The translations under genes were made by a program, and so were the position numbers. The notes beneath the pieces are model-generated. The model did no database searches. It saw only the letters and a program-made list of their open reading frames with translations, and was not told the DNA's origin. Below, piece after piece: positions 1 to 34,324 of a stretch of DNA of 34,324 nucleotides; positions within the stretch are counted from its first letter, which is position 1, and every line of letters begins with the position of its first letter. Source of the stretch: a virus; the IMG/VR virus record IMGVR_UViG_3300043436_002588, positions 1 through 34,324 of that record. The stretch is one strand, 5' to 3'.

Positions 1-50
1 TTATCTTTTAACGGGCAATTAAAACCACTACATTTTGTTATATCACTCAT
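1..50 (-). CDS. Start of the spanin-like lipoprotein gene (partial, cut by window edge)
   Basis: The ATG lies at 50 on the minus strand. The 16 codons that fit match the beginning of the full gene at 33475-34023, with Cys-7 and Cys-12 of its Cys-rich head visible. One base (position 12, C instead of A) differs from the other copy and does not change the visible Pro-Leu-Lys-Asp reading. The gene overlaps the stop of the 49-aa gene (TGA at 47-49) as ATGA, so the two are probably translationally coupled. Confidence 0.8.
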   Translation of the reverse strand, partial: MSDITKCSGFNCPLKD

Positions 51-196
51 TGTAATTCATCTTTAATATTTTGATAATCATAACCAGCACTAATTAATAA
101 GTTAGTTATAATTTCTATTATTTCAACTGTTGTGATGTCGTCATAGTCACATTCAAAACTATGCTTTTTTCCGTATGCTTCGATTTGTATTTTCAT
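47..196 (-). CDS. 49-aa hypothetical phage protein, allele 1
   Basis: Small acidic ORF starting MKIQIEAYGKK and ending in KDELQ, with no recognised family. It sits 2 bases after the metallophosphoesterase stop and overlaps the spanin-like gene by ATGA. A second allele is at 34020-34169. The alleles differ near the N-terminus (Tyr-Gly versus His-Lys at residues 8-9, Ser/Thr at 13, Ile/Leu at 22) and are identical from residue 23 to the end. That pattern, with an intact frame in both, supports a real coding gene. Function unknown. Confidence 0.7.
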   Translation of the reverse strand: MKIQIEAYGKKHSFECDYDDITTVEIIEIITNLLISAGYDYQNIKDELQ

Positions 197-198
197 AA

Positions 199-1344
199 TT
201 AAAATATAAAGGTTAAACGTTGTATTTGTCCGTGTTCTTTATCGTGTATATATCCCTCAACAGCTTTAGGTGCATGCTGATAACCGTTACGATGATGCCA
301 ACTATCTGTACCGCTTGGACTTCTTAACGTTTCGACGCAAACGCCCATATAATCTTTGCTAACTTTATGGTGTAAATGATGTGTATAAATATATTTATGT
401 TTACAATTTACCCAGTCTTTACTTTCGTGTGCCATTAATAATGGTAAATTCTCTGCTCTTGCACCATCTCCGTGAGTTGTGCCTATTAAATTTTTACCAT
501 AAGTAAAATATTTTCGGTGTGCTATTGTAGTATCAAATGTTACATTTTTGCAGTCTTTAAAATGTGTTTCAATTACTTGTGCTAAAAAGAAACCATTTGT
601 ATAATCGTGATTACTTGGATTGTAAACCACGTGAACATCAGCTACACTCATAAGAATTTCAATAATATCTACATATAATTGTTTAGCTATTAAAAAATTA
701 CTATGCCACATTCCATCTGTATCTTGTGGAGTTCCGCTTGTAGTTGTTCTTTTCGTATTATCAATATGTAAAATATCGTTTCCTATGACAAATAAAACCT
801 TATCTATTGTGGTAGTATCAATTTCATTTAATATGCCTTTACAACCTTTTAAAACACGTTGTACAGCTATTTGATTATTATATGTTTCCCCAACTTCAAA
901 AGCACTGCATAATTTACCTATGTGAATGTCTGCAGGATCAAATACAAATAGCCTTTTATTTTCGTTTACTTCTCTTTTAAGTTGCGGATATTTAGGCACG
1001 TAATTTTTTAAATCTTCAATTACTTCTTTTGCTAAATTTTCAAAATTAAATTCTTGCGGTGCTTTGTATAATGGATTCGTAACTCTTACACTTTCATTCT
1101 TTGTCTTTAGCCATAGCATTGGAGTTGATTCTGGACTTATTCCGACATTACTACAAGCATCTAAAATACCTTTGTTTTTTTCCTTGTATCTTTTAATATA
1201 AGTTCTAAACAAATCAACATCAATATTCTCAACTTTAGAAACATTTTCTTTTAAAATTGTTTTAGCTATTTGCGTATTGCTATCGATAGTTTGTATTAGT
1301 TCAAATATTTCTGAATCGTATTGCGACCATTTTGAATTTGCCAT
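199..1344 (-). CDS. Calcineurin-like metallophosphoesterase with N-terminal HTH-like region
   Basis: 381 aa. Residues 1-60 look like a helix-turn-helix segment. A metallophosphoesterase domain follows, with its metal-binding motifs in order: DPADIHIGK (about 137), GNDILH (about 190), SNHD (about 245), THGD (about 291) and THHLHH (about 321). Family members hydrolyse phosphomono- or diesters using two metals; phage versions are often annotated as DNA repair exonuclease-like, but the substrate cannot be read from the sequence. It is the first gene after a terminator and has its own TACTTTTG promoter at 1368-1375, so it heads a short unit with the 49-aa and spanin-like genes. The last residues differ between this copy and the partial one at 34173-34324. 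Confidence 0.85.
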   Translation of the reverse strand: MANSKWSQYDSEIFELIQTIDSNTQIAKTILKENVSKVENIDVDLFRTYIKRYKEKNKGILDACSNVGISPESTPMLWLKTKNESVRVTNPLYKAPQEFNFENLAKEVIEDLKNYVPKYPQLKREVNENKRLFVFDPADIHIGKLCSAFEVGETYNNQIAVQRVLKGCKGILNEIDTTTIDKVLFVIGNDILHIDNTKRTTTSGTPQDTDGMWHSNFLIAKQLYVDIIEILMSVADVHVVYNPSNHDYTNGFFLAQVIETHFKDCKNVTFDTTIAHRKYFTYGKNLIGTTHGDGARAENLPLLMAHESKDWVNCKHKYIYTHHLHHKVSKDYMGVCVETLRSPSGTDSWHHRNGYQHAPKAVEGYIHDKEHGQIQRLTFIF

Positions 1345-1367
1345 ATTTTTTATTTAGTAGGTTTTAC

Positions 1368-1375
1368 CAAAAGTA
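1368..1375 (-). promoter_or_regulatory. TAnnTTTG promoter for the metallophosphoesterase unit
   Basis: The minus strand reads TACTTTTG, a match to the Bacteroidota -7 box, 23 bases before the ATG at 1344. It directly follows, and slightly overlaps, the U-run of the amidase terminator, so transcription appears to stop and restart here. Confidence 0.5.
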
Positions 1376-1404
1376 ATAAAAAAACCAATTAAATTAATAA
1401 TTGG
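1374..1404 (-). terminator. Intrinsic terminator after the amidase gene
   Basis: On the minus strand a 7-bp stem (CCAATTA with TAATTGG, 6-base loop) is followed by a run of seven T. The amidase stop codon TAA (1394-1396) lies inside the hairpin loop, so a ribosome terminating there would overlap the structure. Confidence 0.7.
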
Positions 1405-1837
1405 CATATTCTTTTTTTGCTTCAAAACTCGGACACGCTTTTACAACACCTTTAAAATCTTTATGCCCTTGTACAATAGCATTAGGAAATTGTTTTTTAG
1501 CTTGTTTTATTAGATATAAAAGACTTTCTTTTTGTTTTGGTGTTCTTGTATCTTTTGGCTTTCCTTTTTCATCTACGCCACCAATATAGCTAAAGTGAAT
1601 TGAATTAGAATTATATCCTTTTACGCCATTAGTTACTTGTTCATATTTAGCCAACTCGTGAATAACTCCATTTGCATCTATTAACCTATGATAACCTACT
1701 GACTTCCATTTTAAAATATTTTTCCAATAGTCTAAAATAGATTGCTTTGTAGCATTTGGTTGTGTAGCTGTACAATGAATTACTATATAATCAATTTTTC
1801 TCATATTCTTAAAATTTTCGTAAAGTTGTGAAAGCAT
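1394..1837 (-). CDS. Endolysin: N-acetylmuramoyl-L-alanine amidase (Amidase_2, T7 lysozyme-like)
   Basis: 147 aa, about the size of T7 lysozyme. It cuts the amide bond between MurNAc and the peptide stem. Zinc ligands expected for the family are visible: His-21 (VIHCTAT), His-125 (QGHKDF) and Cys-135 (ACPSF). Catalytic Tyr-49 (VGYH) and Lys-133 are also present. No signal peptide is visible, so it probably depends on the holin just upstream. The ATG at 1837 shares one base with the holin stop (TAATG), which favours this start; Met-12 at 1804 is an alternative and would keep the whole domain. The gene ends in a terminator. Confidence 0.92.
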   Translation of the reverse strand: MLSQLYENFKNMRKIDYIVIHCTATQPNATKQSILDYWKNILKWKSVGYHRLIDANGVIHELAKYEQVTNGVKGYNSNSIHFSYIGGVDEKGKPKDTRTPKQKESLLYLIKQAKKQFPNAIVQGHKDFKGVVKACPSFEAKKEYANY

Positions 1838-2271
1838 TAATCTTTTATTTCGTTAATATCTTTTTTTAAATCTTTGCCTTTAGATATAATTTCTTTAACA
1901 ATTACCCAAAGTGACCGATTGCCTAACTTCATAGAAGTTTCATCTATTGACTTGACTTCAATATATATCCATACAAAGGTAAGTACTTTTGATATTAAAT
2001 AAGGTATATCGAATAACTTTCCTTCTAAAATATATTTGTCTATCATAAAAGCAAATATTATGCTTCCCATATAAAAGAAAGTCTTAACTACAATATTGAA
2101 AAGTTTTGTACTTTTAAAAGAGTTAATTCCTTTTAGTTTGATACTTACATAAATTGCGAAAATTGTATCAAACAAAACAGCAAACGATATTAACGCCAAT
2201 AGTCCGAGTATTGGCGTAATAAATATAAAGAATGTTGTTAAAATAATAATTAGTGTTTTAGTGGTAATCAT
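1837..2271 (-). CDS. Phage holin
   Basis: 144 aa with three to four hydrophobic segments (about residues 5-25, 27-45, 62-80 and 85-105) and a charged C-terminal tail rich in Lys and Asp. The motif IEVKSIDE after the last membrane segment, followed by a basic tail, resembles the phage holin family (Holin_4_1 type). It lies immediately before the amidase with a TAATG overlap, the usual holin-endolysin pair. It would form the membrane lesion that releases the amidase. The family assignment is from pattern memory; the holin role is strongly supported by topology and neighbour. Confidence 0.8.
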   Translation of the reverse strand: MITTKTLIIILTTFFIFITPILGLLALISFAVLFDTIFAIYVSIKLKGINSFKSTKLFNIVVKTFFYMGSIIFAFMIDKYILEGKLFDIPYLISKVLTFVWIYIEVKSIDETSMKLGNRSLWVIVKEIISKGKDLKKDINEIKD

Positions 2272-2283
2272 AGGTTAAGTAGG

Positions 2284-2484
2284 TTATTCGATTATTGGCG
2301 TATATTCAATTTTTTCTAATTCGTTTAATTGGTCGTGAATTGCTTCGAATTCTTTACATTCTAAAACTTCAAGACCTGCTATCCATCTATCTGAACCATC
2401 TTTTGCAAATTCAAGTTTATAGCAATTATTAAAATAACCATTCAATGCGTTATATTGTTCTGTATTTGGGTGTAAAACTGTCAT
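2284..2484 (-). CDS. 66-aa hypothetical protein between tail fibre and holin
   Basis: Acidic small protein starting MTVLHPNTEQYNALNG, with no membrane segment or known motif. It begins 2 bases after the fibre gene and ends 12 bases before the holin, so it belongs to the same transcript. It could be a fibre chaperone or minor tail component judging from position only. Confidence 0.6.
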   Translation of the reverse strand: MTVLHPNTEQYNALNGYFNNCYKLEFAKDGSDRWIAGLEVLECKEFEAIHDQLNELEKIEYTPIIE

Positions 2485-2485
2485 A

Positions 2486-3529
2486 TTATAAAGAATTTAA
2501 GTAAGTATCAAAAGCATTTACAAAAGCTGTATTTTCAGATATCATAGAAGCACCCATTGCATACATAGACATTTTAGTATTTACATATATAGAACCTTGT
2601 CTTAAAATCCATTGATTTGCGTTAGGTAATCCTGTTGATAATAAAGTTCTATTTTCACCTACCGATGCGTTATACAAAGTAATAGCAGTTGAACTTGTAC
2701 GATGTATAGACTTCATTCCTTTTGTAGCTGAATAAGCAAACACACTATTTAATGTATTTACCGCTCCTGAATTAATTTTATGCGTGTTGTAAGAACCTAA
2801 ACGAATATTATTCGTATCAATACTATTACCTTCTATTCTTTGTGCAGTAGTTCCTGAAAATACATACATATGTCTACTTGCATCATTGGTAATATAGTTT
2901 GTACTTTGTGTAGAAGGATTAAAATTAGTATCAATATAACTACTCGTTCCATTCCCCATAAATCCTTCATTAGTTGTAAAAGTTGGACTTAAAACAGCGG
3001 TATATTGCGATAATCTTTTCCAATCTATTAAAGCAAATTGAGTACTTCCATCTGTAGCAAAGTTTGCAAACGTATCAAGTTTATTCCAAACTCCAGCAGT
3101 TTTCAAACTACTCAATAAAGTATTTTGTTTTAATCGTTGTGCTGTACTCGGTAAAGTATAACTATTAGTTGTTGCGTAATCTAAAATAGATTTGTATTCC
3201 GCTTCATAAATTGTTAAACTATTAGAAGTTGCATTTGCACTGCCTACAGAATTGGTTGCAGTTACTCTACAAGATACCTCATTTGAAGTATCAGCAGTTA
3301 CTAAATTATAAGTAGATGAAGTTGCACCGCCAATATTACTTCCGTTTCTTAACCATTGGTAGGTATAAGTAATAGGTAAACTTCCGCTCCAACTTCCGTT
3401 AGTAGTAGTTAAAATACTTCCAACAGTATTAGTTCCACTTACAACAGGTGCTACAATATTTGAAGGCAAAACAGCACCTCCCCTTTTTACCCTATTGTTA
3501 TGTATCAAATTATTACCTAATCCTAACAT
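2486..3529 (-). CDS. Tail fibre or receptor-binding protein with Ig-like domain
   Basis: 347 aa. Residues about 22-108 form an Ig-like repeat of the phage-surface type, with YTYQWLRNGSNIGG, a SSTYNLVTADTS stretch and SCRVTATNSVGS. The C-terminal 230 residues are Ser/Thr/Asn-rich and show no known enzyme motif, as expected for a host-binding tip. Ig-like domains on phage virions are usually accessory carbohydrate binders. It lies at the end of the structural block, after the 97-aa protein and before lysis genes. Exact place on the particle is inferred. Confidence 0.65.
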   Translation of the reverse strand: MLGLGNNLIHNNRVKRGGAVLPSNIVAPVVSGTNTVGSILTTTNGSWSGSLPITYTYQWLRNGSNIGGATSSTYNLVTADTSNEVSCRVTATNSVGSANATSNSLTIYEAEYKSILDYATTNSYTLPSTAQRLKQNTLLSSLKTAGVWNKLDTFANFATDGSTQFALIDWKRLSQYTAVLSPTFTTNEGFMGNGTSSYIDTNFNPSTQSTNYITNDASRHMYVFSGTTAQRIEGNSIDTNNIRLGSYNTHKINSGAVNTLNSVFAYSATKGMKSIHRTSSTAITLYNASVGENRTLLSTGLPNANQWILRQGSIYVNTKMSMYAMGASMISENTAFVNAFDTYLNSL

Positions 3530-3533
3530 AATA

Positions 3534-3827
3534 CTATCCTTTATATGCGATTACTTTTCCGCTTTCTACATCGACATCGTAAAATCTACCATATATAATA
3601 GTTCCAGCAGTAAGTGCTAAACTTGTTAAATCCGTATCTCCTACTATTTCGCTATCAGGTGTTGGATATGGTTTTAATTTTGAAGTAATAACAGCATCGG
3701 TTAAAACTTGAATAGCTACGAAAGTTTCGTTTTCAATTGAAGGTTCAGCATTTAATACTCTTAATCCAAATTGACCGAAAGAAGCTAATCCTTGATTTGC
3801 TCCGTTAAAATAATCTTTGTGTTTCAT
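3534..3827 (-). CDS. 97-aa putative structural protein
   Basis: Small beta-rich protein with SLALTAGTIIYGRFYDVDV and a C-terminal SGKVIAYKG. This resembles a family often found next to fibre or head-decoration genes in Bacteroidota phages (recalled, not searched). It sits 4 bases before the fibre gene and 6 bases after the connector gene. A capsid decoration, adaptor or fibre-anchor role is possible; the sequence does not decide. Confidence 0.6.
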   Translation of the reverse strand: MKHKDYFNGANQGLASFGQFGLRVLNAEPSIENETFVAIQVLTDAVITSKLKPYPTPDSEIVGDTDLTSLALTAGTIIYGRFYDVDVESGKVIAYKG

Positions 3828-3833
3828 TTTGTT

Positions 3834-4376
3834 TTATAATTTATTATTTAAAATATTTCTGACATATATATCTTCGTCGATAAACTCGTTTGTTAAAAAC
3901 CAACTGCCAAAACTTGGCTTATTTGGATTTACAACGTTATCACTACTACAACGCCATTCTGGTAAATTCTTTTTACAAAGCCATCTATACATACGCTCCG
4001 CAAACATATCCGCTTTAGCACGCATTTCGCTTACCAAATTAGATAACATTTTACTATCAATTGCAGAAGTATTAGCAGGAGTTGGTAAAGCAATCCCATT
4101 GTTACCAATTGTAAACGCTCCTATCTTTAAAAACTCTAAAGCACCTTGACGAATTAAAAAAGGTTTAATGTAATTTTCGTATAACGTCAAGTAATCACCT
4201 TCTAAAGTTTCAGCATCGTATTCGTTACAAATTTTATCGTATAAATCCTCTCCTAATAATTCCTCTAATCTTGTAATTTGAGCGTCTAAAATGCATTGAC
4301 GCAATCTGTCTACATCGATATTCCCACCTAAAGGAGTATTTTCTGTTATTTCGTTATCTTTTAAAAGTATTATCAT
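3834..4376 (-). CDS. Head-tail connector/adaptor-like protein (DUF6712 type)
   Basis: 180 aa, mostly helical. It has an N-terminal stretch about binding a numbered set of helices (DVDRLRQCILDAQ, RLEELLGEDLYDKI) and a conserved FLIRQGALEFL segment, a pattern I associate with the DUF6712 phage family of Bacteroidota. The gene starts on the portal stop codon (shares base 4376), typical of portal-adaptor pairs. Role as a neck or connector ring protein is inferred from that position. Confidence 0.6.
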   Translation of the reverse strand: MIILLKDNEITENTPLGGNIDVDRLRQCILDAQITRLEELLGEDLYDKICNEYDAETLEGDYLTLYENYIKPFLIRQGALEFLKIGAFTIGNNGIALPTPANTSAIDSKMLSNLVSEMRAKADMFAERMYRWLCKKNLPEWRCSSDNVVNPNKPSFGSWFLTNEFIDEDIYVRNILNNKL

Positions 4377-5980
4377 TACTTCAATTTAAAATAGTTATTG
4401 CTTGCTTGTGCAGGTTGTGCTACTAAAGGGTCATTCTCTTGCCATTTTGCTTTAGGTCTGTCAGCAGGATCTAAAGCTAAAATCATTTTTCGTGCCTCGT
4501 TGACGCTTAATGAATTATTACCTTTTCGTAAGTAAATTTTACGCATCCAAAAATGTTTACAATTCACACCGCCTTTGTACAACCATATTGAATAAGTATC
4601 AGCACCTTCTGCTCCTAATCCAGGATTAACAACTTTACTGCTTGCTAATTCAATATCTTCTTTTCTATAAACCTTATTAGCTTTTATCATTTTATTGCAA
4701 AATTCTCTTTGTCCTTCAGGATTTCCACCATACGAATAACGAATTTTAAAAAGGCTTGTATCTTGCTCACTTGTTACATTTGGAAAAGAACTCGGAACTT
4801 TTGCTAATTGCAAATGCATTTCGCTAATCGTAGGCTCTCCACTCATTGGAACTTCATCAATCAATTCCCATTCCTCATCATTAATTTCTTCACCTAAATT
4901 AATAAGTTCATCAGCAATTAAATCAGTTCCCTCTTTTTTTTTTGATAAACTTAATGCAGTTTCAGGAGTTTGCTTTTGTCTCAAACTTAAAAATTCCAAT
5001 CCGCTTAACCCTTTTACAAACTCTATTGCGTCAATAATGTTTTCTTGAATAGGTTGTATAACATTTAAATACGTTTCGTTAAAAGCGGTTTCAATTTCTT
5101 CTGCATTAGAGCTGAATCCTGTACTTTTTGTAATTCCTAAAATTGCACCCGATACAACTTTGTGGGCGATACAAATTTTATTTTGAGCTTCCTGAGTTAA
5201 AAAGTCATATTGTTTGTGTGCATCGCTTACTTGTAATGCTGAAATTGTAGTTTCGCTTTCTTTATTATCATTAAAAGACAAAAGGAATTTACCCGCATTT
5301 GTGCTACCTGTTAATTGGTTTCTAATTTGTCGGCTAAATTTATTTAAATCTTGCTCGCTTTCAGGTTTGCCACCATTCACATTTATAACGTGTCCGAAAG
5401 ACATACCATTTTTTATGTGGTTAACGTAGTAGTTTGCCAATTCGCTCTCTACTTCGCAATATGGTAACGCTGAAATATAAGAAGGATTACCAAAATAGAA
5501 CTGACCTACATTATTAGCCTTAATTACAAAGACTTGGTTTTCGGTTTTCTTACCAAATCCATAAGTCGGTATTCTTTTAGGTAGGTATTTTTGTTGGTCA
5601 TTCCAATCAAAGCAAAACCAATACGCTCTTATTTCCCCATCTTCAGCTTTGTTTGGTAAAAGTTTATTCTTTTCAATATGGTAAAGATTACCTTTTGGAG
5701 TTACTTCAAATGATGCCTCACCAAATAATACCATATCAAAACAAATCTTTCTTAAATCCGTTTTAGATATAAAATTTTGTTGAATGTTAAAACCTAATCC
5801 ATATATATAACGTGCATACGAATCGATAATAGCGGAGTTTGTAGGACTTCCGTAATAACTCGCTATAATGTCTTTATACATTTGGTTATTTTCCCCATTC
5901 ATAACAAAGTCTTTGTTTGGACTTTCTTTAATTTCGGGTCTAATATAATCCTTTGCTAATTTTAAAACTTCTAATTTCAT
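4376..5980 (-). CDS. Portal protein
   Basis: 534 aa. The N-terminal half has NSAIIDSYARYIYGLGFN, a typical portal signature where the clip/wing begins, followed by a long helical stem region and AHKVVSGAILGI around residue 270. The last 130 residues (YSYGGNPEGQREFCNKM, then VNPGLGAEGADTYSIWLYKGG, NCKHFWMRK) look like an added C-terminal domain seen in Bacteroidota phage portals, which may be a metal-bound fold carrying Cys and His. It overlaps the 84-aa gene upstream (ATGA) and the connector downstream. Placed at the far end from terminase, which is unusual. Confidence 0.8.
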   Translation of the reverse strand: MKLEVLKLAKDYIRPEIKESPNKDFVMNGENNQMYKDIIASYYGSPTNSAIIDSYARYIYGLGFNIQQNFISKTDLRKICFDMVLFGEASFEVTPKGNLYHIEKNKLLPNKAEDGEIRAYWFCFDWNDQQKYLPKRIPTYGFGKKTENQVFVIKANNVGQFYFGNPSYISALPYCEVESELANYYVNHIKNGMSFGHVINVNGGKPESEQDLNKFSRQIRNQLTGSTNAGKFLLSFNDNKESETTISALQVSDAHKQYDFLTQEAQNKICIAHKVVSGAILGITKSTGFSSNAEEIETAFNETYLNVIQPIQENIIDAIEFVKGLSGLEFLSLRQKQTPETALSLSKKKEGTDLIADELINLGEEINDEEWELIDEVPMSGEPTISEMHLQLAKVPSSFPNVTSEQDTSLFKIRYSYGGNPEGQREFCNKMIKANKVYRKEDIELASSKVVNPGLGAEGADTYSIWLYKGGVNCKHFWMRKIYLRKGNNSLSVNEARKMILALDPADRPKAKWQENDPLVAQPAQASNNYFKLK

Positions 5981-6231
5981 ACTGCTTTTGCTTTACTTCT
6001 GTATATTAGTGTACTATTGTTTGTAATTTCAAGCGTATACGTTCCGTTTAAGATAAAATCAAAATCAAATGTTATCAAACTATAACCGTCTGATAATTCG
6101 CACTCAATTCCACTTATAACGCTTTTAGTATTTGTAAGTTCGTGCCATAAAGTTAATGTTACAATAGGATCGTAAACCCTATGTAAAAATCTTAAATTAT
6201 GTGTTTCGCTTGAAGTAATAAAATAGTCCAT
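5977..6231 (-). CDS. 84-aa hypothetical protein upstream of portal
   Basis: Beta-rich small protein (MDYFITSSETHNLRFLHRV) with alternating hydrophobic strands and ending in KAKAV. Its stop overlaps the portal start (ATGA), so coupled translation is likely. No family recognised; a minor virion protein is plausible from its place. Confidence 0.6.
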   Translation of the reverse strand: MDYFITSSETHNLRFLHRVYDPIVTLTLWHELTNTKSVISGIECELSDGYSLITFDFDFILNGTYTLEITNNSTLIYRSKAKAV

Positions 6232-6264
6232 ACTTTAATAACGTAATACTTTATTTTTTTTACA

Positions 6265-6289
6265 TAAAAAAACCGCTGTTATAAGCGGT
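6265..6289 (-). terminator. Terminator overlapping the end of the 74-aa gene
   Basis: The minus strand has ACCGCTTATAACAGCGGT, a 6-7 bp stem, then a run of seven T. The stop codon of the 74-aa gene (6279-6281) is inside the hairpin. This ends a one-gene transcription unit embedded in the structural genes. Confidence 0.75.
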
Positions 6290-6503
6290 CAATTTCTTCT
6301 TTTATTTCTTTCCAATATAAGGCTTGTTCGTAATTCTGCATTCTATTCATTAAATCCCTAATTTCATTAATGCATTTTAAAGCTGAAACTTTGGCTAACT
6401 TATGAGTTAATGTAGCGTAACAAGGCTTCATGTTAATAACATCATCTACTATTATTTTTAAATAATAATAATATAAATCTTCTGCTTTTTCCTTCGGTGT
6501 CAT
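6279..6503 (-). CDS. 74-aa small phage protein, paralogue of the 33008-33247 gene
   Basis: Helical protein starting MTPKEKAEDLYYYY, with AKVSALKCINEI in the middle and YWKEIKEEIDRL at the end. The same three landmarks occur in the 79-aa plus-strand protein at 33008-33247 (PKAKAKEL, KRCALITV, YWNEVRNEI), so the two are paralogues of one small family. The gene has its own promoter (6522-6529) and terminator (6265-6289) and sits between tail-tube and portal genes, a 'moron'-like insertion. No enzymatic motif; function unknown. Confidence 0.75.
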   Translation of the reverse strand: MTPKEKAEDLYYYYLKIIVDDVINMKPCYATLTHKLAKVSALKCINEIRDLMNRMQNYEQALYWKEIKEEIDRL

Positions 6504-6521
6504 AATTATATTTTTTTTTTA

Positions 6522-6529
6522 CAAATATA
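6522..6529 (-). promoter_or_regulatory. TATATTTG promoter of the 74-aa gene
   Basis: The minus strand reads TATATTTG 18 bases before the ATG at 6503. It lies immediately downstream of the terminator at 6531-6565, so this gene is expressed independently of the capsid transcript. Confidence 0.65.
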
Positions 6530-6530
6530 A

Positions 6531-6565
6531 TAAAAAAAACCGCCCTAAAATTAATTAGAGCGGTT
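6531..6565 (-). terminator. Terminator after the tail-tube-like gene
   Basis: On the minus strand AACCGCTCTAATT pairs with the AGGGCGGTT arm, followed by at least seven T. It closes the 6587-7135 transcript. Confidence 0.75.
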
Positions 6566-6586
6566 AAAAAAAAATGGAAGATAAAA

Positions 6587-7135
6587 TTAAACCTCTGGAG
6601 TCTCTCCGATGTATGAATTTTGTACCGTTGCTAATAACGCTGTTTTAGCAGTTGAACTTAAAAATGGTGCAAAGTCAGGGTCTTCTGCTGTGAACTCAAA
6701 TGTAAATCCGTTTAAGTCTCCTTTTGCAAGTCCTGTAACTGCACTACCATTAGTTGCTTTTACTGAATTTTTATAACCCATCAATTTGATGTTTCCGTTA
6801 TAATCTTCAACAAAAATAACTAATCTATTTCTCATCATTAATGATAACTCTTCTTGTGTTTCAGGATCTAATATTGGTAAATTACCAACTAAAACCTGAG
6901 AAACGAATTTGCTACCATTATCCCAATTGATATTAGGAGTTTCTGTTAATCCTTGCGTGTTACTTGAAAACTCATATTTAAAAGTTTCATCTAACGTACC
7001 TAAAGATGCTACAACCTGAGCAGTTGCAGTTATTCCATAGTCAGCATATAAACCAATAAATATATTTTTCACACCAGCAACCGCACCTAAACAAGCTACT
7101 TTTTTCCCTTTTGTAATAAAATCACAACTACTCAT
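6587..7135 (-). CDS. Putative major tail (tube) protein
   Basis: 182 aa, starting MSSCDFITKGKKVACLG. It is rich in beta strands and small residues and contains GYKNSVKATNGSA and FTFEFTAEDPDFAPFL, which fits a tail-tube or related virion protein placed just after the capsid gene. It is flanked by strong terminators on both sides, which is common for abundantly expressed virion genes. A head-decoration role is the main alternative; a structural role is likely but the exact one is inferred. Confidence 0.6.
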   Translation of the reverse strand: MSSCDFITKGKKVACLGAVAGVKNIFIGLYADYGITATAQVVASLGTLDETFKYEFSSNTQGLTETPNINWDNGSKFVSQVLVGNLPILDPETQEELSLMMRNRLVIFVEDYNGNIKLMGYKNSVKATNGSAVTGLAKGDLNGFTFEFTAEDPDFAPFLSSTAKTALLATVQNSYIGETPEV

Positions 7136-7145
7136 ATTATATATG

Positions 7146-7176
7146 TTTTTAAAAAGGCTCGAATTAACGAGCCTTT
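7146..7176 (-). terminator. Terminator after the major capsid gene
   Basis: A perfect 9-bp stem (AAAGGCTCG with CGAGCCTTT, 6-base loop at 7162-7167) is followed on the minus strand by TTTTT. It lies 10 bases past the capsid stop. No clear TAnnTTTG box follows, so expression of the tail-tube gene probably depends on read-through. Confidence 0.75.
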
Positions 7177-7185
7177 ATGTTAATA

Positions 7186-8097
7186 TTATGCTTCAGGAAT
7201 TCTGTACCATACAATCTCAGGTGCATAAACGTAGATTACTCCAACGTTATAAACCATAGTACCTCTTACTTTACCAGTCAATAAACCGATAGCATCCTCA
7301 TCAACTACTTGAATTGAATTGTGGTCTTCTAAAGCACCTGTAACAAATCCTAAATTACCTGTTTCAGCGATTACGATAGTAGCTTCTGGCAAACCGCCTA
7401 CTTCAACTAATCTATGTTTTCCAAAAACTAATTCAGTATTAGCGTTACCACCTAATCCATTAGTAGTTCCTTTGTCGATAAGGTAAAAGTTATACGCTTG
7501 AGCAACATCAGGAGAAACCATAACGTTTAAAGTTCTTCTTCTAATTGCTAAAGGAATAGCAGCAACCGCTTTTTCTAATTCAGCGATAACATTTGTTTTG
7601 TCGATAGCCTCACCATCAACTGTTACGATATTAACATCATCAGCAAATTGAGTTAAGAAACCATCATAACCATTTGTAGCGTCTACACCTTGCCAAATGT
7701 TGTCATCTGTATAAGATGCTTCATTTGCTAATTTAGATGCAATAATTCCATCTAAAATTTCTTTAGGGAAAACATCGTTAGCAGCACTTGCTCCCATTTC
7801 GTCAGCAGTCCAAGTAGCTCTAAAAGTTTCTTTACATAAATCCCAATCATCTTTGAATTTTGTAGGAGTGATTGATTTTTCAGCTAAAGTAATTGAACCC
7901 GCTGGAGTGTGTCCACAAGTGTACTCTCTTCTTCCGTTTGTAGTTTCTAATTTTCTTAAAGAAAGTTTAGAGTTTACATTTGGATAAATTGTTACTAAAT
8001 TGTTTTTTAAAGTGTCAGCTTCTTTCCACGCTTTTAGGAAAAGACCACCAGCTACTTTACCATTGTAGTTTGAACCTACAGTTACTGTTGTTGGCAT
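7186..8097 (-). CDS. Major capsid protein
   Basis: 303 aa, the usual size for an HK97-fold capsid protein without a long delta domain. It follows the protease/scaffold gene by 1 base. Visible features are an N-terminal arm, ITPTKFKDDWDLCKETFR, a helix with EILDGIIASKLANEASY, RRTLNVMVSPDVAQAY around residue 190 and a C-terminal beta region with GTMVYNVGVIYVYAPE. No motif is diagnostic by itself; the call rests on size, gene order, the strong terminator and general resemblance to Bacteroidota phage capsids. Confidence 0.75.
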   Translation of the reverse strand: MPTTVTVGSNYNGKVAGGLFLKAWKEADTLKNNLVTIYPNVNSKLSLRKLETTNGRREYTCGHTPAGSITLAEKSITPTKFKDDWDLCKETFRATWTADEMGASAANDVFPKEILDGIIASKLANEASYTDDNIWQGVDATNGYDGFLTQFADDVNIVTVDGEAIDKTNVIAELEKAVAAIPLAIRRRTLNVMVSPDVAQAYNFYLIDKGTTNGLGGNANTELVFGKHRLVEVGGLPEATIVIAETGNLGFVTGALEDHNSIQVVDEDAIGLLTGKVRGTMVYNVGVIYVYAPEIVWYRIPEA

Positions 8098-8098
8098 A

Positions 8099-9142
8099 TT
8101 AATTTTGTTTTTGTAATTCTAATAAAAATTTCTCTTGCAAGTTTTTAGGCTCTGCAACCTCTGTATGAATTGGAGTAGCTTTAGTTAAAATAACTTCTGC
8201 TTCTTCTTTTTTCATTTCAGCTTTAAACCCTTCTAATTGTGCAGCTACAGCTTTAGCAATTTCGCCAACATACGCTTGCATAATTTCATTTACTTTAGCT
8301 TCGACAGAGTCATCAGCCATTTCTACCTCAGCTTCCGCCTCAGGTTGTTCAGCTTCTTTTTCAGTAAGTTCAGCAACTTTGCCTTCTGTAACTACGACCA
8401 TCATTTCGTCGATTTCGTAAGTTCCAGCAGTAAGTGCTTCCGTCATAGCCTCATCAGCAAAAACCATTGTATCAACCGCTAACGCTTCCCCTTCAAAGAA
8501 AACCGCTTGCTCGTCGATAGTCATAGATTTTCCTAACTTAACTTGTGTTTGATTAAGAGAGGCAAAGCCTTCTTTAATCGCTGTTAAAATAGTTTCTAAA
8601 TTCATATCTGTTTTTAAATTTACATTCTCTTCTAATTCAAAAGCTCCATCAATTGATACGCCTTTGATTTCACCCGCCTCTATTTTAGCCATAACCTCAT
8701 CATCATCAACTCTAAAAATAGTAAACCACGTGCCAATAGGTTGATTAAATCCTTTCATTACGCTTTTATCGTGTACATCATCTTCTTTTATCCAACTTTC
8801 AACAAAGGTTACACCCTCTAATTTTAGATTTATATCGTGTTCAAGTGTACTTTCGTTTTGAAAACCACGCTTTTGGAACTCTTGTTGTGCTAATTGTATG
8901 GTTTCTTTTGGAAAAACAATATTAAAAGCGTTGCCATTATCGTCAATTCTTAATATTTTTTGGTCAGGAATAAGTACAGGAGTCATAAATAAACGTTTCT
9001 CTTTGTCTATTTCTGCTAATTTTACTTCATAATCCTTTGACATTTGCACAAAATACTCTTCAATAGCTGGGTCTTCAACTAAAGAAATCGCATAAACGCC
9101 CTTGTTTTTATTTGGATTGAATCTAATTACGTATGTGTCCAT
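8099..9142 (-). CDS. Capsid maturation protease fused to scaffold domain (XkdF-like)
   Basis: 347 aa. Residues 1-165 resemble the XkdF-like serine protease family (Peptidase_S78_2): AISLVEDPAIEEYFVQM, an EHDINLKLEGVTFVESWI segment carrying the likely catalytic His, and GEIKGVSIDGAFE carrying the likely catalytic Ser. Residues about 175-347 are acidic and Glu/Ala-rich, as expected for an internal scaffold that is cleaved after assembly. It directly precedes the capsid gene. No minus-strand TAnnTTTG box was found upstream, where the plus-strand lipoprotein unit lies, so its promoter is unclear. Confidence 0.8.
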   Translation of the reverse strand: MDTYVIRFNPNKNKGVYAISLVEDPAIEEYFVQMSKDYEVKLAEIDKEKRLFMTPVLIPDQKILRIDDNGNAFNIVFPKETIQLAQQEFQKRGFQNESTLEHDINLKLEGVTFVESWIKEDDVHDKSVMKGFNQPIGTWFTIFRVDDDEVMAKIEAGEIKGVSIDGAFELEENVNLKTDMNLETILTAIKEGFASLNQTQVKLGKSMTIDEQAVFFEGEALAVDTMVFADEAMTEALTAGTYEIDEMMVVVTEGKVAELTEKEAEQPEAEAEVEMADDSVEAKVNEIMQAYVGEIAKAVAAQLEGFKAEMKKEEAEVILTKATPIHTEVAEPKNLQEKFLLELQKQN

Positions 9143-9195
9143 ATTTATTTAACGAAAAAAAAAGTTTATTTTACATATTGAATTGTAAAAATGTT

Positions 9196-9203
9196 TATAT
9201 TTG
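9196..9203 (+). promoter_or_regulatory. TATATTTG promoter of the lipoprotein unit
   Basis: An exact TATATTTG box lies on the plus strand; the expected transcript start (about 9209) coincides with the first base of stem S1 of the leader. A TTG occurs 15 bases upstream (9178-9180), shorter than the usual -33 spacing. Confidence 0.65.
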
Positions 9204-9208
9204 TGCCA

Positions 9209-9266
9209 TCGCTACAACTAAAAATATTAATCCCTGACATTTGTAGCGAGTGTTGGGGATTTTTTT
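9209..9266 (+). promoter_or_regulatory. Interleaved two-stem leader RNA (pseudoknot/terminator), member A
   Basis: S1 is TCGCTACAA (9209-9217) with TTGTAGCGA (9241-9249), 9 bp. S2 is AATCCC (9229-9234) with GGGATT (9256-9261), followed by a T-run. The order S1-S2-S1'-S2' is that of an H-type pseudoknot, or of two competing hairpins of which the second is an intrinsic terminator. The ATG is at 9279. The linker before S2 reads AAAAATATTA, shared with members B-D. Confidence 0.7.
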
Positions 9267-9278
9267 AAACTATTTAAT

Positions 9279-9659
9279 ATGAAAAAAGTATTATTAATTT
9301 TAGGGTTGTCTATTTCGTTATTATCTTGTAATGATTACCAAAGACAACAAAGCCAATTAGATGCAGAAAGTGAAGGTAAATCTATTTTACTAAAAGCTGA
9401 AAGCGAAAAGAAAGCCGACATTGAACAAGCAAAGGCTAACTACGAATCTGCAAAATTAGACGCTCTTACAAAAATTGAAAAAGCAAAAGCAGAAAGCCAA
9501 TCTATTTTAATGAAAGCCGAAAGTCAAGCAAAAGCAAACAGATTATTAAACGAATCAATTACACCTGAAATTTTAGAGTTTAATAAAATAAATCGTTGGA
9601 ATGGTAAATTACCAACTACTACTTTAGGTAATCAAGGTGCAATTATAAATTTAAAATAA
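9279..9659 (+). CDS. Phage lipoprotein with a prohibitin/SPFH-like C-terminal tail
   Basis: 126 aa. The signal peptide MKKVLLILGLSISLLSC has a lipobox with Cys-17. Residues 25-95 are an Ala/Glu/Lys-rich helix with an internal repeat (AESEGKSILLKAES and AESQSILMKAES). The end, LNESITPEILEFNKINRWNGKLPTTT (read here in pieces), matches the characteristic tail of bacterial prohibitin-family (SPFH) proteins: ITPEILEF, then NRWNGKLP. The SPFH domain itself is absent. It lies opposite in strand to the surrounding late genes, with its own promoter, leader and terminator. An inferred role is membrane-level modification of the host, such as superinfection exclusion or interference with host SPFH complexes. 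Confidence 0.8.
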   Translation: MKKVLLILGLSISLLSCNDYQRQQSQLDAESEGKSILLKAESEKKADIEQAKANYESAKLDALTKIEKAKAESQSILMKAESQAKANRLLNESITPEILEFNKINRWNGKLPTTTLGNQGAIINLK

Positions 9660-9754
9660 TGAAAATACTTGTTCTTACATTAGTAGGTATTCCTTTATTG
9701 ATTATTTTCTATTTAGGAATAATTCGTTTAATAAAAGAGTTTTTTAAAAAATAA
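9659..9754 (+). CDS. 31-aa single-span membrane protein
   Basis: MKILVLTLVGIPLLIIFYLG then a basic end (RLIKEFFKK): one membrane helix with a positive, presumably cytoplasmic tail. The ATG shares a base with the lipoprotein stop (TAATG), so the two are translated together and perhaps act together at the envelope. Too short for ordinary ORF callers. No family recognised. Confidence 0.65.
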   Translation: MKILVLTLVGIPLLIIFYLGIIRLIKEFFKK

Positions 9755-9759
9755 TTTAT

Positions 9760-9767
9760 TATATTTG
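9760..9767 (+). promoter_or_regulatory. TATATTTG box before a short untranslated region
   Basis: An exact TATATTTG box on the plus strand, 5 bases past the 31-aa gene. The next plus-strand feature is only the terminator at 9815-9845, so it would give an RNA of about 70 bases with no sizeable ORF. It could be a small RNA promoter or a chance match in AT-rich DNA. Confidence 0.4.
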
Positions 9768-9814
9768 TGCTTTGAGTTTTTTCATAGTTTGAATTTTTTA
9801 GTTATTAATCATTA

Positions 9815-9845
9815 AAGCCACTTACCTGAGAGAGTGGCTTTTTTA
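9815..9845 (+). terminator. Terminator of the lipoprotein unit
   Basis: AAGCCACT (9815-9822) pairs with AGTGGCTT (9833-9840), 8 bp, followed by six T. It ends plus-strand transcription immediately before the convergent tape-measure stop at 9846; on the minus strand the stem is intact but the U-run is weak, so it may work partly in both directions. Confidence 0.8.
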
Positions 9846-11921
9846 TTATCCTAAACTTGCGTTACTTACTATATTCCTATCTAAACTTTGTTGAGTAGTT
9901 ACATTGTTTGCGACTACATACGCTTGTATTGGTGGTTGCGTTCCTCCTAAAGTATTGGCTATTTGATTTACACCGCTATTACCTACTACATTGAAAGTTG
10001 GTGCAGCAGTAGTACCACCACCTCCTGAAATATTACTAGGTACTGAACCACCGCCACCACCGCCACCTTTTGGAGTTTTAACAGATAAAATCTTTTTAAC
10101 TTGTAATAAACCTGCTACACCTGTTACAATAGCTTGAGCGATTGCATAACCTGGCACAGGAATGTTTGAAAACGCTGCTAATTGTCCAGCTATTGCTGTA
10201 TATGTAGAAATTGTTGCAGATGCTACAGCGGCAGCCTTTCCTGCAGCTGTGCTTTCCCCAAGTTCATCAGCAGCTAAACTTAAACCACCACTAATGGCAT
10301 CCAACATTAATAATTTTGCCTTTTTTTCTTTTTCGGCTATTTCAATTCTTGCATCTGCATATTGCTTTTCTAATTCTTTTCTTTGCTCTTCTGATAATGT
10401 TTTATCTTGCAATAAAGTATTTTCTCTTTCTGTTAAAATTTCTCTTTGCTCCTCAAAAGTTAAAGCTTCAAATTCTTTATTAAGTTCAAGTTCCTCTAAT
10501 TTCTTTTCTTGGTCTTTTGCTTTTTTATCTTCTGCTTCTTTATCGTCTTTTGCTTTTTGCTCTTTTACACGATTACGCTCTTGCTCATCATACTTTAAAT
10601 TAATTTCGTTTTGTTCGTTTAATATTTGTAATTCAAGCTCGGTAGTATCTTTTCCGTATTTCTTTAGAAGTGCTAATTTAGCATCATTCTTAATTTTTAA
10701 ATCGTTAAGCTCTTTTTCACGTTCAGTAAGCACGCTATCGTCGTTTGCCTTAACAGCCTCTTGCTGAATCTTTTTAATTTCTTCAAGGTCTTTCTTTTGT
10801 TGGTCTCTTAACTCTTGACGTGCTTTGTCCCTTTCTTCTTTTCTTCTCTTTTCGTTTTCTTTTGCTGAACTTACTTCGGCTGTTTTGATTTCAACTAAAT
10901 GACGATTTTGTATATCTTTCTTTTCGTCAAGTGCTTTTCTTACATCTTGATTTTGTTTATTAAATTGCTTAATACTTTCGTTTGCTGTTTCTTGTTGCTT
11001 TTTAATAACCTCTTCATCTGCACCCGCAGCTTTTAAACTCGCAAGAGTATTTAAGTTCTTTTGATATGTATTTTCTGCAATTGCTCTCTGTGATTTTTCG
11101 TAAGCAATTTTTTCGTCAATTAATTTCAATTCTAATTTACGAATAGCCTCCGCACTCATTCCACTTGCTTTTGCCATTGCAAGCTCTTGCTTTTGCTTTT
11201 TATCGAATTGCTCCGAATTTCTTTCAAGTGTTTTAGTTTGATTTTCAAGTGCTACTCTATTTTGTTCAACTGCTGCGGAGTTTTGTTTTGCAGCCTCTGA
11301 ATTATCTATAAAGTATTTTGTCAAAGCTACACCCGCTGCTATAAGAGCGACAACTGCTGCTATAATTGCACCGATTGGATTCGCAGCTTGTGCTGCATTC
11401 CATAACCATTGCCCCGCTGTAATTGCTTTTTGAACTATTGTATATTGTTGAGCAACCGCAGCCAAACGCTTGAAGTCTTTAGCACTATCTGCAATACCTG
11501 ACAAACTTTGAGAGAGTGCCATAGCGGATTGAACTTTTAATAAAGTTTCTTGTGCAGCTTCTCCCTCAACTCCTAACAAACCTAAAGATGATTGATAACC
11601 TTGTATAGCATTTGCACCCGCAGCAATAGCACCAGTAGCAGCTTGAAACTTTGCTCCTGGGTCGAACAATTTAGCTGTTTCTTGTGCCTCTGCTATTTGG
11701 TCTTTTAAAGTTGCTACTTTTTTAGCAGCGTTTAAAGCAGCCTCCGAATAGTCCCCGAATTCTTTTTGAGCGTTTACTAATTCAATAGTAGCTTCTTTAA
11801 TTTGAGTCTTTAAACTCGCAGTACTTTTGTCTGTTTGTTGTACCGCCTTGTTTAAGTTGTCAAGTCCGCCTAACGCTTTTAATTCGTCAACATCTATTTC
11901 TATTACTTTTGTAATCGCCAT
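9846..11921 (-). CDS. Tail tape measure protein
   Basis: 691 aa. Coiled coil at about 20-90; a hydrophobic segment around 178-200 (GAIIAAVVALIAAGVALT); a very long charged coiled coil at about 210-545, rich in Lys/Glu/Gln; a second hydrophobic block near 555-615; then a Gly run and low-complexity end. This architecture is typical of tape measures. By the rule of about 0.15 nm per residue the tail would be near 100 nm, fitting a siphovirus. It overlaps the 46-aa gene upstream by 19 bases. It is followed by the convergent plus-strand lipoprotein unit. Confidence 0.85.
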   Translation of the reverse strand: MAITKVIEIDVDELKALGGLDNLNKAVQQTDKSTASLKTQIKEATIELVNAQKEFGDYSEAALNAAKKVATLKDQIAEAQETAKLFDPGAKFQAATGAIAAGANAIQGYQSSLGLLGVEGEAAQETLLKVQSAMALSQSLSGIADSAKDFKRLAAVAQQYTIVQKAITAGQWLWNAAQAANPIGAIIAAVVALIAAGVALTKYFIDNSEAAKQNSAAVEQNRVALENQTKTLERNSEQFDKKQKQELAMAKASGMSAEAIRKLELKLIDEKIAYEKSQRAIAENTYQKNLNTLASLKAAGADEEVIKKQQETANESIKQFNKQNQDVRKALDEKKDIQNRHLVEIKTAEVSSAKENEKRRKEERDKARQELRDQQKKDLEEIKKIQQEAVKANDDSVLTEREKELNDLKIKNDAKLALLKKYGKDTTELELQILNEQNEINLKYDEQERNRVKEQKAKDDKEAEDKKAKDQEKKLEELELNKEFEALTFEEQREILTERENTLLQDKTLSEEQRKELEKQYADARIEIAEKEKKAKLLMLDAISGGLSLAADELGESTAAGKAAAVASATISTYTAIAGQLAAFSNIPVPGYAIAQAIVTGVAGLLQVKKILSVKTPKGGGGGGGSVPSNISGGGGTTAAPTFNVVGNSGVNQIANTLGGTQPPIQAYVVANNVTTQQSLDRNIVSNASLG

Positions 11922-12043
11922 TTGTTATAGTCTTTAAGTTCTTTAAAATTTTCAGGCAGTTTGTATTTACCTTTTGCGAAATCAATTGTTTCGCATTCCC
12001 CTTTTGGTGCTATCTTTAATAGCTCGATTATTAGTTTAAGCAT
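11903..12043 (-). CDS. 46-aa hypothetical protein between tail-tip and tape-measure genes
   Basis: Starting at the ATG at 12043 it reads MLKLIIELLKIAPKGECETI and ends in NKWRLQK. An upstream ATG at 12088 would lengthen it by 15 residues but overlap the tail gene by 53 bases, so the inner start (8-base overlap) is preferred. It overlaps the tape measure by 19 bases. Its place resembles that of small tail-assembly genes. No family recognised. Confidence 0.6.
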   Translation of the reverse strand: MLKLIIELLKIAPKGECETIDFAKGKYKLPENFKELKDYNKWRLQK

Positions 12044-14306
12044 TTTGTATAATTGGTATTTCGATATTAATTGCAACTCCAAATTCATTATTCCACTTGC
12101 CCGTAATATATCCTATTCTTTCAACTCCTGTTGTGTTTTCAGATATATCTACTCTTATGGTTGTGTCATTATAATAGTCCGTATTAATGTAGTTAATCCA
12201 CCCATAGAGAGATGATTGCAAAGATATTAACGGACTTACATTCCTTAATAATAAAACCTCAATAGTTCTTTCTGCATTATCAACTTCATAAAATGGCTCA
12301 AAAGAGAATCGGTTACCTATTGGAACTATTCCACTACGATAATCTGTTAGCAATTCCATTGTAGTTTCTCCGCTTGTAATATCGGTTGTCATTTTATTAA
12401 TCGTGTATTTTTTATCACGAATAATAATTCTATCGTTTAATTTAATATCAATCAACTGAACAGGATTAAAGTAACATTTAACTACAACTAATCTACTTTT
12501 AATGTTGAAGATATTACCTAGGTAATTTTCGTAGTGTCTTTTGTATAGTCCGTTTGATGCCGAACTTAAAAACCAAGTAGATATTTCTTCACCCCAATTT
12601 AAAGTTAAAATAGTTCCGTTATTGTAATCGTTTGAAAATCTTCTATATTGTGTTATATTACTATGCCCACCCGTAAGTAAATCAATTCTAATGTTTGGAG
12701 TTACTGTCTGCACTCCATTATCATACATTAATAAAGGCTTCGGTAAATAGTTAGCTAAATCAATCTTTTTAAATGTAATAGTTTGAAAATCGCTATTTGA
12801 TTTTCTTTCATACATAGCGTTTTCAAAAGGTAAATCTACGCTGAAAGTTGAACTTTCTAAACTATCAATTTGCTCATAGGCTAAATCACCATAAGCAAAA
12901 TTTCGAGTTGACAAAAACAATTCATCGAATTTAGTATTTAATATATTTTCGCTTTTTTGAAATTTGAAATTAATGTTTTTATACATTGAAGTTTTCTTTA
13001 ATTCAATGTCATCAGAAATTACATTTTCACTTATGTCGTTATAACGCCCATCGTTATAGTATAACTCTAACGGAATTAACTCATAGGTTGTTTCATCTTG
13101 CGGAATGATAACTAAATTAAACATTTTAATTAAACCAGTAATTAAATCAATCAATTTCAAGTCAGGAGCATAACCACCTATATCGATTGTACTTGAAATA
13201 GTTTGAGTTGAACTTGTTGCTGTATATACTAAAGGACCTGTTCCTAAAGGACCTGCTCCTATTCCTATATTGTAAACAAGTGTAGTTGTAAAAGAAAATC
13301 CACTTTGCGAACTTATATAAACTGAATATTTATCGTTTCTATTTTGAGTTGTTATATTTGCTGTAAAGAAATCACGTGTTCCACTACTTCCAACAACTCC
13401 CACAAAAGAATTATCTAAAACTCCATTCTTATAAATTAATATATCATAAGGTTGTGTACTTGCAGTTGTAACCGCTATACCCATATAACGATAATTAATA
13501 AAACCTGACCTTGTCATTAAACCAACTTCATCAGTAGTTAAATTCATTTCAGTAAAAGCAGTGCTACTTTTTGCTGTAAAATTAACTCTTAAAGGTGTTA
13601 ACTTTTGGCTAAAACTTTCAGCGTTTTTAAACAACATCCATAACTTTGTAAATTGTGGATAATCTAAAAATGCACCCGTAAAATTTAAGTCATATTTCGT
13701 TGATATTCTCGATAATATTTCAGATAATGGTATTGCGGGAAATAAACTATTCCATTTTATAGAACCAGCATTAATTGTAATGTCGTTAGTTCCGCCACCG
13801 CCATAATTATATATTCTATCATTTGCAAATAATGGATATGATACATCGTAAGTATTGCTTGTAATTCGATTGATTACTTCAGTAGCTGTAAAAGTATGGT
13901 TTAAACTACTAAAATCTAAATTCGCAAGTTTATCCTCTTTTAAAATGTCTTTAATATTCTTTGCCTTGCCATAAAATACAATTGAATAGGAATCAACCAT
14001 ATTGTCTTTGTACTTCACATCGTTTAAAGCAAAAGCACCATCTCTAAAAGTACGTGTATCTATTTCAATATATCCGTTATATTTAACTCTATGGTCAAAA
14101 CCACCATCTAAACTACTTTCGTACCAATGCTTGAAAATTTCATTATTAGTAGTACTTGCGGGAATAGTGAAACTTTGTGTAAAATCAGTCTTTGCTTTTG
14201 ATACATCGGCAATATCTTGCACCGAAGAAGTAACACTTATCTTTTCATCGTCAAATAATTCAATTCGTTTAGCTATGCCATCAACATAAATGTAAAGTGC
14301 TACCAT
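12036..14306 (-). CDS. Large tail tip/baseplate hub-like protein
   Basis: 756 aa. The N-terminus MVALYIYVDGIAKRIELFDD, with TDFTQSFTIPAS at about residue 40 and GGFDHRVKYNGYIEIDT at about 68, belongs to a family I recognise from Bacteroidota siphophages, usually next to the tape measure. The middle is beta-rich with Ser/Thr-rich stretches; the C-terminal 90 residues (SLQSSLYGWINYINTDYY) look like a separate beta domain. Likely part of the tail tip that contacts the tube end. It overlaps the 327-aa gene by one base. Location is inferred from family and order. Confidence 0.65.
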   Translation of the reverse strand: MVALYIYVDGIAKRIELFDDEKISVTSSVQDIADVSKAKTDFTQSFTIPASTTNNEIFKHWYESSLDGGFDHRVKYNGYIEIDTRTFRDGAFALNDVKYKDNMVDSYSIVFYGKAKNIKDILKEDKLANLDFSSLNHTFTATEVINRITSNTYDVSYPLFANDRIYNYGGGGTNDITINAGSIKWNSLFPAIPLSEILSRISTKYDLNFTGAFLDYPQFTKLWMLFKNAESFSQKLTPLRVNFTAKSSTAFTEMNLTTDEVGLMTRSGFINYRYMGIAVTTASTQPYDILIYKNGVLDNSFVGVVGSSGTRDFFTANITTQNRNDKYSVYISSQSGFSFTTTLVYNIGIGAGPLGTGPLVYTATSSTQTISSTIDIGGYAPDLKLIDLITGLIKMFNLVIIPQDETTYELIPLELYYNDGRYNDISENVISDDIELKKTSMYKNINFKFQKSENILNTKFDELFLSTRNFAYGDLAYEQIDSLESSTFSVDLPFENAMYERKSNSDFQTITFKKIDLANYLPKPLLMYDNGVQTVTPNIRIDLLTGGHSNITQYRRFSNDYNNGTILTLNWGEEISTWFLSSASNGLYKRHYENYLGNIFNIKSRLVVVKCYFNPVQLIDIKLNDRIIIRDKKYTINKMTTDITSGETTMELLTDYRSGIVPIGNRFSFEPFYEVDNAERTIEVLLLRNVSPLISLQSSLYGWINYINTDYYNDTTIRVDISENTTGVERIGYITGKWNNEFGVAINIEIPIIQNA

Positions 14307-15289
14307 TATATTACATCGTTTATTAGTCCGTAGTTAAATTCAAACTCAATTTCATAGTTAATATTCTTATCTTTTAAATGCGTTTTAATATCAAATGATT
14401 GACTTTTAACTATTGCTGGCTTGTTGTCTAATAAAACAACCTTGCTCAACATTAAATCCTGAATTAACTCGCTGTAATTTTCATCAACCCACCCCGTATT
14501 ACATTTTATCTTTTGAGTACCTTGAAAATTAAAACGTTGTTTAATCCCTTGTAATGGATTGAAATCGATTGATGAAGGTAATAGATTATAGTCTTTAGAT
14601 TTTACGTCTATGCCTTGTTGATTAGCTTTAAAGAAAGTAAGATACTGCCAACCCCCATAACGATTAATGTAAGTGCAAACAACAGGCGTATAAATAGGCT
14701 CGCAAAGTTCTTCAGCATAAAAATTATATACACCTAAATCACTATCTACATATTCACTCGATTGTAGTATTGGATATTTCCATAAAGAATCCTCTGTAAT
14801 ATTTAGAAAATCGTAAGAAGTATCATAAGTACCAACTTCAAAAAATATATTAACATAATTTGTATCAAAATCCTTAACATAGCTTTTAATCGAAGTATTG
14901 AAAAGCGGAACTACATCAGCATCTGTAAACTGATTATAACCACCACTATAAGAAGTATATCCATTTAAACAAACATAAACCTCATCTAATAACTCAACAT
15001 CATCTGAATAGCTTATCACTCGCATATAACACCACGTATTTACATTTTCTTCTGTAGGTACTGATACGCTAACTGGTGCAATAGGCTTAATAAAACCTTG
15101 TGCTAAATTAGAAACATTCCACGATAACTTTGTTTGTGTCGGACTCGGTACTTGCTTTGTAAAAGTATAGTTTGGAGTTGTAGGTACAGTCGTATCCTTA
15201 TTCCACAAAAATACTTCTATCTTTGCTGATGTTTGCCCCACCTCATTAACTTCTATAAAATACGGACTTCTTATAAATATCTTTTTCAT
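14306..15289 (-). CDS. Tail protein (distal tail-like)
   Basis: 327 aa, starting MKKIFIRSPYFIEVNEVG. It is beta-rich, with aromatic repeats (YINRYGGWQYLTFF) and a C-terminal KTHLKDKNINYEIEFEFNYG. This family commonly precedes the large tail-tip protein in Bacteroidota phages, where it may act like a distal tail protein. It overlaps the upstream gene by 4 bases (ATGA) and the downstream gene by one. No catalytic motif seen. Confidence 0.6.
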   Translation of the reverse strand: MKKIFIRSPYFIEVNEVGQTSAKIEVFLWNKDTTVPTTPNYTFTKQVPSPTQTKLSWNVSNLAQGFIKPIAPVSVSVPTEENVNTWCYMRVISYSDDVELLDEVYVCLNGYTSYSGGYNQFTDADVVPLFNTSIKSYVKDFDTNYVNIFFEVGTYDTSYDFLNITEDSLWKYPILQSSEYVDSDLGVYNFYAEELCEPIYTPVVCTYINRYGGWQYLTFFKANQQGIDVKSKDYNLLPSSIDFNPLQGIKQRFNFQGTQKIKCNTGWVDENYSELIQDLMLSKVVLLDNKPAIVKSQSFDIKTHLKDKNINYEIEFEFNYGLINDVI

Positions 15290-15828
15290 TTCTTAAATGT
15301 TGTTTCTTTTAACAATTTTTCTACATCTAATGCATACGCCTCTACTAACTCTTCAGGCAACCTTTCAAAACCAACTTCAAAAGGTTTACTAAAAAAGCGA
15401 GTAGCCTCAATTCCTTTTTGCCAAATGCTGCGAGTTATAATAAAAGCTGTTTGTTCATAGCTTAAAAACCTTCCACTCTCTCTATCTTTAAATTGAAAGC
15501 GTCTATCTTTTACCCATTGATTAATACCTTCTGTTAGTCCGCCTTTCTTTCCTGTACCTGTTCCGAATCTAAAACCGCCTTGCTTAAAAGTACTTAATGA
15601 GTTACCGCTACTTTTACCTTTTACTCCGCTATCTTGATACGCTCCATACTCCTCCATTTCAAAGTAAATACCGATACTATTTTTAGAAGTAGTAGCCTCA
15701 CCTTTTATGCTATCGTATAGCCTACGCTTAACGTTTTTATTCTTACGTGTTAAATTTGCACGTGATTGTGATACGACGTATTTCGTAAACTTTGAAAGTG
15801 CCTTATTTGTTTCCGTTCTATCTAACAT
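15286..15828 (-). CDS. Tail completion/neck protein (HK97 gp10-like)
   Basis: 180 aa. The N-terminal half has VSQSRANLTRKNKNVKRRLYDSI and EMEEYGAYQDSGVKGK, which fits gp10-like neck proteins (a basic helix followed by EYG...DSG). The rest, SIWQKGIEATRFF and EELVEAYALDVEKLL, is typical of the C-terminal helix. It directly follows the tail-terminator-like gene, as expected for head-tail joining genes. Assignment is from recalled pattern and place. Confidence 0.6.
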   Translation of the reverse strand: MLDRTETNKALSKFTKYVVSQSRANLTRKNKNVKRRLYDSIKGEATTSKNSIGIYFEMEEYGAYQDSGVKGKSSGNSLSTFKQGGFRFGTGTGKKGGLTEGINQWVKDRRFQFKDRESGRFLSYEQTAFIITRSIWQKGIEATRFFSKPFEVGFERLPEELVEAYALDVEKLLKETTFKK

Positions 15829-16265
15829 AATCTATTAGGGAAGTTCAAAGTAATCAAAACTGAATACCCATCTAATCCGTTAGCAAATGCGTTATCTATT
15901 AACAAAGGACTGCTACTCGTTACAAAAGAAATGTTTTCGTTATTCTGTAATCGTTCAGTCTTATTTAAAATACTTCTTAATACATCATAAGCTAAACTCC
16001 AATTATCCCATCGGTTATCGTTTCCGTTAAACTTATTTGTTATAGCTCTTTTATTTGTGTCTCGTTGATCAACAACTGTTACTTCAAATGTTACATCGTT
16101 AGAATTAAAATCGTTTGAATTTACCCTAACGTTTGCCATAGGGTATAAATCTTTTTTATTAAAATCTAATTCATCTTCATTTGCTGAAAATATAGTTTTA
16201 ATTCTATCATCTTCGTTCAAGTGTCCGACTATTAAATTAAGTCCTGCTAAAATAACGTTTCGCAT
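15822..16265 (-). CDS. Tail terminator-like protein
   Basis: 147 aa with FEVTVVDQRDTNKRAI and a central WSLAYDVLRSIL helix, then a beta-rich end with SVLITLNFPN. Size and pattern fit phage tail terminator proteins (gpU/Gp17 type) that cap the tube. It begins inside the frameshifted end of the tail chaperone (29-base overlap with the -1 frame), a compact arrangement. Moderate confidence because no catalytic residue exists for this family. Confidence 0.55.
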   Translation of the reverse strand: MRNVILAGLNLIVGHLNEDDRIKTIFSANEDELDFNKKDLYPMANVRVNSNDFNSNDVTFEVTVVDQRDTNKRAITNKFNGNDNRWDNWSLAYDVLRSILNKTERLQNNENISFVTSSSPLLIDNAFANGLDGYSVLITLNFPNRLC

Positions 16266-16976
16266 TTTCTTGTTTAAATTTTTCTTCTTGTGCCTTATCT
16301 TTTAAATAATCGATATGCGTAAGAATTTCGTTAATATTTAGTTGTGATACAACTTCTTTAAATCGGAGCCTATCTCCTCCAGCGAGTTCATCAATTGTGA
16401 TATACCAACCCCATTTTTCTCCAAAAGAGCTACTTCCGAACTCGTTAGATTTTTTAGTGTATATTGAGGGATAGTTGTCAATAAGTCGATTGTTAAACTC
16501 GAAAAAAAAACCTTTGCACCTATGTAGGCACTTGCAGGAGCTTTACGCATTAACTCGGAATACTTATCACTCCCTTTGTATTTTTCAATTGTGTATAGTT
16601 TGTTTTTCTCTCTTTTAATCGGTCGATACAAAACAGCCATAGCTTTAAAAATATCTACGTTTAAATACATTTCAGCATCTAAAAATTCAGAGCCTAACAT
16701 CGTGTCAAGATTCGGAATAAAACCAAACTTTATACCATCAATTGTAAAATGTTCAATCTGTGGCTTTGAGTTTAATAAGTTCAAAACGCTATCAGCAATT
16801 TCGTTTATGTCTGACATTGAAAATTTAACTACTTTGTCAAGTTGCAATTCGCAAACTATTGAAACAATAGTCATTTTTAAAAGCGTTTCATTATCAATTA
16901 GCTTAACAGCCTCCGTAATTTTATGAAGTTGTAAGCAAGTAATTTCTTTTAGTGATGTTGGTATAGTAACTTCCAT
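16237..16976 (-). CDS. Tail assembly chaperone with programmed -1 frameshift (G/GT type)
   Basis: The zero-frame product is 212 aa (16338-16976). At codons 157-158 the message reads GTT TTT TTT TCG, giving the heptamer U UUU UUU in the correct phase for a -1 slip. In the -1 frame the sequence is open from that run for 88 codons to the stop at 16237-16239, giving a product of about 246 aa. The -1 tail contains WGWYITIDELAGGDRLRF and ends in a Lys/Glu-rich helix, which resembles the second-frame domain of Bacteroidota tail chaperones. Both products would help the tape measure guide tube polymerisation. The gene lies upstream of tail genes, its usual setting. Confidence 0.8.
16502..16510 (-). 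promoter_or_regulatory. Poly-U slippery site for -1 frameshifting
   Basis: Nine T in a row on the minus strand (nine A on the plus strand). The zero-frame phase places U_UUU_UUU exactly on two Phe codons. A downstream stimulatory structure was not identified. Transcriptional slippage on the same run could also produce the longer protein. Confidence 0.75.
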
Positions 16977-17164
16977 TAGATTTTAAAGTTTTTATCCGTT
17001 GCTATTTCATATTCATAATGCCAACTTTCAGAAGTACCACAAGCAAGTCTATAAAATAAACCATTTTTGCATATTTGTATTCCTGTTATAATTCTCATTA
17101 GTTGCTCTTCATCTGTTATTAAGAATACAACCTCTTCAATTTTGTATTTATTATTTATCTCCAT
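16976..17164 (-). CDS. 62-aa hypothetical protein between terminase and tail chaperone
   Basis: Small protein starting MEINNKYKIEEVVFLITDEE with a short beta-rich core (LMRIITGIQICKNGLFYRL) and an acidic-aromatic end. Its stop overlaps the start of the chaperone gene by one base (TAATG). Similar short proteins are common near terminase genes in Bacteroidota phages, but I cannot name the family. Confidence 0.6.
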   Translation of the reverse strand: MEINNKYKIEEVVFLITDEEQLMRIITGIQICKNGLFYRLACGTSESWHYEYEIATDKNFKI

Positions 17165-17198
17165 ATTATTATAACGTATTTATTTGATTTTTTTTTAA

Positions 17199-18401
17199 TT
17201 ATCCAAACATTAATTTTCCTTTATTTCTCAAATGCTTGCAAGATTGCACCGCTAAAGACAAACTTATAACGCTATCATCGTGAACTCCAACAGGTGCAGT
17301 ATATTGAACATTCCTTGTTTGAGAGTTGTATATGTATGTAAAAGCGTTTAATTCATCTACAAGCCAATTTATGTCTAAAATAGATATATTCTTTTGTTCA
17401 AAAAGAACCGCCAAATCTTCAATCATAATAGGTTTACTTTTAGAAGTAGTCATAAAAGGAAATATCTTATTACCTACTTTCTTTTTTAGTATTTCAAAAA
17501 ATACATCACCTTGATTATTTACTTCGACATAAGTTGTGGCATTGTATTCGTTTATTTTATTGGCAACCTTATCAATTATATTTGTCCATTCATCTTGACG
17601 CCACCTATCACAATATACCATTTCGTTATTCTCATTCACAATTGATAAAACGGTGTAGTCATCTGCACGCCCAATATCCAAACCGCCATAAAATTTAGTT
17701 GATGTATTCGCTAATTTTATACACTCGTTTACATTTGTAAACAATCCGCTACCATTATCTAAAAACTCGGCAAGGTATTCTTGCTCAAATATATGTTTTG
17801 GTAAATTTTGTCTACGCTCATCTAAATCTAAATGGTTAATCATTGGATTGTCGTATGAAGTGTATTTAAAATACTTATATCGATTATCGTAATTAGCCAT
17901 TAAGCTCATTTTATAAAAGTGATTCTTACCATTTGGAGTTGATATGAAAATAACCTTTTTGCCTTTTACCAATACGGTTGCAGAAAGTACTTCGTCCCAA
18001 AGTTCAGAACGTGTAAAAGCGTATTCATCAATTATAAGATAGTCAAATGTATTACCACGAATATTATCTGGACGCTCCCCTGAAAAGAAATTAATTTTAG
18101 AGCCAAATCCTTGTATCGTTAAATCACTTCTATTAAACTCAAAAAGACCACTTTTAGAAGTAGCCTTTTCGATTTCATCAAATACTTTTTTACCTTGCTT
18201 ATAAATTGGAGTTACCCAAGCGATATTGCATCCTTTGTCATTTATTGCCCAATATAATAACTGATTAATACCTAACATCGATTTTCCGAACTGTCTACCA
18301 ATATTTAAAATGTAGTACTTATATTGTTCTTTATTTATCGAGTGATGTATTAACTTTTGTTTATCGTGCGGATTATAACCTTTAATCGTTCCCAAATTCA
18401 A
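17199..18401 (-). CDS. terL: Terminase large subunit
   Basis: 400 aa. ATPase domain: Walker A GRQFGKS (35-41), Walker B YLIIDEYA (about 125-132), coupling motif STPNG near 155. Nuclease domain: GGLDIGRADDYT near 240 carries the first Asp, and HDDSVISLSLA near 380 the last acidic pair. It packages DNA through the portal and cuts the concatemer. It overlaps the small subunit by 20 bases. Size and motif spacing fit a complete short terminase. Confidence 0.93.
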   Translation of the reverse strand: MNLGTIKGYNPHDKQKLIHHSINKEQYKYYILNIGRQFGKSMLGINQLLYWAINDKGCNIAWVTPIYKQGKKVFDEIEKATSKSGLFEFNRSDLTIQGFGSKINFFSGERPDNIRGNTFDYLIIDEYAFTRSELWDEVLSATVLVKGKKVIFISTPNGKNHFYKMSLMANYDNRYKYFKYTSYDNPMINHLDLDERRQNLPKHIFEQEYLAEFLDNGSGLFTNVNECIKLANTSTKFYGGLDIGRADDYTVLSIVNENNEMVYCDRWRQDEWTNIIDKVANKINEYNATTYVEVNNQGDVFFEILKKKVGNKIFPFMTTSKSKPIMIEDLAVLFEQKNISILDINWLVDELNAFTYIYNSQTRNVQYTAPVGVHDDSVISLSLAVQSCKHLRNKGKLMFG

Positions 18402-18783
18402 AAGATGTTATATCGTGTTTGATTTCTTGCTTTTCAGTTAGTCCGTTTAATCTTGCCACTAAATTAGGTGCTTTATATCTACCTGTTAAACTTCCGCTTA
18501 TTTGGTCGTTTTCCCATTCCTTTCGTATATGCGTAATGACACCCAAATATTCATCATATTTATTTTCATAATTATCAATATATTGATGTATATGATGCCC
18601 TAATTTATTATAAGCAAAACTTTCAAAACCTTGTCTTAAATATGGTTTTTTTATATTTAATTCAACTACACCTCTTGCAGTTGCTACTTCTTGAATATCT
18701 GGATTACTATCTATGAAACTTTTATATTCATTCCATAATTCAAGTAATATTTGAGGATTTTCTATGTATTTACGTTTTCCCAT
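18382..18783 (-). CDS. terS: Terminase small subunit (P22 gp3-like)
   Basis: 133 aa. N-terminal helices with LLELWNEYKSFID; middle KYDEYLGVITHIRKEWENDQI; end SLTGRYKAPNLVARLNGLTE, a hallmark of the P22 gp3-like small terminases. It recognises the packaging site and regulates the large subunit. It overlaps the large-subunit gene and begins 22 bases before the end of the zinc-ribbon gene. Confidence 0.8.
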   Translation of the reverse strand: MGKRKYIENPQILLELWNEYKSFIDSNPDIQEVATARGVVELNIKKPYLRQGFESFAYNKLGHHIHQYIDNYENKYDEYLGVITHIRKEWENDQISGSLTGRYKAPNLVARLNGLTEKQEIKHDITSFEFGND

Positions 18784-19100
18784 AATCTTTTTAAATCTTT
18801 CATATAGTTATTTTGATATGTAGCTCCGCAGCTTTTACAAGGCTCGGTAGTAACATTAAACAATCTTAACCAAATACCTTCACAATAAATTATATCTTGT
18901 ACTTTACTTCTTGGAATAGGTAAACCTTGATACCAACTAAATACTTCCGTTAAGAATTTCATATCTTCTTCGGTTGGCTTTTGTGCTTTTTTAAAAGGGA
19001 ATAATTTATTTAGTTTGCTTTGCCTTTTTTCACATTCGCTACATTGCTCTATTCCTAAGGCATCCGTTACAACTTTGACTGCATCTCCAAGTCCTTGCAT
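18762..19100 (-). CDS. Zinc-ribbon phage protein
   Basis: 112 aa. MQGLGDAVKVVTDALGI is followed by CSECEKRQSKL, and near residue 93 by CKSCGATY: two CxxC pairs that can bind one zinc. This family occurs next to terminase genes in Bacteroidota phages; its function is not known to me. With the sigma factor just upstream, a role in late transcription is possible but inferred. Start chosen at the ATG at 19100, which overlaps the sigma gene by 34 bases. Confidence 0.65.
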   Translation of the reverse strand: MQGLGDAVKVVTDALGIEQCSECEKRQSKLNKLFPFKKAQKPTEEDMKFLTEVFSWYQGLPIPRSKVQDIIYCEGIWLRLFNVTTEPCKSCGATYQNNYMKDLKRLWENVNT

Positions 19101-19549
19101 ATTTTTAATTTTATTCGTTGAAATCGTGTGTATATAGTTCGGTAAGGTATTCCTGTTTCACGTGATAATTTTGAAAGGTTTGCACCATCTATTTCTGCTA
19201 TAATTTCATTCTTATCATTTGTAATCTTTCTGCCAAAGTAGGCATAGTATAATTGCTTTTCTACATTTGAGAGCTTATCTAAATTTATTCTTTGTTCTTG
19301 ATAATCTTCGTTTGATATTTCAAAGATACTAAAGTCATCGATTGGGATTTCTTTTGTATTTCTGATTTTGTTAATGTAGATTGACCGCATTACGATATAA
19401 ATATATCCGAAATCTATTTCGTGAATTTGCTTACCTGTTTCATATAGCTTAATGTAAGTGTCTTGTAATAAGTCGTCGGCATTATTATGGTCAAATTTCT
19501 TTGCCATAGTTAATAATTCTTTGTGATACCTTACAAGTTCGTTTAACAT
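19067..19549 (-). CDS. Phage RNA polymerase sigma factor (ECF-like)
   Basis: 160 aa. Region 2 signature NADDLLQDTYIKLYETGKQ near residue 25 and a region 4 helix-turn-helix NLSKLSRETGIPYRTIYTRF near residue 125 are both present, with a short linker between. It would direct host RNA polymerase to phage promoters, most probably late ones, since it heads the structural operon. Starts on the stop of the 72-aa gene (TAATG). Unlike full-size sigma factors it lacks regions 1 and 3. Target promoters cannot be read from this window. Confidence 0.82.
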   Translation of the reverse strand: MLNELVRYHKELLTMAKKFDHNNADDLLQDTYIKLYETGKQIHEIDFGYIYIVMRSIYINKIRNTKEIPIDDFSIFEISNEDYQEQRINLDKLSNVEKQLYYAYFGRKITNDKNEIIAEIDGANLSKLSRETGIPYRTIYTRFQRIKLKICKDLEMQSKL

Positions 19550-19767
19550 TAAGCCTTTTTACTTCTACGTCTTTTTTTAATAACAGTTTCAGTTTCTACA
19601 ACTAAATCCAATTGCTCTGGAGTTGGCTCGATTAAAAATTCCAATGCACCTTTTAATGCTTTGTTAATTTCTTTGATGCGCTCAGCAGACGCTTCAAAAG
19701 TTTTCCCAGGATTGTATTGTATCCCTGTTTCTTTATCTTTAAAAGATATTTGTACTGTTGCCTTCAT
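19549..19767 (-). CDS. 72-aa first gene of the late operon
   Basis: MKATVQISFKDKETGIQYNP, with an acidic middle and a basic end KKRRRSKKA. The highly basic tail may bind nucleic acid. The pattern 'FKDKETGiqYnpGktFEas' is common in small Bacteroidota phage head genes, but I cannot name a function. It follows leader E and the promoter at 19857. Confidence 0.6.
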   Translation of the reverse strand: MKATVQISFKDKETGIQYNPGKTFEASAERIKEINKALKGALEFLIEPTPEQLDLVVETETVIKKRRRSKKA

Positions 19768-19785
19768 ATTTTATATTTTTAAAAT

Positions 19786-19851
19786 AAATCAGGAATAGCC
19801 AAACCTGATTTGATTATCAATCTTATAAGCCATTATAAGAACGTTGCTATT
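19786..19851 (-). promoter_or_regulatory. Interleaved two-stem leader RNA, member E (late operon)
   Basis: On the minus strand S1 is AATAGC with GCTATT (19846-19851 with 19794-19799), 6 bp. S2 is AAATCAGG with CCTGATTT (19804-19811 with 19786-19793), 8 bp. Between them sits a perfect 8-bp hairpin (TCTTATAA/TTATAAGA, 19821-19840). The order is S1, hairpin, S2, S1', S2'. The U-run after S2' is weak here. Confidence 0.65.
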
Positions 19852-19856
19852 TTTCA

Positions 19857-19864
19857 CAAATGTA
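19857..19864 (-). promoter_or_regulatory. TACATTTG promoter of the late operon
   Basis: The minus strand reads TACATTTG, 89 bases before the ATG at 19767. The leader structure begins about 6 bases downstream. It appears to serve the sigma factor, terminase and tail genes. Confidence 0.6.
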
Positions 19865-19894
19865 TACAAAAAATAAATACAAATTACAAAAAAA

Positions 19895-20503
19895 TTATAA
19901 TAAATTTTTTAACTCTAATGCTCTTTTAAAATTTCCTGTTCCATAAACTTTATGTTCTTTTTCGTGGCAATTTAAACAAAGAGTAATTAAATCATTATTA
20001 TCATACCCCCAAGCCTTTTTGTTTTCTTTATAAAGCATATGATGAATATGCAAATATTTTTTTGAATTACATAGTTTGCAAGAACTTTTATCTCTTATTA
20101 AAATTTCTTTTCTTTTATTTATCCATAATGGATTTTTTAAATCTGAATGATAATTTAAAATAAATTCTTGTTTCTTTTTTCTCTTTTTTTCTTCTAATCT
20201 TTCTTCAATTGTTGTAAAATTAATTCTATCTTTTTCAATAGAAAGTCTGTCTATTTTCTCAAAGCTAAAAAAATTATCGTAATAATCTATTTCAATATTA
20301 AATCCCTCCTGCAGGTGCGTTGTATCGGTGTATCGATATTCTAAAATCCAATGCCAATGCTCTGACTTATCAATCCATTTTGACGGCTTGCGCGTTTCTT
20401 TTACTACTCCGATAAGTCTGAAAGGTCGACCTGTGTCGCCAACCTGTAAACGTAGGTCGGTATAAATTTCTTTTCCTTTAGGGAGTTTTAAAATCAATTT
20501 CAT
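19895..20503 (-). CDS. HNH endonuclease
   Basis: 202 aa. The C-terminal HNH domain has CKLCNSKKYLHIHHMLY near residue 142, then LITLCLNCHEKEH: two CxxC pairs for structural zinc and the HxH plus late His of the active site. The first 100 residues (MKLILKLPKGKEIYTDLRLQ) form an added domain I do not recognise. It overlaps the VRR-NUC gene by 26 bases, so it is not a recent loose insertion. It may be a replication or recombination nuclease or a homing enzyme. Confidence 0.8.
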   Translation of the reverse strand: MKLILKLPKGKEIYTDLRLQVGDTGRPFRLIGVVKETRKPSKWIDKSEHWHWILEYRYTDTTHLQEGFNIEIDYYDNFFSFEKIDRLSIEKDRINFTTIEERLEEKKRKKKQEFILNYHSDLKNPLWINKRKEILIRDKSSCKLCNSKKYLHIHHMLYKENKKAWGYDNNDLITLCLNCHEKEHKVYGTGNFKRALELKNLL

Positions 20504-20738
20504 AGTCTTGCCATATTTTAACGTTTAAACCTTTTGCTCTCATTTCCTCAATTCTATACTTTTGAATTGTAGATAAAACTCCCTTTGGTTGTTTAACCTC
20601 TATAAAAGTAGCTACATTATTTTTATCAACCGCTAATAAATCCGGAATACCATTTTTATTAGTTCGTATTAATTTAAGAACAAAGTAGCCTTCTGCTTCT
20701 AACTTCTTTATTATTTTGTGTTGTATCTTTGATTCCAT
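20478..20738 (-). CDS. VRR-NUC domain nuclease
   Basis: 86 aa. The compact PD-(D/E)xK core is complete: GIPDLLAVDKNN near residues 30-41 and FIEVKQPKG near 46-54, with an N-terminal helix (ESKIQHKIIKKLEAEGYFV). Stand-alone phage VRR-NUC proteins are thought to cut branched DNA such as Holliday junctions. It overlaps the helicase gene by 65 bases and the HNH gene by 26, so the three form a tight module. Confidence 0.88.
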   Translation of the reverse strand: MESKIQHKIIKKLEAEGYFVLKLIRTNKNGIPDLLAVDKNNVATFIEVKQPKGVLSTIQKYRIEEMRAKGLNVKIWQDYEIDFKTP

Positions 20739-21960
20739 ATTGCTTTTTAAAAATTGAATTGGTATAATCTAATTTTTTTGAAACTGCATTATATATATTT
20801 TGTTCTATTCCGTTTTTTGAAAATATCCAAAATACATTATTTACGGCTCTATCTTTTGTGGTTAATCTATCTTTACTTTGAAAGTAACTAACTGCACTAA
20901 ATTGAATGTTAAACATTACAAGCGCATCGGCTTTCGCTAAACTAATTCCCTCACGACCTGAAACTATTTGAAGTGCTATCCATTTATCAGTTGTATTAAA
21001 TTCGTCTAAATCCGTTGTCAATTTATTGCCAAACGTTTGTTTTAACATTTCAAGTTCAGCTACAAAATTATAAAAAATTGCTATTTTGTATTCAGCAAAC
21101 TTTTGCTGAATAAATAACGCCTTTGAATTGTCTATTATTTGCGTTGATCCATCTTCAAATTTTATAGTTCCGCTTGAAAGCTGGTGTATTTTCTGCTGCA
21201 ATTTTACGGCTGTGTCTGCTACAATTGATTTGCCAGTTGTTGAAGAAGTTACTACTAAATCCTTTTTTAGCTTATCAATTATCTTGTAGGTAATCGGTTG
21301 CATTTCAACTTCTAAAATCATTTCATTAACGTTGGATGTGAATCCAGCTTCGGACTGCGTATAAGTTAAAATGTAATACCTACATAAGTGCCAAAAGTCT
21401 TTTTTTCTTGCTTCGGAGTAATCATTTACTTTTGCATATCCTAAATTCCTTTGCTTAATATCCACATATTTATTCGCCCATTTATAAAAGTTTGCAAATT
21501 CTTTAAAAGGATTGTTATTTGAAAGTGTAAACAAATGATAATATTGTGAGTAACTTTCAGGCGTTGGCGTTCCGCTTAACATTATCATAGGAATATTCCC
21601 AAAACGTTGTTTTATATCTTTGTGGTATTTACTTGGTTTAGGGTACGAACTATATCCATGAACCTCATCAATTATAACAATATCAAAATCGTTTGTTTCT
21701 ACCTTATGTAATGATTCACGATTGATAATAGTCAAGTCATAAGTATAACCAAAGTTTTTATAATCGGATTCAATAGAAGAAAACGCTTTAATTTTAGTTA
21801 TAAATAAAACACGATTAGCATTTACTTTTTTACAAGTTTCAAGAGCTGTTATTGTCTTGCCAACGCGTACCTCAAGGAATAAACATACTAATTTTTTTCT
21901 TTGTAAAATCTCGCTTGCGTCATCTGAAATTCTAATTTGATAATCTCTAAGTTGTTGCAT
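20674..21960 (-). CDS. SF2 DEAD/DEAH-box helicase
   Basis: 428 aa. N-terminal ATPase lobe: Walker A is the variant EVRVGKT near 29-35, motif II is DEVH near 98-101, and SGTPTP near 132 is motif III. The second lobe has LQIVSGREGISLAKAD (motif V) and SYFQSKDRLTTKD (motif VI, with a Lys where many have Arg). It would unwind or remodel DNA for replication or recombination. It begins 14 bases before the end of the NUMOD4 gene, and it is followed by VRR-NUC, a common phage pair. Confidence 0.85.
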   Translation of the reverse strand: MQQLRDYQIRISDDASEILQRKKLVCLFLEVRVGKTITALETCKKVNANRVLFITKIKAFSSIESDYKNFGYTYDLTIINRESLHKVETNDFDIVIIDEVHGYSSYPKPSKYHKDIKQRFGNIPMIMLSGTPTPESYSQYYHLFTLSNNNPFKEFANFYKWANKYVDIKQRNLGYAKVNDYSEARKKDFWHLCRYYILTYTQSEAGFTSNVNEMILEVEMQPITYKIIDKLKKDLVVTSSTTGKSIVADTAVKLQQKIHQLSSGTIKFEDGSTQIIDNSKALFIQQKFAEYKIAIFYNFVAELEMLKQTFGNKLTTDLDEFNTTDKWIALQIVSGREGISLAKADALVMFNIQFSAVSYFQSKDRLTTKDRAVNNVFWIFSKNGIEQNIYNAVSKKLDYTNSIFKKQYGIKDTTQNNKEVRSRRLLCS

Positions 21961-22429
21961 AGTATTTATTTTTTAATATGTTATAAATAGTTGAAACATC
22001 AACATTAAAATTATCAGCTAAATATTTTATATTTCCTTTTCTACCTTTTACTGCTTTATTTCTTATGTAAATAACTTGAGAGTTATCTAATTTTCTAATT
22101 GGATTTTTTTTATTAAGATAATTATAAGAATGTATTTCGTTTTCTGAATGCGTACTCCATTCTAAATTACCTAAAGAATTATTTAATTTGTTCCCGTCTT
22201 TATGATTTACACATTTTTTGTTATCTTCATTTTTTAAAAAAGATAATGCTACAAGTCTATGAACTAAAAATCTTTTTACTTTGTTTTCTTTGCATAAAGA
22301 AACTCTTAAATAACCTTTTGATAATTCTTTTTTTAATATTCTTTTTTTAGAATATTTATTACTAATAACTACTCCATTAGTACTTACTTCATAATCTTCA
22401 AAACCTTCAATTTTTTTCCAAACTTCCAT
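21947..22429 (-). CDS. NUMOD4/HNH homing endonuclease
   Basis: 160 aa. NUMOD4 start: EVWKKIEGFEDYEVSTNGVV. HNH core: FLVHRLVALSFL, CVNHKDGNKLNNSLGNLEW. C-terminal helix-turn-helix near 130-155 (IKYLADNFNVDVSTIYNIL). This is the usual layout of free-standing homing endonucleases. It sits between leader D and the helicase gene with a 14-base overlap, so its spread could have captured the leader. Confidence 0.9.
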   Translation of the reverse strand: MEVWKKIEGFEDYEVSTNGVVISNKYSKKRILKKELSKGYLRVSLCKENKVKRFLVHRLVALSFLKNEDNKKCVNHKDGNKLNNSLGNLEWSTHSENEIHSYNYLNKKNPIRKLDNSQVIYIRNKAVKGRKGNIKYLADNFNVDVSTIYNILKNKYYATT

Positions 22430-22510
22430 AAAATAAAAACCACCAAGTCAAAAGGTCGTCGTCTTTATCATTGGTGGAATTTGTATAATGTTTTTAATTG
22501 TAGCGACGAC
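22430..22510 (-). promoter_or_regulatory. Interleaved two-stem leader RNA, member D
   Basis: On the minus strand S1 is GTCGTCG (22504-22510) with CGACGAC (22455-22461), 7 bp. S2 is CCACCAA (22471-22477) with TTGGTGG (22440-22446), 7 bp, followed by TTTTTATTTT and then the ATG at 22429. The linker contains AAAAACATTA. Topology S1-S2-S1'-S2' matches members A-C. Confidence 0.72.
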
Positions 22511-22520
22511 TCTACAAATG

Positions 22521-22528
22521 CAAATATA
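22521..22528 (-). promoter_or_regulatory. TATATTTG promoter of the NUMOD4-helicase operon
   Basis: The minus strand reads TATATTTG about 11 bases before S1 of leader D begins. Confidence 0.6.
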
Positions 22529-22584
22529 CGAATTATTATTTAATAAACAAATAAACTTCCATAAATAGACAAACTAACTTTTTA

Positions 22585-22608
22585 CGATGCAACGTTTCCG
22601 CTGCATCG
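22585..22608. repeat. 10-bp inverted repeat with GAAA tetraloop on the minus strand
   Basis: The minus strand reads CGATGCAGCG, GAAA, CGTTGCATCG: ten paired positions (one G-U) closed by a GNRA tetraloop. It is 31 bases past the primase-helicase stop. No U-run follows, so it is not a typical terminator. Outer bases AAACTA and TAGTTT could pair around it. Confidence 0.65.
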
Positions 22609-22638
22609 CTTGAAAGTCTTTCTTGGTAGTCACGTAGT

Positions 22639-24984
22639 TTAAAAATCAATTCCATCATCTTCAATTTGTTTTTCATCTGCTCCAATAATCATAAACTTAC
22701 GAACACCACCATTTGTTGTATCTTCACGTTTCCATTTTTTATAATCGAAATACATACCTAACCATCTACCGAACCAACTTGCATTCATATTACGAGGCAT
22801 TTCTCTAACTCCATCTGCATAAGATTGCATTATTTCTTTAGTTGTATAATAATGATTATTTCTCCATAAAAATTCATTCTCACAAAAGTCAAAGAAATCT
22901 TCGCAAGTATTAGCAATTACTTTTTTAGTTTTCCCTGTTTTTAATTCAGAAAACAAAAGTCCGTTTTTAAAATACTTTTGAATATTTAAAATCATATAGC
23001 TAAAAAATGAATCCCACTCTTTTAAACTCCAACCACTAAAAAATAATTTATTAAATTCATCAATAGGTTTATAGGTTTTAGAATAGTGTCTAAAAAGTTC
23101 TATTTCAATTTTACGTGCATCGTGTGAATCTCCAACTCCAGATAAAATATAATTTGATGTAAAAAGTATTTTAGGACTTCTTGAAAATGGTATTTCAATT
23201 GGTTGTAAGTTCTTTTTATTCAAAACTAAATTACCTGTTATAATAGAAAATAAACTTTCAAATTTAAAAGACCGTTCCATATCATCAAAACAAATAATAT
23301 TATCATCTAAATTAATTGTTTGATATGGGAATTGTCCTTTATTATTAAATTCTTTACCATTCAAAGTAACTAACTTTCTACATTGTCCGAGTGCTTTTGA
23401 TATTAAAGTTTTACCTGTACGCCCTGAAGGATTATCATTTAAAGTTTCATCATAAAAAACTATTGCAAGTCCTTCATCTTGTTTTTTATGGTTGTTAAGT
23501 AAATATCCAATTGCACATTCTACAACTATTTTTCTTTCTTTCTCTTGTTTAGAAACATTTAAAATAAACTTTTCAAAATCTGAACTTTCATTTGAAAAAT
23601 TATAATCGTGTTCAATTATATTTTTTTCCCAAACAAAACCGCCAATATTTATGTAGTCAATTAATTCAGTTTTATCTTTAGTTATTTTTAGAACTCCATT
23701 TTTAAAAAATAAATAAGAAGTATCTTCAGTATCTCTAATCATTGCAAGGTCTTTAGTTGCTAATTGATTAAGATATGTTTCAGAAAATTTAGCTGTTGAT
23801 TTTGCAAAAAAATTATAAACGTGCATATCAACTTCTACAACGTGATTTAAAACAAAGTCTTTAATATTTGTTTCGTTTATTTCGTTTATAATGTTATTAT
23901 AAACTCGTACAAAAGTAAATTCTTTATCATTTAGTTGAACTTTATAAAAACCTCTATTCTCTAAAAACAATTTAAACTTATAATCATTTAAAGATAGCTT
24001 TCCGTTTTTATCTGTGTCCCAAAAAATTAAGAAGTCATCTTCAAAATCAAAATCAATAACATCTTCAATATCTGAATCCTCTAAGCCTTCTTTGCGAAAT
24101 TCCTTTTTCGCTTTTTGAACCCCCTTTTTTAAAATTTCCTGAGCCTCTCTAATTTTATTATCATCAACTAAAGTTAAACTATCAAATTCGTTTGTTCTTT
24201 TGTATGCTGATTTTATTATTGTTTCAAGTTCAGAATCTTCCAAACCTACTGAATAGAAATTTTTAAATAAATTTAATGCTTCATCGCTTGGTAACCCTGC
24301 TTTATTTAAACCGCAAGCAAGTTTAAAAAGATTGTTATTTCTTTCTCCAGCATTTAGGGTAAATTTCTTGTTAAACCATTTTAATATTACATCTACTTTT
24401 TTATTAGTATCTGTTATTACAAAATGTTTTGGAAACTTATTTGAACGTGTTACTTCTGTATATTCTTTTTTTAAAGTCCAAACTTTAGAGTTTTCATTTA
24501 TAAATAAATCAGGGTCGTAACTTTCATAGCAAACTCTTGAAATATCTTTTGTTTTTTCATCTAATTTAGTATCAAAAGTTTCACAAATTGCCTCGTAATA
24601 TTTTTTATAATCTTGAATTTCTTTAGGAACTTTTACAAGCGCCTTTACTCCATTACCTGAAGGACTAATAAAAGCCGAATAAATATATTCATTATCTTGT
24701 AAAGAATCCCTTAAACAAATAGGGTCATCAACATCATCAAAATCTAAACAAGCAAACCCTGAATGATTAATAATATTTTTAGCTGCTCTATATGAAAACT
24801 CCCCACTAAAACAAATTGATTTTAATTTAGCTTTTTCTTTGTTTCTTTCTTCTTTATCTTTAATATTTCTAATTCGTTCTATTTTTTCTTTATTAGAACC
24901 ATCTTTTAAAGATAATAATACGTCGTTAATCTCTTTGTAGAATGGATTTTCTACATCTCTTACGTGTGCAAATACTGTTACCAT
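22639..24984 (-). CDS. Primase-helicase: BT4734/VirE-N domain fused to SF3-type helicase
   Basis: 781 aa. Residues 1-165 match the BT4734/VirE-N primase-like domain: FACLDFDDVDDP carries the acidic pair, FISPSGNGVKALVKV follows, then ISRVCYESYDPDLF. A linker and helical region reach about residue 480. The SF3 helicase has Walker A NPSGRTGKT near 520, Walker B NIICFDDME near 562 and motif C KILFTSN near 605. It is the main replication initiator candidate and lies next to the iteron region at 25260-25480. It shares its first base with the stop region of the 74-aa gene. Confidence 0.88.
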   Translation of the reverse strand: MVTVFAHVRDVENPFYKEINDVLLSLKDGSNKEKIERIRNIKDKEERNKEKAKLKSICFSGEFSYRAAKNIINHSGFACLDFDDVDDPICLRDSLQDNEYIYSAFISPSGNGVKALVKVPKEIQDYKKYYEAICETFDTKLDEKTKDISRVCYESYDPDLFINENSKVWTLKKEYTEVTRSNKFPKHFVITDTNKKVDVILKWFNKKFTLNAGERNNNLFKLACGLNKAGLPSDEALNLFKNFYSVGLEDSELETIIKSAYKRTNEFDSLTLVDDNKIREAQEILKKGVQKAKKEFRKEGLEDSDIEDVIDFDFEDDFLIFWDTDKNGKLSLNDYKFKLFLENRGFYKVQLNDKEFTFVRVYNNIINEINETNIKDFVLNHVVEVDMHVYNFFAKSTAKFSETYLNQLATKDLAMIRDTEDTSYLFFKNGVLKITKDKTELIDYINIGGFVWEKNIIEHDYNFSNESSDFEKFILNVSKQEKERKIVVECAIGYLLNNHKKQDEGLAIVFYDETLNDNPSGRTGKTLISKALGQCRKLVTLNGKEFNNKGQFPYQTINLDDNIICFDDMERSFKFESLFSIITGNLVLNKKNLQPIEIPFSRSPKILFTSNYILSGVGDSHDARKIEIELFRHYSKTYKPIDEFNKLFFSGWSLKEWDSFFSYMILNIQKYFKNGLLFSELKTGKTKKVIANTCEDFFDFCENEFLWRNNHYYTTKEIMQSYADGVREMPRNMNASWFGRWLGMYFDYKKWKREDTTNGGVRKFMIIGADEKQIEDDGIDF

Positions 24985-25208
24985 TACGAAATATAATTAT
25001 AGAAATAAACATCATCTGAATTACTTACAAATTCAAAGTCATAATCTTCAAAACCATTTATTCTAACTTCAATTTTAGAAGGTGGTTTTTTTGTAATTGC
25101 TAATTCCTTTAGTAAAATATGATACGCAGTTGAATGTATCATTTTCTGAATGCTTTGATGTGTAGTGTCTAAATCAAAGTCTTGTTTGTTAAGAACAAAT
25201 AATCTCAT
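24984..25208 (-). CDS. 74-aa hypothetical protein upstream of primase-helicase
   Basis: MRLFVLNKQDFDLDTTHQSI, with an acidic, aromatic end (DDVYFYNYIS). The gene begins the replication transcript from the TATATTTG box at 25235 and overlaps the primase start by one base. No family recognised; position suggests a role in replication. Confidence 0.6.
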   Translation of the reverse strand: MRLFVLNKQDFDLDTTHQSIQKMIHSTAYHILLKELAITKKPPSKIEVRINGFEDYDFEFVSNSDDVYFYNYIS

Positions 25209-25234
25209 ATAATAAAATATTAATTAATAAAAAG

Positions 25235-25242
25235 CAAATATA
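25235..25242 (-). promoter_or_regulatory. TATATTTG promoter of the replication operon
   Basis: The minus strand reads TATATTTG 26 bases before the ATG at 25208. The short leader has no strong interleaved stems, unlike the six structured leaders. Confidence 0.65.
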
Positions 25243-25259
25243 ATAAAAAAAATTTAACA

Positions 25260-25480
25260 TATCCGTTTGTAAACGTTTAATATCGTTTAACATCAAAACA
25301 GCATCAAAACAGCATTTGATGTATTGGATAAAGGATTATAAAATATAGCATTTTAATATAAAAAACAGCAAAACAGCATTTTTTTACTTTTTGTACAAAA
25401 AAATATTTTTTACTACTTTTTAAAAAATATATATAAAGAAAAAGGCGTTTTAGTGTGTTTTGGTGTTTTAGTGTAATTAT
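25260..25480. other. Iteron-rich non-coding region, candidate replication origin
   Basis: This roughly 220-base stretch has no ORF. It contains tandem CATCAAAACAG units (25291-25301 and 25302-25312), a CATCAAA/TTTGATG inverted repeat (25302-25321), two overlapping AAAACAGCA units (25362-25378), a GTTTgtAAAC palindrome near 25265, and a repeated GTTTTAGTGT (25447-25473). It lies between the SSB-like gene and the primase-helicase promoter. This layout resembles iteron origins bound by an initiator; no experimental support is visible here. Confidence 0.5.
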
Positions 25481-25505
25481 AAAAAAACCACCTCGAAAGG
25501 TGGTT
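25481..25505 (-). terminator. Terminator after the SSB-like gene
   Basis: On the minus strand AACCACCTTTCGAGGTGG forms a 7-bp stem with a short loop, followed by seven T. It isolates the origin-like region from SSB transcription. Confidence 0.85.
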
Positions 25506-25511
25506 AATTAT

Positions 25512-26180
25512 TTAAAAGTCTAAATCTTCTTCGTCTATTGGTTCATCAACAACAGGCTCTGCTTTTACTAAATACGTTTTTAAATACGTTTCTAATACAT
25601 TAAACGCTTCGTCTGCTAAATCTGCTTCAGGATCTGAAATTGAACGCTCAAATTTAAAGTCAGGCGTATAGAATTTAACTGCACCCTTTTTGCCATCAAC
25701 TACGCTTTCAACAATTACCCACTCATCAGGAAGTCTTTGTCTTGTTTTGGCTGTAAATTCTCCCCACTTTTGAACTGCTGCACCTTTTAACTGAATGTTT
25801 GCAAGTGAACCATCTTCTAACATAATGTAAATAGATTTTACATAATGCCCTCCAGCAGCTTGAACTTTCTCTTTAATATCTTTGTAAAGTCCTTTTGCAA
25901 TTTCGTTACCCTTAAAAGGTTTAACAGTCATTGGTTCTTTAGAAATAAATTTCACTTCATTTGAAAAAATACCGCTTGAAGTTGCATCGTTCCATCCCTT
26001 AATTGCGTGAAGTTCGTCTAATACTAAAAATTTAAAAGGTAGCGGAACTAAAACATTTTCTTGTTTTTCTTTGTCATAGTAAGAGAAACATTTGTCATTT
26101 GATTTCCAGTCAAAGAATTTATTTGCTGGATTTGATTGTGGTTGAGAAAATGCACCACGTCTGTTTGAAGTTGTACTCAT
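25512..26180 (-). CDS. Putative single-stranded DNA-binding protein
   Basis: 222 aa. The protein is globular for about 195 residues, with aromatic and basic positions (NKFFDWKSNDKCFSYYDK, then YVKSIYIMLEDGSL) and ends in an acidic tail DEPIDEEDLDF. Such a tail is typical of phage and bacterial SSBs that recruit partners. The family is common near replication genes in Bacteroidota phages. OB-fold is inferred, not demonstrated. Preceded by pseudoknot-like leader F and its own promoter. Confidence 0.65.
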   Translation of the reverse strand: MSTTSNRRGAFSQPQSNPANKFFDWKSNDKCFSYYDKEKQENVLVPLPFKFLVLDELHAIKGWNDATSSGIFSNEVKFISKEPMTVKPFKGNEIAKGLYKDIKEKVQAAGGHYVKSIYIMLEDGSLANIQLKGAAVQKWGEFTAKTRQRLPDEWVIVESVVDGKKGAVKFYTPDFKFERSISDPEADLADEAFNVLETYLKTYLVKAEPVVDEPIDEEDLDF

Positions 26181-26198
26181 AATATTGTATTTGTTTAT

Positions 26199-26230
26199 GG
26201 TCTGAAATTAAGATGCTCAAACCTTGCATC
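26199..26230 (-). promoter_or_regulatory. Compact H-type pseudoknot leader, member F (SSB-like gene)
   Basis: On the minus strand S1 GATGC (26226-26230) pairs with GCATC (26212-26216). S2 GGTTTGA (26217-26223) pairs with TCAGACC (26199-26205), with one G-U. Loops are 2, 0 and 6 bases, a classical H-type geometry. The start codon is 18 bases downstream. T4 gene 32, another phage SSB gene, is autoregulated through a leader pseudoknot; similar control is possible here. Confidence 0.6.
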
Positions 26231-26246
26231 GGTTAATATTATTTAT

Positions 26247-26254
26247 CAAAGATA
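26247..26254 (-). promoter_or_regulatory. TATCTTTG promoter of the SSB-like gene
   Basis: The minus strand reads TATCTTTG, 66 bases before the ATG at 26180. Stem S1 of leader F begins 16 bases downstream of the box. Confidence 0.6.
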
Positions 26255-26287
26255 CAAAATTAAAAAGTAATAGTAAAATTTATTTTA

Positions 26288-26737
26288 CTAAAAACTAATA
26301 GCCAAACTTGACTTTCTTTGTGTGCTACTTACTTTCGTTACTTCAACTCCTTCACTGTCGTAAATTGTGTCTTTTGACTTTGTAGCTACTTTAATAAGTT
26401 CAGCACGTTCTTTTAATTTAGCTTCTAATTCAGCATAAACGTAATCCTCTTTGTAGTTAAGTGATTCTCCACCACTTCGGTAAGTTCCTTTAATTCCAAA
26501 TGCTTCAAAGTTTTCTTGCGGAATTGAGTTTTTAAGTTCATCGGTTACAATTTGTAACGCCTCGTTAATTCTTACGGCTTGTGCGTAAAGTTCCATTTTG
26601 TCAGTTGTTCCAGTATCTAAAAGATTGCTAACAAATGATTTTGCAGAAAGTCTTATCTCCGCTTTTGTTGGTAGAAAATTGTTTGTTTCTACTGATTGTT
26701 CCTGTAACATCAGGAATAAATTTGAGTTCGCTCCCAT
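26288..26737 (-). CDS. 149-aa hypothetical protein upstream of SSB-like gene
   Basis: MGANSNLFLMLQEQSVETNN, then a helical region (YAELEAKLKERAELIKVA) and a Ser/Thr-rich end (VSSTQRKSSLAISF). It has its own promoter and lies between the methyltransferase terminator-like region and the SSB-like promoter. A recombination or replication partner (for example Gam- or Gp157-like) is a guess from position and helicity only. Unrecognised otherwise. Confidence 0.6.
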   Translation of the reverse strand: MGANSNLFLMLQEQSVETNNFLPTKAEIRLSAKSFVSNLLDTGTTDKMELYAQAVRINEALQIVTDELKNSIPQENFEAFGIKGTYRSGGESLNYKEDYVYAELEAKLKERAELIKVATKSKDTIYDSEGVEVTKVSSTQRKSSLAISF

Positions 26738-26759
26738 AATTTTGATTTTTAAAGTTATG

Positions 26760-26767
26760 CAAATATA
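26760..26767 (-). promoter_or_regulatory. TATATTTG promoter of the 149-aa gene
   Basis: The minus strand reads TATATTTG 22 bases before the ATG at 26737; the leader is short and unstructured. Confidence 0.65.
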
Positions 26768-26801
26768 ACATTTTTTTGTTAATTAAAAAAATAAATTAGA
26801 T

Positions 26802-26881
26802 AAAAAACGATTAACCTATACATCGTGAGGTTTTAAGGCAATTATATAAAATCAAATCACGTAATTAATATTAATTTGCCT
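26802..26881 (-). terminator. Interlocked stems and U-run after the methyltransferase gene
   Basis: In minus-strand order: AGGCAA (26876-26881) with TTGCCT (26836-26841); CGTGA (26857-26861) with TCACG (26824-26828); AACCT (26828-26832) with AGGTT (26813-26817); CGAT (26822-26825) with ATCG (26808-26811), then six T. The pairs interleave rather than nest, and the second pair shares bases with the third and fourth, so alternative folds are likely. The last two stems plus U-run mimic the leader layout but sit at the 3' end of an operon. Confidence 0.45.
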
Positions 26882-27893
26882 AAAATAATGTTTCTTGTTT
26901 TACACTTTCTTTAAATCTTTTATTTGCTTCTTCTAAATTTAATTTAGCTTGTTTAAAGTAACTATCTTTTAATTCAATTCCGATAGCTTTACGACCCATT
27001 GAAACAGGACTAAAAACCTCACTACCTACACCCATAAAAGGAGTTAGAACAACCTCATCAGGATTTGAATATAACTCAATAATTCTATCAATTACATCAA
27101 GTTGTAAAGGGTGTACGTGCTTTTCGTCATCTTCTTCTTTTGAATCCCTGAAAGGTAAAACGTTATCAATTCTAATATCGTCCCAAACACTCGAAGCATA
27201 ACGTTGCCATATGTAATGATTTAATTTAGTTATCTTATCATCTTCATTAATATTATTAAGGTGTTCCCAAAGTTGCACCTCGTTTAAATCTGAATTATTA
27301 GCATTATTCCATGCTCTTAAAATGTTTGGTAAAATAGGAATTTCTCCAGCGTAATGATTAATTCCAAATTTATGAGTTACAGGGACTTTATTTTCGCCTT
27401 TTTTAGTAAATACTAAAACATAATCAGGCATAGCTGTAAAACATTTTGTACTATCTTCGACTATAAATTTATGCATTAAAGATTGTACCATAGTACGCAT
27501 ACGAACTTTTAAAGGTTCTTTCCAAATGGTAATACGATTACGATATTCAAATCCGTATTTTTGGTGTATTCTAATTATTTCGTTTGGAAAATCCCAAAGT
27601 CTACAAGTATTATCAAATACATCAGTACAATGCACAGCAGTTATACGACCTGATTTTGTAACCCTTGCAATTTCAGCTACTAAAAATTCGTATTGCTCTA
27701 AAAATTGTTCTTTACTTTCGCAATTAGACATATCGTGTTCAGAACTTGAATAGTTATATAGTCCTGCAAAAGGTGGACTATAAACTGACAAATCAACACT
27801 TTCATTATCTAAAGTTGGCATTACTAACATACAATCACTATTATAGATTGCGTAACGGTCTGTAACGATTTGGTCTTTTACTTTGTTTTCCAT
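26880..27893 (-). CDS. DNA methyltransferase (beta-class, SPPF motif)
   Basis: 337 aa. Catalytic motif IV is SPPF at residues 39-42, and the S-adenosylmethionine motif I is FMGVGSE near residue 290. The order (IV before I) is that of beta-class amino-methyltransferases. SPPF is more typical of N4-cytosine than N6-adenine enzymes, but this is not decisive. It may protect phage DNA from host restriction. It starts 1 base after the SNF2 helicase gene and shares its transcript. Confidence 0.85.
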   Translation of the reverse strand: MENKVKDQIVTDRYAIYNSDCMLVMPTLDNESVDLSVYSPPFAGLYNYSSSEHDMSNCESKEQFLEQYEFLVAEIARVTKSGRITAVHCTDVFDNTCRLWDFPNEIIRIHQKYGFEYRNRITIWKEPLKVRMRTMVQSLMHKFIVEDSTKCFTAMPDYVLVFTKKGENKVPVTHKFGINHYAGEIPILPNILRAWNNANNSDLNEVQLWEHLNNINEDDKITKLNHYIWQRYASSVWDDIRIDNVLPFRDSKEEDDEKHVHPLQLDVIDRIIELYSNPDEVVLTPFMGVGSEVFSPVSMGRKAIGIELKDSYFKQAKLNLEEANKRFKESVKQETLF

Positions 27894-27894
27894 G

Positions 27895-29265
27895 TTATAA
27901 AAATTTTGGTTTAATTAATTCTTTGTTAAATTCTTTTACTTTGTTTTCAAAACTACGATTAACATTTTCTGTTAAGTTTTTATGTAGCTGTATTGCTTTT
28001 TGTGTCTTTTGTTCTAAGGCTTCTAATACCCTTGTTTGTCCGTCTGAAATTACCATATCAATAGTAACGTTATTTTTTTGTCCGAACCTCCAAAAACGTC
28101 TTATAGCTTGGTAATATTGTTCATAACTCCACGTTGGAAAAAATACCGAATGATTACAATGCTGCCAGTTTAAACCCATTGAAGTCATCTTTGCCTTTGT
28201 TATTAGCCTTTCAATTTCTCCATTTGCAAAAGCTAAAAGTATTTCTTCTTTTTTATCAATTGATTGACTGCCTATGATTTCAACAGCTTTTGAATCTGAA
28301 TGTTTTAAAATACTACTTTCGTTATTTGTGTTACACCAATAAACCGAAGTTTTACCACTTGCTAACTCGATAGCTTTTGCACATCTTTTTTCTTCTGTTT
28401 GCTTTTGTTCGTGTCTTACTTCTGTCATTGACTTTGCAATAGGCGTAAACATTTGTATTTGACCATTTACATCGATTAAAGATTGATTTTCTACAACGTG
28501 TCTATTAATTAATAATTCAGGCAAATTGTAACGTTCATTACTAAAACCTAAATCGCTTGGCATTTTTGCCATAATTGACCATTGATTAACCCACGCAAAG
28601 AAATCCTTTTCGGCATGTGGTTTTAAGTAAAACTTTTCACCTATATTACGATTATTGCTATCGACTGAATTTTGGTTATTCTTAAAAAACTTACCTAACA
28701 TATCCATATAACCCATATAACCTAAAGCCTCGCTACTTGTTCCCAATTCTATAAAATCGTTTGGACTTGGTGTGGCTGTACTTAAAAATCTATAAGGTAT
28801 TTTTTTTACAAAACTTGTAACTTCTTGTTTAATTTTTCCGTCAAAGTTTTTTAAAATAGAACTCTCATCTAAAATTACAGCCTCAAAATCATTTTCATTA
28901 AAATAATGTAAACGCTCATAATTACAAATAATAATTTTTTTAGTATGCTTACCGTCTTTTGAATATTCAACATCTTCGATACCTAACTTTTCAGCTTCTA
29001 AAACAAATTGAAAAGCAACCGCTAAAGGTGTTAATATCAATACTTTTTTATTTGTGTGATTAACTATATTTTTTGCAATAGATAACTGAACTAAAGTTTT
29101 ACCTAAGCCAGTGTCTAAAAATACAGCTACACGACCTTTTTCAATAGCTTTTTCAATAACGTGTTTTTGAAAGTCAAAAGCTATGTCAGGAATGTAATTT
29201 GCTTTAAAACCAAAGTTCCCTATCGAGTGTCTTTTTGATTCTAAAAATTTTTCGTAATCTGTCAT
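27895..29265 (-). CDS. SNF2-like DEAD/DEAH helicase
   Basis: 457 aa from the ATG at 29265. Walker A DTGLGKT (51-57), motif II DESS near 130, STATPSPND near 165, C-terminal SMGLNWQHCNHSVF and the QAIRRFWRFGQ arginine-finger motif VI are all visible. An upstream in-frame ATG at 29313 lies inside leader C (between S1' and the U-run), so the later start is preferred. It is coupled to the methyltransferase (1-base gap), a pairing often seen in phages. Role in replication, recombination or modification targeting is open. Confidence 0.85.
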   Translation of the reverse strand: MTDYEKFLESKRHSIGNFGFKANYIPDIAFDFQKHVIEKAIEKGRVAVFLDTGLGKTLVQLSIAKNIVNHTNKKVLILTPLAVAFQFVLEAEKLGIEDVEYSKDGKHTKKIIICNYERLHYFNENDFEAVILDESSILKNFDGKIKQEVTSFVKKIPYRFLSTATPSPNDFIELGTSSEALGYMGYMDMLGKFFKNNQNSVDSNNRNIGEKFYLKPHAEKDFFAWVNQWSIMAKMPSDLGFSNERYNLPELLINRHVVENQSLIDVNGQIQMFTPIAKSMTEVRHEQKQTEEKRCAKAIELASGKTSVYWCNTNNESSILKHSDSKAVEIIGSQSIDKKEEILLAFANGEIERLITKAKMTSMGLNWQHCNHSVFFPTWSYEQYYQAIRRFWRFGQKNNVTIDMVISDGQTRVLEALEQKTQKAIQLHKNLTENVNRSFENKVKEFNKELIKPKFL

Positions 29266-29282
29266 AATATTTAAAATAAAAA

Positions 29283-29364
29283 TGCCTACCTGTATTTGCA
29301 TCGGCTTCGACATCGATACTCCTACAAATAGGCTAATGTTTTTAAGTTACTAATTTGTCGAAGC
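29283..29364 (-). promoter_or_regulatory. Interleaved two-stem leader RNA, member C
   Basis: On the minus strand S1 GCTTCGAC (29357-29364) pairs with GTCGAAGC (29304-29311), 8 bp. S2 GCCTA (29330-29334 region) pairs with TAGGC (29284-29288), 5 bp, followed by ATTTTTATTTT. The linker contains AAAAACATTA. S2 and its tail have nearly the same sequence as in member B. Confidence 0.7.
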
Positions 29365-29376
29365 GTAACTATTGCA

Positions 29377-29384
29377 CAAATATA
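29377..29384 (-). promoter_or_regulatory. TATATTTG promoter of the helicase-methyltransferase operon
   Basis: The minus strand reads TATATTTG, 13 bases before stem S1 of leader C. Confidence 0.65.
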
Positions 29385-29395
29385 ATGTTTTTTTG

Positions 29396-29515
29396 TTAAT
29401 TACATCTATTTTTTAATATTTTTTTATAGAGTGTATTAATACGTTCAGAATTCACGCCTCTTTTATAGTAAAAATTCATTACTCTTTTAATTCTTTGTAG
29501 CGGTGTTTGTTTCAT
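29396..29515 (-). CDS. 39-aa basic hypothetical protein
   Basis: MKQTPLQRIKRVMNFYYKRG then NSERINTLYKKILKNRCN: a very basic, mostly helical peptide. Starts by ATGA overlap with the 54-aa gene, and ends just before the promoter at 29377. It could bind nucleic acid, but no family is recognised. Confidence 0.5.
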   Translation of the reverse strand: MKQTPLQRIKRVMNFYYKRGVNSERINTLYKKILKNRCN

Positions 29516-29676
29516 TTTAATAAATATTTAATCGGTTTATTTTTTATATGTTCCATTTGTTTAACTTGTTCTAAAACTTCTTTAGCTTTTAAAGTAGTTT
29601 CTTTTTTAATTTCGTATGCTGTAGGGATTCGCTTACCTACTAATACAGGACTTTTACGCTTCGATAATTTCGACAT
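29512..29676 (-). CDS. 54-aa basic hypothetical protein
   Basis: MSKLSKRKSPVLVGKRIPTA followed by a Lys/Glu-rich helix. It overlaps the HTH gene end by 23 bases and the 39-aa gene start by 4, so the three form one unit downstream of the HNH gene. Confidence 0.5.
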   Translation of the reverse strand: MSKLSKRKSPVLVGKRIPTAYEIKKETTLKAKEVLEQVKQMEHIKNKPIKYLLK

Positions 29677-29845
29677 TTATTTTGTAATTTAATTTTTTAC
29701 AAGCTTTTTGCAATGTTTCGAAAGAGCAAACTACCTGATTATTTAAAATGTGGTTTAAATGTGAGTAGCTGATTTCAGTTTTTCTCGCAAATTCTCTTTG
29801 GCTTATTCCCTCTTTTAGGAATATTTCTTTTAGTTTATTATTCAT
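29654..29845 (-). CDS. Small XRE-type HTH regulator
   Basis: 63 aa. Helix-turn-helix around ISQREFARKTEISYSHLNHIL, with a C-terminal ETLQKACKKLNYKINVEI. It is a minimal Cro-like single domain with no oligomerisation region. It starts on the HNH stop (ATGA). It could regulate one of the nearby promoters. Not large enough for a CI repressor. Confidence 0.8.
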   Translation of the reverse strand: MNNKLKEIFLKEGISQREFARKTEISYSHLNHILNNQVVCSFETLQKACKKLNYKINVEIIEA

Positions 29846-30534
29846 ATTAAAGTTAATTGTTGTTCTATAATTTTATCGCTTTTACTTAAATTATCTTCAG
29901 CCCATAAAGGTTGAAAATTTGTATAATGATTTAATCTAATTATATCATTTTTGCTATTTGCACTTGCTAATGGTATAATATGGTCTAAATGCCATTCTCC
30001 GTGATTATAAAAGCTCATTCCTTTTTTAAATTTACTTTCTATATAATATCTAAATTCTTCTATTGTACAACCTAAAATTTTTTCTGTTTTTGAATTTTTT
30101 TTATATTGATTAGTTCCTTTTTTAAAAGAATTATAAATTAAACTTCTTGTATTCTGCTTAAACTTAAATACAAAATCTTTTTGTTTTCTTTTATTAATAT
30201 ATTCTAAATTTCTTTTATTTATATTTTCTTTATTTTTTTTATACCTTTCTTTACTTAACTCTATACAACGCTCTTTGTTTTTTTTATAGTACTCTTTTTT
30301 GTATTCCTTTATATGTTCTTTGTTTTTTTCTTGTCTTTTTTTATAATTTTCTTTATTTTCTTGGTATTTTTTTTTAGTTAATGCATTATGTTTTTCTTTA
30401 TTTTTTTTATACCAATTTCTACTATTTTCTGCTATACAGCTTTTACAAGTTGTACTATAATTATCTTTATAACTTTTAGCTTTACTAAAAAAATCATAAT
30501 CTTTAATATCATTACATTTATTACACTTTTTCAT
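29842..30534 (-). CDS. HNH endonuclease with Lys/Glu-rich repeat region
   Basis: 230 aa. N-terminal CNKCNDIKDYDFFSK with CKSC forms a zinc-binding module; residues about 45-125 are repeats of KKNKE/Y type (YKKNKERCIELSK, YKKNKENINKRN); the C-terminal HNH core is EWHLDHIIPLASANS then NFQPLWAEDNLSKSDK. This is a known phage HNH type with variable middle repeats. Preceded by promoter and leader B. Confidence 0.85.
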   Translation of the reverse strand: MKKCNKCNDIKDYDFFSKAKSYKDNYSTTCKSCIAENSRNWYKKNKEKHNALTKKKYQENKENYKKRQEKNKEHIKEYKKEYYKKNKERCIELSKERYKKNKENINKRNLEYINKRKQKDFVFKFKQNTRSLIYNSFKKGTNQYKKNSKTEKILGCTIEEFRYYIESKFKKGMSFYNHGEWHLDHIIPLASANSKNDIIRLNHYTNFQPLWAEDNLSKSDKIIEQQLTLI

Positions 30535-30548
30535 ATATTAAAAAAAAA

Positions 30549-30631
30549 TGCCTACCATATTTCAAACGCATCTCAACTCGTTTTCCATATAATAGGCTAT
30601 AATATTTTAATTGTTACTTTAATTGAGATGC
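30549..30631 (-). promoter_or_regulatory. Interleaved two-stem leader RNA, member B
   Basis: On the minus strand S1 GCATCTCAA (30623-30631) pairs with TTGAGATGC (30568-30576), 9 bp. S2 GCCTA (30594-30598 region) pairs with TAGGC (30550-30554), 5 bp, followed by ATTTTTTTT and the ATG at 30534. The linker reads AAAATATTA. Confidence 0.72.
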
Positions 30632-30643
30632 TGTAACTTTTTA

Positions 30644-30651
30644 CAAAAATA
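30644..30651 (-). promoter_or_regulatory. TATTTTTG promoter of the HNH-HTH operon
   Basis: The minus strand reads TATTTTTG, 13 bases before S1 of leader B. Confidence 0.55.
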
Positions 30652-30678
30652 CAATATTTTTTTAATTAAAAAAACAAA

Positions 30679-30915
30679 TTATATATCTATATCATGATTT
30701 ATTTTGCTTTCGTAAATGTGGTATGTTTCAGTTATGTAAACAGGTCGGTAAAGTGTAACTGTTGTGTCTTTTACTAATTTTTGAAGGTCAAATATATTAT
30801 AAAATTTCATTCCATCTTTTTCAATGTACTCTAATTTATGCGCTTTTGCTATTTCTTTTAGCGTTACTCTGTCTACTCCTAATTCGTTTGACATTTTTAA
30901 CAAAGTCATTTTCAT
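30679..30915 (-). CDS. 78-aa putative HTH (MerR/excisionase-like) protein
   Basis: Starting at the ATG at 30915: MKMTLLKMSNELGVDRVTLK, with a winged-helix-like EIAKAHKLEYIEKDGMKFY following. A start at 30933 is possible but overlaps the preceding gene. It may be a small DNA-binding regulator of early genes. The recognition is by pattern and moderate. Confidence 0.6.
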   Translation of the reverse strand: MKMTLLKMSNELGVDRVTLKEIAKAHKLEYIEKDGMKFYNIFDLQKLVKDTTVTLYRPVYITETYHIYESKINHDIDI

Positions 30916-30916
30916 A

Positions 30917-31258
30917 TTACAAAATTTTATCAAAAAATACTACTCCTTTTTTCCTTGCTATTTCTATATTTTCGTAAAACTTATTAATAAATTCACTCAA
31001 TAAAATTGCATCGGCTTCGTTTAATTCTGCAATTTGCGTAATCATTCGCTCTTTAATGTTTAAGCTATTTAAGGCAAATTCACTATCGTTTTTATAAACT
31101 TCGTTATAATGTTTGATAGTTTTCTTTTCAAGTGCGTTGTGAAACATTTTGCCGTACTTCTTTTCAATTCCTGTTAAATTATAGTTGTCGAATATGTCTA
31201 TAAATAATTGAGCTGTTAAAAGCAATTCTAATGCGTTGTGTGTTTCTTTAGTTCTCAT
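30917..31258 (-). CDS. 113-aa hypothetical early protein
   Basis: Mostly helical: HNALELLLTAQLFIDIFDNY, a basic middle, then EADAILLSEFINKFYENIEI. No known motif. It overlaps the DUF3310 gene by 11 bases and is 1 base ahead of the HTH-like gene. Confidence 0.6.
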   Translation of the reverse strand: MRTKETHNALELLLTAQLFIDIFDNYNLTGIEKKYGKMFHNALEKKTIKHYNEVYKNDSEFALNSLNIKERMITQIAELNEADAILLSEFINKFYENIEIARKKGVVFFDKIL

Positions 31259-31460
31259 TTTCTTTTAACCATAATTTAATCACGTTAATACTCTTTTCTA
31301 AATCTGTTTTAAATTCGCCTTTCTTTTCGGCTCTTTCTAATCTTTTAACTATGTCAAAAAGATATGAATTCCAACCTCTCTCGGTTGCTACTTTGTAAAG
31401 TGTACCTTTACTATTATCGTAGTGTTTCGGTGTTTCTAAAGTTTCGTCTAAATATGTCAT
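31248..31460 (-). CDS. DUF3310-like phage protein
   Basis: 70 aa. The pattern PKHYDNSKGTLYKVATERGW, then FDIVKRLERAEKKGE and KTDLEKSINVIKLWL, fits the DUF3310 family (PxHY, N/K-RA-KKG, DL-K). Family function is unsettled; some members are annotated as nucleotide kinase-like. It begins on the stop of the 38-aa gene (TAATG). Confidence 0.7.
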   Translation of the reverse strand: MTYLDETLETPKHYDNSKGTLYKVATERGWNSYLFDIVKRLERAEKKGEFKTDLEKSINVIKLWLKENEN

Positions 31461-31576
31461 TATTCGTATGATTTAATAAATTGGTCTAATGCGTTTTTTT
31501 CGTTTGGATTTAACTCGCTTAAAAGTTTTCCGTTAACAGTCCATTTTCCATCAATAACTTCTATTGTTAGTTTCAT
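31460..31576 (-). CDS. 38-aa hypothetical early protein
   Basis: MKLTIEVIDGKWTVNGKLLS then a helical end (ELNPNEKNALDQFIKSYE). ATGA overlap with the gene above and TAATG with DUF3310 below support it being real despite its size. Confidence 0.6.
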   Translation of the reverse strand: MKLTIEVIDGKWTVNGKLLSELNPNEKNALDQFIKSYE

Positions 31577-31740
31577 AATGTTTTAATAATTTTAGTTAAT
31601 TTTTCAGTTAGTTTGCGTTGCTTATATTCTAAATTAGAATCGTTCCCAAAGCATATTAATTCAGTTTCTATGCTTTCTATTTTCTTTGCGAGTTGTTTTA
31701 ATTTAGTTAACTTTTCCTCGCTTACAATTGTGTTATTCAT
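31573..31740 (-). CDS. 55-aa helical early protein
   Basis: Starting MNNTIVSEEKLTKLKQLAKK; it looks like a coiled coil to the end. The inner ATG at 31740 is preferred to the one at 31758 because it overlaps the previous stop as ATGA. No family recognised. Confidence 0.6.
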   Translation of the reverse strand: MNNTIVSEEKLTKLKQLAKKIESIETELICFGNDSNLEYKQRKLTEKLTKIIKTL

Positions 31741-31892
31741 ACTATTTCGTTTATGCATCTAATTTTTACTAATTTAAACGCTTCTCTAAATGCCTTATAA
31801 GCCTCATCAAAATTATTAGCTATTATGTCAACTTCAAAATCTTGGTACTCATCATTTTTGTACTTCCAATAATAAACTCTAAATTTTTTCAT
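31737..31892 (-). CDS. 51-aa early protein
   Basis: MKKFRVYYWKYKNDEYQDFE, then NNFDEAYKAFREAFKLVK and CINEIV. The beta-then-helix pattern with 'FDEAYKAF' resembles small single-domain phage proteins. Flanked by overlapping starts and stops (14-base overlap upstream, ATGA downstream). Confidence 0.6.
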   Translation of the reverse strand: MKKFRVYYWKYKNDEYQDFEVDIIANNFDEAYKAFREAFKLVKIRCINEIV

Positions 31893-32106
31893 TTCTAAAT
31901 AAATTATCAATTAATACTACCCACCCTTTATCTTCTTTTGTTAATTCTTGAACTAAATAAATAACAGACTCAAATTTTAAATCCGTATAAGTAAAAGTAT
32001 TTTTAAGTTCATCTATTAACGCTTTTGTAGTAGATGGATAAAGAGTCTTTTGATTTTCTAATTTTAAGCGGTTTTCTTCGCTTAAACGATTCCATAAGTT
32101 TTTCAT
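31879..32106 (-). CDS. 75-aa early protein
   Basis: MKNLWNRLSEENRLKLENQK, then a helical, acidic region (IYLVQELTKEDKGWVVLI). Starts 2 bases after the 37-aa membrane gene. No family recognised. Confidence 0.6.
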   Translation of the reverse strand: MKNLWNRLSEENRLKLENQKTLYPSTTKALIDELKNTFTYTDLKFESVIYLVQELTKEDKGWVVLIDNLFRNEKI

Positions 32107-32108
32107 AA

Positions 32109-32222
32109 TTATTGTTTTTTAAAGATTAATATTCCACATATTAATAATGCTCCAGACATTACTAAAAAATTATCGGTACTCATTCCGATAGTTGCAACTG
32201 ATAAAAAGATAATTGTTTTCAT
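32109..32222 (-). CDS. 37-aa membrane peptide
   Basis: MKTIIFLSVATIGMSTDNFL with a second hydrophobic run VMSGALLICGILIF and KKQ end: two short or one long hairpin span. First gene after the terminator at 32241-32263. Below most ORF-length cut-offs. Confidence 0.6.
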   Translation of the reverse strand: MKTIIFLSVATIGMSTDNFLVMSGALLICGILIFKKQ

Positions 32223-32240
32223 AATTTGTTATTTAAAGTT

Positions 32241-32263
32241 AAAAAATAGCTGTCTTTCCAGCT
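32241..32263 (-). terminator. Terminator inside the early operon, preceded by a UUCG hairpin
   Basis: On the minus strand AGCTG (6-base loop) CAGCT is followed by ATTTTTT. Immediately before it (32270-32289) an imperfect hairpin is capped by a UUCG tetraloop. No promoter was seen between this and the following genes, so early genes after it may need read-through or antitermination. Confidence 0.65.
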
Positions 32264-32299
32264 TGTCAACCCTGTACGAATACTGTGGGATTTTTATTT

Positions 32300-32479
32300 T
32301 TACTTATTTAAAAGTATGTTATTACAATTTTTACATCTATGTTCTGTTTTTTCTTTTTCAAAATCAACTTTTAATAATGTATCATATTCTATTGCTGTTG
32401 ATACTTTACCGCATATTGGTAATGCTTTTCCATTTTTTGTTTGTGTATTTCCTGCTAAATGTAATTTTAAATTTGCCAT
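32300..32479 (-). CDS. 59-aa zinc-finger-like early protein
   Basis: Starting at the ATG at 32479: MANLKLHLAGNTQTKNGKAL, then ICGK and HRCKNCNNILL. The three Cys and one His could hold a zinc. The longer reading from 32542 would run back through the promoter box, so it is rejected. It is the first gene of the early minus-strand operon. Confidence 0.65.
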   Translation of the reverse strand: MANLKLHLAGNTQTKNGKALPICGKVSTAIEYDTLLKVDFEKEKTEHRCKNCNNILLNK

Positions 32480-32507
32480 AATTTCTATTTGTTTAATTAT
32501 TATGGTA

Positions 32508-32515
32508 CAAATATA
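32508..32515 (-). promoter_or_regulatory. TATATTTG promoter of the early minus-strand operon
   Basis: The minus strand reads TATATTTG 28 bases before the ATG at 32479. It is divergent from the plus-strand box at 32604; the two lie about 90 bases apart. Confidence 0.7.
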
Positions 32516-32603
32516 ATATCTTTTTTTAGATAAACAACACAATGAAGTTAATTTATATTCATTATAAATAACGTTCGTATGTTATTTGTATTAAAATAGT
32601 TTG

Positions 32604-32611
32604 TATATTTG
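32604..32611 (+). promoter_or_regulatory. TATATTTG promoter of the plus-strand small-gene operon
   Basis: Exact TATATTTG, 15 bases before the ATG at 32627. A TTTG occurs about 15 bases upstream of it. Divergent with the early minus promoter. Confidence 0.65.
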
Positions 32612-32626
32612 TAAAAATTTAAAATT

Positions 32627-32743
32627 ATGGAAACATTTATATTAGTCCTTTATGCATTGGTTTTAATACCTGCAACAATTTTATTATGGCTTATTGTTAT
32701 ATCAGAAATGATAAATTTAAAAAAAGAAAAAAACGAAATTTAA
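32627..32743 (+). CDS. 38-aa single-span membrane protein
   Basis: METFILVLYALVLIPATILL continues to LIVISEM and a basic end (INLKKEKNEI): one membrane helix, Lys-rich cytoplasmic tail. First gene after the plus-strand promoter. Function unknown. Confidence 0.65.
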   Translation: METFILVLYALVLIPATILLWLIVISEMINLKKEKNEI

Positions 32744-32861
32744 AGCTATGGCCTTAAAATAAAAAATTAATTTAAACGTATAACCTTAAAAATATGTTAG
32801 AAAAATTATTAATATTAAAATAAAATCAATAATAAAAGGAGAGTTTGGTGGTAAAAAATCA

Positions 32862-33011
32862 ATGGAAGTTATTTCAAAATATAAAAAAAAACAAAGAGTT
32901 AATTTTATAATAAGTGATGAATATTTTAGTGAAGAATATATTTTAGATTATTTAAAACAAATACCAAATAATTATGGTATAGAAGTAAAACAAGAAATAG
33001 ATAAACTATGA
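32862..33011 (+). CDS. 49-aa hypothetical protein, start uncertain
   Basis: MEVISKYKKKQRVNFIISDE, followed by an acidic helix and KQEIDKL. It is coupled to the next gene by ATGA. The frame stays open for 24 more codons upstream without a standard start; that stretch begins at 32790 and includes GEFGGKKS, which looks coding. A nearby ATG in another frame (32794, MLEKLLILK then stop) could join it after a one-base change, so the gene may be 5'-damaged. Confidence 0.5.
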   Translation: MEVISKYKKKQRVNFIISDEYFSEEYILDYLKQIPNNYGIEVKQEIDKL

Positions 33012-33247
33012 TTAGTCCAAAAGCAAAAGCAAAAGAATTAATTAGTAAATTTAATAATTCTTATGATGTAGAAAGTAAAACTTATATTTTATATCAAAAT
33101 ATTGATGAAAGTAAAAGGTGTGCATTAATAACTGTTAATTTATTAATTGATTGTACATCTCCAAGCTCTGAATTTGGCGGAGAAATAAATATTTATACTT
33201 CTGAATATTGGAATGAAGTAAGAAACGAAATTTTAAATGTTTTTTAA
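33008..33247 (+). CDS. 79-aa small phage protein, paralogue of 6279-6503
   Basis: MISPKAKAKELISKFNNSYD, CALITVNLLIDCTSP, and SEYWNEVRNEILNVF match the three landmarks of the minus-strand 74-aa protein. Two copies on opposite strands suggest a family that phages gain as accessory genes. No catalytic motif seen. Confidence 0.7.
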   Translation: MISPKAKAKELISKFNNSYDVESKTYILYQNIDESKRCALITVNLLIDCTSPSSEFGGEINIYTSEYWNEVRNEILNVF

Positions 33248-33249
33248 TT

Positions 33250-33462
33250 ATGATACACAAACTACAACAACTAATCGATAGAAAATCATTTGTCAATAAT
33301 ATGGCAAGTAAACTGCACTTAAAACCTGACACAATAGAGTATTATTTTAGAACTGAAATACCTATTAAAAATAAAGTAATAATTGAAGCGTGTTTAGACT
33401 TGCAGTTAAAATTAGATAAAGAGTTTAAACAAATTGAGGTCAAGGCTTGGGAATTACTTTAA
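33250..33462 (+). CDS. 70-aa putative HTH-like regulator
   Basis: MIHKLQQLIDRKSFVNNMAS then KLHLKPDTIEYYFRTEIPI: looks like a helix-turn-helix, with a helical end (QLKLDKEFKQIEVKAWELL). Starts 2 bases after the previous gene. Last plus-strand gene before the bidirectional terminator. Confidence 0.6.
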   Translation: MIHKLQQLIDRKSFVNNMASKLHLKPDTIEYYFRTEIPIKNKVIIEACLDLQLKLDKEFKQIEVKAWELL

Positions 33463-33464
33463 AC

Positions 33465-33500
33465 AAAAAACCACCTATAATAAGGTGGTTTTATTTTTTA
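33465..33500. terminator. Bidirectional terminator between convergent genes
   Basis: ACCACCTATAATAAGGTGGT forms a 7-bp stem with T-rich sides on both strands (TTTTATTTTTT plus, TTTTTTG minus). The stop codon of the minus-strand gene (33475-33477) is within the hairpin. It ends the late minus-strand transcript after the circular junction and the plus-strand operon. Confidence 0.85.
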
Positions 33501-34023
33501 TCCAATTCAATACAAAGAGCAGAACAAATAGTATTCCAATAAGCCACATAAACCGATTTGCGACTATTTTAATAGTTTCTGAATAGTCAACCTCTTTATC
33601 TTTTTTTTCTTCTTTAAAATCAACGTTTTGCTTTTCCTTAATTACTTCTTTAGAATTGTTATAAATAACCCTTGTATTGTAGATTGTATCTTTTCCTAAA
33701 AGAATAGGTTTGTCCAAATTAACAGGCTCTAAAGTAAACGAGTTACTAAACTTTGTTATATCGGTTTGTGTTTCACTTTTAACTTCCGTTTCTGAACTTG
33801 ACTTTTTAACGCTTCCGCAAGAAAATAAAGTTAAAACTAAACAACCTAAAATTAATTTTGCTAAAGAGCTTTTAGATTCATCGCCTAAAAAAAACTCACA
33901 TTTCCCATCTTTATAAGGTACTTCTGTAAAATAACTTTGCCACATTCCGTCTATTGCTTTATATCTTTTGCAATTATCTTTTAAAGGGCAATTAAAACCA
34001 CTACATTTTGTTATATCACTCAT
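33475..34023 (-). CDS. Cys-rich head fused to a u-spanin-like lipoprotein
   Basis: 182 aa. Residues 1-50 carry Cys-7, 12, 18 and 42 (KCSGFNCPLKDNCKRY, DGKCEFF), a known small phage Cys-rich type. Residues 54-69 are a lipoprotein signal ending in LFSC (Cys-69), and residues about 153-173 are a membrane span (MWLIGILFVLLFVLNWI). A lipoprotein signal plus C-terminal transmembrane helix is the layout of unimolecular spanins such as phage T1 gp11, which fuse the two membranes at lysis. The signal is internal and no in-frame ATG precedes it, so this may be two genes joined by a one-base change. Confidence 0.65.
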   Translation of the reverse strand: MSDITKCSGFNCPLKDNCKRYKAIDGMWQSYFTEVPYKDGKCEFFLGDESKSSLAKLILGCLVLTLFSCGSVKKSSSETEVKSETQTDITKFSNSFTLEPVNLDKPILLGKDTIYNTRVIYNNSKEVIKEKQNVDFKEEKKDKEVDYSETIKIVANRFMWLIGILFVLLFVLNWIKNKTTLL

Positions 34024-34169
34024 TGTAATTCATCTTTAATATTTTGATAATCATAACCAGCACTAATTAATAAGTTAGTTATAATTTCAATTATTTCAAC
34101 TGTTGTTAAGTCGTCATAGTCACATTCAAATGTGTGCTTTTTTTTGTGTGCTTCGATTTGTATTTTCAT
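34020..34169 (-). CDS. 49-aa hypothetical phage protein, allele 2
   Basis: Same protein as 47-196 with about five residue changes near its N-terminus (MKIQIEAHKKKHTFECDY). Overlaps the spanin-like gene by ATGA. Differences between the alleles show that the protein tolerates change in its first 22 residues and is conserved after that. Confidence 0.7.
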   Translation of the reverse strand: MKIQIEAHKKKHTFECDYDDLTTVEIIEIITNLLISAGYDYQNIKDELQ

Positions 34170-34172
34170 AAT

Positions 34173-34324
34173 TTAAAATATATGTGTTATTCTCATAATT
34201 TGTCCGTGTTCTTTATCGTGTATATATCCCTCAACAGCTTTAGGTGCATGCTGATAACCGTTACGATGATGCCAACTATCTGTACCGCTTGGACTTCTTA
34301 ACGTTTCGACGCAAACGCCCATAT
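34173..34324 (-). CDS. C-terminal part of the metallophosphoesterase, allele 2 (cut by window edge)
   Basis: The stop at 34173-34175 and about 50 codons are present. The final residues read QIMRITHIF instead of QIQRLTFIF in the other copy; the rest is identical. The protein continues past the window edge. Confidence 0.75.
   Translation of the reverse strand, partial: MGVCVETLRSPSGTDSWHHRNGYQHAPKAVEGYIHDKEHGQIMRITHIF

Follow-up and report, generated by a model that had tools for sequence, protein, structure and literature searches.

The guanidine-IV riboswitch, also called the mepA motif, is one of the closest described counterparts of the phage leaders considered here. According to the consulted parts of its description (PMC11611296), the kissing loop impedes the full formation of the terminator stem; as P2 grows, the linker becomes shorter and the kiss comes under strain. 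In phages, the consulted sections on gene 32 of T4, T2, and RB69 report a 5' pseudoknot with two coaxial stems, followed by an unstructured A/U-rich stretch before the SSB gene (PMC535899, PMC3014915), the T4 operator combining the pseudoknot with UUAAA/UAAA repeats (excerpts of PMC535899). RNA structure also limits the expression of the homing endonucleases I-TevI, mobE, and segB by sequestering the ribosome-binding site, as far as the excerpts of PMC3014915 go.

The window analyzed here, that is, the whole stretch of 34,324 nucleotides (positions 1–34,324 of the IMG/VR record IMGVR_UViG_3300043436_002588), carries six leaders within positions 9,209–30,631 (Table 1). A sequence-only reading had assigned one pseudoknot architecture to all of them. 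The S1-S2-S1'-S2' pairing was found in each of the six where that reading had placed it, and the location directly after TAnnTTTG promoters was confirmed by the sequence and by a promoter-anchored scan. The single architecture did not hold: the leaders are of two kinds, type A (9209, 19786, 22430, 29283, and 30549) and type B (26199). The pseudoknot description fits 26199, a compact H-type pseudoknot without a U-run; type A is mostly a kissing-loop terminator hairpin rather than a plain two-stem pseudoknot. When the promoter-to-start segments were dinucleotide-shuffled, none of 300 shuffles reached the real score for 9209, 29283, and 30549, and one of 300 matched or beat that of 22430, placing these four leaders individually well above chance. 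Leaders 19786 and 26199, matched or beaten by nine and eight of 300 shuffles, respectively, are only suggestive when taken singly, and their case rests on sequence relatives. Several genes of these Flavobacterium viruses are probably under the control of RNA shape. Our preferred reading, which we regard as reasonably probable, is that two devices are involved, a cis-acting transcription attenuator (type A) and a gene 32-like translational operator (type B).

Table 1. Positions of the leaders, their parts, and associated genes in the window.
Feature	Position	Strand	Basis
Leader 9209, promoter -7 element TATATTTG	9196..9203	+	sequence, scan
Leader 9209, type A class II	9209..9266	+	MFE folding, shuffle test
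Leader 9209, 5' parts	S1 9209-9217, linker 9218-9228, S2 9229-9240	+	sequence
Leader 9209, 3' parts	S1' 9241-9249, S2' 9250-9261, U-run to 9266	+	sequence
Lipoprotein gene downstream of 9209	9279-9659	+	phrog_200
Leader 19786, promoter element TACATTTG	19857..19864	-	sequence
Leader 19786, type A class II	19781..19851	-	relatives with different stems, shuffle test
Leader 19786, parts (ATTTT last)	S1 19851-19846, S2 19811-19804, S1' 19799-19794, S2' 19793-19786	-	sequence
Operon after 19786: phrog_933, next sigma-like gene	19067-19549 (sigma-like gene)	-	
Leader 22430, promoter element TATATTTG	22521..22528	-	sequence
Leader 22430, type A class I, alpha subfamily	22435..22517	-	covariation, MFE folding, shuffle test
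Leader 22430, hairpin A with S1 in its loop	22517-22512/22503-22498, S1 22510-22504	-	sequence, MFE
Leader 22430, hairpin B (with inner stem) and U-run	S2 22477-22471, S1' 22461-22455, S2' 22446-22440, U-run 22439-22435	-	
NUMOD4/HNH_3 gene downstream of 22430	21947-22429	-	Pfam
Type B, phrog_6706 protein, 222 aa, acidic C-tail	25512..26180	-	predicted fold like gp32 core and other OB domains
Type B, segment from pseudoknot to start codon, rich in A/U, UAAA and CAAA units	26181..26198	-	sequence
Leader 26199, type B H-type pseudoknot, 5+7 bp, loops 2 nt and 6 nt	26199..26230	-	36-sequence alignment, shuffle test
Leader 26199, parts	S1 26230-26226, AA, S2 26223-26217, S1' 26216-26212, 6-nt loop, S2' 26205-26199	-	
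Leader 26199, promoter element TATCTTTG	26247..26254	-	sequence
Leader 29283, promoter element TATATTTG	29377..29384	-	sequence
Leader 29283, type A class I	29278..29370	-	MFE folding, shuffle test
Leader 29283, hairpin A and S1	29370-29365/29350-29345, S1 29364-29356	-	
Leader 29283, hairpin B and U-run	S2 29333-29323, S1' 29312-29304, S2' 29294-29284, U-run 29282-29278	-	
DEAD-box helicase downstream of 29283	start read as 29265	-	
Leader 30549, promoter element TATTTTTG	30644..30651	-	sequence
Leader 30549, type A class I	30540..30637	-	MFE folding, shuffle test
Leader 30549, hairpin A and S1	30637-30633/30617-30613, S1 30631-30623	-	
Leader 30549, hairpin B and U-run	S2 30597-30587, S1' 30576-30568, S2' 30560-30550, U-run 30548-30540	-	
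HNH/endonuclease VII-like gene downstream of 30549	29842-30534	-	phrog_1035

Type A leaders follow a fixed order of Bacteroidota promoter, S1, A-rich linker, hairpin B, U-run, and start codon, in which S1 lies near the 5' end of the transcript or within a small hairpin A, in its loop, and the apical loop of hairpin B, which usually also has an internal loop, carries the complement of S1 (S1'). In 22430, 29283, and 30549, the 5' hairpin A presents S1 in its loop, and S1' occupies the apical loop of hairpin B. Plain MFE folding recovered both hairpins unprompted, which makes the contact of S1 with S1' a loop-loop kiss. As in intrinsic terminators, a GC-rich hairpin is directly followed by a U-run in most type A hits of the promoter-anchored scan, while a standard terminator scan (loop 3–8) of positions 22300–30800 listed none of the leaders because their loops are long. 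The stems of leader 19786 are kept, by eye, in the relatives L486, L490, L491, L492, and L493, and L487 and L488 preserve the arrangement, including the ATTTT end, with stems that differ considerably; in the remaining relatives shown, no leader was seen by eye, and Blastn of leader 19786 against named phages returned weak matches only, which were taken as chance.

The promoter-anchored scan covered 44 stretches from 24 records (876,293 bases) and did not require a U-run. At a score of at least 40, it gave 28 hits against 3.75 per shuffle, and a U-run followed in 21 of the 28 against 0.25 of the 3.75, which bears out the U-run proposed 3' of hairpin B; this is the only set in which the U-run was measured freely, as it was a filter criterion in the later ones. 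RNA-level selection, also proposed from the sequence, is supported by compensatory stem changes among relatives of both the alpha subfamily and type B. In the alpha alignment (41 sequences), 98.4% of the cells are paired and 17 of the 22 pairs changed on both sides, a number reached by none of 500 shuffles. When S1' was left free in an alpha search, the 7-nt S1 was present in all 37 matches having S2 and the promoter and in none of the 69 others, which makes the test of S1 pairing non-circular. The idea that hairpin B is a mere terminator of the upstream operon with an incidental S1 match would explain a GC-rich hairpin and U-run between operons, but it is very improbable given that S1 and S1' covary, that S1 tracks S2 and the promoter (37/37), that hairpin B lies downstream of its own promoter, and that a separate terminator-like hairpin stands upstream in 23 of 96 leaders versus 11.8 when shuffled.

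The larger leader set was chosen for pairing, promoter, and U-run: from 127 unique leaders, 31 failed the filters, redundancy removal reduced the remaining 96 to 54, and the exclusion of the coding-like L251 and L257 left 52, with 45 distinct S1 and 52 distinct S2 sequences. An orthogonal set of S1 sequences within each phage was considered but not adopted. No S1 was repeated inside any record among the 29 leaders of 14 of the 24 records, the other 10 having no leader that passed the filters, but the test on alpha-like leaders, in which none of four same-locus pairs had equal S1 (chance of equality 0.32), was too small. The linker near AAAAAYATTA, proposed as shared by four leaders, holds as a tendency: a motif AAR(R)NMTT, drawn up post hoc from the same data, is carried by 28 of the 54 non-redundant leaders, against 10.3 when linkers are shuffled and at most 19 in any of 500 rounds.

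As proposed, the leaders are spread over operons, and type A also recurs in many related phages, often ahead of homing endonuclease or replication genes, although the counts of downstream genes (94 proteins) are biased, the loci having been retrieved by helicase and HNH queries. The suggested role across early, replication, and late operons alike is seen only in part: many of the genes are homing endonuclease and replication genes, and one operon has a sigma-like gene. Type A leaders are also present in named isolates (Muminvirus), whose description (PMC7077304) does not mention promoters, terminators, secondary structure, homing endonucleases, or intergenic regions; in snusmum6-1, the helicase and HNH leaders have S1 at 9728 and 13667. 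In one type A subfamily, the U-run itself appears by eye to be paired (GAGAAACCC/GGGUUUUCUC). A function on host chromosomes was rejected: the leader search R1, with strict filters and low sensitivity (11 candidates scored in the genomes listed), found none in a sample of 395 Bacteroidia genomes or in 10 host genomes, while it recovered 10 of 12 phage records (8/8 with the alpha pattern). With up to three mismatches, the alpha pattern occurred in 3 of the 395 genomes, chance-like by eye, and a strong leader stood upstream of only 2 of the 80 HNH relatives from bacterial genomes. No described family was recognized, in agreement with the sequence-only reading: an Rfam 15 scan of the window gave no match at the gathering cutoff and none at the six leaders at E up to 5, the sole gathering-cutoff match in 10 leader-bearing loci was a tRNA, and a literature search found nothing on these leaders.

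Leader 26199 precedes a gene family of its own (phrog_6706). In the alignment of 36 type B sequences, 99.3% of the cells are paired, 10 of the 12 pairs have changes on both sides (2/500 shuffles reach 10), and the cell count is 77 versus 14.1 when shuffled (0/500). With at least four S1 and six S2 pairs demanded, all but one of 55 upstream regions (54) contained the leader, the sole miss being L428, whose region is incomplete. These regions comprise the window and 54 of 59 loci (out were L477, L479, L481, and L483, without upstream sequence, and L485), of which 37 are unique; L484 was omitted from the alignment. No type B leader was seen by eye in the distant relative L485, and Blastn of leader 26199 against named phages gave weak matches only, taken as chance.

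The predicted fold of the phrog_6706 protein resembles the T4/RB69 gp32 core with a moderate score (2a1k, Z 5.4; 1gpc, Z 5.3; 144 residues aligned), a Z of about 5 lying in the range that the tool calls middling; among the structures listed in the comparison, the PhiC31 directionality factor ranks highest (Z 7.0). Foldseek of the model against the PDB gave no match at E ≤0.001, a PDB sequence search with the family profile returned two weak unrelated names only, and, among the 30 of 52 Mycobacterium phage entries covered, the homologue is annotated as hypothetical and in none as an SSB. By analogy with gene 32, free phrog_6706 protein would bind the pseudoknot, spread over the A/U-rich stretch, and block the ribosome. 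It is possible, though we doubt it, that the pseudoknot serves another role than autogenous repression, such as mRNA stability or translation enhancement. In favor of such a role, the ssDNA binding of phrog_6706 is a prediction and its Z is about 5; against it stand the covariation over 36 relatives, the compact pseudoknot with an A/U-rich stretch as in the T4 operator, and the gp32-like predicted fold.

For type A, attenuation would begin when S1, whether free or presented by the hairpin A loop, pairs with S1' as the latter exits the RNA polymerase, before S2' exists. Constrained by the limited A-rich linker, this kiss would hinder the closing of the base of hairpin B, which with the U-run would serve as an intrinsic terminator, and polymerase would read through into the gene; if the kiss were lost or outpaced, transcription would stop just before the start codon. 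Perhaps no regulator beyond folding kinetics would be needed. The type A plan recurs in HNH leaders that follow TATAAT promoters, including two from Clostridia MAGs, and in the four that were folded, a 12-bp S1 helix of -14 to -21 kcal/mol forms before S2' exists and is mutually exclusive with a long terminator of -35 to -39 kcal/mol. In Bacteroidota leaders, the kiss and the terminator may coexist because the linker pairs with the U-run no better than with swapped tails (4.23 pairs versus 4.71), and the linker was rejected as the strand completing the terminator stem.

Rop binds the RNAI/RNAII kissing complex irrespective of its letters, and the HK022 put RNA, whose sequences are conserved, acts on the polymerase. 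Type A might likewise be an antitermination or repression site read by its shape, with a host or phage factor on the kissing complex or the RNA itself acting on the polymerase. The same shape with unrelated stems in several operons of one phage, the recurring linker motif, and GA on both internal-loop strands in 26 of 52 leaders (no control) agree with this reading, which we nevertheless consider unlikely: no candidate factor was found, and put, by contrast, is conserved in sequence. Somewhat less likely still is a 5' stability element that locks the first nucleotides in the kiss or pseudoknot against end-dependent RNases, the U-run merely keeping the start codon open. The first helix does start within 8 nt of TTTG in 39 of 52 non-redundant leaders, with or without hairpin A (present in 42/52), and the sequences vary freely while the shape is constant; however, the U-run would be superfluous, yet it is enriched well over controls, and a simple 5' hairpin would suffice without a kiss to a distal one. 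An RNA-guided nuclease reading was dropped because the downstream genes belong to unrelated families; an antisense promoter, a leader peptide, and a Pistol ribozyme were considered informally, partly on the letters, and dropped, and an AGUA/GAA loop-E motif was rejected (only 4/52 leaders).

If the attenuator and operator readings are true, a common RNA control device acts on homing endonuclease and replication genes in phages of a little-studied phylum, type B is a gene 32-type operator outside the T4 group, and kissing-loop terminators with private loops could become parts for synthetic biology. More speculatively, type A may represent a letter-free RNA device of tailed phages beyond those of Flavobacterium, a promoter-proximal segment and a terminator hairpin with a complementary loop, repeatedly re-invented or re-lettered with a private S1 per leader and read by the polymerase or by one shape-specific factor.

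In the Pistol ribozyme, a 5' hairpin loop pairs with a downstream strand, and the linker is A-rich. The Rfam scans of the window did not list Pistol, and no conserved catalytic letters were seen in type A. The int-alpA RNA (RF02996), whose consensus has a U-rich 3' end, matches the HNH leader in L576, but it differs in consensus and fold, and the Rfam scan of the window did not report it even with E as high as 5. Like I-TevI, mobE, and segB, type A places RNA structure ahead of homing endonuclease genes; those structures hide the ribosome site, whereas type A joins the loop of a terminator-like hairpin to a kissing partner and is found ahead of helicase and lipoprotein genes as well. Type B shares with the T4 gene 32 operator an H-type pseudoknot in the gene leader (36 sequences; 54/55 regions) and an A/U-rich UAAA stretch reaching the start codon (letters, compared with the consulted part of PMC535899), although it occurs in an unrelated phage group, its protein is only distantly gp32-like by predicted fold, its spacing to the start codon is shorter, and no Shine-Dalgarno sequence was seen by eye. 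Compared with the guanidine-IV riboswitch, type A leaders gave no Rfam riboswitch match in the scans of the window (gathering cutoff and E up to 5), have no fixed letters in stems and loops and no known ligand, serve phage nucleases and replication proteins rather than exporters, and, in class II (9209, 19786), lack the first hairpin. What they share with it, as far as the consulted part of PMC11611296 describes it, is two linked hairpins, a loop-loop kiss, a poly-U terminator (putative in type A), and an opposition, proposed for type A, between the kiss and terminator completion, and the kissing of the hairpin 1 loop with the terminator hairpin was found in the alpha subfamily through S1/S1' covariation.

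All six of the interleaved S1-S2-S1'-S2' pairings that the sequence-only reading had described are present in the window, a complete viral entry of IMG/VR spanning 34,324 bases, and the TAnnTTTG-type promoter element expected before the leaders precedes 6/6. Compared singly with shuffles, four leaders lie far above them and two are borderline. The named phage records matching window bases 1–25000 (109) are all Flavobacterium phages, the Muminvirus group included. The genes behind the leaders encode a lipoprotein, phrog_933, a NUMOD4/HNH_3 endonuclease, phrog_6706, a DEAD-box helicase, and an endonuclease VII-like protein. The leader of the lipoprotein gene recurs before homologues (e.g., L092, L096, L099). 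Behind leader 19786, which is of type A, the operon's second gene is a possible late regulator.

Coordinates of features in the window and in locus L576
Feature	Positions	Observation
Lipoprotein gene	9279–9659	own promoter and leader; strand opposite to structural genes; moron-like
Gene 2 of leader-19786 operon	19067–19549	hit to phrog_1740 (RNA polymerase sigma factor; E 2.5e-9)
Strong two-way terminator	25486–25505	AACCACCTTTCGAGGTGGTT; between operons
phrog_6706 gene	25512–26180	follows leader 26199
HNH-gene leader of L576	708–774	matches int-alpA RNA (RF02996, E 1.2e-7)

Five leaders (type A) share a plan of promoter, S1, A-rich linker, hairpin B with S1' in its apical loop, and U-run. In 22430, 29283, and 30549, standard folding predicts two hairpins, a smaller 5' one (A) whose loop holds S1 and a larger one (B) whose loop holds S1', so the S1 contact is a loop-loop kiss; 9209 and 19786 are without a clear hairpin A, and S1 begins ~5 nt past the promoter element. 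The proposal that stem sequences vary while pairing is kept was borne out in the alpha subfamily (leaders like 22430), where all four helices covary in a 41-row alignment, with both-side changes in 17/22 pairs and 98.4% paired, a value as high as which was reached in 0/500 shuffles; slid partners gave 30–52%. Rows were selected with S1 required, and the 100% pairing of the S1 helix is partly due to this selection. In the alpha search pattern, the S1' letters were left free; among the 106 distinct matches listed, 37 had the S2 stem and promoter, and the 7-nt S1 lay upstream in 37/37 of these and in 0/69 of the remainder. The 52 non-redundant leaders carry 45 different S1 and 52 different S2.

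Scanned with a descriptor, 181 loci (975,043 bases, redundant contigs counted) gave 89 matches at score ≥32 vs 6.0 per shuffle, and 29 vs 0.0 at ≥42. When the U-run was not required (44 stretches, 24 records), 28 matches scored ≥40 vs 3.75 in shuffles, and 21 vs 0.25 of these possessed a U-run; 14/24 records held at least one filter-passing type A leader. Extension to 344 loci yielded 175 matches, representing 127 unique leaders. Non-alpha leaders gave weak matches to the alpha covariance model R1 (E 2e-4 to 0.03), and host-genome searches had low sensitivity. The regions preceding 80 helicase homologues are mixed: a fair number show the type A plan with unrelated stems and others none (by eye). 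The 25 ORF-bearing leaders of the window and whole-contig set precede, among others, HNH and GIY-YIG nucleases, helicases, primase-like proteins, lipoproteins, and unknowns (by eye); in a biased set of 94 proteins, Pfam matches were HNH_3 (20), NUMOD4 (16), DEAD (10), GIY-YIG (4), and BT4734-like primase (4). One subfamily (L195, L003, L185, L204), several members of which precede large primase-like genes, has an extra linker hairpin and a U-run pairing with GAGAAA (by eye). In L327, L269, L300, and L121 (the last by eye), a strong terminator-like hairpin lies directly upstream of the leader promoter and its T-run enters the promoter region, giving an insulated cassette.

S1' is transcribed ahead of S2', and therefore the kiss can form first. 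By analogy with the guanidine-IV riboswitch, whose kissing loop hinders completion of the terminator stem (PMC11611296), the S1-S1' kiss would contend with terminator completion; median MFEs in the 52 leaders are −16.2 kcal/mol for hairpin B alone and −10.7 for the S1 duplex. Other phages contribute 69 unique upstream regions of HNH homologues, and a strong pseudoknot occurs in 14 of them vs 0.4 in shuffles. At least five (L501, L502, L512, L516, L519) place a 10–13-nt S1 immediately after a TATAAT-like promoter; others are of different kinds, int-alpA being one, and L509, L538, and L566 carry TAGGG-like letters at the position matching the int-alpA leader of L576. In these five and in two further HNH leaders with TATAAT-like promoters, L414 and L396, the 10–13-nt S1 stands at the transcript 5' end and complements the loop of a long terminator; the L396 tail also resembles an anti-Shine-Dalgarno. 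S1 helix and long terminator are mutually exclusive in the four TATAAT-type leaders folded (L414, L502, L512, L519), a result confined to these; in the Bacteroidota leaders, kiss and terminator may coexist.

Leader 26199 (type B) is a compact H-type pseudoknot with an S1 of 5 pairs, an S2 of 7 pairs, a first loop AA, and a last loop of 6 nt. The T2 gene 32 operator has stems of 5 and 7 bp. Between the pseudoknot and the start codon stand AUAAAUAAAUAAA-like letters. This leader type precedes phrog_6706 in 54/55 regions examined (the window and 54 of 59 loci), the single miss being a region cut short. The search required ≥4 S1 and ≥6 S2 pairs, and no region was lost for want of pairing. Across 36 sequences, both-side changes occur in 10/12 pairs and 99.3% of cells are paired. 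L484 (46% identity), outside this alignment, has a last loop of 7 nt and 4/5 S1 pairs; in L485, the leader was not found by eye.

The AlphaFold2 model of phrog_6706 (pLDDT 84.7) matches best the PhiC31 recombination directionality factor (9teh_I, Z 7.0), followed over 144 residues by the gp32 cores of RB69 (Z 5.4) and T4 (Z 5.3), with the BRCA2 and RPA OB domains ranking below these cores. This raises the possibility of a common fold for the PhiC31 factor and gp32-like proteins. The protein has an acidic C-tail closing with EEDLDF, and its homologue in Mycobacterium phage Courthouse adjoins a DNA polymerase/primase gene. The T4 gene 32 operator consists of a ~28-nt 5' pseudoknot followed by UUAAA/UAAA repeats (PMC535899). 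The most economical reading is therefore that leader 26199 is a putative gene-32-like operator.

Follow-up and report, generated by a model that had tools for sequence, protein, structure and literature searches.

Kissing-terminator leaders, a candidate family of cis-acting attenuators upstream of genes of Bacteroidota viruses

The window examined here, the whole 34,324-nucleotide stretch of a virus record (IMG/VR IMGVR_UViG_3300043436_002588), contains a short leader that raises the question of whether an RNA can control the gene behind it by pairing its own 5' end with the loop of its own terminator-like hairpin. This leader (leader A, 9196-9266, +) precedes a gene encoding a lipoprotein-like protein (9279-9659, +; PHROG 200, E 5e-15), whose ATG at 9279 lies 12 nt past it. 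It begins with the sequence motif TAnnTTTG as a -7 promoter element, TATATTTG (9196-9203, +), which we take to be of the Bacteroidota promoter type. Five nucleotides past this element is S1, TCGCTACAA (9209-9217, +), expected from its position to form the 5' end of the transcript. The 5' arm (9229-9240, +) and 3' arm (9250-9261, +) of a hairpin, P2 (also called S2), enclose S1', TTGTAGCGA (9241-9249, +), and a U-run (9260-9266, +) follows P2 directly. S1' is the exact reverse complement of S1 and makes up the whole loop, so that the 9-bp pairing with the S2 loop proposed in an earlier note on this DNA is borne out. Leader A has no P1 hairpin around S1, unlike the usual members of the family described below.

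The region 9200-9275 folds with a z score of -3.4, and an equally good fold was found in 1 of 200 shuffled sequences. P2 has 12 bp, or 15 bp when S1' is partly consumed. When energies were computed for nested folds, with pseudoknot energy outside the computation, the nascent leader preceding the P2 3' arm was predicted to fold as S1 (-9.4 kcal/mol), and the complete leader to prefer the 15-bp P2 (-17.7) over S1 alone (-9.9). The suggestion that S1 folds first agrees with these predictions, in which P2 forms afterwards; both a knot and a competition are possible for leader A, in which full S1 and full P2 together leave next to no connecting loop. The neighbours of leader A are structural genes (portal, tape measure, terminase) on the other strand; thus, its placement in a late-gene region is correct for leader A itself, but the family is mostly found upstream of DNA-metabolism genes. 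From its sequence, it is plausible that the gene under leader A is switchable.

The window was scanned on both strands for an S1 of 8 or more nucleotides with its complement inside a terminator-like hairpin, which gave three matches: leader A, 30631 (-) and 29364 (-). A shorter S1 was found at 22510 (-; 7 bp) and at 19851 (-; 6 bp). The second leader (22433-22520, -) has S1 GTCGTCG in the P1 loop (22510-22504) and S1' in the P2 loop (22461-22455), matches model R1 (E 5.6e-15), and is followed by a NUMOD4/HNH endonuclease gene. The third (29284-29364, -; S1 29364-29356, S1' 29312-29304) lies upstream of a helicase gene of which the longest open reading frame has its ATG at S1'; a helicase start at about 29265 is likelier. 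The fourth (30550-30631, -; S1 30631-30623, S1' 30576-30568) precedes an endonuclease VII-like gene. A weak fifth member (19786-19851, -) upstream of an Arc-like gene has the S1 AATAGC, identical in three relatives, across which the block TAGCAACGTTCTTAT is almost invariant; this conservation beyond pairing suggests some additional role. Leader A is the sole plus-strand member, as the earlier note had it, but of the six members counted there only these four strong and one weak could be found, with no sixth of the same design in the window.

The 5' untranslated region at 26230 (-), considered as a sixth leader, was ruled out as a pseudoknot of a different fold. It is a compact H-type pseudoknot (26230-26199, -; GATGC-AA-GGTTTG-A-GCATC-TTAATTT-CAGACC) in front of a PHROG 6706 gene (25512-26180). 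Pairing was preserved in all of 12 distinct relatives with 8 loop/partner combinations in the viral loci gathered for comparison, found by a search that selected for pairing, and the pseudoknot looks like a second conserved element of untranslated regions, perhaps an autoregulatory one. The ends of the window (1-350 and 33974-34324) are repeats of about 350 nt in the virus record, with 93-95% rather than 100% identity.

To place these leaders, viral loci were gathered via helicase (80 of 595 kept), portal (69) and primase (44) proteins, and further loci were added via pattern searches and the lipoprotein. A scan requiring a promoter, S1 of at least 8 nt and its complement in a hairpin with at least 6 pairs, with no T-run condition, yielded 41 distinct matches versus 2 in the direct, 0 in the reversed and 8 in the complement control; a T-run was present in 32 of the 41. 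A scan of 314 loci (3.35 Mb) requiring a T-run, an ATG and S1 of at least 7 nt yielded 85 distinct leaders versus 2, 1 and 9 in the same controls. The complement control is inflated because the S1 words of several true leaders are almost the same when read backwards: eight of its nine matches are sequences listed as true leaders, and one, in locus L029, is another sequence. The merged family comprises 135 leaders and 31 downstream gene clusters among 527 loci, counts in which related phages are not independent samples. A literature search, conducted with most subscription journals beyond its reach, found no description of the motif or of leaders in Flavobacterium phages; these kissing-terminator leaders, from phages of Flavobacterium-like bacteria, are apparently a large family so far undescribed.

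No leader in the window and 16 loci had a match at Rfam gathering scores. The sole match beside them was the DUF805b RNA (RF02914), a separate short element that the leaders themselves do not match; in L029 it lies at 4962-4994, directly after the leader U-run and before the gene, so that two elements stand in series. A match to RF02074 at 9180-9290, obtained with a relaxed threshold (E 0.044; 24.8 bits versus a gathering score of 55), was attributed to chance. A ligand-sensing riboswitch built on the kissing or pseudoknot fold would be consistent with the 5' untranslated position, the pseudoknot and the overlapping terminator-like hairpin, but with no matching Rfam class, and with sequence conservation that varies by leader type, unlike what a common binding pocket might be expected to show, such a function is quite improbable.

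The pairing of S1 with S1' was examined by loop-blind searches with three patterns, in which the flanks of the P2 stem were fixed, as taken from leaders originally found via S1, and the loop letters were left unconstrained. Among distinct promoter-bearing matches, a perfect S1 of at least 7 bp was found in 34 of 36 for the HNH type (10 loop sequences) and in all 43 for the AATGAAACC type (17 loop sequences), and a perfect S1 of that length in 19 of 20 for the leader-A type, CCCTGACA-loop-TGTTGGGG (9 loop sequences). The direct-repeat control gave 0/36, 0/43 and 1/20, and swapping loops between leaders gave means of 9.3, 8.6 and 6.1 with maxima of 17, 15 and 12, in the same order of types. The three promoter-bearing misses are all in coding-looking sequence, and promoterless matches had S1 in 1/90, 6/18 and 3/74 cases (direct control 2, 1 and 8). 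Nineteen leaders with the A-type P2 carry seven different S1 pairings, ten of them the pairing of leader A itself and nine others, in which S1 is seen within the first hairpin; thus, the architecture of leader A is under covariation, though its close relatives barely vary.

In an alignment of 25 HNH-type leaders, 98.9% of the cells are paired and 15 of 22 pairs have changed on both sides. The covariation of 0.469, compared with 0.116 for shuffled alignments, was reached by none of 500 shuffles, and is abolished when the partner is slid by 1-3 columns. All four helices (P1, the loop-loop helix, P2 and the upper P2 stem) co-vary, with changes on both sides of 3/4 pairs in P1, 5/7 in the loop helix and 6/7 in P2. 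The HNH type thus has two complementary, co-varying hairpin loops, as a kissing-loop interaction does, and leader A is an H-type variant without P1. The S1:S1' pairing can be considered real because it has been kept through many sequence changes, and from these comparisons the leader structure as a whole is near certain to be so. The anatomy described for leader A (S1 at the 5' end, S1' in the terminator loop, and a knot or competition between them) thus recurs with covariation in many phages, including those that share its P2 stem.

The same covariation weighs on the idea that the leader is a small RNA gene, of which termination at P2 would yield an RNA of about 80 nt acting in trans via S1 or S1' on other leaders or on the host. 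The leaders do have their own promoter and a terminator-like end, and TCGCTACAA, the S1 of leader A, is also present inside the 22510 leader; but S1 co-varies with the S1' of the same leader, and cross-complementarity is not enriched within loci, which makes this reading very improbable. Orthogonality of S1 words within a phage was also considered and set aside: 3 of 52 within-locus pairs share at least 5 nt, compared with 8.3% between loci.

A typical leader is about 55-100 nt long and consists, in order, of TAnnTTTG, S1 in the P1 loop, an A/T-rich linker, P2 with S1' as its loop, the U-run and the ATG. S1 begins about 10 nt past TAnnTTTG in leaders with P1 and 4-5 nt past it in those without. 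As S1 is usually itself a hairpin loop, the usual member would form a kissing complex; S1' is flanked in relatives by connectors of about 9 and 8 nt (medians), and S1:S1' and P2 can coexist in such a complex because of these connectors. Some leaders (in L002, L007, L045, L208 and L297) have an apparent additional hairpin between P1 and P2. P2 itself contains a short purine-rich internal loop, possibly with sheared G-A pairs, below the upper stem. The sequence of this internal loop is conserved within leader types and differs between them, a feature that bears in two ways on antitermination of the put kind, in which the folded leader would bind the transcribing polymerase and cause it to ignore P2 and later terminators. 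Conservation within each type, together with the occurrence of two hairpins directly after promoters of DNA-metabolism genes in several copies per phage, is what a polymerase-binding RNA would predict; yet no polymerase-contact sequence is conserved across types, and the leader terminates in a terminator-like U-run of its own, so that antitermination of this kind is improbable.

The U-run is tied to P2. Of the 96 loop-blind members, 95 have five or more T in the best 8-nt stretch that follows P2, compared with 60 of 482 plain promoters at the corresponding place, and the U-run stays by P2 in leaders of which the ATG is 42-46 nt away (L003, L021, L040 and L066). These observations bear on an alternative in which the 5' end of the mRNA would be protected by the kissing complex and initiation restricted for as long as P2 stays closed, with the U-run a mere unstructured landing site. 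P2 ends 9-21 nt from the ATG in most leaders, within reach of an initiating ribosome, and a hairpin so near the ATG could equally affect translation or the decay of the mRNA. S1 or P1 occupies the predicted 5' end, and T4-type phages control homing endonuclease genes with hairpins at the ribosome site (PMC2988022). However, a U-run kept at P2 even where the ATG is distant is a terminator trait, superfluous under such protection, which we therefore consider rather unlikely.

Thus, as in attenuators, there is a stable hairpin with an immediate U-run in the 5' leader. The median energies, again those of nested folds, are -16.5 kcal/mol for P2 alone and -10.4 for S1:S1'. S1 pairs with the P2 loop and not with an arm, and so is not a mutually exclusive antiterminator. 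Nor is there a general antiterminator competing for a P2 arm: among 135 truncated leaders, the probability that the P2 5' arm pairs upstream exceeds 0.5 in only 28%. Judged by these features, the leader may work like an attenuator, though not one of classical design.

The most economical and hence preferred account is a cis attenuator, an intrinsic terminator of which the loop would be captured by the 5' end of its own transcript, to which we assign a probability of roughly 0.55. Transcription would start at the Bacteroidota-type promoter, leaving S1 at the 5' end, usually in the P1 loop; polymerase would next make P2, the intrinsic-terminator hairpin with its U-run; and S1 would capture S1' before the P2 3' arm exits polymerase, by kissing loops or, without P1 as in leader A, by an H-type knot. 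Capture would most likely tune whether or when P2 closes, and with it the choice of polymerase between stopping at the U-run and continuing into the gene, which begins about 9-20 nt further on; the pairing probably helps to decide whether the downstream gene is read. The promoter motif, the U-run at P2 and the downstream genes are seen in the genomes, and S1:S1', P1 and P2 are seen by covariation; from them we infer the start site, actual termination, and the effect of capture on termination with its direction and trigger. Because S1:S1' is strong enough to form always, a switch would need a factor as yet unseen, and the poor joint fit of S1 and full P2 counts against attenuation in leader A. 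To our knowledge, little is known of gene control in Bacteroidota phages. A tentative extension of the attenuator, about which we are more doubtful than confident, is that it acts as a self-contained timer, in which a terminator loop read by its own 5' end via freely changing kissing loops would delay replication, recombination and endonuclease genes during infection by Bacteroidota viruses.

The downstream genes were compared with PHROGs. The largest clusters encode HNH endonucleases (32), helicases (15), small open reading frames (12) and primases (12). Twenty-three clusters were searched by a representative or the window member, eight small or single clusters being left out; 12 of the 23 matched 'DNA, RNA and nucleotide metabolism', four matched 'other' (two DNA methyltransferases, a nucleotide kinase-like protein and the lipoprotein), three matched unknown families only, four had no match, and in none was head or tail the best match. 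Thus, the lipoprotein gene is an exception in the family, and A-type leaders are also found upstream of other genes (L085, L108, L466 and L503). In one helicase family with 64 distinct upstream regions, 14 have a leader between promoter and ATG (control 0/64), an arrangement in favour of attenuation, and the lack of a detected leader in the other 50 counts against it; the leader is apparently acquired or lost whole.

The cultured phages snusmum6-1 and hattifnatt9-1 have three leaders each, and FCV-1 of F. columnare has one found by the scan (35886) and one by the model (40362; E 0.094), in which the S1 pairing GTAGTGC/GCACTAC is seen. The leaders also bear on start-site annotation: the annotated helicase start of snusmum6-1 (9791) falls within a leader with S1 at 9728. 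The idea of a chromosomal RNA was rejected: among 395 Bacteroidota genomes, model R1, with strict filters and for the HNH type only, had a match in a single one (G001), which had been chosen beforehand for already holding a match. In the first 50 kb of crAss001, a single 6-nt match without a good T-run was ascribed to chance. Compact and widespread, the leaders offer an RNA element amenable to testing, of which dozens of covarying versions occur naturally, several in cultured Flavobacterium phages; they also make testable the fate of a terminator when upstream RNA of the same transcript ties up its loop.

Several known systems share parts of this design. Attenuators based on intrinsic terminators likewise have a promoter-proximal hairpin and U-run just upstream of a gene, but there an antiterminator steals an arm, whereas here the loop is the target of the 5' end, and in most members this pairing is compatible with the hairpin. 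In attenuation of the pT181 repC type, a separate antisense RNA decides the fate of a leader terminator by loop-loop pairing in trans; leader terminator and loop-loop pairing are shared, but in the present family the partner is the 5' end of the same transcript. The put sites of phage HK022 are two hairpins by early-gene promoters, present in more than one copy per genome, as the leaders are, but they are not known to have either a U-run of their own or loop-loop pairing, both of which the leaders have. Finally, T4-type phages likewise have RNA structures at genes for HNH and GIY-YIG endonucleases, which these structures control: the hairpins mask the ribosome site when transcription comes from promoters further upstream (PMC2988022). 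The leaders differ from them in having a promoter of their own as well as a kissing loop and U-run, and are also found upstream of helicase, primase and methyltransferase genes.

Follow-up and report, generated by a model that had tools for sequence, protein, structure and literature searches.

The window, i.e., the whole 34.3-kb stretch of DNA analysed here, is a contig of a virus whose host is a Flavobacterium-type bacterium. Its late genes are located on the minus strand. A gene for a lipoprotein and a gene for a small membrane peptide were found on the plus strand, between the tape-measure and protease genes, and the two ORFs share one base (TAATG) at their junction. The following features were identified in this region (window positions):

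8099–9142 and 9846–11921, minus strand: XkdF-type protease and tape measure, respectively; the other late genes around the pair are those for terminase, tail proteins, capsid and portal
near 9176–9184, plus strand: TTG-rich −33 region, read from the sequence
9196–9203, plus strand: Bacteroidota-type −7 box TATATTTG, read from the sequence, of a putative promoter
9208–9265, plus strand: leader RNA (model R1), predicted 5′ end of the mRNA
9210–9217, plus strand: leader arm CGCTACAA, invariant, able to pair with TTGTAGCG (antiterminator-like competing stem or pseudoknot stem)
9229–9261, plus strand: leader hairpin AATCCC...GGGGATT followed by a U-run; 15 bp, covarying, terminator-like, including TTGTAGCG at 9241–9248
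9279–9659, plus strand: lipoprotein ORF, 126 aa, with lipobox LLSC and Cys17 at 9327–9329
9393–9641, plus strand: match to the C-terminus of PHROG_200 (residues 39–121), coiled coil and tail NESITPEILEFNKINRWNGKLP
9659–9754, plus strand: membrane peptide ORF MKILVLTLVGIPLLIIFYLGIIRLIKEFFKK, 31 aa, single TM helix, conserved GIP motif
9760–9767, plus strand: second TATATTTG
9814–9841, plus strand: intrinsic terminator-like hairpin AAAGCCAC...GTGGCTTT, also present in relatives with an empty slot, with a varying loop

The initial annotation had described the pair as a unit transcribed against the late genes, with a promoter, leader and terminator of its own. The strands agree with this, as the pair lies on the plus strand and all the named surrounding late genes on the minus strand, and the −7 box, the leader hairpin and the terminator are all in place. 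The leader hairpin, itself terminator-like, is situated between the promoter and the gene; the initial annotation mentions neither this nor the exchangeable slot, the sharing of the leader with unrelated cargo and the two tail types described below. The product had been read as a lipoprotein, and the lipobox supports this: S16–C17 is invariant in the relatives (32/32 rows of alignment A3). Only 17 residues lead up to the lipid anchor, and the coil runs from there on. Elsewhere in the window, ORF 33475–34023 (minus strand) has a short cysteine-rich N-terminal part, to which a u-spanin-like second half (phrog_5885), with a lipobox and a TM helix at its C-terminus, is joined in frame.

It had also been claimed that the protein ends like SPFH proteins while having no SPFH domain, and this was confirmed. 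The match to PHROG_200 (379 positions) had E = 5e-15 and was confined to positions 267–352, and Pfam gave no match to Band_7 (the SPFH domain) in the lipoprotein. Because coiled coils are compositionally biased and raise similarity scores, three additional homology tests were run. A profile of the truncated family, compared with all PDB sequences, placed prohibitin-2 at the top (human PHB2 structures, E = 8.8e-6 and 4.8e-5), followed by QmcA, prohibitin and HflC. A profile built solely from truncated phage proteins was searched against 397 whole Flavobacteriaceae genomes; it found a prophage copy, one 140-aa cousin and, in the remaining 8/8 matches, a protein of ~275 aa aligned to model positions 51–131 of 134. 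Three of these eight proteins were read in sequence and were prohibitins, and the prohibitin orthologue in genome G002 is a Band_7 protein. With a 58-residue profile of the tail only, a protein of 270–290 aa was found in about half of 149 genomes, aligned over the first 32 tail positions, and the match in G002 was again its Band_7 protein. Finally, hhalign profile–profile alignment with the Flavobacteriaceae host prohibitin gave a probability of 92.8% and E = 4e-7 over 77 columns reaching the C-terminus. By these comparisons, the lipoprotein has the coiled coil and tail found at the C-terminus of prohibitins. Judged by these profiles, the similarity to the SPFH C-terminus is beyond chance, and among the non-phage proteins of host genomes, the best relative of the lipoprotein is the prohibitin of the host. 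The C-terminal 77–80 residues of this ~275-aa protein are homologous to the lipoprotein, which, unlike it, has neither an N-terminal TM helix nor an SPFH domain.

The AlphaFold model of the lipoprotein consists of a helix at residues 2–93, a helix at 96–107 and strands at 114–116 and 122–124 (mean pLDDT 79, below 50 from residue 116 onward). The single-chain model had no fold match in Foldseek or VIA-align, its one-helix shape being too simple to be informative. Searches in Pfam, NCBIfam and PADLOC yielded nothing informative.

Recurrence in other phages had been set beforehand as one of the points on which the interpretation could fail, and truncated SPFH tails were found in many phages. Close relatives (80–94% identity) occur in nine IMG/VR contigs, with both ORFs kept. 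The wider scan yielded truncated proteins in 40 viral and four bacterial loci, and 35 of these, from Bacteroidota phages and prophages and encoding 29 distinct proteins, were examined in detail. All 35 lack the SPFH domain and keep only the coiled coil and the tail. The proteins are 119–146 aa long and share an invariant start, SC.(D/E)..R.Q...D....G...L. Conservation within the family is highest in the N-terminal part around the lipid anchor (SC.D..R.Q...DA...GK), and not in the tail.

The association with a small membrane peptide, noted in the initial annotation for the window, is a constant of the family. A TM peptide of 31–36 aa adjoins the lipoprotein gene in 35/35 loci (directly after it in 28, directly before it in 7), nearly always with a GIP/GVP-type motif. 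As a control, 280 further ORFs (≥100 aa) of these loci were inspected, and an unrelated TM peptide directly followed just one of them. This conservation indicates that the TM peptide is an obligate partner of the lipoprotein.

Two tail types were distinguished, A (WNGKLP...INLK) and B (N..YLKYL...IPTEA.LPI), the window protein being of type A. Sister phages carry A or B in the same slot (the window versus L020 and L039) with a nearly identical signal peptide and partner, which makes the tail an exchangeable part. A search with a profile of tail B only did not support the idea that Flavobacteriaceae prohibitins usually end in this tail: host prohibitin was not found at E ≤ 0.01, which means that tail B has either drifted or has another partner.

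Copies in bacterial genomes (L101–L104) are probably prophages. Distant cousins of 119–171 aa, often TM-anchored, were found in Pseudomonadota phages, cyanophages and an IncC plasmid, and in the two phage groups they too keep no more of an SPFH protein than coil and tail; the cousins include those of Salmonella phage SPN1S, cyanophage S-PM2, Klebsiella and Erwinia jumbo phages, and Sphingobium, Achromobacter and Agrobacterium phages. The gene of SPN1S is likewise antisense and lies between late genes. It is annotated there (L189, 3085–3279) as a 64-aa ‘protease’ antisense to the terminase, while the frame upstream is open and contains a lipobox-like CMAGC; with an upstream start, the protein is probably ~125 aa long. 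On IncC plasmid pN069_1 (L193, 1405–1878), a TM-anchored cousin is situated beside RHS and barstar genes, and plasmids of the IncC type are conjugative. A 140-aa open frame on the minus strand of a Flavobacteriaceae genome (L215) encodes a TM-anchored tail protein without the SPFH domain (LPIYNVWQQEMAGKAE...), which suggests a cellular or prophage origin of the family.

Among known families, PHROG_11227 (138 positions) likewise comprises a short coiled coil and an SPFH-type tail without the SPFH domain. Members with tail B matched it at 1e-18 to 1e-30 and the window protein at 4.8e-8 over positions 37–105 of 138. The window protein shows the coil and tail match and the length (~120–170 aa) that define this family, and on these grounds the lipoprotein is assigned to PHROG_11227. 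The label ‘protease’ given to PHROG_11227 is misleading, as a catalytic basis is not visible in the sequence. Unlike many TM-anchored cousins in this family, the window protein combines tail type A with a lipobox and a separate TM peptide. The full-length phage SPFH/band-7 lipoproteins of PHROG_200 (phiCbK, phage K, FL-1) have the same coil and a WNGxLP-type tail but retain the SPFH domain (in FL-1, Band_7 was matched at E = 3e-14), and those read are 264–314 aa long. Such full-length proteins have been discussed for Bruynoghevirus and CSP3, with no function assigned (PMC8540360, PMC10269572). In the open-licence literature, we found only full-length phage SPFH proteins and no short SPFH-tail ones, nor any account of the leader, the module without SPFH domain or the membrane peptide obligately paired with it. 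The exclusion lipoproteins Ltp, Llp and Cor resemble the window protein in being phage-encoded lipoproteins expressed as separate units, but have no significant sequence similarity to it.

The position of the pair between tape measure and protease is an exchangeable slot. In ten relatives (L030–L032, L034–L038, L040, L041), with a protease 66–99% identical, the slot is empty; L031 is a contig end that shows the slot region only. The empty slot consists of the −7 box, 50–80 nt and then the same terminator, and a single TATATTTG is kept. In the window, a 10-base direct repeat ATATTTGTGC at 9197–9206 and 9761–9770 brackets the cassette. Other cargo behind the same leader includes an 80-aa ORF (L022), a ParB-like protein of 249 aa (L028; phrog_12305, 1.9e-29) and a membrane protein of 158 aa (L033; phrog_3054, 1.2e-20). 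Since relatives have the slot empty or filled with unrelated cargo, the pair is accessory cargo. With its own promoter and terminator, and its presence or absence among otherwise syntenic relatives, it qualifies as a phage moron. In L042 and L081, ORFs of 117 and 47 aa were seen as further cargo of the tape-measure/protease slot. The slot cargo of L022, L028, L033, L042 and L081 provides candidate host-interaction genes. It should be noted that, both at 9770–9845 of the window and in the empty-slot relatives (L030–L041), a −7 box and the terminator lie ~50–80 nt apart; this interval may encode a small RNA in all such phages.

The leader was found by a strict pattern in 26 IMG/VR contigs and additionally in L033/L090 and L135. 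It precedes about 15 different ORFs, and its gene contexts number at least five. One is the tape-measure/protease slot, where it is antisense in the window clade and sense in L094; elsewhere it follows the terminase gene, another tape measure (L097), a u-spanin-like gene (L098) or a tail gene (L135). Its carriers, including L085, L086, L087, L088, L093–L100 and L135, belong to several phage groups and have it ahead of many unrelated cargo ORFs. L083, L084, L089 and L091 were rejected as chance pattern matches. In L092, GC-rich genes unlike their neighbours start behind the leader, and this contig is possibly a chimeric assembly.

The hairpin of the leader covaries. Clean double changes were observed at three pairs (G-C/U-A/C-G, C-G/U-A/G-C and A-U/G-C), 92% of the alignment cells were paired versus 42–53% when the alignment was slid, and the covariation score was 0.274 versus 0.116 in shuffles. 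In L135, the hairpin arms are wholly different (16 pairs, z −3.6) around the same core, and the cargo is a lipoprotein of the same family. Upstream of the hairpin, CGCTACAA is complementary to TTGTAGCG within it, and their pairing excludes the upper part of the hairpin. CGCTACAA is invariant except for two G-U changes, so covariation is unable to test this pairing; as an exact 8-nt complement kept among otherwise different leaders, it is unlikely to be idle. A −7-like box lies within a few bases upstream of (A/T/C)TCGCTAC in every leader, which places the start of the RNA at or close to the CGCTACAA arm. In structure, then, the leader has a conserved terminator hairpin and a conserved, mutually exclusive antiterminator pairing. 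In the group located after the terminase gene, the U-run is displaced about 4–5 nt from the stem, which makes termination there less certain.

In having a terminator hairpin and a mutually exclusive upstream arm in the interval between promoter and gene, the leader resembles intrinsic-terminator attenuators. It differs from them in lacking a recognised leader peptide, a known ligand motif and an Rfam match (the Rfam search gave sub-threshold noise only), in always preceding exchangeable accessory genes and in occurring in phage contigs only. When 84,980 genomes of bacteria and archaea were searched with the pattern, there were 0 matches. A covariance model searched against 299 Flavobacteriaceae genomes gave 10 weak matches, which were rejected as ordinary terminators without the paired CGCTAC/GTAGC core. 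By both searches, the leader was found solely in phage contigs, and we regard it as a candidate new RNA family.

Based on the above results, we tentatively suggest the following as the most likely role of the accessory cassette among those considered, while regarding it as somewhat more doubtful than not. The lipid-anchored coiled coil with its cap-forming tail and the 31-aa inner-membrane peptide would act as a two-part periplasmic effector, in which the peptide keeps the lipoprotein at the inner membrane. Through its coiled coil and tail, the lipoprotein would pair with the prohibitin-type SPFH cage of the host. Lacking the membrane-ring (SPFH) domain, this subunit would open, cap or redirect the cage, and the altered cage would change the shielding of proteins from, or their delivery to, FtsH-type membrane proteolysis during infection. 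The leader would serve as an attenuator, with the terminator hairpin opposed by the 5′-terminal CGCTACAA arm, so that transcription reaches the gene only if the arm prevails. In prohibitin rings, neighbouring subunits contact each other most strongly through their coiled coils, and the top of the bell is stabilised by the C-terminal helices (PMC11991916). Since the strongest interface is kept alone in a predicted periplasmic protein, co-assembly with the host cage or capping of it would be expected. In this way, the pair would disturb a host membrane quality-control machine. The decoy for host SPFH/FtsH-type complexes guessed at in the initial annotation gains indirect support from the host prohibitin as best non-phage relative and from the retention of this interface. 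Against the cage model speak the coiled-coil bias of similarity scores, the absence of a Foldseek match, the failure of the tail B profile to find host prohibitin and the position of the most invariant residues around the lipid anchor. A wider reading is possible, although we lean further against it: the shared attenuator RNA, portable and conserved in structure, would mark slots of interchangeable genes in several unrelated groups of Bacteroidota phages, one cargo being a two-gene module whose prohibitin-cap protein serves as a dominant-negative subunit, with tails of two types swapped to match different SPFH cages of hosts.

The proposed effect on the host cage has to be weighed against superinfection exclusion, the other guess of the initial annotation, in which the envelope lipoprotein and the peptide would keep related phages from bringing in their DNA or using their receptor, without the involvement of host SPFH proteins. 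Lone antisense genes with their own promoter among late genes are frequently exclusion proteins, and the pair has this arrangement. The probable prophage copies in bacterial genomes fit this explanation, as does the precedent of the Ltp family of lipoprotein exclusion factors (PMC3952083). Matches to exclusion families in PHROG were obtained too (phrog_15667, E = 0.008, for L020; Cor, E = 0.37, for the window), but they are weak and limited to the signal peptide and coil. Furthermore, exclusion leaves the conserved SPFH-type tail unexplained, and SPN1S-type lysogens, whose phage has a family member, remain sensitive to phages with other receptors, which is relevant if the gene is expressed there (PMC3424200). 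We consider exclusion unlikely, yet worth serious attention.

Rather improbable, in our opinion, is a self-contained scaffold, in which the lipoprotein and the TM peptide self-assemble into a small phage-made SPFH-like cap that leaves the host SPFH proteins untouched and protects membrane proteins of the phage or stabilises an inner membrane under stress. The obligate TM peptide could stand in for the missing membrane part, and in other lineages, including L215, the same coil and tail have a built-in membrane anchor. However, without the SPFH domain such a structure would lack the membrane-proximal ring of known cages, and the similarity to host prohibitin would reflect inheritance only.

Small membrane toxins are of comparable size and have a single hydrophobic helix, and the 31-aa peptide resembles them in both respects. 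The peptide could thus be a toxin and the lipoprotein its antidote, with the overlap of their genes and a leader suggestive of tight control, an attenuator that keeps both off. This is very unlikely, as the prohibitin homology of the tail would be unexplained, a complex would explain the GIP motif and the constant pairing equally well, and the pair resides in many different contexts of phage genomes, not in a maintenance locus.

Least probable of all is a spanin-like lysis pair of an outer-membrane lipoprotein and an inner-membrane partner: a coiled-coil lipoprotein with a membrane peptide, a weak Rz-like match (phrog_5151, E = 0.004, for L020) and the L113 pair, which by eye comes after endolysin- and holin-like genes, speak for it, but the 31-aa partner is a single TM helix without the periplasmic domain of i-spanins (PMC6139136), the window has its own endolysin, holin-like membrane gene and u-spanin-fitting gene (33475–34023), its pair lies >7 kb from the amidase at 1394–1837, only L113 among the relatives looked lysis-adjacent, and the pair is found in many non-lysis contexts.

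To our knowledge, SPFH proteins are universal. If the pairing with the host cage is true, phage genes that encode only the cage-forming end together with a constant tiny partner would be a natural tool for dismantling SPFH cages and would tie phages to membrane proteolysis beyond lambda CIII. If the leader is an attenuator common to unrelated cargo, phages would use one regulatory adaptor for accessory genes, and it would provide a simple sequence handle to locate host-interaction genes in Bacteroidota phages.
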